A stretch of DNA of 64,000 bases, from the NCBI GenBank assembly GCA_009760855.2, contig WPIO01000031.1, positions 2,669,001 to 2,733,000 of the forward strand. The letters are read 5' to 3'. Below, in pieces: positions 1-64,000 of the stretch. The DNA comes from Cristatella mucedo. Taxonomy: Eukaryota; Bryozoa; Phylactolaemata; Cristatellidae. Position 1 is the first letter of the stretch. Every line of letters starts with the position of its first letter. Made by a program: the position numbers and the translations under genes. The notes beneath the pieces were generated by a model. It was not told where the DNA came from. It did no database searches and saw nothing but the letters and a program-made list of their open reading frames with translations.

Positions 1-1242
1 GGCAGCAGGTTCCCCAGTCCCTAGCCATTTGCCCAGCCGACCGACCAAGCGGTGGGTCCTCGCTGATTCATGATCGCGCAAGTTGTAGTGGAAAATCTTA
101 AAATGCGCCCGTTCTCGTGCAATACGCCGCTGAAATGGCCGGCAGCGAGTGCAGGTCTCCTGGCGGTAGATTATGGCGCTCTTGATTGGATTATTAGCGC
201 TCATGCAGGATCCGTTAAACCAGGCTCAGGGCAATCACCAGTATTTACGGTACATGGCCACAGGCGTGGTTTCCTGCTCTGATTCGTAAGGCAGACGATA
301 TCTAGTCATTCAGTATTTTCAAAGTTCTTCGTAGAAATAGATCAAGAGCACAGTTTAGCAGGTTAGTAGAATAAATGCGCAGTTATCGCAAATGCCTAAG
401 CGAAAGACGAACAACGGAGAAATAAATCAACAGCATGAGAGACTAAAGTTATGATTTGAGCCATTCTCAGTTCAAACACCAGGTCGTAGGGTTAAATTCC
501 TTGCGGCTTGAAAGTAGGCCCGGCTTACCGGCTAGGATTTCGGACAGTCTCACCCGCTTTGCAATGCCCAACTGGAATTTACGGCGATTGTTTTTTCAAA
601 TACCATCAGCTAGTCTGAAGTAAGAGCTAGTCAGTGAAAATTTGTGCTTCGAACAAGTAGGTCGCGAGCTACGGCTGGTGCTGTATTGATGCGCGAACCG
701 TCGTCTGACGAACAGACTACTATGCATTAACGACGCGGGCTTGTTATGCACTCAGGAAATGAATTTATTGCATTATGCGTTCATGTATGTCGCGCTTTCG
801 ATTGCTGCGTCGCTCTGGCTAAGGTCGGTATACCTGCATGCGTTGGCGCGGACGCTACGACTCGCAGGCGGCGCTTCCAGGCGCCGGCAGTATCAGTATT
901 AGGCATGCGTCTGCTGCGAGGACCAGCGCCGTTACGCCGCCGCGTTTGTGACAGCGGACTTCAGCGTAGGAAATGCTACAGCACGTTCGTAACAGTATGA
1001 AGCAAATTTAGCCAGTAAAGCCTCAGTGTCACCAGTAACTGCTCTTCAGCTTTACATGAATACTTTGCATTGTTAGATGTTTTTATTAAAAACGAAGCTA
1101 GAGTCAATGGAAATAATACAAGACACTTCTGAGAAGCTCTAATTCTGAGCTCCCTCATACGGCTTAGTGCACAAGCGCATTTAGTGGACAGTCAGGGGGC
1201 CGTAAGTATATAGGGTAGAGCAGATGCTGGTTCGGCGAATTA
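1..1242. other. Unassigned sequence
   Basis: Only short open frames occur here (longest 84 codons) and none resembles a known family. No convincing exon, transposon end or RNA gene was seen. The stretch at about 840-970 is richer in G+C and CpG than its surroundings but has no recognisable coding content. Confidence 0.5.
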
Positions 1243-1304
1243 CCGCAATCCACCGCAATCCACTGCAATCCACCGCAATCCACCGCAATCCACCGCAATT
1301 CCCT
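1243..1304. repeat. Decamer tandem repeat (CCGCAATCCA)n
   Basis: About six consecutive copies of a 10-bp unit, with one C-to-T variant in the third copy and a degraded last copy. It is a small minisatellite with no link to a gene that I can see. Confidence 0.9.
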
Positions 1305-2737
1305 GTAAACATTGGCTATGCCGAGCTACAATTTTGAGTAAATATTGTAGTATAGTATTGATCTGATGCATCCGCCCAATTTCATTTCATTGCGCGCCCT
1401 CACGCTCATACAAATGAGCTGCGAAGAGGGGGGCCTTACAGCTATCCACCGCTTTAGGTCACACATCAAATCCACCAAATCCACCAGAAATCAGCTGCAA
1501 AACGCATTAAAAAGTTTGGAAGAAGATAAACATGCGCGACATTTGAAATATGCCCACACCATTTTGCGCGATTCCGCTCACGCATTCTCACGAAGTTGAT
1601 CGAAATAAATGGAATCGGCCCGGTAATACAGCAATGCAGTACAGGCCACTACCTCCACCGCAAAAAGACTAGAAATTCACTGCACACAATTTAAGTTTTT
1701 ATTACACATGAAAGCTTTAATGTTTTGTGGCACGCTGACCTAATTTTAAAAAATTGTGCATCCGCTCACGCTGGCAATGTGCTGCAATCGCCTGAAACGG
1801 CCTGTGCAGACACCAAAATCTTTAATTCACTGCAAATCATCTTCAAATTGTCAAAGCCAAGCTGAAATTTACATTGCGTATATGACTAAACTCAGTTCAA
1901 AGCACCCACAAAATTTTATTCTACAGTTCAGATTTGGTTGACGCCGAGGGGCGACGAGTACGTTTGCCAGATATTTTCAGCTTTAGGGAGTCCGACTTGA
2001 GAACAAACAAACGTCGGTGTCGTCGGCCTCCAGGGCATGTTACGGAAAGTTAACAGGAACTCTTTAGAGAATTTTTTTATCAGTTCTTGGGTGTGCCATT
2101 TGAGAATACTCTTTATTCGCATTTATTCACGCTCAGGCAAATGAAGTACGAGATGTTATTGTATGCACTGATGACGCTGGTTACGCATCGACGGATGACC
2201 AGGGATTCTACCTGGACTCTTTGAGATGTACACCGTGAAGCTTGAGGCGGCTGTATGCATGTCACAGTTTCTCATTGCTTATCTTGGTAGAAAACTTTGT
2301 GGAGGGGCGGGCAGCAGCATGAGGACCACGTGACGAGAGCTAGACGTGGCATACGGATTAACTCGTGTTGTAAGACACTTGCTTGATGGTCCGCTCGCTT
2401 AGTGCATTTAGCGTTTATAGCGGGTAGTGATGGGGACGTAAGCATGGTGGTAGACGCACTTTTTATTTGCAGATTCACTTTCTCTTATTCTAGGAAAGGG
2501 CTTAGTGATTGAAGAAGCGTTATCAACTAGAAGACCGGTATGGCAGGGGGAGAGAGGGCGGGGCATCGCGTCATGTTGTCACGCCCCAACCTATAGCCTC
2601 CTGCCAATCAGCTTAGCATGAGCAAGTGACTCATAGGTTATTATAATTGTTATTTTGTTACAGTCGCAAGACCTGCATGGCCATGCTTCGCAATTCCGAA
2701 CAGTCAGTGGAAATGGCCCAAGCTGAGTAGATTGGAA
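1305..2737. other. Unassigned sequence
   Basis: No gene or transposon is recognised. Short open frames up to 77 codons appear on both strands without familiar motifs. Confidence 0.45.
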
Positions 2738-3352
2738 TATAGCCCTCAGAGAACTTTCTGGTCACTTTCAGGAAGCACGATCAAATGGTTAGGGGCAGCG
2801 TGCTCAACGTCAACAAGCATGACATGGTCCGAGGTGACATGCCTAATGTCACAGTGCAAATAGGGTTAGTGGCAGTATACACAGTGTGAAAATGCATAGG
2901 CAAACAAAAGACAAATCCCAATGGCTCACTAAATGCTGGAATACATAAATAATTTTTAGCTTCTTTTTAAATGTTTTCAAGTCAGGGTATATCGTGACGT
3001 CAATCGGGAGTGAGTTCAAGGATTTGGGAGCATACGAACGAACTAAAGGCATGGTCCTCGGTGGATTTAAGGTTCGCACGAGGTGTAGGTAAACGATTAG
3101 ATTAAGAAAAGCAGTGGTGCGATGGTGATGAAATAGATCTGATATGCAGACTGGAGCCAAAGAAACGAGGGACATACAAGTGAGTGAAAGAACTTTGAAT
3201 TCGATGAGCTGCTTTAATGAGAGCCAGTGCAGGTCGGCGAGAAGTAGTGTGACGTGGCAGCTACGATGATAACGACAGAGAAGTAGCCTAGCCGTAGAGT
3301 TTTGCACCAAGTTTAAGCCCCTGATTGCACAGGCTGGTTGCCCAGCAAGCAC
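2738..3352 (-). mobile_element. LINE-B fragment (CR1/L2-like non-LTR retrotransposon, 3' part)
   Basis: The minus strand encodes a 167-codon frame matching the reverse-transcriptase C-terminus of LINE-B. It includes the block around 'LLADLHWL', the 'YAPKSLNSLPI' block, and the 'DLKTFKKKLK' segment typical of the end of CR1/L2-type ORF2. Downstream on the same strand the 3' UTR with the 'ctcagagaact' tail motif is recognisable but diverged. The copy is 5'-truncated and older than those at 17 or 30 kb, judging by its many substitutions. Confidence 0.8.
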
Positions 3353-3540
3353 GGCCTCACTCTAAACTTTCTGCTTGTCAGCGGACGCCATCCTTTCTCT
3401 CTCACTTCGCGCTCCGGAGCAGCCTACCTGATCTCAATGAATATCTAACTGGCTATTATGCACGCCCGATATGCCACTTGCCTGCATGCGTCTAGCACAG
3501 CCGTGGCCGTTATCCACAACCGGTAGAGGGTATTGATATT

Positions 3541-3655
3541 GGTATTGGTGTTACATATATTAATGTAATATATTGTAATATAGTGTGTTATATATTGCAT
3601 TATAGTGTATAGTGTAATGTATTGTAATATAGTGTAATATATTGGTACCTGTGGT
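3541..3655. repeat. AT-rich TGTAATA-type minisatellite
   Basis: Irregular tandem repetition of units like 'tgtaatatattg' and 'tagtgtaatata' over about 110 bp. Confidence 0.75.
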
Positions 3656-5590
3656 GGTATTCGGTGGAGGTTTACCTTTCTCTCTTTATCGCGCTACTCG
3701 TGGGAACGCCAGCAGTTATTGCATAACGGAGCATAACGCATTGCATAACGGATGTGCTACCAACAATATCCGAGAATACAGGAGGCAGGACGTGGCCAGG
3801 CCTGAATAAACGTGGTCTCTGCAATGCTCGCGTCTTATCACTCGTATGGCGTCTCTTATCGCTCGTGTCTTATCACTCGTATCAACGTATGTGAACTGTG
3901 AACGTGTAAGTGAGCCATCCACGTGTTCCAACCAGGCCAGCACTGCTTTCTTGCTCCAGGCGCCGGTTACTGTGGGGCCAGGCAGAAAGACCTTGCTTCA
4001 AGTGGCATGATTTGTAAAGGACCCACATCATGCGTGTGATATCAGCAGAAAGGTTGTTACCTTTTTATCGAGAAAGCTCTTAACTGTCTAGGCCAACTGA
4101 GTTTAAATTTGAAAGAGCCCGTTTCCCGAGACTTCAGCCTAGCTGTGAGAGCAGCTGTGCTGCCTTAATGTGTACCTATGCGAATGTCGTCATGGGTTAT
4201 GAGTAAGAAGGCCTCGCATTTGTCTTTAGCATTATGTAACGCCTTGCTGGCCTTCGCTAAATTTTTGCGCGAACAAGAGCTGTTCGGCGGCGGGCTAGAA
4301 CTCCTCTGTCCTGGAGCAGTGAGCCAGAGAGGAGCTCCAGTACGGTTAGAGAGCAAGAGCTTAAGAGCAAGCCAGGAAGCTCTGAGACCAGCGGTGGCAA
4401 TTCGGCCTTTCGAATTGGTCTGATACCCTCGGGAGCTGCTGGCTGATGTTGGCTGGCCTGTCAACCTCGGCCATAACTCTGTCAAAATAGAATCGTCTGG
4501 AACCTATTCGGCATTCAAGCTGGACAGGGGTGCCCTTTCAGTGGCCTAGTGACGGTATTAATTCCTTACCGTATTGGGCCACAGGTGTCGGGCCGAATAC
4601 CACAATGCTCTTGCCCCGTTGTCTCTAAGTATTTAAGAGTCGAGCGACGCTAACTCTTGGTCTTTGTGGTCTTTTGTCCGGCTCCGCGCTTCGACACCGT
4701 CGGACTCGTTTCTCTGAAAGCGAGGGAGGAGGGCGGGCTGCTCGCCGGCGTGGACGGAACAGGACGAGGCAGCGCTAGGAGGATTCGGTGGACTCCACCT
4801 AATACGGTCGTATCGCGCCCGAGCTGGCATTTTGTGTTTCTTTTGTTTTTTGTGTGTGCGCGCTCGCACGTGGTCTCGGCATAAGGATTTGCTGGTGCGA
4901 GCTAGACGTAGTTGACGTGTGTGGAGTGTTCCTGCCGCAAGGTGGAAACGGAGTCCTAGTTCTCCGGTTAGGGTTTAGGCTCCGGTTCGGGCTCTGTCTA
5001 TTTGGGTCGTTCCCCATTATAGACGTAAGCAGCCTCAGTGTGGAGAAGTATAATCTCCGCAAGAGTATTGGTGCTGTTGAGAGCGTGCGAGGAGTGTGGA
5101 GATAAAACTGAGCTAGACGCGCAGCGACTTTGTGCGCTTGCGTATCAAAATCCCCAATTTGTATGTCTCGCTTTCCAATTCACGCCGCGGACTCACGACC
5201 CCCTTTAGTAACGGTAAGCAGGTAAGCTCCAGAAACTCGCGTTTCGTGGCGGCCAGCAGCTTATTGCGTGTAGGCGCGCACCGAACGGCATTATGCACTA
5301 GGTTACGCCGCTAGGTAAGCGGCAGGTCAAGCCTACACCGCCGAGCCTTCGGCGTTACAATTACACAAGATTAATTAGAAAGTGTTGTGAATTTGTGAAA
5401 TTTTGAGACAAAGATGCCATTAGTTGTTCGTTTTGACAAGATATTTGAGTGTAACGTGGAGCACAGAAGTGTAGTTAAACCTAAATCGAGAATTTAGGAA
5501 ATTTGATTCGCGTGACTATGGAGCTAATGCTGAAATTAACTCGGCATAAGATCGATTCTTTGAGAAATTAAGCAAGCTTGTTCTTATTGT
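3656..5590. other. Unassigned, partly CpG-rich sequence
   Basis: No gene is recognised. At 3833-3885 there is a short imperfect repeat of 'cttatcactcgt', next to an AATAAA at about 3805, which is mildly LTR-like. The part at about 4640-5340 is CpG-rich with several overlapping open frames of 60-87 codons on both strands, none with a recognisable domain. It may be a CpG island or an old retroelement end, but nothing decides between these. Confidence 0.35.
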
Positions 5591-5599
5591 CAATGGAAG
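5591..5599. repeat. Left target-site duplication of the Mutator-like element
   Basis: The nine bases CAATGGAAG immediately precede the element and recur exactly at 7736-7744, directly after it. Nine bases is the usual duplication length for Mutator-like transposons. Confidence 0.9.
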
Positions 5600-5701
5600 C
5601 GTGACAGGACAAAATGTCCCGACCCAAAATGTCCCTGACAAAATGTCCCAGGACAAAATGTCCCCATACAAAAATGTCCAAGACAAAATGTCCCCACATG
5701 T
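5600..5701 (+). repeat. MULE left terminal inverted repeat
   Basis: Six tandem units of about 15 bp carry the core ACAAAATGTCCC, ending in 'ccccacatgt'. The reverse complement of 7621-7735 aligns over almost its whole length. Each unit is itself nearly palindromic (GGACA...TGTCC), so the end could fold into a series of small hairpins. Confidence 0.92.
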
Positions 5702-5830
5702 GATATAAGATTAGTAATACTAATGTTATTTTGAACAGATTTTATTAAAAGCAAGAGGTAAATAAATATATAAGAGTAAGAAGTTATATCCAGTTATTTT
5801 GGAGACAGTCTCTTCTCATACAACATTAAT

Positions 5831-7168
5831 TCAAAGGATTCTAGAAATGTCAGTAAGATACTGCATTCTGACACGGTTGTAGTAATCAGAAACCACGGTG
5901 AACAAGGCTTCATCTACTTGCTTGTATGTCTTGCCTTTTTTTCTCTGTGGTTGACCAAGTTCCAGTTGTCTGCGAAACAGTGCCATGCTGTGTTGTCCCA
6001 TCTTGATTTTCTTTGATAAGGCAATCGCAGTTGGATGTGCAATTCCAACTGAGTTTTTGAAGCTCTTATGACATCCTTCGACTGCATTATTGCTACGAGG
6101 TAGTTTATTAACGACGCGGTCGTAGTGGTTCCACAGCGTAAGTTCAAACCTTGGTGGAGTTCTTCTGTTTCGCCTCTGTCTCCCGATAAAATTGTCCTCA
6201 AAGTAGTCCAGAGTGACATCCATATTACGATAATCATCATCATCTGTAGGCTCCTCAAAAGCTGCAATGACATCCGCAGTAGGAAAAAATGCAAGAGCCA
6301 TTAGACGCTTTACCTTAGTAGCAAATTCAGGATCGTTATTGTAAGTGGCTGCTAATCCATGCTGTTGCACTTGTCTCCATATGCATTGCCCGAAATGAAA
6401 CATTCAACCCACCATTTTTGCATTCGGGAACTTGTCTTTGAAGGCGTTGATAGCAGCCAGCTCGAAGTCCGTAACAATGGATAAAGGTTGTCCAACGTTC
6501 GACAGCGTCGTTATGTGATTGAGAAATCTACCATATACTGCTTGAGAACGACCCGGCTGTAGAGCATATGCACATGGGAATATGGAGTTGTTGTGGAATC
6601 CATGTAAGGTGTAAAGCTGATTAAAGCCTTCAGGTGTGACACGAAATGTTCCGTCAGCGAACCAATGCTGACACTGTTGCAGAAAATGTAGATCGTCATC
6701 CGCAGCAAAGATGAGCATGTCGTCATCTTCGATTCTTAAAAATATGTTACCGTCTTGTGTCGTACGACATATATCATCTCCATCTGCAATACTTCTGGTC
6801 TTCAAACGCTGTCTTCGGACATAACGTGATAAGGTCTCATGAGCAGGTAGAAGATGGGCGTCGTCAACAGGTACAGCCAGCAGAGCCCGTTGTACAATGC
6901 GTCTACAGGGTTCTTCTGTTTCCCGAGCCTGCCTCTTCATTTCTCTTCTTGCTTCTTTAACAGACGCTCTTCCGTGGGTAACTGCATGACTATGCGTTCC
7001 AACTTCCTCAATAATTGCATTATTCAGAGTATGAATTCGCACCCCACAGTTTCGGTCCTCGCAACGCCAAATTTCTTTTCCATCTTCACCATTTCTATGC
7101 TTCGTGAATAAGAATTCTCCGACTACAAGCTTCATTGTTCCCTTCTGTGACGTTATGAATTTCATCAT
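5831..7168 (-). pseudogene. MULE transposase (FLYWCH + DDE), interrupted by one TGA
   Basis: The frame opens with two ATGs (7168) and runs 446 codons to a TGA at 5831, with a single in-frame TGA at 6404-6406 as codon 255. Residues about 14-62 form a FLYWCH zinc finger, with 'WRC', a second Cys five residues later and a closing HSH. The MULE catalytic core follows. Asp172 lies in 'WFADGTFRV', Asp234 in 'SIVTDFELA', and Glu364 in 'NNAVEGCHKSF', giving the DDE triad that cuts and joins DNA at element ends. The TGA falls right before 'MFHFGQCIW', where relatives normally have an aromatic or Cys residue, so it looks like one point mutation. Everything else is open, so inactivation is recent or the stop is suppressed. 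Confidence 0.9.
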
Positions 7169-7620
7169 CTTCCTTACTTATTTCTTTATCTTTTATTAAA
7201 CATTCGAATTACATTTACAGTTATATAAATACTAATCGCCTCGAAATCTTGTAAATTATTTACTACACTGCAAATCTATCACCTACTAAAACAAACAGTT
7301 TTAGTATAAGAACCTTCAGTGTAACTTCCACATATTTATACGTTTAAAGTGAATCAGAAGCCATTCATTAGTAAATATAACTGTAAAATTTGATATCTTA
7401 TCATTTAAGTTTGCTTGATTAATAAGACTATGGCACATGGCTTCATTTAAAGAGGCCTTTGATTAACTGCACATGCATATGTCGAGACTGACGGTCTCAA
7501 GTAATCTCATCAGTCTTCATTAAATATTAAAACTTTACATGCTACATTTTATTGGTGAAATATCGAAGCCTATTAATTATTATATATTTAAAATAACCTG
7601 AATATGATTAATTTATTGTA

Positions 7621-7735
7621 ACATGTGGGGACATTTTGTCCGGGACGTTTTTGTATGGGAACATTTTGTCCTGGGACATTTAGTCAGGGACATTATGTCC
7701 GGGACATTTCGTCCGGGGACATTTGGTCCTAGTAC
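7621..7735 (-). repeat. MULE right terminal inverted repeat
   Basis: This is the mirror of 5600-5701, with about seven GGACATTTTGTCC-like units; one unit more than the left end accounts for the extra length. The outermost units have drifted most. Confidence 0.92.
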
Positions 7736-7744
7736 CAATGGAAG
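7736..7744. repeat. Right target-site duplication of the MULE
   Basis: CAATGGAAG, identical to 5591-5599. Confidence 0.9.
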
Positions 7745-8185
7745 TGATATGCGCTTGCATTATTCAGGGACTATAGATGAGAAAATATGGTACTGCTCTT
7801 CGAGGCTTTAGCCTGGGAGTCACCCGATATTCTAGATGAGCGAGCCAGCGCACCCGGGCCTTATACTCGCGCGGATTTCACGTGCCGGTACTTCCTTGTA
7901 GAATGACCTGATGCTGCCTTGTTCGCATCCAGTATAGACACAATCCGTACATATATAAAATGCCGCAGCCAGCGAGCCCTAAGTCAGGCTGGAAAGCACA
8001 TATAGCCAGACTTACAGTGTAAGTGAGACAGGAGTATTAATCGAGGAAAACATCATTCGTTGGTAACTGCCACGCTTCCAGCTCGTGCCTTGAACTGGGC
8101 AGTGACTAAAAAGGGTAATCGGGCTGACGCAAAATGTTGGAGCTATTGGAGAGTACAGAGCAAAGAAACGGCTTTAATCTCATCT
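7745..8185. other. Unassigned sequence
   Basis: No gene is recognised. A TATATAAAA string at 7952-7960 resembles a TATA box, but no start or reading frame follows that I can tie to it. Confidence 0.4.
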
Positions 8186-8348
8186 AGGCGCAAGTACTCT
8201 GCGACGGCGGTTTGAAGAGCTCGGGAATTTTACGATTTAAGTTTGCAGAGCCCAGATACAATTGTTAGGCGCAAGTACTCTGCGACGACGGTTTGAAGAG
8301 CCCGGGGAATTTTACGATTTAAGTTTGTAGAGCCCAGATACAATTGTT
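8186..8348. repeat. 81-bp direct tandem duplication
   Basis: The block 8186-8266 is repeated head-to-tail at 8267-8348 with about three substitutions and one added G. Both copies begin 'aggcgcaagtactctgcga' and end 'cagatacaattgtt'. High identity indicates a recent duplication. Confidence 0.93.
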
Positions 8349-8965
8349 CAAAAGAGTATAATTTATCTTTTTTCCAACTCGAAATAGATATCCTACTTTT
8401 TTACGGCGAAAGATAATAAATAGTGCATTGCCCATTCGCAGGGAGAGCTTTCACCAAGTGACGGCTAGTCGCGATTTCTCCTTAAAAACTGGCCTTAACT
8501 TGGATTAACTGGCTAAAACCGTGACATAGAAACGTATTCCAATCAATTTACAGCTGTAAACTTCAACGGCATTCCATTAAAATATAGACAAGACATAACT
8601 TTCTCCATGCTTTAAAATGCGAAATAGAGTGTAATCATTTTAGCTAGTTGCTGCCCCTATTGCAATGCATCCATAATAGCCTTTGAGCTTCATTTGTCCA
8701 TTAAGTTCCATGAACAGCTAAGACTTATACGATAAACAAGCGACAGCCATGCGCTCGACGACAGCAGCAAGATAAGCACCTAAAAGCAGTCACCAATACA
8801 AGTCAGCAGTGTTTTTCATGGCATCCTTTAATGAGGCTGACAGCACGATCATGACTAGCACACCCTCACTGCTGCTCCAATAAGCATGTAGGTGGCATGT
8901 AATTCGCAGGTGACATGATAAGTAAACAAATTTGAGATCAGATTTTCTCTATGCCGTCCAGTACT
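8349..8965. other. Unassigned sequence downstream of receptor copy 1
   Basis: AT-rich, with no recognisable coding sequence or transposon end. It may include the former 3' untranslated region of the decayed receptor copy 1. Confidence 0.4.
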
Positions 8966-8968
8966 CCC

Positions 8969-8973
8969 ACACA

Positions 8974-9009
<36 letters not shown>
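8969..9009. repeat. (AC)n microsatellite
   Basis: About twenty AC dinucleotides with one CG interruption, ending in 'atatat'. Confidence 0.95.
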
Positions 9010-9015
<6 letters not shown>

Positions 9016-9038
9016 ATTCATGAATTCCATCCATATCC

Positions 9039-10644
9039 TCAATGAGGCTGTCGTGCAGACGAGACAGAAGACAGCGGAGTCAGTTCTGAGTTTCTACCGG
9101 GTCGAGCCCTTCGAAATCTCATGCGAAGTCTCAGTTCGACTAACGATTCTAACTTGCAAACGAATACTGTGAATACGAATATGCCCTGCAGGAAATTGAG
9201 AAGTGAGAAGGTGCAGTGGAGCGCCTCTGAATTTTTCACAGACGCCAGCACAGCAAATATTTACATGATGCCAATCGAAAAGATGAGCTTAAGGTTTAAC
9301 AAAGTTTCTCATACTAGACACTTCTGACAGCTTTCATTTTCCTTGCTGTGATCTCCAGTTTGATTATCACGAAACAGTACGCACAAATGTTAATAGTAAG
9401 AAAAACGCTCAGCGGTGCCAAGAACAGTGATTGATTTCCGAGCCTGGTGCTGAAAGAAGCACTGAGGCAGACCATAAACGGGCCTGAAGGTCAATGTTAG
9501 TGAGTCAGCTGCTAATCATAATCCGATTTACACCAGCGGCATTTTCCAAGCCACGGCGTAGTAGATAATTCGCCTGCTGCGGGTCACGTCTTCCGCGACA
9601 TGAACTCATAGAGCCGGAGCAATCCCTGTCGAATATAAGGCGGTTCAGACGAAGGCCGCTATTAAAAAATAGTGAATTAATACCGCAAGAGCGGCACATG
9701 CCACCAGTGAGTCGCCAGCAAGAGGACGGACTAGAAAAAAAACATAAGAAGCTAAGAACAAGGAGATCGACTGGTGTAGCAGCACTTATCCAGGGAAGCG
9801 GCTTAACAATGAAAAAGCTGCGAAAAAAAGACAGAGGCTAATCTCTGAAAAACAGAGTGCAATGGCTGACACGTAATCTTGAACGACTGGGCATCATATG
9901 GCAGTAACGGAATTAGTAGCTACACACACCAATGCGGTATCGCCTCGAACCAAGTACATTAGGTAGTCGTACTGACGAAGCTTGGTTCCCACCTGAGCGA
10001 AAAGGGAGCCATTTCCAATCAAAAAGTTTGTGTAATGTTCGACTACACAGCTGAAACATAGCACTGTCGTGTCGTTCACTAATACCATGAAAGTGTTGTC
10101 AAGAAAAGTTGAGTTTCGGACCTGAATCCCTAATGCAGCACTTTGCCGTTCTGCAAAAATACACTGGTTGGTTCCATTGATTGGGCGGCAGCTTCCGCTC
10201 ACGTGCTCCATGCCCTGTGGACATGCAATCGAGCATCCTGCAGCTCCGGAGCTGCCAAGTGGGCAGACTTGCACGCTCCGATAGAGCTGAGAGAAAGTAA
10301 GTCCATCCGCCGCTGGACTGAAGGTCTCCAGAGGCGTGAATACAGCTGCCAGAGTTCGGGGTGAGGAGAATAGAGAAGCTTAAAGGCAGAGATCAACATT
10401 GGGTGGGTGAATTTAGAGCTTGTCATGTCAATGCAGAGGCGTCTGAAAATCTGTTGCCCAGACCACAGTCAATGTTCTTATTTGCGGTTCCTTCACCGTC
10501 ATACACATAAGCAGCTGGACCGTTCGTGCAAGCGATTTACAGAGCTGTGAAGTCCAGATTAGTTTCAGCCGCTTGGCAGCTTCTGCAGAGCTTCGTGGGA
10601 GAACTGGCGGCGTTGGTGGAGCATAAGCTAAGCGGCAAGCTTTG
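9039..10644 (-). pseudogene. Receptor copy 1, exon 3 (ectodomain + 7TM), frameshifted
   Basis: The acceptor AG is at 10646-10645 and the exon opens with the same codons as copy 2 (K-A-C-R-L). The frame breaks within about 100 bases. It is open again at 10274-9894, reading 'MQVCPLGSSGAAGCS' and the N-glycosylation-rich ectodomain, and fails at the TM1 entrance. The C-terminal piece 9251-9039 retains TM6-TM7 and a divergent tail. The subregion 10132-10384 is about 97% identical to copy 3, far above the flanking sequence. Confidence 0.87.
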
Positions 10645-11687
10645 CTACAACACGTTGGTCATATATTAGCACTGTTAATACAAGGAATTTGGGATTAAGC
10701 AATTGCGAGAAATCCCTCATAATAAAAGCAATATATTCTAAATACTTTAATATGACTGACTGGTGAGTCAATTTGTCACACATATGCAGACATATTAGAT
10801 CTATGATTGAGTATCCAACCTGAAACATCTCGATAATGCTAATCCACGCGATAACTTAATTAGAACTTTGAGGAAGGAACTCGCTCTTCGTGAAATGACT
10901 TGTGAGTTTGAGTTCGGCTGTTGCCGATCCTTCATTGTCCAGTGCAAGTTCTTCTGCCTCCATTTGAATGAGGCTGGTGAATCAACTAATGTTTTTTCTC
11001 TGAAGCTGTCTCTGCTTGAAAGGACAGTGGTAAGTAGAGGTGCAAGCAAACCGATAGTCTTTATGATAGTAAGAATTCATAAAAGAATAAGAACCTATTG
11101 AAGGCTAGTAAGGTAATTTGCTTTTATAGTTTCAGAGGCCTTTAGATTAACTCCCGCTAGCTCAAGGAGTACGCTTTTCTGTTCTTTCTGTTCTTTCTGT
11201 TCTTTCTCTGCTTTTTCTGCAACAAATCGCTCTATGTGCCATAGAGTCTGATAATTCTGACGGAAGATTTCGCTTCCTAGAATAAAGCATTAAGGACATT
11301 ATTTAGAATTACTGCTAGTGATTAGCCGGTCAACTTCAGCAGGTTGAACAGTAGAGAAAGCAGTTCGGAAAACTGATTGGCTCTAGGTCAGGGCTGAACT
11401 AACATACAGAAAGAATTTATATTAGAATACGGACAACAACACTGCAGATCTTCGTTTAAGAAACGAAAAGGAAATGGAGCACTCTATAACGACACACATA
11501 CGGATGTTAAGAGAGCCATTTCCTGCGTTGCACAAATGATAAAGGCGATATGCAAGTAGCTTGAGAGAGTGAGCTGTTTGTCCCCCCCCATGCTGAGGTG
11601 GACTGACATAATAAGCAGCTGCTGGCTCGAGTCAAAGCGGCAGCTTCCGTATTGACTTTAGCTATTGAAGAACTGCTGAGCTTGTAC
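10645..11687 (-). other. Intron 2 of receptor copy 1
   Basis: Non-coding apart from chance frames. It carries the TTCTTTCTG repeat at 11166-11212 and no other recognised element. Confidence 0.6.
11166..11212. repeat. TTCTTTCTG minisatellite
   Basis: About four to five tandem units of nine bases on the plus strand, in intron 2 of receptor copy 1. Confidence 0.85.
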
Positions 11688-11889
11688 CTGATATACTTCA
11701 GAGCCGTTTCTTCCGGATTTTGCTCTTTTCGGTTTGTTCTGTATGAGTAGCTGGGGGAGGTGCCTGGACACATGTAGCGTCACAGCCTGGTAGCCAGCTG
11801 ATTATCGGGTTGGTTCCAAAATTTTGCACAGTAGATGTTTCTGTATGTGGTACCACTGGACAGTTCCATGACAGGTGTCGAGATTATGT
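11688..11889 (-). pseudogene. Receptor copy 1, exon 2 with in-frame TGA
   Basis: It opens after 'ttttttag' with the same phase-1 start as its paralogues and reads 'TTYRNIYCAKFW', so the second Cys of the YRNIxCAxC motif is already lost. An in-frame TGA replaces a Trp codon present in copies 2 and 3. The donor after 'ATATCAG' is preserved (GTACAAG). Confidence 0.85.
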
Positions 11890-12689
11890 CTAAAAAACGC
11901 CAAGGACAGGAGTACGACATACGTACGTATTGATATAAACGGTATGGTATGCAGCTAAAACGATTCTAGCAATAAATCCTGCGAAATCAGCGTCTATTCT
12001 ATTGATATAATAATGCTATTTGCATTCGATCGGTCGATTACAAAAATACTTTAGCTACTGCCACGCGAGTTAGATTTTTGCCGTGATAATACTGCATAAG
12101 CCTAATTCGGACTAGCAATTTCCATGTTCATCCGGGTATAGCCCTACACATGTATGTACATATATAGAGCTAAATCACTATAAGCGCTTCCTGTCTGAGC
12201 GTTTCCGCACACTGAGTCGGCAGTACTTTTAATTTTGCACTCTATGCATGCATATCCCTGCTGTTCTTGATAAGAGAGATAGTTTCTTCATTTTTGTGTG
12301 CTGCCACACAAAATCGTTGGCCCATAGACATGTGGAGTGAGTAGGCCATCAGTCGTTAGGATTGACACGGGAGTACATTAACGTCTTAAAACAAATTGTT
12401 AGCACACTTAAGATACTCGTGTTGATGCTTAATGCACTGCATCTCTTGGTGTCGTGGACTTTTGGAGATGTGCTTTGACTCTGGTCAGTGTGCTTTTTGT
12501 GCCAGTCTGCTTTTGCACTGGCCCTGGTTGCGTGGCCAGAGCTTAGCTAGAGCTGCGTTGTTTGCAACATGGACAGCTAGCCATTTCCGCTGACAGCGTA
12601 ACAATAATGCAACTGCGAACCTTGCTAGTATGTTCCAGTATGATTTGAGAGCTAATCCCTCCACAGAGTCAGCATTGCTTCGGGCCTAC
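11890..12689. other. Intron 1 of receptor copy 1, unassigned part
   Basis: No repeat or coding sequence is recognised between exon 2 and the LINE-B insertion. Confidence 0.5.
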
Positions 12690-14085
12690 TTAGGAATGCA
12701 AACTTAGGTAGAGTCTCCATGCTTGTTTTGTTCGATCTTTCGGCAGATTGTAATGCTATCGATCACCAAGTCCGCCTCGAGCGCCTCTCATCTCGCCTGG
12801 GCATCGCTGATACTGCACAGCAAGGGTTCAGTCCTTTATCAGTGGGAGACTCCAGAGTATTAATATGAACGGACAAAGACCACCCTAGGAACCATTGAAG
12901 TATGAGCTACCTCAGAAATTTGTGCGTGGTCCGGTTCTTTTCACGGTTTATACTCTCCCTCTTGCCGATGTGATTGCCAAGCACAATCTCGGCTTCTACT
13001 TCTATGCATATGACAGTCGGTTGTACCTTTGCTTTGATCTTTCCCAGCCCTCCAGCACATCGGTTTCACACAACTCCCTTGCTGCATGTATTGATGACAT
13101 TCGCACAAGGATAGCAGCAAACTTTTTAAAATTGAATGATGACAAAACTAACTTATGGGCAAACCAAGTGTGATTTACAAACTAGAAAACCTAACGCTCA
13201 AAATCGACTTTGCCTACACATCTGTTAAATGTGCACGAAATATAGATGTCCTATTCCAAAGCATTCTTTTATTAGACTACCACATCAGTTCCATAGTCAA
13301 GTCAGTTCAGCTACATAACAATGCTAAAGTTGGAACTTGTTAAGAAAGGATTATCATATGTAAATTGGTCCGTGCATTTACCATATCTGTCTAGACTTCT
13401 ACAACTCACTGTTTGCTGGTCTACCATTCTGTGCAATGATGTGCTTACAGCTGATGCAAAACTCCGAAGCTAGGCATGTCTGTCGTGAGCATCGCAATTA
13501 CCACAGCTCACCACTTGCAGCAGAGCTGCACTAGCTCCCAGTCAAGCAACGCATCGACTTAAAGATTCTGTTCCTCACTTTTATTTTCCTTATTTTTTTG
13601 GCTCCAGCCTACCTGTCAGATGTACTTCCCTACATGGCTAAGCATAGTACCCCCCCCCCCGCTTTTTGAAATCTAATCGTTTGCATATACTCCATACAAA
13701 AATCAAATCCTTTGGAGACCATGCCTTTATGATCCCAAAGCCTGGAACTCAATCTCCTAATTGGCGTCACATCTCCTTACTTGACCACATTAAAAAAGAA
13801 GCTAAAAACGCCTCTTTTTATCGCTTACAGCATTTAGTAGATCCATGTGATTCATCCTGTGTGCGGTTTTGGGGGCTGAGACTGTGCATGCAGCTACTAA
13901 GCATATTTGCATACCGACCCTGTATATGTCACCTCTAACCATGTTATGCTTGTTGTCCTTGAGCATGCTAATACTAACCATTCGATAATGCTTCCTTTGA
14001 AGCAAATTTAAAGTGCCTTGAGAGAGATTGAGTTCTCTGAGGGAGCTATACAAAATGTATTATTACTATCACTACTACATATACA
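12690..14085 (+). mobile_element. LINE-B copy with reverse-transcriptase core, degenerate
   Basis: The plus strand encodes, across several frameshifts, the catalytic and C-terminal parts of a CR1/L2-like reverse transcriptase. Recognisable are a motif A remnant ('VLFDLSADCNAIDHQV'), 'GPVLFTVYTLPLADVI', a damaged YADD box reading 'YAYDSRLYLCFD', and 'NFLKLNDDKTN'. The 3' coding end and the 'agagagattgagttctctgag' tail follow, then a short AT-rich tail near 14060. The YADD mutation and frameshifts show it is dead. It sits in intron 1 of receptor copy 1, opposite in strand. Confidence 0.88.
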
Positions 14086-14394
14086 TGTTCATAATGCATC
14101 TAGAAAGTCCGAACGGGCCCAAAAAAGCCAATGCTTCCAATAAATTTAAAAAAAGCAGGTGGTAAGGTGTGTCCCGTTCAAATGTAGGGGTAGTACTTTA
14201 GTAGATGGGCTCCGCAATCGATAACACGTAAATAATGACTGCTTTGACATGCTACAGAGAGATTTGGAGCATTACGCCTTGATATTGCTCAAGCACACGT
14301 AGCTTTAGCGTCGAGGGTTCATTAATCTGCTTCATGTTACCAACAAAAGGCATGCTGCAATAGTATGCTATCCTTCACGACCAAATAGACTCAC
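14086..14394 (-). other. Intron 1 of receptor copy 1, donor-proximal part
   Basis: No element is recognised. The sequence next to the donor resembles the matching intron starts of copies 2 and 3 (35771 and 63995). Confidence 0.5.
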
Positions 14395-14912
14395 CAGTTT
14401 TTGCCTCCATTAGGACGTTGTGCTTGAGCACAGGCGTGCTACTTCGGCGTTAGCATACGACACTGGGCATGCGACAACCATGTAAACGGGGTCTGTGAAC
14501 ACTGAACTTGGTGGGCAAACGTAAGACTCCGTAGGAAACTCCTTTACAACAGAAGCTGATGATGATATTTATCTTGGCAGCAGTCACCGAAGAATGCCCA
14601 ATTGTTGTCACAGGAGCATCCTCTGACCAGGCTGTTGGGCCTGTCAAATACTTCCGGTGACGCACAAGAATGAGCTGCACGACAAAACGAACTGCTAAGA
14701 TTATGGTAATCAGTGCATAGGGAGCTCATTGAGGACGGAGATAAGCCGAATCTATCTGCGATGTTGCGATGAGTTAATTTCGTTGAGATCTTGACATCAA
14801 CAGGCACAGTAGTGCTGTAGTTAGCATCACCCCTTACAATGTTCAAGATCGCTGCCACGATCGACATGGTCAAAATGTCTTTTAAAGTGTGGATTTTTAT
14901 CCTCCGCACCTT
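14395..14912 (-). pseudogene. Receptor copy 1, exon 1 (signal peptide + SMB), start codons lost
   Basis: Aligned with copy 2 from 'AAG' at 14912. The two ATGs of copy 2 correspond to GTG and ATA here. The hydrophobic leader ('SIVAAILNIV') and the SMB block ending 'FGDCCQDK' are readable. One Cys in the 'CSCDxxC' motif is Trp, and a 1-bp deletion after 'CCQDK' moves the rest out of frame. The donor CTG|GTGAGT at 14395/14394 is intact. Confidence 0.86.
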
Positions 14913-15339
14913 CAAATGCCCTGGCTCATACTTAGGAGCTGCATGGGTAAATCAAAATCTATATATTCTATATATTCAGCTGTGTGGCATTTTTTAATGC
15001 GTATAATTGCGATTTGTGCCTCTAATCCAGGATAGCAAGCGGAAGACTTAGAATCAAGATAACATGAAACCATTATAGAAATATCACGAGGGGTGAACAC
15101 TTTTTTGAAGGTATGTCAGCACAGTTATTGCACAATTGTAATTGGTAAATATCGTCAAGCGGCTAGTAAAAGGGATTTTAAAGTGTCAACAGTAGTATTA
15201 TGATATAATTTAATGAACTCGCAAAGCTTGAATAAAGAAAAGGTTCATTTACGTATGCAACAGAGCTATCGCTTTTATACTTGTACTGCGTTGCATGGGA
15301 AAATAAAAAAAGACAAGATCAAGTATCAAGCTCATAAAC
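14913..15339. other. Region upstream of receptor copy 1
   Basis: AT-rich. No promoter element or coding sequence that I can support. Confidence 0.4.
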
Positions 15340-15500
15340 TTAAACTGCCACTAGCAAGTATCCTGCCAAAGCCCGGAACTCACTCTCGATTAGCATCGCA
15401 AAAGCCTCTAACATTGGAAATTTTAACATCTGGACATTTGAGCATTAGAACGTTTAAAAGTAAGCTACGCCGCCAACCTGTTACTCTCAGCATTGTTCTT
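15340..15500 (+). mobile_element. Short LINE-B fragment
   Basis: The plus frame reads 'LPKPGTHSRLASQ', followed by a Lys/Arg-rich segment equivalent to the 'TFKRNLKTHLF' end of the LINE-B protein. Heavily mutated. Confidence 0.55.
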
Positions 15501-16204
15501 TGAGCACTTATAGGTGACGATACTGGGCATCTTAGCACCAAGACCGCTTAACATGCTTCCTTATCAGCATTTATATAATACCTAGAAAATTTATTTTAGT
15601 TCTCTTAGGGTGCTATGCAAATATCAAATTAAGTTTGAAAAATTCGTTAACCTCAACACTCCGAGTTGACCGCATTGACCTGCAGAGCAAGTATTACAGC
15701 TAAAGCCATGGTGCGTATTATTACATAACCGTGCTGGCAGAAGCAGTATCATAAGTGTTGGCAGGACTGATTGTCGGATTCCACTAAGATGCAGCAGCAT
15801 AAGTAATTAATTGTAAGTTCACTACTCACACGTAATTCAAATCGATCTGCCAAGTGGTTTTAGTGAACTGTTTAGGACATTTCAGTTAAGGAAGTTTCCA
15901 GTTAAGGAGCGAGATAACTTTTTCTTCAGTCAATCACTGCAGAATCCCTCAAGAAGCGAAATAATAGTACGGCAGTCCTCAATGGGCTTATTTCTAATGA
16001 AACTGTGCATTTTATTAATTATTAATTAGCTCATCTTCTTTCCAGAATGTGAGCAAAGCCTAAAAGGAGATTAAGTTCTCGTACTGGGCTAAACTAATGT
16101 TTGACCGCTACTATTACTTCTTAACATGCATTATTAATTCCTCTGCAACACTAAAAATAATAGCATCGCAAAGGCAAAGCTTAAAAGCATTAAATTTGGC
16201 TTTG
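15501..16204. other. Unassigned AT-rich sequence
   Basis: No supported gene or repeat. Confidence 0.45.
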
Positions 16205-16800
16205 CTTGTAGGAGTAATATAAAGCATCGCAGTTTCCACATCACACCACTTCTCGCTGACCTGCACTGGCTACCAGTCAAGCAACGGATTGACTTCAAGG
16301 CTTTGTCGCTCACTTTTAGGTCCCTTCATTCTATGGCTCCAGCTTATCTGTCAGATATACTACCCCATCAGGCCAAGCATCGTACCACCCGCTTTTCGGA
16401 ATCCATCAGTCTAGAAATACCTCGTACAAACCTTAAATCCTTTGGAGACCGTGCATTTAGTTCATATGCTCCCAAAGCCTGGAAATAGCTCCCGAATTGC
16501 GTAACAACATCTCTGACTTGACCACATTTAAAAATAACTTAAGCCGCTCTTATTTAGGACAGCATTTAGTGGCTCTCAGTGATTATTCCTTCATGTCCTT
16601 ATGCTTGCTGACATTATGCAGGCTACCATTAACCACTTTTGCATGCTGACCCTGTGCATCTCACCCTAAACATGTTATTCATGTTGTCTATCAAGCATGA
16701 TATTCCTCACCATTCAATCGCATTTCCTTTGCAGCAAATGTAAAACGCCTAGAAAGAGATTGAGTTATCCGAGCGCGCTTTATCAAGTGCATTATTGTAT
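16205..16800 (+). mobile_element. LINE-B 3' fragment (about 590 bp)
   Basis: Encodes the C-terminal 'ADLHWLPVKQRIDFKALSLTF' region (shown only in part) through 'SFGDRAFSSYAPKAW', then frameshifts. A 3' UTR and the tail motif 'agaaagagattgagttatc' with 'ctttatcaagtgcattatt' follow. The 5' breakpoint lies close to that of the copies at 17139 and 29789. Confidence 0.85.
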
Positions 16801-17127
16801 CCTAGAGTAGGCGGACCCACTGACATTCGATATGTCGGGCTGGGCGTCGCCTTGGCCCGAAAGGGTAAAGCCTGGGGTCAGCTCCCAGAGTTCCGAGGAA
16901 CGGAACTGGGTACAACGTACGCACTCTATTTCGGCGGAAGCTCTCGACAGTGTTGGACGTCCGCTCCGTCTACCACAGAGTACTCAGCTAGCCGGGTCTT
17001 GGACGGCGTACGCTTGTACTGGTGAGACGGAGTCCTGCGACGGTGCGACTGTGGAAGCCGACTGAGCACTAACACGTTTGTTCGCCCTTGCGGCGTCATC
17101 CCTTGAGCGTCATGTCGTCATGCCGTC
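16801..17127. other. CpG-rich insert between two LINE-B copies
   Basis: A G+C- and CpG-rich block with two overlapping frames of 76-77 codons, unlike the AT-richer LINE-B DNA on both sides. It ends in a short 'gtcatgtc' repeat (17099-17131). No motif identifies it; it could be part of an LTR or a captured sequence. Confidence 0.35.
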
Positions 17128-17737
17128 ATGTCTTGAGCGTCGCATTTGCCACATTACTACAGTTCTCGCCGACCTGCACTGGCTACCAGTCAAGCAACGG
17201 ATTGACTTCAAGGTTTTGTCGCTCACTTTTAGGTCCCTTCATTTTATGGCTCCAGCCTATCTGTCTGATATACTACCCCATCAGGCCAAGCATCGTACCA
17301 CCCGCTTTTCGGAATCCAACAGTCTAGAAATACCTCATACAAACCTTAAATCCTTTGGAGACCGTGCATTTAGATCATATGCTCCCAAAGCCTGGAACTC
17401 CTTCCCGACCTGCGTTAGAACATCCCCTGACCTGACCACATTTAAAAGGAACCTAAAAACACACCTATTTAGGACAGCATTTAGTGGGTCCCTGTGATTC
17501 GTCCTTGATGTGCTTATGCGTGCTGACACTGCATGCTGCCACTTACCACATTTGCATGCTGACCCTGTGCATGTCACCCCTAACCATATTATTCATTTCG
17601 TTTGTTTTTCAAGCATGATTTTACTTACCATTCAATTGCATTTCACTTTACAGCAAATGTAAAGCGCCTAGAGAGAGATTGAGTTCTCTGAGGGCGCTTT
17701 ATCAAGTGAAGTATTATTATTATTATTATTATCCCGC
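17128..17737 (+). mobile_element. LINE-B 3' copy, young subfamily
   Basis: A 139-codon plus frame covers the C-terminus of the LINE-B reverse transcriptase ('LPVKQRIDFKVLSLTFRS' through 'TFKRNLKTHLFRTAFSGSL'). The 3' UTR, the tail 'gcgctttatcaagtg' and a (TTA)n tail follow at 17710-17733. It is about 96% identical to 29789-30373, so retroposition was recent. Confidence 0.9.
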
Positions 17738-18185
17738 GCCCCTGTAGTTTACCTTGTATAGGACCTTCCTCTGTAGGCTTGTTTAGTGCCCTCCTTTGTA
17801 TAGCGCATGCGTGTGTATTATATAAAGCGTTGTGTACTTGATCGATCACGCGTGAACCACCGTTACCCAGGCGTAACGACCCAGACCGGACATAGATGAT
17901 AGCGAGCCATAGTGGGAGTTAGCCGCTGGCCCCTTGAACTCAGCTACATTATTGTTAGTATTACTATGAGCGATGACTGAAATGGTCTTTTAAATCTAAT
18001 GCGAAAGATACGATGCTTATGCACGACCACGTCCACTTTGGCATGTGCATGCAATTAAAATCTATAATTGGTAAAAAATTATAAAAGACTTACTTGGGCT
18101 AGTAGCGATGATTTCCATGCTGCTAAAGAAGGCACACGTATAGGTACTTAATAGTCTTCGAAATGGGAGCTTGAATAAGAGTTGG
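17738..18185. other. Unassigned sequence, possibly LTR-like
   Basis: Contains 'tattatataaagcg' (about 17815-17828), a TATA-like string, followed by CpG-rich sequence. It could be the promoter part of an LTR, but no paired terminus or target duplication was found. Confidence 0.3.
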
Positions 18186-18273
18186 CAAGAAACAGGATTA
18201 AAAGACCGGAGAGAAAAGAGCTGGAGTAGAGAGGGAGAGACATAGTGAAAGAGAGAGAGAGAGAGTGAGGGGG

Positions 18274-18308
<35 letters not shown>

Positions 18309-18375
18309 GGAGAAGGAAATAGTTGGTGAGTGAGAGAGAGACATGGAGAAAAAGAGAGTGAGTGAGAGAGAGAAT
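18186..18375. repeat. (GA)n-rich purine tract
   Basis: Long runs of GAGAGA with interruptions, strongest at 18244-18310. One strand is nearly all purine, so triplex or slipped structures are possible. Confidence 0.9.
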
Positions 18376-18379
18376 TCGG

Positions 18380-19041
18380 GGGCTTATTTAGACAGGGAAA
18401 CTACATCGAAATTGCTCCATGCTTTTGTGACATCCCGTCTTGACTTCCGTAACTTTCTGCTTGCTGATCTACTGGCCTTCTTACTCAAGTGCTAACATCT
18501 GGTGCGAAGCTCGACAGCTAGGCTTGTCTGTCGTGAGCGTCGTAGTTCCCACATCACACCGCTTCTCGCCGACATGCACTGGCTACCAGATAGGCAACGC
18601 ATTGACTTCAAGGTTTTGTCACTCACTTTTAGGTCCCATCATTCTTTGGCCCCAGCCTACCTATCAGATCTGCTCCCCCACCAGGCTGAGCACAGTACCA
18701 CCAGCTTTTCGGAATCTAACTGTTTACACATGTCTCTTACAAGTCTAAAATCCTTTGGAGACCTTGCCTTTAGTTTGCATGCTCCTAAAGCCTAGAACTC
18801 ACTCCCACTTGCGTCACGACATCTACGGACTTGTCCACATTAAAAAACTAAAAGCACATTTATATTTAACAGCAGTTAGCTGGTTTATTATATTCGTAAT
18901 TAGTATGCTTATGGTGCTGACACTGCACATGCTGCCACTCACCATACTTGCATGCCGACCCTGTGCATGTCAGCCCTAACCATGTTATTCTTGCTGTTTA
19001 TTGAGCATGATATCAATAACCATTCGATCGTGTTTCCTTTG
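18380..19041 (+). mobile_element. LINE-B copy, older, truncated at its 3' end
   Basis: Readable blocks are 'LLADMHWLPDRQRIDFKVL', 'APAYLSDLLPHQAEH' and 'SFGDLAFSLHAPKA', with frame changes. The 3' UTR stops at 'cgtgtttccttt', about 70 bp short of the usual end, exactly where Gypsy-type sequence begins. Confidence 0.82.
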
Positions 19042-19440
19042 TTTCGTGTTCTCCTAGTGGTTGACCGTAAGTTGTACCTGGCCAGGCTCTGCTTTCCCGG
19101 CATTTCCGTAACGGCGTTCCGGAGAGATAGCAGAACGAATTGTTAAATCGTGCATGCGTTGCCGGTCTGTGGATTCAGCGCCAGTGTCTTGGAGCCATGG
19201 GCATTTAAACTTAGATTCCAACTGGCACCGCCTGGCTATTGATGTTACTTTCTTCAACGTTGTCAAGTATCTGACACTTGTCGATAGCGGCCCCAGCAGG
19301 TTTGCCATCTGGCGGCGTATCCCCGACGAGAGCCAGACCTCGGCGGTCCGACACTTGGGACGAAATATTGCATTAATAACTTTTACTCGGTATGCAGTGG
19401 CAAGATATGGGTACGACCAAAAGAGGGCTAACACATTTCT
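19042..19440 (+). pseudogene. Ty3/Gypsy-type integrase remnant
   Basis: A 5' part reads 'DRKLYLARLCFPGISV'. After a frameshift near 19128 the frame reads 'AERIVKSCMRCRSVDSAPV', which supplies the CxxC half of the integrase zinc finger. The catalytic core start then follows, with 'WHRLAIDVT' (first catalytic Asp) and 'KYLTLVDSGPSRFAIWRRI'. Downstream the homology dissolves into frameshifted sequence and the other catalytic residues are not seen. This enzyme inserts retrotransposon cDNA into the genome; the fragment is dead. It abuts a truncated LINE-B copy. Confidence 0.8.
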
Positions 19441-19790
19441 ACATTATAATCTTTAGAAATGCGGTCGCTTCGGCCCTGCTTTTTCGGCAGACTGCCAAGT
19501 GCAAGATCAAAGCTCTGCCCCGAGCGGGCAGCAGCAGAAGCTCTCGGCCGTGAGCGCGTATCAGTATCCTCGGCCGACGCCGCCCGACCCCTCCCGACAT
19601 CGGCACTGCCGGCTACCGTCCGTCCAAACCTCACCACCGCTGCAGAAGTTGCTGCACCGGGCGCCTCGCGTCGACCGCCGACGCTGTGCAGGCCGTAGCA
19701 CCTCTATCGGTTGCGCTATCGAATCGCTGCTTATACTGAGTTGATTTTTATTTCAATAGATCGTAAACTTCATTTGGATTCACCGACATA
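19441..19790. other. CpG-rich block after the Gypsy remnant
   Basis: Very CpG-rich at about 19460-19700, with open frames on both strands that show no known domain. It may be further retroelement sequence or a CpG island. Confidence 0.3.
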
Positions 19791-19794
19791 GGAG

Positions 19795-19892
19795 GTAATT
19801 TTCTACCTCGGGGGGGGGGGGGTAATGTCCTGGCGTCTACCAGGGGAAGGAATGTACGGGGGGGGACGTCCGGGGGTAATGTCCTACAACCG
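19795..19892 (+). repeat. G-rich GGTAATGTCC-type repeat, isolated element end
   Basis: Four related units of the type 'gggggtaatgtcc', with a run of about 13 G at 19810-19822. The same kind of unit forms the right end of the element at 21055-21800, in the same orientation. No partner in inverse orientation lies close by. Confidence 0.6.
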
Positions 19893-20930
19893 GCCGGAGA
19901 TGCGATCATAGAAACGGCACACATCAATCGCGTATGACGTCGCTACTGTCCTTACGAAAAAAGATGACAAGTACTTCGGGCGTTTTATCCAGGCCAGTAT
20001 ATTATAACAAATATGCTATGGAGGCTCTTAAAATCAAGTCCTTAGGCAACAAATGCAGCGAATATACAGGTTCTATTCACGACATTCAGCCCCATGTGTC
20101 TTTTCACAGGGGTAAGATACACCCACCTCAATCTTGGTCTAGGGTTGCGGACCTGTGGCTGGCAATCTTAATTACCCGCTTCAAGCTTTTTGCCGATGGA
20201 TCTTAGCCTGGATGCAAGTTCATTGCAGTTCACTACCCAGCTCTGCGGATTAGAGGCAAGCCGTGTGTAATTGGTATTGCCTGCTGCCTACAAGTGTAGA
20301 AAAGCCACCAAAGGCTCGTCTTCCGCCATATAAATGAATCCATAATATTAGCGTCGCTTTTTCCTAACTTAACTTTGGGCTTCATTCTTTCGTTTACTGC
20401 TGCATGCACTCATTGTCAAGCGATCGGCTGAAGCATTTTGTCACACGATGTTGCCGGCAGAAGCATGGCGACTGTTTGGCCTAAGCCGCTAGGGCTAATC
20501 TCAGAGGATTGCTATCAATCAGCTAGCGAAATGGAACATTGATGCTGTAGTGGTGCCGTTTGGCGATGCATTGAGGACGCCAAACCGAAACAGCTGATTT
20601 GATTGAGTGATAATTCAAACTGAGCAGCAATTTTCTTTTAACTCAGCGTGGTCTATAAGGCTACAGAGTCTAGGCGACGCTTTCGGACAAGATACTATCT
20701 TGACTCAGTCAGTTTTATGCGAACCAGGCTGGCTTCGCCTTGACACTGTTCTAATCTCACAGTATGGCTTCATGTGTAAATGATTAAAAACCATGCGATG
20801 CAGCTCGTTTCTGGTACCACGACAACACCCGGTTGTAACGAGCACATCTCAAAAATACAGGTGCCCTTGAAAGGTTTAGCTATAATATGGGCACCTGACA
20901 TTATGATGACGAAGGACTGTGCAACAGCCA
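19893..20930. other. Unassigned sequence
   Basis: Frames up to 90 codons (19934-20206) have no recognisable motif. No transposon end is identified. Confidence 0.4.
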
Positions 20931-20998
20931 AAATAATAATACAATTAAAACATTTGTATAGCGCTCTTAGAGAACTGAATCTTCCTGTAGGAAATTGA
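20931..20998 (-). mobile_element. LINE-B 3' tip
   Basis: On the minus strand the conserved LINE-B end ('agcgctcttagagaactgaa' in plus orientation) is preceded by an (AAT) tail at 20932-20943. Only about 65 bp are present. Confidence 0.7.
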
Positions 20999-21054
20999 CA
21001 GATGCTGTACATTATAGATGATTATAGATGAAGCAATTCGTCCAAGGTTTGTAA

Positions 21055-21800
21055 GAATTTCCCCCTGGACGCTTCTGCCCCAGACATTCCCCGCCCCCGG
21101 TGGACCTAGGACATTTTCCCGAGGACATTTTGCCCTCCCCCGGGGTAGAACATTCCCCTTACGTTGACGAATGTATCACAAAGAATGCAGATGACTAAAT
21201 AAAGTTCACGCTCTATTAAAATAAAATCAGCTCATTGTAACTAGAGGAATGGATGGATTGGAAGGATGGTTTCTAATGGAGCGAGTGGTGGCGGCGGTTT
21301 CGGTGGCTGCGGCAGCGGCGAGCTATGCAGTTTGGCTCTGCGTAAGGTAGGACCAGCTCGACGCCGCCAGGCACGTGTTTGTACCCGTCAAAGCGGGCGA
21401 GCTCTACGGTGTGCCGCTCGTTCCTGCAAATGAGCGCTAAGCCTCCGAGGTCTGCTGAGTATAACTCGACCTCAAGAGATCTAGTTATACCCTAATACGC
21501 ACTAAGCCACTCATTACGGAATACGAGCAAGGGAGGATTGAGGCGGCGGAGGCGAACCCCTCCCTAAACCCGAAACCTTAAACCCTAAACCCTAAACACT
21601 AAATTCTAAACCCTAAACCCTAAAAACTTGAACGCTAAACCCTAAACCTTAAACCCTAAAACGTTAACCCTAAACCCTAAAACCTAAACCATATACCGGG
21701 GGAAATGACCTACCCCAGGGGAAATGTCAGGGGGGAATGTCCGGGGGGGGGAAATGTTCGGGGGAAATGTCCAGGGGGAAATGTCCGTATACCCGTTTAA
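21055..21800. mobile_element. Short non-autonomous element with GGACATTT-type inverted ends
   Basis: The left end (21055-21160) has repeated 'ggacattttcccga'/'gacattttgccctcccc' units. The right end (21700-21790) has their reverse complements ('gggggaaatgtcc' several times). The interior is partly CpG-rich (21240-21470) and includes degenerate CCCTAAA heptamers. The end architecture resembles the autonomous MULE at 5600-7735, whose ends are GGACAAAATGTCCC tandem units, so it may be a MULE-type passenger element. No coding capacity and no clear target duplication were found. Confidence 0.55.
21562..21692. repeat. Degenerate CCCTAAA heptamer array (plant-type telomere motif)
   Basis: About seventeen units, mostly 'ccctaaa', with variants such as 'ccttaaa', 'cactaaa' and 'acgttaa'. 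The motif equals the TTTAGGG telomere repeat read on the other strand. It is internal to the chromosome and lies inside the 21055-21800 element. Confidence 0.85.
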
Positions 21801-24800
21801 GCACGGTACTTTTATTCAGGTTCAAGCGTCAACAACGGACATTATACGACACATCAGGTCCCATAAGTTGGTGACTAACCAATGTTGTGGTACCTGGATA
21901 CGAATTGCGGCTGCTTTGAATGCAAATGCACTTTGGTATGAGCAGAAATATATGCGATACAGCTAGGGTGACTGTATATACTTGTAAAAGCGGTAGATTT
22001 TATTTCCAGCGAAATTTGGCGATAGTAGAGCTGAGAGCTAAGCAAAACAAGGGAAGTTTTGAACTTCACTAAGAGCAAAATTTGAGGACTGCACTTAATG
22101 ATCTACAACAATGCCTGAAATGCTACTTAGTTATTGATGGAAAAACAATGTACATATAGTGCACTATCAAGATGCCCTTTAAACTAGGAATGGAAATGCA
22201 GACAAAGCGAGATGTGTTCACTGCAATCTGAAGAACAATCAGGTGACAGGGCAATACAAAAGCAAGCACTAAAGAAAATCTTTGCTCGATGCGAAAAATG
22301 CTGCTAAACCACCGCATCTGAAGACTAGTCTTGACCTATGACCGTACTAAACAGTCTCTCTAAGGCCTACATTAAAGCGAAACATCGCACACGTACAATT
22401 TGGATTGGATTTAAATACAGTTGGCTTAGCAAAATTGTCCGAGAAAATACAGTCTACGGACAAGTAGCACCAGGATTGCTGGGCTGCCATGTTGAAACTA
22501 AAGCAGAGCGATAGCCTCTGGTTAGAAGATCGACAGCACGACTTCTGATTGCCTGCAGCTGTACTTAGACCTCGGGTTTCTGTACACTGGCTATTTACAT
22601 AAAGCGAAAGCACTACTGCAAAACATAATGCAGCACTGCTTTGCTCCTCTTCAAGGTCTCTAGAAATGGCTAGTAAAGTGGAGCCTGTTAATCAGATCAA
22701 TCCTTGCCCTGCTCGTTCACGTCGTACTCCAGGATGCTATTGCATCTCGTGACTAGTATACCGTCCCGATTAACTTTTAGAGCTGGTCGCCAGACAGGCC
22801 ACAGGAATTAGACTTGGCGCAAGCAGCATTCGATGATCGTGCCACTTTTTCGCAGCATGCCTCCCGCTTCTTTCTCCTCTTCTAGACTCCCCCCCACCAC
22901 CCACTGATGAAACACCTGATGTTACAGCTTGGGGCAAGTTCTTGCTTGGGGCCATGTGCTCGTCGTAGCTTAGCCTGACGCATAAGCACTGCTTACTTAG
23001 CATCGGACTTGTATTGTAGCTGTGCATGAAGCCCATCTTGATATGCAGTGGTTAGATCAGCACCTTCCGAGGGCCTACCGGCGGCTCCTACTTATGATGT
23101 TCTTGCCTGAAGAGGACTTTGTTCCCTGCGGGAAGTCCCTTATGTGATAGAGCTCCTTACTGCTTTGGCAGTCCGATAGGCCAAGTAAGTTAACGCGGAA
23201 ACATTTTGAAACCAGCTTGAGGGGTCATCAGTAATGACGCAATTTTTTGAAGAATCCAATCACCTCATAACCACAGCTGCCTTAATTCAAGGCACTCAGC
23301 AACAACTTGACACTGGTGTAGTCAGATACGCAGAGTGGTAATTAGGGAGAGAGATTATATTTACGCGCTTTCGGAGACCTTTAAAAATGTCCGAATTATA
23401 TCCATTAACAGTAATATTCCCCACAGTTCCTAATACTGTGCACATAATTCTAGCTATCCTTGCTGAAATTGCTCACATTATTCTCAAAGAATTCTTATGC
23501 AGTGCTCGCATTTGAACTGAGGGGATCAGGGTACGTCTTAATTCTCCAATTGTAGCTTGAGTTATTGTCGCTGACAGCACAGAATGCTAGCCGACGAACA
23601 ATACCACCAGCTTATTTCACCACTCACAGAGCAGGGCGAAGCACGACTATCTTCGCCCCACTCGCCCATCGGAGCGCCCCGACTCCCTTTTCACAACAAT
23701 CCCCAATAGCACGTCCCGACTGCATACCACATCAAGTGTCCCAGCCTACTCGTACAGCGATCAGGGGTAGTGTCATCAATTAAATGAAACCACACAAATT
23801 GCATACTGAAGTACGCTTTGTAGGACTCGAAAATCTGAGCAGAGTCTTTCACGAATAACATTTTCTAGTTCTCGTCTTGATAAATTGCTTACACTCGTCG
23901 CAAAATGCATCCGCTGGATGGAGCCACCTCTGGATCTCATTCAATCAAATATGGCTATTCTCCATTCCCTTAATCAGAAAGGAAATCAATTAGAATGATT
24001 GATTTAGGACATCTGCACTGCCAGATGTCTATGCATACTACTCTATTAATGTCTGTCCCCAGCATTCCCACGCGAGCAAGCATGAGCAAGAGCTGTGCAT
24101 TGTACGACGCAGCATTGTACGACATTGCAGTCGTGCTCCAGAGGGGGCGGGAAAAAGTGCGGTGCCCCAATTGCATTCGGCCAGCTGCATGATGGTGGGG
24201 ATAACGGCTGGAAACTTGGTAGCTGTTCTTAAGAAAGTGCATGGAAGTTGACCGCCGAAGCAGGAATCGCTTGCAACCGAGCGAACTCGACTACTACAGG
24301 GCACATCAATTTCTATAAAGCTACAGAACCGTTTAGACTACGTACTTGAACGTGACGAGTTTGCTAGTCTGAGGTGTCGCCTGGTGATGGTTCAAGCCTT
24401 CCCTTTGGCTGTTTAGGCCATTCAGGCGTTGGCGATAGCCATTAGTTAAGGATATTGTGCTGCTATACAAATGAGGCTGCTAAATAGCTAACATTCCCCA
24501 CTGGTGAAGGGACCGGAAGTTCTGAGTAGAGGCAGCCTGTTAGTCTTTCGTCCTGACCGGGATCCAAGTTTAAAGCTGAGACAGAATTTACGGTTTTATC
24601 CTTCCTAATTTGATAGTTATGGAAAATTTTATTGTCGTGGCTGATCTTCTCGTGCTAAAACCAGTGCTGACTATCGTAAACCTGCTCTTAAAGATGCGAT
24701 ATAATTATTTCACTGGCTTTCAAGCTTAAAGTTATCCTTAAAAATGAATGGAAGCATGAGCGAGTCATTAATTATAGACTATTGCAGTAGCCTATGTGAT

Positions 24801-25784
24801 GCCCGGTACTCTTAACGTACAAGCTGAGCTGCTTCTTATCTCAGCCTTGGTTCTGCACGGTAGCTTTAAGCTGAATGATACTCTGGGCTAACCGATGGGC
24901 ATATAAGCATAACAAGGGAAGTTCATATCGTACATTAATTGCACGAAACGAGCCATTGCGACTGAGCCATGTTTGAAGCAAAAGTAGCATAGTTGACATC
25001 GCAAGTGAAACTAAAAGTATAAGTCCAGGACAGTAATGTTCATAATATCCATAGAGCTGGTCATTTGATGCTCTAAATGGGGCTTTTTGAAAATGTAGCA
25101 TGCTAGCAACACTTGCTGACAGGGAATTTTAGCCATTAATGTGGTAATAGAGAACTTTTTAATTTTGGCTCTGAATTTTACCTGAAAAATCAGAGACAGT
25201 GATACAACGGAAGAGTATACACGCATTTTTCGCGATTCTGTTGGCGGAGATATCTTTGGGTATCGTGTGAAAACTAAATTCATTACTTCCGAAATTTGCT
25301 TGGAATATATTAAGCTGCGGGATTTCGCTGTACAAATGCCGTGACAGAAAACTGCATTGCTACTACATCCTTTAATTAAACATTACAATCTTCTTTAGCA
25401 TATTGTAGACTTTAATATCAATGCTGATTCAAATAATTCCAGCATTGCCACCATCAAAATACATCAATATGTGCATGTAAGCCATCGTTAGCTCATAAAC
25501 ATGTACATCAAGCAGAAACCTACAGATCGTCATACCGCAGCCTTGCGCCAGACGCGAGCTAAAGAATTACTGAGTACAAAAAGTCACCGACGCTAATCAG
25601 TGGATGTTTTTACCAAGGTGTCCTAGCATTGCGACTGACAGAGATAAAGAATGCACTGCTGCTCAATATGCACGTAGAATGATGCATCTGGTTCTAATGA
25701 GGCTAAATAGTAATGCAGTTGCCAAGTCAGATTTTTTCTGTTTAGAACTCTTGTGCATCCCGTAAAATGCCCTCTGCATGGCTA
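21801..25784. other. Unassigned sequence between the short element and receptor copy 2
   Basis: Nearly 4 kb in which every frame is 90 codons or shorter and none is familiar. No LINE tail, LTR, tRNA-like head or strong simple repeat was seen. Part of 25400-25784 may be the 3' untranslated region of receptor copy 2. Confidence 0.45.
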
Positions 25785-27387
25785 TTATGTGGAAGAGAGA
25801 GTAGACAGATGAATCAATTCTGATCTGCTAGATTCTTTAGCTACCCGTAATTCCACAAGCCGTTGCAGTTCAACTAGCGATTCTCGCTTGAAAACGAATA
25901 CTGCGAACACGAATACGCCCTGCAAGGCATTGAGAAGTGAGAAGGTGCAGTATAGAACTTCGGAATTCGTTGCAGATGCCAGGACGGCAAATATCCACAA
26001 GATGCCCATAGAAAAGATGAGCTTAATGCTCAGCCAAAGTTTCTCGTGATGGACACTTCTGACAGCTTTCGTTTGCCTCGCTATAATCGCCAGTTTGATT
26101 ATCATGAACAAATACACGACTAGGTCAATAGTAAGAAAAATGCTTAGCGGCGCCAAGAATAGTGCCTGATTTCCGAGCCTGGTGCTAATGAAGCACTGAG
26201 GCAAACCATAGCCGGGCCTGAAGGCCAGTGTGAATGAGTCAGCCGCTAATCCTAATCCAACGAACACTAGCGGCACTCCCCAAGCCAAAGTGTAGTGGAT
26301 TACTCGCCTGCGGCGAGTCACGCCTTCAGCTACGCGAAATGATAGGGCCTGAGCGATCTCTGCCGAATATAGGGCTGTCCAGAAAAAGGCCACTATTAAA
26401 AAATAGTGTATCAACACGGCAAGAGCAATGCATGCCATCGGCGACTCGCCTGCAAGAGGACGTACTAGAAAAAACAAGAAAGCTAAGAAGAAAGAAATCG
26501 ACTGGTTTAGCACCAGTTCTCCAGGAAAGCGTCTCAACTTTTTTAGCAGTGAAAAAGCAATGAAATAAAGGCAGAGGCTAATCTCTGACAAACCAAGTGC
26601 CATGGCAGACACGTAAGCTGGAACGACTGAGCACCCTGTAGCAGGAGCGGAGGTAATCGCCACACACGCCAATGCGGTATCGCCTTGAATAGAATACATT
26701 GGGTAGTCATAGTGACGAAGCTCGTTTCCCACGTTAACGAAAAGGGACCCATTTATGATAGAGAAATTGTTGTAATGTTCGACTACGCAGCTGAAACATA
26801 GAGCTGTTGTGTCGTTCAATACTAGCATTAGAGTGTCGTTATGAAAAGTTGAGTTCCGGACCTCAATCCCTAATGCAGCACTTTGCTGCTCTACCAAAAG
26901 GCACTGGTGGGTTCCAATGAGTAGGCGGCAGCTTCCGCTCACGTGCGTCATACTCAGAGGGCATGCGGCTGAGCACCCTACAGCTTCTGGGCTGCCATGT
27001 GGGCACACTTGCATGCTCCGACAGAGCTGAGAGAAAGTCCATCCACCGCTGGACTGTAGGTTTCCAAAAGCGTCAATGCAGCTGCCAGATTTCGGAGTCA
27101 AAACGATAGAGAAGCTTAAAGATGGATGTGGGTCGTCTATCGCAGACAGTGAAGCATGACACACCAAATTCGAGGAGTCATAAAATCCATTGCACATGGC
27201 ACAGTCGATGTTCCTGTATGAAGATCCGCTGCCGTCGTAGACATAGGCAGCTGGACCGTCGGTGCATGCGATTTCCCGAGCTCCACCAACGGACTGAGTG
27301 GCTTGGCATTGGCGGATCATTCCCTCAGTGCAATTTCGTGGACGAACAAGCGATGTTGGTGGATCGTAAGTCAGACGGCAGGCTTTG
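25785..27387 (-). CDS. Receptor copy 2, exon 3 (ectodomain + 7TM + C-tail)
   Basis: The acceptor 'tatgttgcag' ends at 27388. The first base completes a Ser codon begun in exon 2. The frame is open for 534 codons to the stop at 25785. It encodes the second YRN module, a Cys-rich stretch ('CRSMQVCPHG'), several N-x-S/T sites, all seven helices without an intron, and a tail of about 35 residues rich in Ser, Glu and Leu. Copies 1 and 3 align along its whole length. Confidence 0.93.
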
Positions 27388-30300
27388 CTGCAACATAATA
27401 ATGATAAATAAGTACTCTTAAATACCTATACTTTGGGGTTCCGAAATTTCGACAATTTATCTGCGTCGGAATAAAACGTGTTATAAATTACCTAGCGTGA
27501 AGGCTCACCTATGGATTGTCATAAAATGTTTACAATTACCCCGTCGCGGTGTTTCTGTAATAGAATCCACAGCTATTTGTGCCGCATGCATTAACGCATT
27601 CGATAGTTGGGGATTCGGTTATTATGCAATGTAATATTTCTCCGTCTACAACTCACCAAAGTCACAAAGACGAAGTGAGTGTTATGCAAGGGAGTTTTTC
27701 TAAGTGCACTCAAAGCCTAAATAGCTTTCGTTATGCACGGGGCACGGCCAAAAGACTTCATCTAATGCAAAAACAAGAATATCAGAACCATTAATTGAGC
27801 CAGAATGGCCATGGAGGTGGTGAGTAGCATAGAAGTAGCAGCACTAAATGGCTGGAAAGAATGTGCTACAGTTAGCAGCTAGAGAGTGGATGTATTTGCA
27901 TATGAATTGTAGAAATGAGTTTCACAGTCTAGACCTGCAGGGAAAAAAGCTTCTGCCGCCAACGAGCTTTAAGCTGAGGAATGTAACACTAATTTACTGT
28001 CTATAGACGATATAAACGCCCTTCGTCATTCTATTCACTCGAAACACGAGCTTGGTGATAATGCTCACAAGCATTGTTAGTGATAACGTTCGTAGTCGTC
28101 GGTGCCGATATCAGTGTATAAGCATCATCCGTCGATCACCCCAGCATCAAGTACGATTGTCCCTGCATCACCAAAGGTATTGCGTATTTGTTGAGCGAAG
28201 CGAGGCACTTGCTAATGGGCAGCGAACCGACATAGTCAATCAGCGTTACTTTTCTTATATTGATAACGTTGGCATTTCTGTTCGGTACGGTAGACAAAAC
28301 ACAGGTGGCTGCCATTAGCGCCACTAATTGGTGGTTCTTGGTAATGCTCGCATAGTGACTGCTTTTTCCAGTTTTCTTTTCCACTCTCTCGCTCTCTCCC
28401 TCTTTGTCTCTCTCTGCTTTTCTCTCTTGCTCCCTGTCTCTCTCACTCTCTCTTTCTCTTCTTCTTCTTCAACTGCTTTTTTTTTATCACGGGTGTACGC
28501 TACAGACCCTGCTGGTTTCATTGTTCGGCTGATACGCCAACGAGGCTTACACTAGGAGCTGCTAGAAAGTCTTCGCTGTAGACCCATTTAGTTCAAACCC
28601 ACGATCTAATGACACCGTATTCCAAATCAATTAGAGGCAAATCGGCATCGGCTCAGCTCTGAGCTCGAACCTAGTTGGAGGACGGTGCTAGTGTAAGCTC
28701 ACCTTTAAGTACGTCAAGGCTTGTAGGGGAAAACATACAAGTGGTAGGTGAAAATTCACAAATGTTACGTATTTGCGCAATTAGCTTAGGCTGTGAGTGC
28801 GCTATAAAAAACTCTCATGCGTAACACCCACATGGTCTTTATGACTTTGCGGAGTTACAGACGGAGATACATACAACGGGCGGCAAAGGCCATGAAAGTT
28901 ACGTCAAGGAAGCCGGGTAGGGCGGTGGTGCACTGGCCCACTTCGGCGTCCGTATGAATAACCGTCTTTGAGCCCGCTTCGGTGTTCTGCGTGGTGTCGC
29001 GTACCTGCCGTTAGGGAAAATGTCAAACTACAGCCGCCACTTGCTGTCGTCAATAAAAGATCGACCGCTGCTGGAGTTGAACCCACGACCCAGGTCGTAA
29101 AGAGCGGATACAACTAGCAACAGCTGAATTGATTCAGAGAAAAAACAGCTTCCAAGTGAATTTAGCAAGCGAAGCACTATCTAGTTTGTACCTGATATAG
29201 TCTAGAGCTGACTCGTAGGGATGCACACTGGCCGCAGTCTGAAGATCAGGCGATGCAGAGCTGGTGGTGGCTTCACTAAGCTCTATTTGAGATTCATCTA
29301 AGAAGCTGGATGGAGCACCTGTGCATGTGTAGTGCCAAAGCCACGTAGCAAGCTGATCCGCAGGTTGGTCCCAACATTTTGCACAGTATATGTTCCTATA
29401 CGTAGCACCTGTGACTAGTGAGGTGACAGGTGTCGAAAGCGTGTCTACAAACATAGAAAGAATATGCATGCCTGACGTACGGTGCTGCATTCTATGTCAA
29501 CAACATCCCAGTGCGCGAATAACTTGGATAAAGATTCAGCATTCTTAAAGTCTACACCACAAGGTTTTGTGCAACAGGTCATAATGTCTCACAGATTCTG
29601 CTTCGGCTACATACGCTCACTTTTCGCTATGGTAGCACGGCCTTCACTCAGCGCTGAAATGTCAATTCCATATAGAGTTTTTACAAGTAAGCATTTAATA
29701 CTTTGTACATTGTAATCAAGTTGTATCATGTAATGTATCATGTATCATGTAAATGTATCATGTATCATGTAAGTTGTATCAAGTTGCCACATTACTCCAC
29801 TTCTCGCCGACCTGCACTGGCTACCAGTCAAGCAACGGATTGACTTCAAGGTTTTGTCGCTCACTTTTAGGTCCCTTCATTCTATGGCTCCAGCCTATCT
29901 GTCAAATATACTACCCCATCAGGCCAAGCATCGTACCACCCGCTTTTCGGAATCCAACTGTCTAGAAATACCTCATACAAACCTTAAATCCTTTGGAGAC
30001 CGTGCATTTAGTTCATATGCTCCCAAAGCCTGGAACTGCCTCCCGACCTGCGTCAGAACATCCCATGACCTGACCACATTTAAAAGGAACCTAAAAACAC
30101 ACCTATTTAGGACAGCATTTAGTGGGTCCCTGTGAGTCGTCCTTGATGTGCTTATGCGTGCTGACACTGTGCATGCTGCCACTAACCACATTTGCATGCT
30201 GACCCTGTGCATGTCACTCCTAACCATATTATTAATTTTGTTTGTTTTTCAAGCATGATTTTACTTACTATTCTATTGCATATCACTTTGCAGCAAATGT

Positions 30301-33300
30301 AAAGCACCTAGAAAGAGATTGAGTTCTCTGAGGGCGCTTTATCAAGTGCAATATTATTATTATTATTATTACATTCAAAGTAATACATTGACAGGCATAA
30401 ACGAGTCTTAACATTTAAAAACGCACTCTGTGGAAATAATTAATTCAAGAGAATTCCTCAAAGCTGAGGACACCGAGTCTAATTAAATGTTGGGACAGTA
30501 AGAAAGTAGCTCAGTAGCTCAGTAACCCCAGTTTCATTTTCAGGTCAGTCGTGATCTAGAAATGACCACGGTTCTTGGGCTTGACATGTTTCAGTATCGT
30601 CTGCAAAAGTGTAGTCGCATCCGATTTCTTTAATACGTTGCTTCAAATTGCTTAATATGTTCCCCAAAGCTTTCATTTCATTTTCGGCGTGGAGGATGCC
30701 AACTTCAAATGAACAATACATTATAAGTTTCGGAAGTAGAAGGACCAGTAGCACCATGCACCAAAGGCTCGACGGATCGGCTGAGACTAGGAGAGGGGGA
30801 AAACGTGTGAATTTTTTCAAACGTTAGCTGTATTTTAGGATAATAATGATAATAATACACTTGATGAAGCACCCTCAGAGAATTCAATCTCTTTCTAGGT
30901 GCTTTAAAATTGCTACAAAGGGAAACGCGATTGAATAGTGAGTAGTATCATGCTTGATAAACAACGTGAATAACATGGTTAGGGGTGACATGCACAGGGT
31001 CGGCATGCAGTGCGGTTCCTGGCAGCATGCACAGTGTCAGCACACGTAAGCACATCAAGGACGAATCACAGGGACCCACTAAATGCTGTCCTAAATAGGT
31101 GGGTTTTAGGTTCTTTTAAATGTGGTCAAGTCAGGGGATGTTGTGACACAAGTCGGGAGTGAGCTCCAGGCTTTAGGAGGTAAGGAACTAAATCCACGGT
31201 CTCCAAAGGATTTGAGGTTTGTACGAGGGATTGGTAAACTGTTGGATTCCGAAAAGCGGGTGGTACGATGCTTAGCCTGGTGGGGAAGTAGATCTGAGAG
31301 ATAGGCTGGAGCCAAAAAATTAATGGACCTAAAAGTGAGCGACAAAACCTTGAAGTCGATCTGTTGCTTGACTGGTAGCCAGTGCAGGTCGGCAAGAAGT
31401 GGCAGGATGTGGCAATTGTGACGCTCACGACAGACAAGCTTAGCTGCAGAGTTTTGCACCAGCTGTAATCGCCTGACTGCACATGGCGGTAGGCCAGCAA
31501 GCAGTGAGTTACAGAAGTCAAGACGGGATGTCACAAACGCACGGTCAAACTTAGACGTGGTATCCTCACCTAAACAAGCCCGAATTGTAGCAATGTTATG
31601 TAGCTGAAATTTGGCTGGCTTTACTGTGGAGCTGAAGTGGTCGTCTAACGAAAAGTCACTTTGGACCATGGCACTAAGATTTCGTGCAGATTCAGCAGGA
31701 GATATGCTGGCAGAGCCGATTTTGAGCGTCAGCCTTCCTAATTTCTTTATCACACTTGGTTTGCTCATGACTAGTTAGTTAGTTTTATCATAATTTAATT
31801 TAAGAAAAATTTGCTGCCATCCACGTGTGGATGTCATCAATACATGCAGCAAGGAGTTGAGAGAATTTGAGGTGCTCGAAGGCTGGGAGGGATCAAAGCA
31901 AAGGTACAATTGAGTGTCATCCGAATAGGAGTGAAAGCCTAGATTGTGCTCATCAATTACATCGGCAAGATTGAGAGTACAAACCGCGAAAAGAGCCTGC
32001 CTTAGCACGAATAATGATAATAATAATAATAATAATTCACTTGATAAAGCGCCCTCAGAGAACTTAATCTCTCTCTAGGCGCTTTACATTTGCTGTAAAG
32101 TGAAATGCAATTGAATGGTAAGTAAAATCATGCTTGAAAAACAAACAAAATGAATAATTTGGTTAGGGGTGACATGCACAGGGTCAGCATGCAAATGTGG
32201 TTAGTGGCAGCATGCACAGTGTCAGCACGCATAAGCACATCAAGGACGACTCACAGGGACCCACTAAATGCTGTCCTAAATAGGTGTGTTTTTAGGTTCC
32301 TTTTAAATGTGGTCAGGTCATGGGATGTTCTAACGCAGGTCGGGAGGCAGTTCCAGGCTTTGGGAGCATATGAACTAAAATATCACCATCTTGGGTCAGA
32401 GCCTTAACATATTTTTTTCATTAGTCCATCTTGTGTGTGAAAGGCATAGAGTTAAGTTCGTTTCCATTGTGAAATAAAACTGGTGTTCGATGATCTAATG
32501 AAGAGTCTCCATTCAGCTGGATCATAGCACTTTTCCATTTGGTTAACTAGACCTTCCACATTACTGCAATATTTGAGTGAATCCTTCGTCGAAAAGTACG
32601 GAAGAAACTCTTTTTTCACGATGTCTATACCAAGAAAGTGCAGTATTGTATGTAGTAAGTACCCTGCAAAAGAATTAGCCGAGGTTCAGCTGACTCTTTG
32701 ACCAGATCAAGGTCTCTTACAAAGTCATCAAGATCAGATTGTGACATTGTGATGTTAGGTGTTGGAACATCGAAAGCATCATAGTTGTCATCAGCGTCAC
32801 CTTCAGTTGAACTCGAATCACTGTCGGCTAATACATCATCAAATGTAGCAGGTTGAACTCCTACCTCGTCAGTGTGCTGTACAGGTCGCATCGCTGACGG
32901 TAGATTTGGATATTCAATCGTATGCTCATTCCACTTTCTGAGCCGTGATGGCACGTGAGGGAAGGCGGTTGTTTTTCACGACCTCGGTTACCCCATATTT
33001 CAGAGGTACCTTGGATGATCTATGCCCATTCACGTCAATACGCTAGAGTTTTATTGTATTGTAACAGCAACCTTTACTGGTGAGCTCTTTCTTTGCGGAC
33101 GCCAAGCGACGTCTAGTCGGCTACGTTTCAGTGGGTACTGCTATTTCGCCACTTCAAGTCATATATTGGCCACTAGGTGACGATAAATGAGAAGGAATAA
33201 ATCTGTTTCATCATTTTCCTTTGTAAACTCGCAAGAAAAATAAAGGCAAAGCTAAATCAGGCCGAGCCTCTAAAACACTAACAAATTTGTTGAAGTAAAC

Positions 33301-36282
33301 TGGAGGCAATGAAATTCGCGATGTCTTTGCCTGTAGCCAGCAGTAAAACGGCAATAAACTAAATAATCAGCCATCATTCATCTCCGCTGTCTTGTGAAGA
33401 CGAGCGATGTCTTTCCTACCTTCCTCCCCTCGTCTTGGACAATCTTCTTCACTAAATGCTTTTCCCAGCCTAGGTTAAATTTATGTTGCATGTTGCTATA
33501 ATTTATCATTTCTCAATGAGACTTAGTGCTTCCTGAATGCGGACTCACTTCGCTGAGTCGTAGTTGCTTCGTCACGTAAGACAAGGCTGCATGATCTTGC
33601 TGTTTGACAGAAGTGTGCCATCTTTCGGCGTGACGGACTTTCTCGTTTTAATTAGTAGAGATTAAGGATGACTGAAATAACTTTCTTCGGAGCTTGGAAG
33701 TTCACTTTTCAAAAATAGACTACTTCCCTCTCCCAATCACTGATAACAAGTACTGCACCTAAAATACACTCGTCCATGTGCCAAAATGTCAAAGTTTATT
33801 TCAGCCTTTCAGGCTTAAAAGTGAGCTTGTAATGCATGACCGCGTTAAATGAACTGAGCAGCGACCAAAGAAGAAGTTGAAGAGTTATGTTTGACGAAAT
33901 TCCAATGAAATGCTGCATGCTTTGGCGGCACGACAATTAGCCTTCCACTGTGTCCTAGAAGACTTTTCAAACTGGGTAGGACGCCAAATTAGGGATATTT
34001 AAGAGTGTGTTTTCTTCATCTTTACTTGCAGTCGCTGATGCTGCCAATTGCAAAGTCATTGGGGGGTAGAGGATCCCCCTACGGCGGGGTTGTGACTTGG
34101 GTCGCTCATATGCTTCGCCCAGCCCCAACCGTCACCGCAAACAAAATTAACACTAATTAATTAATTAAAACTTTATCGATGAGTAAGTCACTGAGTTCCT
34201 CTCGAATTAACACTAAAGTTTTGGCCTGTAAGTTTTCGTTAATTGAGAGTCTAGCCCCGCCTACATACAAATCTTGAGGGTCTTTCTTCCTACGAAACAA
34301 TTTTATTTTGAGGGTCTTATCCCCAGAGGAAAAAACTGGCTCCACCAATGGATTTACGTTCAAAACTTTTAAACGTGAGAATGGCAAGCAATATGTGGAT
34401 GAAAAACTTGGCTCAGATTTGCGCATTCCTTTTTGCAATTTGGATGCAAGGCATAAACGTCATTGAGCGTAAAAATGCAGAGCAGAGAGAACAAATTTGA
34501 GCCACCTTGTTGCAGAACATACCAACGCCAGAGCTATGATGGCAGGTAGACGCACTCTTTAATTAAAATCAAGTGAATTCCCGGCGGAAAATCAATTTGA
34601 AGCAGACGTCATAATATGTTCAAAGTTAAAGTTTCAGCATGACGCGCATCAGAAACTTATGTAATGAATAACCGTTAATGATGTATAGGGCCACTCGTGT
34701 TTTACTAGTCAGAGCTGGGTTTCGCTTGTGTCTTCTAACAAATTTTTCTGCTTATCATGCAACTACTCGCTGGGAATAGTAAAAACAAAATTGATAAAAA
34801 TAAGAGATCAGCTCAAATAAAAACAGAGATTTTCTAAAACGTTCATTTAATTTTTCTATAGAGAAATTTACAAATTTATGTGTAGAAATTTAAGAAATTT
34901 ATTTTTCATTTAAAATTAACGTCGCAAAATAGTAGGTTGCGTTCAATAAATAAACTGATTCAGCTATCACTAACCTATTTAACGCTTACGGTCGATCTTT
35001 CCAGACATGAGCATAGCAAAGCATGGGAAAGCCTACGAATAGGGAAAGCAAGTAGCTCATGACCGATCTTCAACACAATATGCTGCTACATGAAGAAAAG
35101 TAGCGACCAAGCTCGATGTTATGTGCTTAATTAATTTATTCAGCTCTCGCAAATAGCAATTTTTGCATCCGAACAATTGAAGCAAGGCAAATTTTCTCAA
35201 TTGTCAGCTTCAACGTAGACTAAAAGGCCGTCTGCTTATGCATTTTCATCAGTCAATTCTAATACACCTATAGCGCACCGTAAGATCCAGCCACATCTAG
35301 GCGTTTACGAAGACAAGAGTTTAGTATAGCTTTCTAGTTTTCTATAGTGCACACTGGAGAAGCCTAAATGGATTTAGCTACGCATTCGATAGCCGGCAGA
35401 CTTCCTCTCACGCAACAAAGAGAAAATGAAAAGCACAGCCGAGTCGGAAGGGCAGTCGAGTTAGTGAGTAGTATGGAAGTAGCAGCTCAAGACGGCTGGA
35501 AAGGATAAACCATAGTGTGCAGCAGAAAAGTAGATGTCTCGTTGTGCAAGAATTGTGAAAATGAGCCCAAAGTCTAGGACCTGCAGAGCAAACGCTTCCG
35601 CCGCCAACTGTATTTAAGCGGAGGAACGCCGAGTGAGTAACTCGATCCTATTCTATAAGATAACAATCTCATGTCTATTATTGGCACGAGTTGGTACACG
35701 GGAAGTACGTAGGTCACCAGCAGAGCACAAATGGCGATAGCATGCTAGCAGTCACAGCCAAATTGACTCACCAGTTTTCGGCTGACTTAAGAGTGTCGTG
35801 TTTGTGCACAGTCGGGATAGTTCGGTGTTATTATACGATGCCGGACATGCAATAACCATGTAGACAGAGTGCAGGAACACCGAACTTGGTGCGCAAACAA
35901 AGGACTTCGCAGGTAACGCCTTTGTAGCAGAACCTGAGGATGGCGTTTTATCTTGACAGCAGTCACCGAAGATTGCACAATGGTCGTCGCACGAACAACC
36001 CCTGTCCACCCTGCTGGGCCCATCTAATCCTTCCAACAAGGCACAGGAATGAGCTTCCGGACAAAGGGAACTGGCGTCATCCGGGGTAGCTTTGAAGGCT
36101 TTTCTTTGAGGCGTAGGTAGTTCGAAGGACTCTGTGAAATTGTATTCGATTACAGTTGTAGAGATGCTGTCATTAACCGGTTCAGTCGAGCTCTCGATGG
36201 CGTCACTGCCTAATGTGCTTAAGATCGTTGCCGCGATCAAAATGAATGAAATTTCTTTAAAAATGTGGATGCTCATCCTCAT
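25785..36282 (-). CDS. SMB-domain class B 7TM receptor, copy 2 (intact, 3 exons, 788 aa)
   Basis: Exons 36282-35772, 29444-29192 and 27387-25785 join in phase (1, then 2) into 788 codons plus stop. Residues 1-26 are a hydrophobic signal peptide. A somatomedin B domain follows at about 74-111 ('CSCDDHCAIFGDCCQDK'). Two similar modules, 'YRNIYCAKC' (186-194) and 'YRNIDCAMC' (312-320), sit in a glycosylation-rich ectodomain of about 510 residues. Then come seven helices (about 512-754). Class B marks are the conserved Cys pair (about 574 and 653) and 'LNALQGVFVF' in TM7. I see no GPS cleavage motif. The family signals from the plasma membrane through G proteins; the ligand is unknown. ATG 36282 was chosen because it precedes the leader, and a second ATG lies two codons on. 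It is the only intact copy of three. The first intron is 6.3 kb and full of retrotransposons. Confidence 0.87.
27810..28035 (-). mobile_element. LINE-A 3' fragment
   Basis: Minus-strand match to the last coding part of LINE-A (compare 42545-42740): the 'gtgagtagcatagaagtagc' segment, 'tctagacctgcag' and 'cttctgccgccaac' are shared. Strongly mutated. Confidence 0.75.
28378..28468. repeat. CT-rich pyrimidine tract
   Basis: Irregular (CT)n with TTCTTCTTCTTC near its end, in intron 2 of copy 2. Confidence 0.85.
28770..28880 (+). mobile_element. LINE-A 3' terminal fragment
   Basis: Plus-strand match to the LINE-A 3' UTR: 'ttaggctgtgagtgcgctat' through 'acggagatacat', ending just where the TACAT-type tail begins (compare the reverse complement of 42360-42470). 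Confidence 0.8.
29040..29115 (-). mobile_element. tRNA-headed SINE-like fragment
   Basis: On the minus strand a B-box-like 'gtgggttcaactcc' follows a weak A-box-like 'tgctagttgtatcc' at roughly tRNA spacing. There is no cloverleaf, so it is a SINE head or tRNA relic, not a tRNA gene. Confidence 0.45.
29192..29444 (-). CDS. Receptor copy 2, exon 2 (first YRN module + linker)
   Basis: The exon starts after 'ctatgtttgtag' (phase 1, completing an Asp codon) and ends 'TATATCAG' before GTACAA (phase 2). It encodes 'TYRNIYCAKCW', a Trp-rich stretch ('LATWLWHYTC') and a Ser/Thr/Ala/Glu-rich linker ending 'SALDYI'. Copies 1 and 3 have the same exon with the same boundaries. Confidence 0.9.
29720..29785. 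repeat. ATGTATC minisatellite
   Basis: Repeated 'tgtatcatgta' units, directly at the 5' junction of the LINE-B copy that follows. Confidence 0.85.
29789..30373 (+). mobile_element. LINE-B 3' copy, young subfamily
   Basis: A plus frame encodes the LINE-B C-terminus through 'TFKRNLKTHLFRTAFSGSL', then the 3' UTR, the 'agaaagagattgagttctct' tail and (TTA)n at 30352-30372. It is about 96% identical to 17139-17735 with the same 5' breakpoint. Confidence 0.9.
30374..30840. other. Unassigned intronic sequence
   Basis: No recognised element. Confidence 0.45.
30841..32008 (-). mobile_element. LINE-B copy with reverse-transcriptase C-terminal half
   Basis: From the ATT-type tail at 30841 the minus strand runs through the 3' UTR into an open 220-codon frame (31768-31106) carrying 'DFSLDDHFSSTVK', 'FDRAFVTSRLDFCNSLLAGL' and 'LPLLADLHWLPVKQ'. 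A second frame (32008-31775) has 'YSDDTQLYLCFD', the YADD catalytic box with Ala changed to Ser, and 'FLKLNYDKTN'. It is truncated just upstream of that box. This is the most complete readable LINE-B copy here. Confidence 0.9.
32009..32380 (-). mobile_element. Second LINE-B 3' copy, abutting the first
   Basis: A complete LINE-B 3' end with its own (AAT)n tail (32011-32034) lies directly against the truncated 5' end of the copy at 30841-32008. It ends at 32380 within the 'SYAPKAW' coding region, next to another element. It belongs to the young subfamily. Confidence 0.88.
32381..32954 (-). pseudogene. Remnant of a widespread repetitive protein family, function unknown
   Basis: The minus frame from 32954 reads 'SRLRKWNEHTIEYPNLP', an acidic Ser/Asp-rich stretch and 'SQSDLDDFVRDLDLVKESAE'. 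After a frameshift it reads 'DPAEWRLFIRSSNTSF', then in another frame 'LFHNGNELNS', and finally a GLMK-like block with 'YVKALTQDGD'. This order matches a protein family I remember as present in many copies in arthropod, cnidarian and vertebrate genomes and probably transposon-derived. The large middle part is deleted and several frameshifts are present, so it is dead. The adjoining LINE-B insertion cuts off what followed. Confidence 0.6.
32955..35354. other. Unassigned intronic sequence
   Basis: AT-rich, with no recognised element apart from the small frame at 34157-34438, noted separately. Confidence 0.45.
34157..34438 (-). other. Unrecognised 93-codon frame
   Basis: A Lys/Leu-rich open frame containing 'KIKLFRRKKDPQDLYVGG' and 'LVLIREELSDLLIDKVLIN'. 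It is too protein-like in composition to dismiss and could be the end of a retroelement ORF1 or a decayed exon. I do not recognise the family. It lies in intron 1 of receptor copy 2. Confidence 0.3.
35355..35645 (-). mobile_element. LINE-A 3' fragment
   Basis: Minus-strand match to 42450-42740 of the long LINE-A copy: 'acgcattcgatagccggcag', 'acgcaacaaagagaaa' and 'tctaggacctgcagagc' are shared. Confidence 0.82.
35772..36282 (-). CDS. Receptor copy 2, exon 1 (signal peptide + somatomedin B domain)
   Basis: Encodes 170 residues plus one base. The leader is 'MRMSIHIFKEISFILIAATI'. The SMB cysteines are at residues 74, 80, 96, 98, 102, 108 and 109, with Cys130 a candidate eighth. SMB domains are small disulfide-locked modules that bind proteins, as in vitronectin. 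The donor is CTG|GTGAGT. Any upstream untranslated exon is not identifiable; the frame is open for 33 codons upstream of this ATG. Confidence 0.88.
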
Positions 36283-37169
36283 CTTCAAAAGCCCTGGTTG
36301 CGGAATAATTAAAATACAACCAATCACTAGACTATCACTTTGAAAAGGCAAATCACACAATTTGCTTGTTCGATCCAGCATATTCCTGCAGGGTTTTCCA
36401 ACTTTAAGGTAGCGTTCAGTTGTTAAAGCGGGACATGGGGGTCAAACCGATACTTTTTACAGTGTTATCTTGGGAGCTCCGATAATTTATCGATGCCGTC
36501 CGAAGATTTGTATACGTATAACATATGGGAAATTAAACTACGAAAACAAGATGTGTAAGCGTGCTTTATATGGAGCTGCAAATTTTTAATGCAGAAAAAT
36601 ATCTGTTTGCATAAGCAGCAGAGCTGTCAGAGAATGCCTAAGTGACTTGAAAAATTGACAGCAGCAAGCTCACGCAAGTTCTGCTGCTCAAATTACTCAT
36701 TACCTTGACTATCTGATCTGACGGTTTACCTTATCTTGCCAAAGCGGTGCAGCCAGAGAGGTATTACTTGTTTATTTTAGGTTCTTATAAAAAATAATTG
36801 ATACATTAAAATTTTTTAAGTTTAGAGAAGAAATTGCGGCAATAACAAAGCGTTCTGCATAGCTGAATGTGGTCCCTATGTAATTTATTGTCTTTTTAAG
36901 GCAGCTTCCAAAAGAGTAAATATACAATTTGGCTTAGGATAGAAATAATAACCAGAGAAAAAGAGAGAAATGAGGAGATACTTTGACAAACAGAGAGTAG
37001 ACAGATACACAGGTTAAGAGAAATAATATGTATAAAAAATTCAGAAGACACGCGTAGAGAAGGAAGGTAATTAACTCAAAAAATAACGCGAGGTGACTGT
37101 GCAGCGTTCCTGCACAATGGATTAATAATAATAATAATAAATACTTAAACTTATAAATAATAAAGTTCT
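36283..37169. other. Region upstream of receptor copy 2
   Basis: Presumed promoter side of the only intact receptor. I find no convincing TATA box, CpG island or other promoter signature. Confidence 0.35.
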
Positions 37170-37655
37170 TACGCTGACCCACATAGCCCGCCACAGCTTG
37201 GCTCCTTCACAGCTAGCTGTACTTCTGACGAGTTTCAGCCTCCTCGTGCCTTTGAGTCGTGTATGGAAAAAATTAGTTGTCCCATTCCTTCGCTTAAAGA
37301 CCGTTGGCAGCAGAAGCTTTTCCTCTGAGGGTCATAGGCTGTTGAAATCACGTCAGCAATTCATACGCAGCAATATTCACTGTCCTGCTGCCGATTAAGG
37401 TAATCTTTTCTAGTCGTCCTCAGCTGCTATTTCCATGCTACTCGCTACCTCAACAGCTCTCCTGACTGCTACGCATCTCACTTTCTCTTCGTTCTGTGAG
37501 ATAAAGGCTGATTACTACCGAATGCGTACCTACAGCCGCTTAGGCTTTAAGTGTGCTAGAGAAAACTCTCCAGCGTAAAACCTACTTCGTCGGCGTGGCT
37601 TTGTGAAGTAATAGACTGAGATGCATTACATTACATTGCACCTACGTATGCAACT
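37170..37655 (+). mobile_element. LINE-A 3' copy, degenerate
   Basis: Plus-strand match to the LINE-A C-terminus ('ARHSLAPSQLAVLLTSF' equals the 'ARHGLAPSYLAELLHQF' of the long copy) and to its 3' UTR. It ends in a TACAT-type tail ('attacattacattg') at 37627-37640. Confidence 0.85.
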
Positions 37656-38449
37656 GGCCCAATTATCCACCCCTCGTTCTCCTTTGACATGACACTTACT
37701 ATTGCTGCACCGTCGTAGTATTACTATTAATATCAGGATGGGCATAAGCAGCGCGACATCAGTGAGTGTGTTGGATTCGCTGACTTACTAACTAAAGCAC
37801 ATAGCTTAGTATATGGAGTTGATTAGAATTCCAAGATACTTAAGTCAGCCATCCCCACCATATCTAGGGATCCTTGAAGTGAAATAGCAGATAGTTTTTT
37901 AACCTTTTGTCAGCAAAATAGGTACAAATCAGAGAGTAAATCTCTGTGGTAACACACCATCTGGCCGACTGAACCTCAGTTCGTGGTTCAAAAAGCCAAC
38001 GCTCGCTTTCAAATCAGCCATTACTGAAGTCAAATGTAAGTACACCCCCCCATTCAAAGATGACTACTCGCCCTCTAGATGCTACGGCTACTGCTCTCCT
38101 TCTGAGATTGTTGTATATACTGCCACCATGCACAGCAAGCCTAATGAATATATCCCTAGCCCAACATTGTTTCTCTGAATCATGCCAAGAGGACGTTGTC
38201 AGGTCACTCGTCAAGCAGTCGACACTAAACAAGGAGAATGCAAGAAACTTACGCCTGGTCTCGGGGTTGACTTTTTTTGGATAAAAGACACATCTGAAGC
38301 GAGTACTGGCAGACTAGCGAAACCCGTACTTCAATTCTAACACGGAAATTAAGTTGCAGCCAGGATTTAGTGCTTATCACTTTACGCAGTCAGCAGTGCT
38401 ACGAATGTATGATAGCCAACTTTTAGAAATGCTCACTTTACTAGATTCA
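37656..38449. other. Unassigned sequence
   Basis: No recognised gene or element. Confidence 0.45.
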
Positions 38450-38917
38450 TTTGGCTAGGCATGCTAGGTATCCTGCCAGCGTTTGATACCATTGACTGCC
38501 AAGTCATTCTCGAGTGCCTATTATTTCTCCTGGGCATCGCTAGCAGTGCACTGCAGTAGCATATAGGTCTTATCTCAGTGGACAATTTCAGAGCTTCTAT
38601 TTAGCAGACTAAAATTCATCACGCAAACATGGAAAGCATGCATTATCCCGGCTTGTCTACGAGGAAAATATCATTTCACAATGTTTATTCTCTCCCTTAC
38701 AAAAGGTAATCGCTAAGCGAAATTGAGGCTTTAATTTTTATTCTGATGACCATAGCTGTGCGTGCGGTTTGACCTTCACTGCCTTCTGGCACTTCAAACT
38801 CTATCAACTCCCTCAAAAAAGAGTATATTCCTGATGTTTTCATTTTGGTGGCTGTACACTTTTCCTTATTGAATGACGATAAAGCTAACTTAGTAGTTAT
38901 TGCTAAACCTAGTATTA
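38450..38917 (+). mobile_element. LINE-B reverse-transcriptase core fragment, degenerate
   Basis: Plus-strand relics in order: 'AFDTIDCQVILECLLFLLGIA' in part (motif A region), a region corresponding to the 'GVPQGS' block, a ruined YADD region ('FILMTIAV'), and a block near 38866-38915 matching 'LNDDKANLVVIAKPS'. The LINE-A sequence starts where it ends. Confidence 0.75.
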
Positions 38918-38996
38918 GGTATCTCTACATGTAACTCAAAGCCACAACGGCTAAGTGACTATTATGCAGGGGAGTTTGCTGTTGCACACTTAAAGC
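38918..38996 (-). mobile_element. LINE-A 3' end, left part split by an LTR insertion
   Basis: Matches 42368-42440 of the long LINE-A copy ('gtatctc', 'gtaactc', 'cagggga(g)agttt'). The match resumes at 39860 after the LTR, with the four bases AAGC present on both sides. Confidence 0.8.
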
Positions 38997-39064
38997 TGCA
39001 CTGGTGCAGCTCTCAGCTTAGCCGCGATGGGAGCCCTTGCCTTAGAGGGGGGGGGGGATCGACT

Positions 39065-39285
39065 AGGGCGCCTAGTACAGATGCAGCTCCTGACTCACCT
39101 AGCTCAGGTTAGAATGGAGCTTTATGCAGGCGATGCGGTTAGGAGATGGAGCGACTAATGTGGTTGTCTTAGCGGGTTTGACTTGAACAGCTAGTACAAG
39201 CCCGACTCCTGGTCTACCCGCTAAAATGAATGAAGCCTGGTGCAGACGTTGCGGTCAGGATGTGCACCGACTAATATGCTGAAGT
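39065..39285. repeat. Two diverged tandem units of about 115 bp in the LTR
   Basis: 39065-39175 and 39188-39285 share 'ctagtaca', 'ctcctg', 'cgctaa..tgaatg', 'gcggt.agga' and 'cgactaat.tg' in the same order. Confidence 0.65.
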
Positions 39286-39361
39286 AGAAATAGCAGCTGC
39301 GCGCGAGGTCAGGAGTTGAGAGGGGAGAGAATATAATGAGACGAGTGAGAGCTTACTCGGA

Positions 39362-39500
39362 CAGCTTGGGTAGTCGAGCAGAGACTACGCCCCGAGAGCT
39401 CAGGGCGGCAGCTTGGGTAGTCGAGCAGAGACTACGCCCCGAGAGCTCAGGGCTGCAGCTTGGGAGTCGAGGCGAGACTACGCTTCAAGAGCACGAGAGG
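39362..39500. repeat. Three tandem units of about 47 bp in the LTR
   Basis: Two almost identical units ('cagcttgggtagtcgagcag' start, 'gagagctcaggg' end) and a third, more diverged one. Confidence 0.9.
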
Positions 39501-39859
39501 CAAACCTACGGCGACGAACAGCTAAGTGTAACTTAGACTACGCAGTTGTGTTCTGCCGGCTACTCAGTTAGCTGCTCGTATCTTGGGGTGCTGAAGCAAC
39601 CCGCCTTCGCAATTGCTAGCGACGCGCGCATAGGTTAGTGTATTATACGCGGGCTTCGGGAGTTCGCGCAGTTAACTCCGTCGGTCCGGTACGCGCCGCG
39701 TAAAGCGCTTGCGCCGGCGCGTAACCACTACTAACAGGCCCACAATAAACTGTTGCTTTCGGCACCCAGTTGTGGCCGCCTGTGTTTTAACCGCACTGCA
39801 GCACTGCATCACACAGTCCACCGGTAGAGAACCGGGGGACGAACCTCTACGCGGTTACA

Positions 39860-39965
39860 AAGCCTAAGCAGCTTTTGTTGAGCGTACGGTAACCAACAGA
39901 CTCCATCTCACCCAGTAAAGAGAACGGGCGAAGCATACCAGAGTCACTAGGTGACCTGATCAGCT
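39860..39965 (-). mobile_element. LINE-A 3' end, right part beyond the LTR
   Basis: Continues the LINE-A match ('aagcctaagcagct', 'taaccaacagact', 'gtaaagagaacggg') that was interrupted at 38996. Confidence 0.78.
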
Positions 39966-41925
39966 ACATTATCAAGTCAGCCTACTACCGAAGTCGCACT
40001 ACTTTTGAACTCCAAAATAAATCATGCGTCACATCGGTAGATAGCGATGGGCTCCATGGTGCTCAGCGGCCTTCTCTTCAACAGCATTCTCCAGAACGGC
40101 TTACGATGGCAAGCGCTTTTATAAAAGCTGGCTTTAAGGTGTACTTAGTGTGATTTTTGGATTAAAACCAAAAGGGCTTGGCAAACATAAAGAGCTGTAG
40201 TAGATGATCGTGATTAAAAGCAGGGTAAGAGCAAGTATAAGAGACAAAATATGGGCTCGCACTACTCACTCTTTTGGATTGCACAACTTGTGGACTCACC
40301 GTAGCCTATGACTTGAAATGCACTATGGCATCGTTGACAGACCAAAGCTGAGATACACAAATGGGCTGCAACAATTGTTCTAGGAGGGTATAAGCCATTG
40401 TTTATAGATAAGTCGTATGGCCTACCTTGACAAGGGAAGGTATGCACATGATGAAAGCAGACTTCAGCCAGCTCCAGCCAGCTAAAGACGAGCCAGATCT
40501 CTCCTAGGTCGCTCTCCAGTTACAAGTTTTTAGCAGTGGTAGTACCAGCCAACGGACCTATGTCTCGACCACTCTAAGCCTAGCAAAGACTCACAACTGG
40601 CATGAGATGAGGCAGTCCAGCTAGATACGATACTGAACAAGAAAGCAAGGCTGCTCAATAGGCAAGCTGGGTCATTCAGAAGGCTCTTTTAAAGAGCTTG
40701 GGAGTCTGGCTACCTTCTGTGCAGCAGACCATTGCCATGGCTACAGCTGCTATGACAAGCGACTAGAATTGACGTACCTATTGTTTGACGACGACTGATG
40801 GAGAGTTTATAATCTCCTCTCTTGGCTGCACAAGTTCTGCCGATCGACTATCCACGGTCAATTGCTGAGGCATATGCATTTAACTGGCTGCAAGGGATAG
40901 TAAGAGCTGTAGTCACCCAAAGGGTATGCATCATATTCCACATTGCGGTTTCGCTGGATACTGATTGGTCGTGGTTACTGAGTAGCCAGTGACTAACTGC
41001 TGATCGGGGCTTGATATCTTTCCAGCTGTCTGTACGGATATTCAAGCACAGCTTTCACTATTCTGTCGATGGCGTAGATTCAGTGCTGTGTTGCAGGAAG
41101 CAGCATATGGTCTTACCCCTATCTTACCGCTCGAAAGTTGACCTGCTTGGCCGGAGCTGTCAGAAGCTGCATCAGCCGACCATTAACACTTTTTCTGGGC
41201 GTACATCAGGAGATGCAACTCAACGTTTAGCATACGACGCCGTGCACATACAACAGAGTTTTGATACCACTGCTACTGGGCATGCACTGAAAATAAAGTT
41301 TATGTGTGCTAGAGGTATTCTTCTCTAAAGCCAACATATTTCCTGGGCACAGTCAACGGACCATGGCGTATAGTTTCGGTGCCATACTAGCCCCTAACAA
41401 GATCTGTGCGGTGTCCAAGCCTCATTTCAACATTATAATATAGTTATCAGTATGACATCCAGGTGCAATCACCCATGATGCATCCTTGCACACATTCCGA
41501 AGGGAGCCAACATGAGAGGTGACGACCTGCCACAATCGGACAGAGGCCAAGCTCTGGTGGAGGTGGTCCACCAAAGCTAGCCATACTCTATAGAGTCCCA
41601 AACATGGTCTCACTAATTCCAGTGGTTGTCATTCAATGAAAAAGGATGTGGTGGCCATACTTGGATAGGCATGTGGCTTTCCGTTCTGAACCAAATTATT
41701 CCGGTCTTACTTCGAGAAAAGAGAAAGTCATTCCATAGCCCAATTGATGTCATTTTCAAGGTGTGTTTGAAGTGAAGGGTTTACTTTCACCTGATGGAAC
41801 GTGGTGTTTTTCAAAATCTTATCTGAGCATCTGTGTTATACTTTGCTGTAATACGCTATAGACCTTCGTCTGAAAATATCTGCATTTAGAGTCCAACAGA
41901 AAAGTGTAAAGGAATATCGATAAAA
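39966..41925. other. Unassigned sequence
   Basis: About 2 kb with no recognised gene or repeat. The longest frame (41011-41328, 105 codons) shows no domain I know. Confidence 0.45.
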
Positions 41926-42005
41926 GAATAATAATATTGTCTTTGTCTAATGCCAAAGAGAACTGAATCTGTATCCAAGTACTTTACAGCTTTATACAAG
42001 AGAGT
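41926..42005 (-). mobile_element. LINE-B 3' tip, degenerate
   Basis: 'aataataatatt' followed by 'agagaactgaatct' on the plus strand matches the LINE-B tail read in reverse. Confidence 0.5.
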
Positions 42006-42059
42006 AAATACCCAAGAGTCAATGATAAGCAAAGTATAGGTAACCGTAACTTAGGCAAC

Positions 42060-42175
42060 TATGCAGAAGCACTGAAGTGATGATGTAGTGGGCCTGGTAG
42101 GTCAGAGTGAGAACTTAGTCGTGTCTGTACTGTTCAACGGAAGCCGAAATGCTCCTTAGCAATTCACATAAAGGA
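42060..42175 (-). mobile_element. LINE-A fragment, degenerate
   Basis: 'gggcctggtaggtcagagtg', then a diverged 'gttcaacggaagccgaaatgc', corresponds to 42808-42885 of the long copy. Confidence 0.55.
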
Positions 42176-42414
42176 AGTGCACAGGGAACTTCGAAGTCAG
42201 ACACGAGCATGCAGCATGATAGATCACTACTACCAACCCCTTACCCAAGCATCTACCTGTATCCTAGGCTATTCCAGCGATGAGCTATTATCGATGGCTA
42301 ATGAAAATTCACAGTTTGAATTCGTGCCTATGCACCTTCAGGAAAACGAGTATGTAATGTAATGTAATGTATCTCCGTCAGTAACTCCACAAAGTCATAA
42401 AGACCACGTGGGTG

Positions 42415-43980
42415 TTACGCAGGAGAGTTTTGTATAGCGCACTCACAGCCTAAGCGGCTTTCGTTACGCATTCGGTAGCCAACAGACTTCGTCTCACGCA
42501 ACAAAGAGAAAGTGGGAAGCATAGCAGAGTTAGGAGAGCAGTTGAGGTAGTGAGTAGCATAGAAGTAGCAGTTCAGGACCGCTGAAAAAGATGTGCCATA
42601 GTCGGCAGTTGGAGAGTAGATGTCGTTTCGTAAGAATTGTGGAAGCGAGTTCCACAGTCTAGGACCTGCAGAGCTAAAGCTTCTGTCGCCAACTGTCTTT
42701 AAGCAGAGGAATGGGACAGCTAATTTATTGTCCACACAGGACCTGAGGGCGCGAACAGGCTGAAACTGATGTAGCAGTTCAGCTAGGTATGAAGGAGCCA
42801 AGCCGTGGCGGGCCTTGTGGGTCAGCGTAAGAACTTTGCTCTGTATCCTTTGCTCAACCGGCAACCATCCTAGCTCTTCCAGCAAAGGTGACACGTGCTT
42901 AAACCGCTGGGACTTGAAGACCAGCCTTGCAGCCATATTCATAGCCCGCTGTAGTGGCATAAGAGCTTTCTTTGGTAGCCCAGCCAAAAGGGAATTACAA
43001 TAATCAAGCCGAGACAGAACTAAAGAGCTAGTTAGATTTTTTAAAAGCCACTGTGGGAGACAGCTTCTAATCTTGGATAGGGATCGGATGTGATGGCTAG
43101 CTGTAGAGGCAGTCTTCTGAATGAAGCTTTTGAAATTGAGGCAGCTGTCGAACACGACACCTAGATTACGAGCACGTGGTGAAGGTCGCACAATAGCATC
43201 ACCTATTAGAACAGCAAAGCATTTTAATCCAGCCACACGCTTAGGGTGTCCTATGAGAAGCAGTTCGGTTTTATCGTCATTTAATTTCAGGAAGTTTTCC
43301 AACATCCAGAATCGAATATCGGCAAGGCAAGCATTCAGTTTCTCAGTTGCTGCAGCAGATTCCGACGGTTTAAATGACAAATACAACTGAGTATCGTCAG
43401 CATAGAAGTGATATCGTATTCCATGGGCCTTAATCACTTTTCCCAGAGGTTGCCTATAAATGGAGAACAGCAAGGGACCAAGTACAGACCCTTGGGGGAC
43501 TCCACAGGTGACCCTTCTGATGTCTGAGACCTGACCCCCACACGACACGAATTGAACACGATCAGACAAGTATGATTTAAACCACGCCAGTGCTTCGTCT
43601 GCCAGACCGATCGTTGTTTTCAGTCGTTCAAGCAGAACATCGTGGTCAATGGTGTCGAAGGCATCAGACAGATCTAGCAGAGCTAGGGCAGTGACATGCC
43701 CGTCGTCGTTGCCACGTAGAATGTCATTGTTAACACGGAGGAGAGTAGTTTCGGTAGAGTGCTGCCTCTTGAAACCTGATTGAAATGTTTCTGACATTCC
43801 ATTATTTTCAATATGTTCAACGAGCTGCTTAGCAACAATTTTTTCAAGAATCTTTGATAAGAATGGAAGAAGGGAAACTGGACGATAGTTTGCCAGGACC
43901 TCTGTGTCTAATCCAGGCTTTTTAAGAATAGGTCTAACGATTGCCGATTTGAAGGACTTGGGGACGATCCCTTTTCCCAA
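42415..43980 (-). CDS. LINE-A reverse transcriptase (ORF2 C-terminal part)
   Basis: The frame is open for 521 codons. Visible in order: 'NYRPVSLLPFLSKILEK' (fingers), 'ALLDLSDAFDTIDHDVLL' (motif A with catalytic Asp), 'GVPQGSVLGPLLFSIY' (motif B), 'YADDTQLYLS' (motif C, catalytic Asp pair), 'FLKLNDDKTELLLIG' (motif D). The thumb and C-terminal region follow ('SRLDYCNSLLAGL', 'LGWLPVEQRI', 'PRLWNSLPQFLR'). It copies element RNA into DNA at the target site. It has no credible own start codon and is the tail of a longer polyprotein broken upstream, so this copy cannot move by itself. Confidence 0.93.
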   Translation of the reverse strand: MGKGIVPKSFKSAIVRPILKKPGLDTEVLANYRPVSLLPFLSKILEKIVAKQLVEHIENNGMSETFQSGFKRQHSTETTLLRVNNDILRGNDDGHVTALALLDLSDAFDTIDHDVLLERLKTTIGLADEALAWFKSYLSDRVQFVSCGGQVSDIRRVTCGVPQGSVLGPLLFSIYRQPLGKVIKAHGIRYHFYADDTQLYLSFKPSESAAATEKLNACLADIRFWMLENFLKLNDDKTELLLIGHPKRVAGLKCFAVLIGDAIVRPSPRARNLGVVFDSCLNFKSFIQKTASTASHHIRSLSKIRSCLPQWLLKNLTSSLVLSRLDYCNSLLAGLPKKALMPLQRAMNMAARLVFKSQRFKHVSPLLEELGWLPVEQRIQSKVLTLTHKARHGLAPSYLAELLHQFQPVRALRSCVDNKLAVPFLCLKTVGDRSFSSAGPRLWNSLPQFLRNDIYSPTADYGTSFSAVLNCYFYATHYLNCSPNSAMLPTFSLLRETKSVGYRMRNESRLGCECAIQNSPA

Positions 43981-44011
43981 AGAAGCATTAAAAATCTTGG
44001 TTATCGCAGGG

Positions 44012-44506
44012 CTAAGTTGGTCTGCAAGTGAAGACCACAGAGATGAAGGTAGGGTCTTCAGGAGACGAGCTCTTTTTGCTAGACCTTATTAAGGCAGCCA
44101 CATCACAGGCAGAAACATCAGAGAATCTTTTAAGAAAGGTCACAGGTTGAGGAACGGCGATTGCTTTGGTCGGAGGGGGCTTAATGGAGGCACGAATGTG
44201 CACAATTTTTTCAGTAAAGAAGGCTGAAAACTTTTCGGCTGAGCCCTTAATATCTGGGGAGTCAGACCTGACAGCATTGGCCAGTAAATGGTTTACTGTC
44301 TTATAAATCTGTTTAGTGTCCGACTGGCAGGAATTCAGTTTTCTAATGAAAAAAGAAGCCCTGGCTTTTTTAAGCTTTCTGGTGTAAACTCGAAGGAAGT
44401 CTTTAAAATTGACTAGATCTGCATCAGACCCCGATTTCTTGACACGATGTTCTAGCCTGCGCTTAACCCGGCGCATCTTAAGGAGTTTTTTGTAAATTGA
44501 AAGCAA
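44012..44506 (-). pseudogene. LINE-A ORF2 linker between endonuclease and reverse transcriptase
   Basis: A 164-codon frame rich in Lys and Arg ('MRRVKRRLEHRVKKSGSD') with 'YTRKLKKARASFF', the typical segment ahead of the fingers domain. It ends in a frameshift immediately before the reverse-transcriptase frame. Confidence 0.82.
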
Positions 44507-44815
44507 TCTCGACGACTTTGAACACGGATAGAGCGAACGGGAGCATGCTTGTCAAGAGCACTCCTGAGTGTCATGTTCATCGCATCTGTGAGGGTATCGA
44601 GGCTGCCGGTCGAGTCTGAATGCAGATCAAGAAGGCCTGCATCACAAACAGATTTCAAAAACTTGTCCATGTCAATGCTTTGTAAGTTACGTCGTTTGGC
44701 AAATTCGACATTGCCCTGCACGTACGAGGTAGCAGGAACAGTAAACGAGACCGAACAATGACCCAAGTGTGACACGGGCTTTCGATTGTGAAAGTACGTG
44801 AGTTCGGGTACACAT

Positions 44816-45074
44816 CTATTCCTTTTGAATGTGATACTAACGATTTGTTATTGTTTTTATTATGGTATGTGACTCCTGCAAAAGAGGTGATGGCTGCCAT
44901 GACATGGTGTTATTGCTTACTGAAGTTATTCTAGTTAGGGGGATTTAAAATTCAATTAAAAACAGAAAAAATTTGCAAAAACTAGCATATTTATTATGGT
45001 TGCCGTTCTTATCCCGAGGAAGAGGCACTATACTGGACGAATGAATGGGGCTGCTCCAATCATTCAGATCTGGT
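44816..45074. other. Unassigned sequence
   Basis: Short spacer between LINE-A and a LINE-B fragment; nothing recognised. Confidence 0.4.
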
Positions 45075-45560
45075 CATGTTACATGTCTTCAGGGAGTTAT
45101 TTTCAGGCTTTTGAGAGCATGCAAACTAGAGGTAAGGTCCTTGAGATTCGAGATGTGTTAGAGTATTTGCAAAACAACTAGATTCGGATGAGTCAAAGTT
45201 CTGATGTATATCCTGATTAGGCAGTACTTGGATTAGGTAAGCACGCAAACAATTGGAGCTATTTAAGAGTAAGTAACAGAAACCTACAGTCGATGTTCTG
45301 CGTGATGGAGTGCCAGTGCAGGTCGGTGAGTGGCGATGTAATGTGGTTGTTTCTTGGTTCGTGACTGACAAGCATAGCTACAGAGTTTTCTACCAATAAG
45401 CATCCCATGGCACAGTCGGGGAGGCCTGTGAGTAGTGAGCTAAATTTGTTTTTAGATTAAATGTCACATCAACACTGACCAGCTTGGCTGTGGTATGCTT
45501 ATCTAAGAAAGCAAAAATATGTGCACTGCGAAGTAGCTGAAAGTAGGCTCAGACTTGACT
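45075..45560 (-). mobile_element. LINE-B fragment, old
   Basis: Minus-strand relics: 'agtgccagtgcaggtcggtg' (the 'DLHWH' block), 'tagctacagagttttctacc' and 'cttggctgtggtatgc' correspond in order to 31376-31620 of the better LINE-B copy. No frame survives. Confidence 0.65.
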
Positions 45561-46324
45561 CTAGAACTGATGCTGGTCATCTCCAGTTAAAGGGATTGTA
45601 GAGAACACACAGACTGTGAGCACGAAAGCGATGGGAGGCATGCTGGCGTGCCCATTTGTAGAGCTAGTAACGCTTCCGAGAACCAGTTCAGTGCAAACAC
45701 AGCCATGAGTGGGTGAACGCCTGCCGGGCCCTGTAGGAATAAGCGCCGATGCATTGGCTTCTGTAAAAGCTTATGGCAGCTTCACATTTGTGTGTTCTAC
45801 CAAAGCACAGTAGGGACACGGCAATTCAATGAGAGCTTTGATCTGTGGTGCCCTTGCTGACTTTTTAGCCATGGTCTCTAGAGGTCAACTTCTTACGAGT
45901 CTGGCAGCTGCAGAGCTGCAAAGGGGTGGAGAGCAGAGTGAGTAAAACACGGCTACTCGTGCTACTCGTCTTTCGTAAATACACAAACTAACAATCGCGC
46001 CATGAGAGTCGGGTACAAGCTATTCCGAAACAACCCTCAATGTCCCTGAAGCCCTAAAAGTCAGCTGCTCCGTGAGTATTAAGTGGCCACTTCTGAGTGC
46101 TCGATGACGACGAAGCAAGCAGCTCGGCTGGCTGACAGTCTCTTGAGACCTACCTTGCACACTGATAGGTTCTTGCATACGTGAGTGCACACGGCTCATA
46201 AGCTGTAAAAACCTCAAAAGCCACCTTCCCCAGCTTAGACCACGTTTCCCCACCCCAGCTATAACCGTATCCACAAGTCTCCAACTGCCAAACGAGGCAT
46301 TTGTATTGCTGCCTGGTTTGGCCA
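45561..46324. other. Unassigned sequence
   Basis: No recognised gene. A 101-codon minus frame (46325-46020) has no domain I know. Confidence 0.4.
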
Positions 46325-46440
46325 ATCGGCCAAGGTGCTTGCCTTTAACGACCGAGGTCGTGGCCTCAAGCCCAGTGGCATATGTGAAGCACCTGGATAG
46401 AGATTAAGTTCTCATTGCGCCCTATAGAAATCAATTATAT
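46325..46440 (+). mobile_element. SINE-like unit: tRNA-type B box followed by LINE-B tail
   Basis: A B-box-like 'gtcgtggcctcaagccc' (about 46354) is followed by 'atatgtgaagcacctggata' and 'gagattaagttctcattgcg', the LINE-B 3' end. It stops before a TA-rich microsatellite. Confidence 0.55.
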
Positions 46441-47782
46441 GTATATATACACACACGCATATGCAATCGCATGATCGCACAAGGCTCAGAAGTGGCTAGC
46501 TGACACTTGGATTCTTCCCCAGCTTAGATCAGCTTCATCAAGCCAGATCAAGTAACCCCAGCCCCACCTGTAACTGTTCAGTATATTCCACCAATCCCCT
46601 ACCACCAAATAAGGCCTGATGTTGCATTGTGCCACTGTCATGCAAAGATTTACGAGCCCTCCCTCACAGGTCGTTGCTTCAAGCCTGACTTGAAGACTTC
46701 ACCTCAGCTCCCCACAGAGCTTGCACCAGCTTTGTGAATTGTCCTTTGTGTGCACACGTTTTTGATGGTATAGCTAACCAATTGAAATTCTTCCATTGCA
46801 TAATGAACAAGGGGCCCGGAATCATATTTTCGTCTCTAAGGATGCCATGCAAATGTTACATTACTATTAGTTAAAATTAACCTTAATGCAGAGGTGTGAG
46901 ACTATCTCATATCCCCTCGGCTGACGGCATCATGACTGATATCCTAGTCAAGAATGTCCCACTAATCTCTGAGCATTGCCTTTCTAAAAAGTTAGACTTA
47001 AATACGAACCCGTAAAATGTTCGAGATTATCAGAAGGCTTTTAGTTATTAGTCACTGGGAACCAAATATGTCATAATCTATGAATTAGAGAGGATGAAAT
47101 GCCATCTGAAGTGAAGTGTGATATTTATAAGTTATAGCTAATTTGGCGCTCATGCAACCCAAATGTACCTGGGCATTATTATACTGCTCTGAGTTAGCTA
47201 CACGAATTTGTTACAGAAGGTGTTGGGCACACATGATTGCTGACATGTTCTGCGATCATCTGGGCTATAATTTCGTGCATTGCTTTGCTTCTACGCCTAG
47301 CCAGCCATGCTTTGGGGATGGGTAGTTCCATCAACACTGGGTCAGCAAGCGCCAGCAAGGAGAAACCTGGTTACATGGCATGGATTTGTGATATAAGAAT
47401 TTTAGCTCAGAAGCCACTGCGGCAAGTTCACGAAAGTACTGCTACTCGGAGTGCCACCTACACAGTAATCCTTCAGGCATGTAAAGATATATTTACTAGA
47501 AATTTTATTTTGTGAAATTTGAAGCATTAATTATGCAAATATTTCGTTGTACAGCCTAGCCCTTTAATATGTCTCTGCAACAAGAAGAGTAGTAACTTGA
47601 AATGAACTTGACAGCTCGACTCAAACAGAAATTGAATTGTTTAGCAGTCTCCACTCCAGACGTTTAGACCTAGCCGAAGTACTAGGCGGATGGTTACTAT
47701 TGATACGAACAGATCGCTGTACTCTAACTATACGTCTAACTCCAGATTTGCTTTGTACCTTACGACACAATTGGCTACCCAC
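46441..47782. other. Unassigned sequence
   Basis: A short TA/CA microsatellite occupies 46436-46460. A possible second tRNA-like B box lies near 46670-46700 ('aggtcgttgcttcaagcct'). The rest is unrecognised. Confidence 0.4.
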
Positions 47783-48215
47783 TTAATAATAATAGTAATA
47801 CATTTGCATAGCGCCCTCGGAGAGCTGAATCTCTAGCTAGGCAATTTACAGATGCTGTGTAGAAAGCATTATTAAATGATTGGTTGTAAAAGAACATCGG
47901 CATACTGCAGACACAGTATAAGCAGGTACATCCACACGAAGGACGAATCGCAAAGATCCACCGAGTGCTGAAATAAGCAGGTGCACTGTAAGCACGTTTT
48001 AAAATTTCAAGTCAGAGGACGTTGTGACGTGCGTCAGCAGTGAGATCCAGGCCTGGGTGAATAGGAACTAAAGGCAGGGTATTCAACGGTTTTGACGTTC
48101 GAATGAGGTATGGCTAATCGAGTCAGAGCAGCTCGTTTTACGATGTATGATGCACCTGTTGGGGAATGGTTCTGATAGATAGGCTGGAGTCAGAGAATGA
48201 ATGTTTGGTATTTGA
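47783..48215 (-). mobile_element. LINE-B 3' copy, old
   Basis: It starts with an 'aataataatagtaat' tail, then 'tagcgccctcggagagctga', the 3' UTR, and coding remnants parallel to 32040-32380 and 31100-31310. Frames are destroyed. Confidence 0.75.
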
Positions 48216-49730
48216 CCGCGGGTTTACTGTAGTTTTCTTGGGTTAACGTTAGCATACATTTTGACATTCATCTTTCCTTAAGAAAGCACTGAACTGCAAT
48301 AGGTGAGCGAGCATGAAGGATTAAACCGGAGAGTGAGAGGTTGTTTAAAATAAAGTCACGAGACTGCAATAAGAAACTGTCACGCGGTATCTTCATTTTA
48401 AAGATTCTTTGAACGTTGATTACTTGGCAGCTTCTAATGACATGCTTGGGAAGGACCCACATAGAAGGACGTCGTGTAGAGTTGCTGAGTTTTAGCAGTG
48501 CAGTCAAAGCACAGTGAGGCTAGAGACCTTTTCATAAGTGACACGACTAGGGGGGTACGTTCGGAGGTTTGCAGAAGAATCGATTGGAAAGGTTCAGAAG
48601 CGTAGTAAAGTAGGCAGTTACAAAGCTACTAGATAACACCATGGGCCATTACCGGAGCAGCCAGGCCGGCCACTCGCTGAAATATTAAGGCCGAGCTGAG
48701 AAGCACGTCTCTCAGCCTAGGAGCTCTTACCTCACTAGTCACGGAGCGGCTACCGAAGCATCGCATGGCATCTGTCCCAACTCCGACTGATGGGCGAACT
48801 GGTAAGTCTCAAGTCTACTGGCAGGTAAAATGCACCGTCGTGAGAAAATTGCATTATTAAAGACTTTCTGGGTGGCATCAATCGTGCTCCTTAAATTGCC
48901 GTACATGATAAGAATAGTCACAACGATCGGAATAAAATATTCATACGGCGTCCGTCCCACGAGAACCAAGTCTCTTGTAAGACATTTTAGAAAGGATGAA
49001 AGGGAAGCACGTCAATCGGCTAGCTATGTAGGTCAAGGCTACTTCATATATAATTTTAGCACGTGCACGAACACTGCACGAAAAACAATTCACGCTGATG
49101 GAGCCCAGGCTGTGAGGAACAAGCAAGATTTTAGCTCCATTTTGAAAGTCGTAAACTTACGAGGTGACTTGAGGTCAGTCAGTGAGTTCATAGCTTTGGT
49201 ACCATAGAAACTGATGATAGGGTCTCAGCGGAATTTCATTATAAGCACGAGCAAATACCTTGCGTTAGAAGGCAGACAGGAGGCCTCATTAATAGAAGTT
49301 ATGCTTCGTTAGCAAATGCTGGTGACGGTAGCGTATGTGAAAGCGGTCCACTGTGGTCAGCTTAGTGGGATACTATCAGACCTATATGACTCCGCCTGGT
49401 ATCTACTTGCCAGAGTGATTCACCACAGCTTAGCTTCTAGTCGGATAGTCAAAAGCCTCATCGGCCGGCTGCTCACTCACGTGAGAGGCTAGGTGGCATG
49501 GCCTTCCCGAGTCAGTCGTTTACCGTGTGCGATTGTCGGTTCAATCGACAGGTCTAAGATGCTGAATTTGCCGGATGAGTAACATACTTTTTTGCACTCT
49601 ATATTAACATGCTAGAGCAAGAAGATTGATGCCGAGTCTAAGCAAATGAACCACTATAGGAGCAAAAAAAGTGGGCTCCGGTTCTGCCGGACGGAGTCCA
49701 CGATTCCCGGCGACGTGCATATGGCACGGT
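48216..49730. other. Unassigned sequence
   Basis: A 79-codon minus frame (48507-48268) and a 125-codon plus frame (48830-49207) are present without recognisable domains. A B-box-like 'gtcggttcaatcgac' lies at 49534-49548 without a clear A box. Confidence 0.4.
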
Positions 49731-49830
49731 AGAGGTCCCGATTGCTCAGTTGGTAGAAAGTGGGACGGATGGCAGCCATGCAGGAGTCACCTGAAGGTGA
49801 AGTGGAGGCTTCGAGCTGTCTCGTCAGCCA
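49731..49830 (+). mobile_element. tRNA-headed SINE-like fragment
   Basis: An A-box-like 'ttgctcagttggtagaa' (49742-49758) fits the tRNA A box well, and a weaker 'aggcttcgagct' (49807) stands where a B box might be. No cloverleaf can be drawn, so a SINE head is likelier than a tRNA gene. Confidence 0.4.
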
Positions 49831-50439
49831 ATCCTAAGCAGGTAGCAACTTCAGTGTTCGCCAATCAATGGTTAAACAAGAAGAAGAATTTCGACCGTAA
49901 AAAGAATTGCGGATATCGGAGGTTAAGGAATCAGCGATCCGATCGAGCCGACGGCAAGTCGAAAAGAGATGGTCTGCTAAGCCTAAGCAGCAGATATACA
50001 GTCCTCCCCTCCGTTCGGTCAGGACACGATGAATTTGGAGGTGGGCGCGGCTGACCTTCATTGGGTTGACCTTGCAGACCCACCAGCAAATCAGGTTAAC
50101 CGCCTGGTTGCAAACCCGATGGAGATTTATTAAGCACGTACGCATTGCACCGAAGAGGCTCGATGGGCGGGCCAAGTACCGTAAGCTATCTTGAAATCTA
50201 ACTACTTGAGCCAACAGAGACGAGACGTTAACAGCTCCGTCGTTGGCCGGGAGATGAGCAGAGATTTCTGGATTCCCTTCCATCTAGATATCCAATAAAT
50301 AGCCGTAGCATACGAGTTAGTTAAGCAGAAGAGAAAAAGCATGCTGTGATGCATTGTTGGAGTCTCTTCTTCTGAGGAGACGGAACTGTTTTCCTCGCTC
50401 GCTGCCGAGCTTCCGCTCCTTCTAACTGCTGTACCGCTG
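49831..50439. other. Unassigned sequence
   Basis: Open frames of 127 codons (plus, 49671-50054) and 149 codons (minus, 50283-49834) overlap here, both of low recognisability. One may be a decayed transposon frame. Confidence 0.3.
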
Positions 50440-50740
50440 CAGTACTGTACCGTCATGTGCAAAAGATGCTCGCTGTCGCTGCAAAACTCTTGCATCTACG
50501 CTTGTCCGATGTTAACATAGCAATTTCCATATTTGGCCACTTCTCCTTGACCTGCATTAGCTCTCAATCTCACAGCGTATTAACTTTAAAGGTTATGTCA
50601 CACTCACTTTCAGGTCCTTTCATTCTCTTGCTCCTTCCCGAATGGCTTCCCATTCAGGCAAGGCATCATAGCACCCGAATTATGTCGGTTAGCTGTGCCT
50701 CTTACGACCTCAGATCCTTCGGGTTTGATTCGTAGTTTTT
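50440..50740 (+). mobile_element. LINE-B fragment, old
   Basis: Relics of 'PLLADLHW', 'HSLSGPFIL' and 'QARHHSTRI' and the 'SFG' block occur in the LINE-B order on the plus strand. Frames are broken. Confidence 0.65.
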
Positions 50741-51267
50741 AATGCGTCAAATTATATTTCTACTTTCCCCCTCTACGTGATTCTTAGTTGTCTGGCACAT
50801 TCATCAAAGCTTGTCTTTTATTAATGCCCATATTTCATCAAGAAGTGTACGCAAGAATCTGCTGTGCTAAGTAACACGGCGAACCACTATGAAGCACTCG
50901 AATGTGTCTGTGGTCGATCGGTATCTGCAAACTTCGAATCTCCTTGCCTTATGCCTTACTGGGTCTGATATAGTTTTCCAAAAAAATTATCCCATTCACT
51001 CGCCATTGGCCAAGCTGTTTTTGCACTCCGAGTAAGCCCTGTATAGCACTTCACCATAAAACATGAGCATGGAAACGTTAGAGCAGAGCTTCTCACCTTC
51101 CACTGCATCTTCTTTCACCTCAAATCTCTCGCCCCTGCAACCACCGGTAGCTTACTCCCAGCTTTAACCTATTAAAACTTTAGATGATATCATGCACGCC
51201 GCAGCTGAAAGATAAATCGTAGGTCAAATGAAAGTCGCTTCACCACACGTCAAGTAGCTTGTCTAAA
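50741..51267. other. Unassigned sequence
   Basis: Possibly further decayed LINE-B 3' sequence, but not demonstrable by eye. Confidence 0.35.
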
Positions 51268-51715
51268 AGCTGTTATCAATAGGTGCGTTTTTAGATTCTC
51301 TTTAAATGTCTTTAGGTCAGGGGATGTTGTGACTTTATTCAGAAGTAAGTTCCAGGCTTTGGGAGCATACGAACTAAAGGCGAGGTCTCCAACGGATTTG
51401 AGACCCTAACGAGGTATAGGTAAACGATTGGATTAAAAAAAGCGGGTGGTGCGATGGTTAGCCTGGTGTGGGAGTAGATCTTATATGTAGGCTGGAGCTA
51501 GAGAATGGATGGACCTAAAAGTGAGTGGCAGAACCTTAAGTCAGTTTGCTGCTTGACTGGGAGCCAGTGCAGGTCGGCGAGAAGTGGTGTGAAGTGGCAG
51601 CTTCGACGTTCGCGACAGGAAAGCCTAGCTGCAGAGTTTTGCACCAGCTGTAAGAGCCTGAGTTTACAGGCCGGTAGACCATCAAGCAGTGACTCAATTC
51701 TCAAAGTCCCGTCGA
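51268..51715 (-). mobile_element. LINE-B fragment
   Basis: Minus strand encodes 'GLPACKLRLLQLVQNSAARLS', 'PLLADLHWLPVKQQTDL' and further blocks down to the 'aggtgcgtttttag' segment. It has no 3' UTR or tail, so both ends are missing. Confidence 0.8.
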
Positions 51716-52190
51716 AATGAATCCATATTTGGTAATATTTCATTTCTCCTAAATAGCTTCATGGATAGCTTAATATCTTGCAGCTGTTGTAAGCTTTAAG
51801 GGCATGTTTTGATACGCTGATAATGTATTATCATATTCATATAAATAATAATTGGCACAATACTCCAGCTATCCTTTGCCCAGTATGACTAAGTGATCGA
51901 ACTGTATCAAACTACTTAAGGAGGTATTAGCTTGCCCCACACTTTTAGGAAGCGGATTGATTCTCTAGAGGCTCAGACGTGGGAAATTGCCAAACTCAGA
52001 AAAAGTTATCTTCACGGAAAGTTCGTTAAGCTGCAAACTACAGCGTGAATTAAATTGCCGGCATTTTTCTCAAGCAGGATCAAAGCAGGGGCTGTTTACA
52101 TTTTGTAGCTGCCCATGCCTAGCGGACCGATCAAGTTTACACAGCACGCCGCCACAGAATGAACTATGATCTATTCCCATTTTCATTTTC
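51716..52190. other. Unassigned sequence
   Basis: Nothing recognised. It is where the U3 of the following LTR would be expected if that LTR were complete. Confidence 0.4.
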
Positions 52191-52441
52191 CGGTACGCGC
52201 CGCGTAAACGCACAGGGTAGTTGGTTATACTCGGGCTCCGGTAGTTCGCGCAGTTAACTCCGTCGGTCCGGTACGCGCCGCGTAAAGCGCTTGCGCCGGC
52301 GCGTAACCACTACTAACAGGCCCACAATAAACTGTTGCTTTCGGCACCCAGTTGTGGCCGCCTGTGTTTTAACCGCACTGCAGCACTGCATCACACAGTC
52401 CACCGGTAGAGAACCGGGGGACGAACCTCTACGCGGTTACA
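52191..52441 (+). mobile_element. Partial LTR sharing its 3' end with the solo LTR at 39 kb
   Basis: 52246-52441 is identical to 39664-39859, including the AATAAA and the GGTTACA terminus. 52191-52245 is related but diverged. An 18-bp string 'ccggtacgcgccgcgtaa' occurs twice (52191 and 52268). No matching U3 and no target duplication were found. Confidence 0.82.
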
Positions 52442-54842
52442 CACTGTCGGGTTGTCTATTCTATGTAAAAGTAACTGCGACTGCTCACAAAATACGCTTT
52501 AAAAATAAAATAAATAAAAAGTACTTGACATTGCGGACGAGAATGGGAATCGGACAATATGTCGCGTGGAGTTCTGATCGCTGGATCTGATACGGGAGCT
52601 TCGCTAGCGTCCGGGGAGCAGCCGTTGGCAGACTGTATCCCAATAACTGAGAGGATGTGCTAGGAAAACATTTCAGATGAGGCCCGACGAAAGGCTGTGC
52701 TCATAAGCATTCTTTCGGGTGAGTGGTTTTCCCTGATGGACATTGTTGCACTCAGAAAGATTCTTCCTCGTTCTGCATTTGTCCTCTGTGCCTGATGTTT
52801 GCTAAATGAGAATGTATGTGATGGCGGCACGGCAACAGTTCTGTGCAGATATTCATGGCATCGGCGGGATCACCAGAGTACGCTAGCACATATAAATATT
52901 GCCATACAAACACGTAGCTCATATGTTTGCGAGTATTCATGTCGCATCCTCTACACTGACTACTCGGCGGAAAACTGAATGCTTCTACGGTTCTTATTTG
53001 CCTCTAGAAAAGATTTTAAGTTTTTGTTAAGGTCAAGCGAGGTTGCATAATTTGTGGGTTTTAACTGAATTTGCCTGTGAGAAGATGCCAGAGAGGAGAC
53101 GCAAATGAGCTGATAATTGAAAAAGAGCCACTGTCTGAGCGGGAGGTGTTGGTGTGGATGTAGCCTTGCCATGGGAGAACGAGCGCGTAATCTATTGAAG
53201 CAAGTATTCTATTCCTAAGTGCCTGGGAAGCATAAGGGCCGCATACGGCTATCAACTTATTGCAAGTGCGTTGTCTAGAGCAGACTATTTTCCAATGCAA
53301 TTGAGGTCTGGATCGGATGGTCGTTGAAGCTCCTCTCCACCCTATAGCGATGGCGACGTTAACAATGCCTGCCCGTCGGTGTAACCTATGTCGTAAACGG
53401 TAGATTCAGGTCACATTCAAGAAAATGATTCAAGCTTAAAATGATCAATTTTGTATCTAGTCAATCTAGCGCCGTTCGGTGGTACACACTTGGAGTGGCT
53501 GAGCTGGCATATTGGATAGCTTCCAGATTTGCATAGATGGATTTTACACATGTAGGGCTGCGTTTTGTGTTAACCAGTTTCTTTAAATGGATGCTGATTA
53601 ATGGAGGACTTTAAATTCGCAGCCAGCTTCTGGATGAATAGAAATCAAGGTCTAGAAAAAAATGCGAAAATGAGAGGCATTTTAGCCAACAGCAGCGTGA
53701 AGCCGGAGAGAACGGGAAGAAGCGAAGCGACGGTGAGCTCGCAAAGCTAAAGCCATTTTTCAGCAGCATCGGCCAAAACTCGGCTGATTCTACTGAGGAA
53801 AAAGCAGATGCGCTGCGAATTCGCTAGTCAAACTATCAGGCTGTCACACTTGACGGCTGAAACTTTTCTGTGTAGTCACTAGAGTTTCCTCAAACAAGAA
53901 TCTAGACAAGCAACAAGTTAAGCACAAAAGCTCATCTGCACAATCTTTAATCGCAAATGAAGGCAATCTTTTACATTACCTCAACCTAACTAACGCTGGG
54001 TAGCTCTAAGTTGCGTGGGGGAGATTACGTTGGCGGGCAGCGAGGCTGTAATGCTCAAAGCATGCGCATCACGTGTCCAGTAGGGACCCGTAATTGCTCT
54101 AGGTTGGCACCGGATGTGCTATAAGTGGCACAACAGCTGAAACGAGACGGAGCATCCAGCAGCACCTACTATCGCGCTGGTGCGCGCGAGCACGAGCTCA
54201 GGCACACGGTCTCTATCTCTGCTAGCCAGCCTGTGGGGCTGGGGCTGGAGCGGCGGCCGTCGTCCTCCAGCCAAGCATTAGCGCTGGGCCGAAAACGCGT
54301 CGCTTCCATTGGGCCTGCTCTACGATAGCTGGAAATTGAACACCTGATGGTCTCACGTAAGTGTTCGGAAGTGGACCATCCGAACCGGTTGACGCTACAT
54401 CCGTGAGAGTTCAGTGCATGCGACTGAACAGAGCGTATGCAAATTACTGGAAACTGTTGCACCGTTTATGGTAGGCGAGTTAACTACGGAGCAGGCGCTC
54501 GGTAGTAGCGGAAGCCTAATGTTTGGCTCCTTTTTTCGCTCCACCTGGTTGACTGAATTATCAAGGTCCGGAGCTATGAGTCGCGGCAGCCAGTTGAATT
54601 TGACGGGAAGTCCGAAGTCGAGATTGTGCTATGTTTTCAGCCTCGTTCTGTCTTAATGTTGAAGCCACTATGCTACATTTGTAGCACTCGTGCACTGGCC
54701 TCGGCAATGCCCTACGTTCTTGATACAAGCTGGTAGCCGGGTCTTTCATAATCTCTGCCTGGGTTCAAGGCTGCCGCTTCTAGCGGGCTGGGGTCATCCA
54801 ACGAGTATGTAGGTTTAAGAACGTAAGATCCTAAGATAGATA

Positions 54843-54880
54843 GACTACGTAACTACGTGACTACGTAACTACGTAAGATA
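54843..54880. repeat. ACGTAACT minisatellite
   Basis: 'actacgtaactacgtgactacg' type units, about four, each containing a TACGTA palindrome. Confidence 0.85.
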
Positions 54881-55706
54881 CACGTAAATTGGTAGCATAA
54901 AACAAGGCAGTCAGCCCTTCGTAAGGCTGGCGTAGGCTTAGGAAGCAAAGCTAACATCTAAAATAAAACTTTTAGAGTCAGTCCGTATCGAAGATGCTTA
55001 TAACATTAACTGATCAGTTTATTTAAAGCCCCGAGCCATGAGAAAACGCCACAAGCAGAAAAATAATTTCTACTGACTTTTTGCGATCGCTATATTGCTG
55101 TCTCTTGGGTTCTGAATGTGAAATTTGGATTTGAATTCCAACATATGAAAATGACGATAACTTTTATAAAAGAGATAGAAAATATTTTTCACGGTTGCGT
55201 TGGCTGAAAAGACTTTAGTTATCGCTTGACTATTAAATGAGTTCTTCAAAAGTTAGCTTCAAAAACGCTGAGCAGACGGAGTTAAGCTACCAAGAAGTAA
55301 GCGTACACAACTTTATTTTAAATGACTGCAGTTGCGTAGAATTGAAAAAATACGAGATATATTTAATGCAGGCAGGATTTGAAATTTAACGTAGAATTAA
55401 CTTATAATGAAGTTATCTCTGTTAATGGCACTAATTTCGGCATTAAAGCATCGTTTGAACGTAAAGTTCGATTTAAAGATCAGACCTACACATCAGTAAA
55501 CGACAGGCAGGCGCCTGGCGGAGCCTCAGAGTGATTGCATGAAAACTATGCCTGCGCTAATGATCCGACGTCTTGTTAAGGCCTACCAACATCGCGTCTG
55601 ACACGAAAAACAACGACGAGCGACGACTGCTGTTCAACGGGTGCACGTAAATGCACGTGGCTCACCAGCGGCAAAATAATAAAACAGATTTGACTTAAGT
55701 TATTCC

Positions 55707-55712
55707 TTTATT
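55707..55712 (-). terminator. Putative poly(A) signal of receptor copy 3
   Basis: AATAAA on the minus strand, about 31 bases past the TAA stop at 55743-55745. The position is right for a short 3' untranslated region; motif evidence only. Confidence 0.4.
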
Positions 55713-55742
55713 TAGTACGAAATGCTTTAGTTCATGCCATAA

Positions 55743-57362
55743 TTACCGGCTGCTTGCCGGTCGCGTGGACGAGATAGTAGGAAATTGAGTCAACACCAAG
55801 CTGTTAGATGCTCTAGAATCTCGTAATTCGATACGTCGTCGCATTTCAACTAACAATTCTCGCTTACAAACGAATACAGCGAACACGAATACGCCTTGCA
55901 GGGCATTGAGATGAGAGAAGGTGTAATAAAGAGCCTCAGAGTTTGTTGCAGATGCCAGCACGGCAAATATCCACAAGATGCCCATAGAAAAGATGAGCTT
56001 AATGCTCAGCCAAAGTTTCTCATGATGAACACTCCTGACAGCTTTCGTTTGCCTCGCTATGATCGCTAGTTTGATTATCATATAGCAGTACACGAAAATG
56101 TCAACAGTAAGGAAAATGCTCAGCGGAGCCAAGAACAGCCCTTGGTTTCCGAGCCTGGTGCTGATGAAGCACTGAGGCACACCGTAGCCGGGCCTGAAGG
56201 TCAAACTGAGAGAGTCGGCCGCCAATCCTAACCCAACAAACGCAAGTGGCACTCCCCAAGCCAAAGTGTAGTAAATCATTCGCCTGATGCGAGTCACACC
56301 TTCCGATACTCGAAACGATAGTGCCTGAGCGATCTCTGCTGAATATAAGGCGGTCCAGGCGAAAGCCGCTAGTAGAAAGTAGTGAATCAGCACAGCCAGA
56401 GCTAAACATGCCACCGGTGACTCGCCTGCAAGAGGCCGGACTAGAAAAAATAAAAAACCTAAGAAGAAAGAAATTGATTGGTTTAGCACCATTTCTCCAG
56501 GAAAGCGTCTTAACTTCCTTAGCAAAGAGAAAGCAATGAAAAAAGACAGAGGCTAATCTGTGACAAACAGAGTGCGATGGCTGACACGTAATCTGGAACG
56601 ACTGAGCATCCTGTGGCAGTAATAGAATCAGTAACTAGGCACGCCAATGCAGTATCTCCTTGAACCGAATACATTGGGTAGTCGTACTGACGAAGCTTGG
56701 TTTCCGCCCGAGCGAAAAGGGAGCCATTTACAATCGAAAAGTTTGCGTAGTGTTCGACTACACAGCTGATACATAGTGCTGTCGTGTCGTTCACTAATAG
56801 CATGAGAGTGTTGTTAAGAAAAGTTGAGTTCCGGACCTCAATCCCTAATGCAGCACTTTGCCGTTCTGCGAAAATACACTGGTGGGTTCCATTGATTGGG
56901 CGGCAGCTTCCGCTCACGTGCTCCATGCCCTGTGGACATGCAGTCGAGCATCCTGCAGCTCCGGAGCTGCCAAGTGGGCAGACTTGCATGCTCCGACAGA
57001 GCTGAGAGAAAGTCTATCCGCCGCTGGACTGAAGGTCTCCAGAGGCGTGAATACAGCTGCCAGAGTTCGGGGTGAGGAGAATAGAGAAGCTTAAAGAAGG
57101 GGGTTCGTGGCCCAATGCATATGCTGGAGACTGGCATGCCAATGTCGAAGTATTCGACTTTACGTTGCACAGGGCACAGTCGATGTTTCTGTATGAGGAT
57201 CCGGTAGTGTTATACACATAGGCAGCAGGCCCGTTGGTGCATGCGATTTCCCGAGCTCTCCCAACCAATCCAGCCGCTGGGCAACGACTGGTCATGCCTC
57301 CAATGCAGTTTCTTGGACGAACAGCCGTTGTTGGTGGTTCAAAAGTTAAAGAGCAGGCTTTG
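55743..57362 (-). pseudogene. Receptor copy 3, exon 3 (ectodomain + 7TM) with one stop and one frameshift
   Basis: The acceptor 'tgttacag' ends at 57363, and the frame is open from there with 'KACSLTFEPPT' and 'SSYRNIDCALC'. At 57016-57014 a TAG replaces a Trp codon of copy 2. The frame then continues open to TM1, where a 1-bp deletion in an A run (56538-56545) shifts it. From 56525 the remaining 260 codons are open to TAA 55743, including TM2-TM7 with 'LNALQGVFVF' and an intact Cys pair. With only two lesions in 540 codons it could be a young pseudogene, a polymorphic allele or an assembly error. Confidence 0.88.
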
Positions 57363-57849
57363 CTGTAACACGATGATCATACATAAGGATTATAATTACT
57401 TGAACTTTGGGTTTTAGCAAAAATTAAAATTGACAGCTTATTACACAAAAATTCCCCGATGTGAGAGCTAGCAGATCGGTATAACAGTTTTCTTATAATA
57501 GTGTTTCTAGAATGAAATCTTTGACTATCGATGACACATTTATTAACATATTCGGCACAATGGGCTAGGCCATTTCTAAGTCGACCCTTGGTAATGAGAG
57601 TTCAAACGTTATACTGCAATTAGTCTCAGTCTTAATCATAGCAAGAGCTAATATAAGAGCAAAAGATCGATCGAAATAGGTAAGCAGATGTACTTGGTTG
57701 ATTTCTCCTCGGTCAACCTTTAGACTAAATGCAGTCTTTTGTGTGTCAGTTTTTTAAGGTAAACTAGCTAAACGACAGGTTTCTAACTACCTGTAAGCCT
57801 TAGGCTAAATCTGGTTGACTGAACAGTGGGAAAGCTTCATTTTCTTGCT

Positions 57850-58672
57850 CGGGCATGTAGCGACCACATCAGCTCCACCGTCAAGTGCCTTCCTACAGCT
57901 ATATAACGTGGCTACGATTCGGGCTTGTTTACACAGGGATACCACATCTAAATCGGTCCGCGCATTCATGACATTAATAATCCGTCTCGACTTCCGTCAC
58001 TCACTGTTTGTTGGTCTATCGGCCCATGCAGTCAGGCGCTTACAGCTTGTGCAAAACTCTGCAGCTAGGCATGTCTCTCGTGAGGGCTGCAATTGCCACA
58101 TCTCACCATTTCTAGCCGTTTTGCACTGGCTCCCAGTCAAGCGCCGTATTGCCTTTATAGTTTTGTCACTCACTTTTAGGTCCCTTCATTCGTTGGCTCA
58201 AGCCAATCTGTCAAATCTACTTTCCAACCAGGCTAAGCATCGTACAGCAGGCTTTTCAAAATCTAATCCAATACCAATCGAATACCTAGTACAAATCCTG
58301 TGGAGACAATGCCTTTAGTTCGTATACTCCCAAAGCCTGGAACTCACTTCCGACTTTCGTCACGACATCTCCTGATGTGACCAAATTAAAAAAAACTAAA
58401 AGCGCATCTATTTTTCACAGTATTTAGCGAGTCCTTGTGATTATTATCGTTCTTTTCGTGCTTATGCGTGCTGACACTGTACATGCTGCCGCGAACCATA
58501 TTTTGCATGCTGACACTGGGCCAGTCACCCCTAACCACGTTTTCCTGTTGTTATTGAGCATGCTACCATTAACCATTCGACAGTGCTTTCTTTGCAGCAA
58601 ATGTAAGTTGCCTAGAAAGAGATTGATTTTTCAGAGGGTGCTATATCAAATGCGTTATTATCATTTTTTTAT
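57850..58672 (+). mobile_element. LINE-B 3' copy, middle-aged
   Basis: A 167-codon plus frame carries 'AFLQLYNVATIRACL', 'RLDFRHSLFVGLS' and 'LHWLPVKRRIAF'. After a frameshift the C-terminal and 3' UTR parts follow, ending 'agaaagagattgatttttca' with a short ATT tail at 58655-58672. Confidence 0.87.
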
Positions 58673-58859
58673 TACAGGTCAAGGCAGTAATCAAGTTTAC
58701 AACAATGTTAATCTCTGAAATCAGTGGAGCTCTGGAATTGGCCCCTGAGCCGTCTAAATAGAGCTGGTCGGACTCTAGAAATGAATCAAGAGGGAAGATA
58801 AAGCTGTTCCTCTAAACATCCAGCAAGAACATGGACTGAAGCAAGACCGAAAGGTAACA

Positions 58860-59040
58860 GACAGTGAAGAAGTGGCGAAGTAGTTGGTGCGAGGTGCTCG
58901 ACTCGGACGTGGGTCAAACTCCAGCAAACCACACGACATGTGCACATTTGCTGCATATGTAAAGTACCTAGAAAGAGTTTAGGTCTCAGAAGGTGCTTGA
59001 TGTACGTATAAATAAATAGATGAATAAATAAATAAATATA
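58860..59040 (+). mobile_element. SINE: tRNA-like head with LINE-B-type 3' tail
   Basis: The A-box-like 'tggcgaagtagttggtgcg' (58871-58889) and the B-box-like 'gtgggtcaaactcc' (58909-58922) are at tRNA spacing. 'tgcatatgtaaagtaccta' and 'gaaagagtttaggtctcag' (about 58951-58990) are the LINE-B end. An (AAAT)n tail runs 59008-59038. This is the usual build of a SINE mobilised by its partner LINE. Confidence 0.68.
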
Positions 59041-59052
59041 TACATATATATA

Positions 59053-59063
59053 TGTGTGTGTGC

Positions 59064-59098
<35 letters not shown>
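59053..59098. repeat. (GT)n microsatellite
   Basis: About twenty GT units with two GC interruptions, directly after the SINE tail and an AT stretch. Confidence 0.95.
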
Positions 59099-59099
<1 letters not shown>

Positions 59100-59603
59100 T
59101 TTTGGGTTTTTTGTCCTATTTCTTTTCTTTCTTGCGATTGCTAAGATGTAACTTTAAATGCTATAGAGCTTTTAATTCCAGCTACAGGTTTAGTTACATA
59201 TATAAAAGCACAAGCTATTTTATCAGCGTCACTACTTAAGGTATTTCATCCTAATTCAGCATGCAGACTAATAGATAAAAATTGCGATTTGTTATTTGGC
59301 GGGTTGAGTTTTTTGCAGTGATCTTCGAGGTTTAGAGGAAAGCTGACGTATCTTGCAGCTGTTTTATGAGGAAGGCAGAAACAATTTGACCGCAAATAGT
59401 AAAATGCAACCGCATGATTGAGAAGCAAATTTCTGCGTGGCATTGCACGGGCATTGCACAGGCGCTGCATTAGTAGCTTCAGAGACTAGAGTGGCTTTTC
59501 TCAAAAAGAGGCGGCGGATACAAAAAAACGCAAAAGTTGCGCCGAGTCCAAACAGCAACTTTAAAGTTGCCATCTAGCGAGCGAATCACTATTGAGCTTG
59601 TAC

Positions 59604-59856
59604 CTGATATAATCTAGAGCTGACACTTTGGTATGCACGCTGGTCGTAGTCTGAAGATCGATCGATGCAGACCTCGTAGTGGCTTCAATAGGCTGACTTT
59701 GAGATCCGCCCGAGGAGCTGGAGGAGCTGGCTGGACACGTGTAGCGCCACAGCCACGTAGCCAGCTGATTCGTTGGCTTGTTCCAACACGTTGCACAGTA
59801 GATGTTCCTGTATGTGGTACCTGTGATTAGTTCAGTTACAGGTGTCGAAATCATGT
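59604..59856 (-). pseudogene. Receptor copy 3, exon 2 (open; gene broken in exon 3)
   Basis: This exon is itself undamaged: 253 bp, the same length as in copy 2, phase 1 in and phase 2 out. It reads 'TTYRNIYCATCW', 'LATWLWRYTC', a Ser-rich linker and 'SALDYI'. It is listed as pseudogene only because of the two lesions in exon 3. Confidence 0.85.
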
Positions 59857-60939
59857 CTAAAATGTTCAAGAATCAGATACAGCTATTGAGCTGAAGAGTA
59901 TGGCATGTAGCTAGTGCAACTCTAGCAGTTGATCCTGTCAAATAAGCGTTCATTCTGTCAATATAATTATGTTCTTGCTAACAGTTGGCCATATTGCTTC
60001 AGATTTCTGGCTACTAATGCACAATAATTATGTTTTGGTAATCCTGAATTCTCATAACGCTGAATAGCCAATCTAAGTATGAATCCACACACTTGTATGT
60101 TTGTAAGTGCATAAGGACACAACTTGCTTCTAACCTTCACTCTTGAACAGCTGTATTTAGTAATAAGTCTAATCCAAGTAACGTAGATTCAAGTTTCATG
60201 GTTCTGCGATAATCGCTACCAACGGAGATTTAATGTTACTAAAAAAATCCTCCGTGGAGCTAGGGCAGTCTAATTTACTAAATTAGATGAGGCTCCCGAA
60301 CACTGCAGAAAAGCATTTTAGTTAATATTATGCTAATCTTTGAAGTATCATTTCTAAGTTTGAATTTCAGGCCTAAAAGCTGCATTGAATTTACGACCAC
60401 ATGTTACTGAAATGAGCCGTAGGGAAGAAATATACGTTATATTTGATCTTAACAAATCGACGTAAGAGCAGAATTTCTGTGACATGGCAATACACCTGCC
60501 ATGGTCTCTTAAAAGAAGTTTCAAACAAAGTATCACACAGAATCAGGAAGACATAGGTTTGGTTTTTATCATCATTAATGTGCCTAAAATCAAAGATACA
60601 GCGATAAATAAATGTAAAATGCAAGGGTGGCAAGATATATTTGGGTAACTAATTTGATTCTGATTTGACTTTGATCAGATTGATTGAGTGCATTTTGAAC
60701 TGAAAGCTTGGACATAAGGTTTTAAACATAAAAATTATTAATCATACTCACGCAGAGTTATTAGAATGAATTTCAGTCACTAAGTTGTACAACATCCGAG
60801 ATTTGTGAAGGAAATCAGGCGGCTACTTAAATCGTTTAGAGTGAATTCCTCTCTAAAGTCAATTTCAAACAAGCATCATACAGTGCTCAAAGTCCAAGTG
60901 ACATCGCGATGCATGTAAGAACGCTATCCGATGAACAAC

Positions 60940-61300
60940 AACCTCCGACGTGCGGTGCCACTTGTTTGGTACTCGCTAAAGCCAGGATTCCTTGTACACT
61001 TAAAGGAATTTGTTTGTTTAGCATGCATCTACGGAATAACATATACTCTACTGCTGCTGACTGCAGCACATCATTTCCAGCCGTCCCGAGCTTCTAATTC
61101 CATGTTCCTCACTACGTCAAATGCCTTCCTGACTCAGCTTGCCTCTAAATTTATTTTAGCTGCGTGAGATGAAGTCTGTTGGCTATCGCATTCGTACCGA
61201 AAGCCGATTAGGTCTTGAGTTTGCTATAGAAAAATCCTGTCCATCACCCACTAGCCTGTGTGGCTTTGTGAAGTTACGAATGGAGATGCACTTTTAAACC
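60940..61300 (+). mobile_element. LINE-A 3' copy, degenerate
   Basis: Plus-strand frames include 'HLRNNIYSTAADCSTSFPAV', equivalent to 'FLRNDIYSPTADYGTSFSAV' of the long copy, and a 3' UTR to 'agttacgaatggagatgcac'. The TACAT tail is missing. Confidence 0.82.
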
Positions 61301-62054
61301 CCGCAACACGAGAGGCTAGGACTTGTAAAAATATATTTGATAAAGCCAACTAATCAGCTGCTCGTCACGACAAAAGTATTTTAAATTCCACAGCCTGTTG
61401 TCACCGTTTATATTGAAATGCAGTGGGTGATTCATTTTAGTATTGCAAAGGTCTTGGGTTGCTTTCAGGAATTAAAAAAATCTCACCTAATCGTTTTCAC
61501 TAAAAACTTATTTGGTGATGAATTGCAATCATTCTGAGATATGAGGATGCAAAAGCATTGAAAAACCTAGGATTGATCAAGCCAATTGGCTTACTACCAA
61601 TCGTTGTTACGATAAGTTGGTGCAAGGAGCAGACACGTGACCGCGTACCGTGAATGTTTTCTCAGGTCTAAATGTGAAATTTAGAACTTTCTAAGGATTT
61701 TTCGCTGCCTATCGCTTGCTAAGGATATAATAAGAGTCTTATTAACCTGGCTATTAGCCTAGGAGAAACTCTCTCGAACTTCAAGAACAAAACCGTGTGT
61801 TTGAGTCCTCATGAAAGGAAATTCTTCTATAGCCACGTGGGAATAAGTTTTAGCCACGAAGTCTCCTTTAAGGCTACATTGGTGCGGCTGGTGACATTTT
61901 GCGTTTTTATTGGAATCTATCTCAAATTTGTTGAAGTTCATCTAGTCGAAACTCAAATCTTGTCACAACAAAAGTTTCTTTGTTAAAGCAGATTAAACCG
62001 GACGAGTTTTCTTGATAATCACCTAGGGAAGAATGGTCAGCCGATGCTAGCCTA

Positions 62055-62445
62055 ACTAACCTCAAATCCTTTGGAGACCGTGCATTTAGTTCGTATGCTC
62101 CCAAAGCCTGGAACTCCCTCCCGACCTGCGTCAGAACATCCCCTGACCTGACCACATTTAAAAGGAACTTAAAACACACCTATTTAGGACAGCATTTAGT
62201 GGGTCCCTGTGATTCGTCCTTGATGTGCTTATGCGTGCTGACACTGTGCATGTGCCACTAACCACATTTGCATGCTGACCCTGTGCATATCACCCCTAAC
62301 CATTTTATTCAATTTGCTTGTTTTTCAAGCATGATTTTACTTACCATTTAATAGCATTTCCCTTTGCAGCAAATGTAAAGCGCCTAGAAAGAGATTAAGT
62401 TCTCTGAGGGCGCTTTATCAAGTACATTATTATTATTATTATAAC
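62055..62445 (+). mobile_element. LINE-B 3' copy, young subfamily
   Basis: Starts inside 'SFGDRAFSSYAPKAW' and runs to the full 3' end with (TTA)n at 62429-62443. Very close in sequence to 17139-17735 and 29789-30373. Confidence 0.88.
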
Positions 62446-63995
62446 TGAAGTTTACTCATAGATCGCTGGGCCTTTTCTGGGCTGCCAAATGCTATCACAA
62501 ACTCTGGGGCTACGATCATAATCTGCATTCTGCTCGGCTGTTTTTTAACTGGGGGTCAAAATGCCTATGCACGTTATGCATCATTGCTGTGCTAGCGGTG
62601 ACATGATTATTTGAAATTCTGATTAGCATTCCAGTTTGCGGCTTCTGGCTGTTAAAATTCAACGTTCTTCTCAGTGCTACTGTCAAAATAACCCGACTTC
62701 AATTATCGAAGCCCGGTTACGTGCCAACCAGCTGAGGTTTTTCCTTACAGTATTATGGAATAATCATTTTGGTTGTACGGTCGTAAATGGTAGTATTGTT
62801 AGCAACACACTCAACCAAAGTTTTAGTTCGTCATTGTCGGCCGGATACTTGTGACAGGGAGGGAATTCACTCTAGCCACTCAAAGATGAAAGAGAGACTA
62901 GTTTTCAAAAAAATGTCCAATTTCATTATGTTTTTTTCCTAAGTAAGCAAAGGAGCTCAAGATCATTACTGACGGTAACGAAGCCTTCCTCCCAATACCG
63001 GCAGTATTCGCTATTCTCGCAAAGTATTCATTCCTCACATATGAAAAATTTTCGCAAATTCTCTGGTGCCCAAAATGTTAAAATACTCAATCCCGAGTTT
63101 TCCTTATATCCGATAATAATTATTTGATATACATCATTAGGACTCATTGGCATGAAAGAGACGATTCTCATAAGATGGCTCGGTAATCTGACATCGATGT
63201 GGCCGGCTGTAGCCTTGGACTATACAGCTGACCGTTGCAGTGATGCACTTATACGGGATATCCGTCATCGATATCCATTTTGAGAGCAACAAAACAGAAT
63301 AGCTTAATCTATAAACCAATAGATCAGAATGGCAGAAGTTGCAGTAAAATTTTCATCGCATGCAGTAAAATGTTCCAGCTATCATCGTTTTTGGACTGCT
63401 TTCAGTCTTTCATATTTCCGATTTATAAAGCCACGAACTAGGGGAACAGTCGACTGTGATGGAGTTGTATCAAGTCAGATTGGCCTCTACGTTTTCTCAA
63501 TCAGTCTAATCGTGCAAAACATGTCACTTACGCTATTTCTATACAGTGACCATGATTTGGAGGAAGTGGACCGGCTTTATAAAAACTAAAGATCAAGTAT
63601 AGCGGTGCCATAGATACAGCCACCAACTACATGTGATACCACAGACAAAACCAACGAATTCTGTTACAGTAAGGAGTTGAGCTCAACAGAATTTCTGCTT
63701 ATGTGAGGCTAAGCGAACGGATTATCAATTCATACGATCCGCTGCAGTAAACTCTCGAGCTAACGGGAATTGTTGGCACCAGTTTTCGCATAGGAATCAG
63801 ATCAACTGAGAGTTTCATAATCGCATAAAAGGTCACACCAGGCAAGCACTGGCTACTCTGACGCGTTATATTCGTGGCACCACAAGATAGCTCTAGCACA
63901 TATAAATGCCACTTTAAAGTTCATTACTCTGCCACATTTCACCAGTGGAAGGCAAGCAGCCAAGTATGCTTGCCGTCGCCACAAAAGCGACTCAC

Positions 63996-64000
63996 CAGAT
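63996..64000 (-). pseudogene. Receptor copy 3, last bases of exon 1 (continues beyond the window)
   Basis: ATCTG|GTGAGT on the minus strand matches the CTG|GTGAGT donors of copies 1 and 2. The SMB exon should lie immediately to the right of the window. Confidence 0.65.

Follow-up and report, generated by a model that had tools for sequence, protein, structure and literature searches.

Three paralogous receptor copies lie in tandem on the minus strand of the window, that is, the whole 64,000-nt stretch of DNA analysed here, and this observation is confirmed as real and accurately read. The trio most probably (roughly 0.85) consists of SMB-bearing class-B 7TM receptors of which copy 2 would be working, copy 1 long dead and copy 3 recently broken, with gene conversion between copies 1 and 3. 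As a birth-and-death receptor cluster the locus is ordinary, and its kind is already known. Exons, lesions, the pattern of selection and the tract shared by copies 1 and 3 were all computed directly.

The gene model of copy 2 comprises three exons:

35772-36282, minus strand: copy 2 exon 1, with a signal-peptide-like start (judged by eye and from hydropathy) and an SMB-like cysteine motif, ending in phase 1
29192-29444, minus strand: copy 2 exon 2, ending in phase 2
25785-27387, minus strand: copy 2 exon 3, with the remaining extracellular region, the 7TM domain, a short tail and the stop

Joined across 36282-25785, these exons give 2367 bases, a multiple of three, which read as a single frame of 788 codons plus stop, and the introns have GT donors and AG acceptors in phases 1 and 2. 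Start, frame and splice borders are all undamaged. An earlier sequence-only reading had named these exons and described 788 codons without a lesion, and the join is indeed open with consensus borders. A chance origin of such a join was ruled out by the tblastn E values and the neutral simulation given below.

The domain content of the copy 2 protein was examined using Pfam, in which 7tm_2 scored 72.2 bits against a cut-off of 20.6 (E 5.3e-20); a weak Frizzled match fell under its own cut-off. Hydropathy gave overlapping segments across residues 509-755 that were sorted, by manual grouping, into seven TM helices. Exon 3, queried together with 12 codons of the preceding intron, matched 21 solved sequences with an E of 0.01 or less, all of them named adhesion GPCRs, and the 7TM similarity to the vertebrate ADGRG2, ADGRG6 and ADGRE5 chains reached a best E of 2e-15. 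Unlike these and the classical adhesion receptors, copy 2 gave no GPS or GAIN match in Pfam at E up to 1, a range in which HMMER filters discard most matches above about 0.1, and has no HL[S/T] site in its first 530 residues. Kringle and Methuselah_N were likewise absent from the same Pfam listing. An AlphaFold2 model of exon 3, for which the input was the exon together with four short paralogue pieces, drew seven long helices and was rejected as too poor, with a mean pLDDT of 34.6 and 526 of 534 residues below pLDDT 50.

The SMB label for copy 2 is based on cysteine spacing and on a Somatomedin_B match (16.5 bits, E 0.011) under the 23.1 cut-off. The pattern CxCx3Cx5CC occurs once, at residue 96, and the vitronectin SMB has an equal core cysteine spacing in a weak alignment to exon 1 (E 0.31), which is outranked by an unrelated plant allergen (E 0.21). 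The ectodomain holds 30 cysteines before residue 505, and a unit around YRNxxCAxC is present in two copies at residues 134-222 and 255-335 (score 49, reached by none of 1000 shuffles), in a region that matches no Pfam family; the remaining nine segment pairs tested for ectodomain repeats were not above chance. The three paralogues are probably receptors of the SMB-7TM kind with a class-B 7TM domain. The family assignment made earlier is supported to this extent, with 7tm_2 above its cut-off and a putative SMB based on the sub-threshold match and the cysteine spacing.

When the copy 2 protein was compared with the window using tblastn, copies 1 and 3 were found as clear homologues on the same strand, with match sets at 14903-9057 and 59857-55764, and exon 3 E values of 1e-139 and 0.0, respectively. 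No fourth copy was seen within the 64,000 nt, the remaining matches having E values of 0.22 or worse. The segments of the two copies are as follows:

14416-14903, minus strand: copy 1 exon 1 (pseudogene), by aligned codons; one frameshift, donor kept, start codon of copy 2 not conserved
11582-11890, minus strand: copy 1 exon 2 (pseudogene), by tblastn extent; one stop, both splice borders kept
9057-10646, minus strand: copy 1 exon 3 (pseudogene), by aligned codons; 11 stops and 4 frameshifts
59606-59857, minus strand: copy 3 exon 2, by aligned codons; free of lesions, both splice borders kept
55764-57364, minus strand: copy 3 exon 3, by aligned codons; well preserved apart from one stop at 57016 and one frameshift near 56542

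Exon 1 of copy 1 aligns to residues 2-163 of copy 2 and has a non-ATG codon at the position of the copy 2 ATG. Within exon 2 only residues 171-218 of copy 2 could be aligned, the 3' half aligning poorly, and exon 3 also carries in-frame gaps and insertions. Frameshift-tolerant alignment gave a total of 12 stops and 5 frameshifts for copy 1, a count that varies with gap penalties and leaves out unaligned parts. Copy 1 is identical to copy 2 at 77/161 amino acids in exon 1, 28/47 in exon 2 (first half only) and 342/511 in exon 3, and copy 3 at 54/84 in exon 2 and 405/532 in exon 3. For exon 1 of copy 3, tblastn found no match between 59857 and the end of the window; in copy 2, exons 1 and 2 are 6.3 kb apart. 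Copy 1 had previously been described as decayed and copy 3 as having two lesions only, and both descriptions proved accurate.

All 11 splice borders visible inside the window agree among the copies: both borders of exon 2 and the acceptor of exon 3 are kept in copies 1, 2 and 3, and the donor of exon 1 is kept in the two copies whose exon 1 is present, copies 1 and 2. The common exon boundaries claimed earlier stand for these 11 borders, exon 1 of copy 3 lying outside the window. An origin of the copies as processed retrocopies was rejected, splice sites being kept at every one of these borders.

The selective history of the paralogues was analysed by fitting a codon model with three branches to exons 2 and 3. 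The omega values for copies 1, 2 and 3 were 0.65, 0.32 and 0.37 over 556 codons, and a single common omega was rejected (p 0.011); with the shared tract removed (485 codons) they were 0.64, 0.32 and 0.38. In the latter set, omega = 1 was rejected for copy 2 (p 1.4e-8, 2dlnL 32.2) and copy 3 (p 2.6e-5); for copy 1 the rejection was weak (p 0.018). Since its omega of 0.64 is below 1, the death of copy 1 does not span its whole branch. For exon 1, in which only copies 1 and 2 could be compared, omega was 0.62 (p 0.03; 161 codons).

By region, the 7TM part of copy 3 gave an omega of 0.21 (p 1.3e-7), which supports former selection on this part of the predicted receptor, and constraint on its ectodomain was not detectable (omega 0.82, p 0.64 against 1; 0.84 and p 0.66 with the tract removed). 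The low 7TM value would also be expected if copy 3 were functional too and both of its lesions were sequencing or assembly errors. The frameshift sits in a run of six T, a typical site for indel error, and could be an assembly error. However, the stop comes from a G-to-A difference with no homopolymer around it (longest run 2), and this together with the lack of detectable constraint on the ectodomain makes a functional copy 3 unlikely. Copy 3 would rather be a once-selected receptor that has recently lost its frame, and copy 1 one that probably died long ago.

Copy 2 is very probably under selection, as judged from its branch omega and from the stop counts of a neutral simulation. Constraint is seen in its ectodomain (0.32) as well as in its 7TM domain (0.33; p 0.0008 for the 7TM alone). 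Neutral change was simulated as substitutions only, with no indels; at 0.86 substitutions per codon, the amount on the branch of copy 2, the simulated copies had a mean of 16.1 stops and none of 1000 runs was stop-free, and at 0.515 the mean was 10.9 stops with 1 of 1000 stop-free. The earlier description of copy 2 as intact is borne out, and a paralogue branch omega of 0.32 (p 1.4e-8) supports purifying selection on it. Because this omega comes from three paralogues, one of them long decayed, the branch may contain constraint that predates any loss, and a very recently dead, silent copy would look like copy 2. With two of the three copies broken, all three might be dead or dying, copy 2 being a pseudogene silenced so recently that it still lacks lesions. 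Yet stop-free copies made up only 75 of 1000 at 0.1 neutral substitutions per codon and 8 of 1000 at 0.2, so that only a very recent death fits, and the start, frame and splice borders of copy 2 are intact; we regard this reading as very unlikely.

The most likely interpretation is that copy 2 is the working gene, with a predicted signal peptide followed by an SMB-like module, an ectodomain rich in cysteines that bears the repeated YRNxxCAxC unit, and a secretin/adhesion-type 7TM domain, no GPS cleavage site having been found. Such a receptor would presumably be expressed, would bind an extracellular ligand via its cysteine-rich region and would signal via a G protein; it would lack the self-cleaved tethered agonist known from classical adhesion receptors.

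A tract of unusual similarity between copies 1 and 3, which the sequence-only reading lacked, was found in exon 3; the tract and the order of events that it allows are the only notable additions to that reading. Its two sides are:

10147-10369, minus strand: gene-conversion-like tract, copy 1 side
56862-57080, minus strand: gene-conversion-like tract, copy 3 side, including the stop at 57016

In exon 3, 436 sites set one copy apart from the other two, and those common to copies 1 and 3 cluster at copy 2 coordinates 27105-26887, where they make up 39 of 44 informative sites. The segment score of 28.1 compares with a best of 13.6 in shuffles that treat sites as independent, and was reached in 0 of 2000. 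Copies 1 and 3 are identical at 213/219 sites (97%) in the tract against 1043/1366 (76%) outside; the corresponding values are 79.9% and 75.9% for copies 1 and 2, and 81.3% and 81.1% for copies 2 and 3. The tract end is not sharp, as the excess identity between copies 1 and 3 trails to about 26650 (copy 2 coordinates) at 86-90% per 100 columns. No comparable segment was found in exon 3 for copies 1 and 2, where the best was reached by 216 of 2000 shuffles, and copies 2 and 3 showed a mild segment at 26051-25969 (15 of 2000).

Gene conversion would be the simplest reading of this tract. Selective constraint acting locally, or changes confined to copy 2, might be proposed instead, given that copies 1 and 3 were both constrained for part of their history and that identity between copies 1 and 2 is also somewhat raised inside, but this is most improbable, since identity between copies 2 and 3 is not raised there and third positions account for 19 of the 38 sites with copies 1 and 3 against copy 2, so that the sharing is not confined to amino-acid-changing sites.

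Under gene conversion, copy 3 may be the likelier donor; this direction is weakly favoured because the identities of copy 2 within the tract are nearer to that of copies 2 and 3 outside (81.1%) than to that of copies 1 and 2 outside (75.9%). Within the tract, copy 3 departs from a state common to copies 1 and 2 at a single site, which lies in its stop codon at 57016; the other two copies encode tryptophan there. The stop would therefore most simply postdate the exchange, and copies 1 and 3 would have exchanged part of the ectodomain before it arose. None of the 11 exon 3 stops of copy 1 falls in the tract (p 0.19), but one of its four frameshifts does. As support for the tract, lesion depletion was set aside as weak, and the argument from a lower p (0.016) over a longer stretch is circular, that stretch having been chosen for lacking stops. 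A broader proposal, that dead copies still swap ectodomain sequence with live ones and that the pseudogene serves as their reservoir, or as a sink, appears decidedly doubtful. If true, such exchange would shape how diverse the ligand-binding region is, with the 7TM part evolving on its own.

The ages of the copies were compared from neutral distances outside the tract, which were about 1.48 (copies 1 and 2), 1.28 (copies 1 and 3) and 1.35 (copies 2 and 3) substitutions per codon as summed branches. As the pairwise distances are alike, the three copies are similarly old, and their lesions date the loss of constraint and not the order of birth. The locus had been described as a graded birth-and-death series; the birth-and-death decay stands, but the grading as successive ages does not, the copies being about equally diverged. 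Elsewhere in the window, a 233-base repeat pair (39627-39859 and 52209-52441) is 96.6% identical and, on that identity, probably arose much later than the receptor copies did.

The locus fits the group of SMB-bearing 7TM receptors known from sea anemone, planarian, amphioxus and acorn worm, and judged by this gene family the window would come from an animal. The Mth/Mthl tree includes SMB-bearing 7TM homologues in N. vectensis, B. floridae and S. kowalevskii (PMC4768249), which resemble copy 2 in having a 7tm_2-type domain and no Methuselah_N; their ectodomain carries Somatomedin_B, for which copy 2 has a sub-threshold match, and the likeness is one of domains. Likewise, NvX and PARF1, the latter comprising 12 planarian receptors with SMB domains (PMC3261222), share with the present locus an adhesion-like 7TM domain, an SMB that is putative in copy 2, and a multi-copy occurrence, theirs being a lineage-specific group. 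The amphioxus adhesion expansion, with ten genes bearing SMB and Kringle domains (PMC2246102), is also multi-copy and combines SMB with an adhesion-like 7TM domain, whereas copy 2 has no Kringle match. Arthropod Methuselah differs in its Methuselah_N ectodomain, which was not matched in copy 2 (Pfam, E up to 1). No ligand of SMB-bearing 7TM receptors is named in the available parts of PMC2246102, PMC3261222 and PMC4768249. A limited literature search found no paper on adhesion GPCR pseudogenes with gene conversion or on tandem somatomedin arrays, though such papers may exist.

Receptors of this kind are thus reported as multi-copy in several animal lineages, and the present locus consists of one intact gene model without a found cleavage site and two broken copies. 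A lesion of one broken copy can be placed in time against a sequence exchange, and the locus thereby provides a small, checkable example of receptor-cluster turnover.

The window also holds other elements. Rfam at gathering thresholds gave no matches in it and no tRNAs were found; a search for relatives among viral_contigs gave three stretches matching a pattern and no relatives. A FLYWCH/MULE-type DNA transposon occupies 5607-7714, with minus-strand ORFs 7177-6404 (the first, which carries the Pfam match) and 6403-5831 adjoining at one stop codon, flanked by inverted repeats of about 129 bases that are 83.7% alike and contain short sub-repeats. A non-LTR-like reverse transcriptase ORF (RVT_1, E 7.9e-34) lies at 42415-44085 and is overlapped downstream on the same strand by an ORF without a Pfam match (44012-44551). 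Distinct from this element is a family of repeats with LHWLPVK-like ORFs, which occurs repeatedly in the window and in both orientations. Finally, about 18 degenerate CCCTAAA units (76% matches) form an array at 21562-21690 next to a GGGGAAATGTC-type minisatellite; CCCTAAA is the plant-type telomere unit, here within an apparently animal genome.
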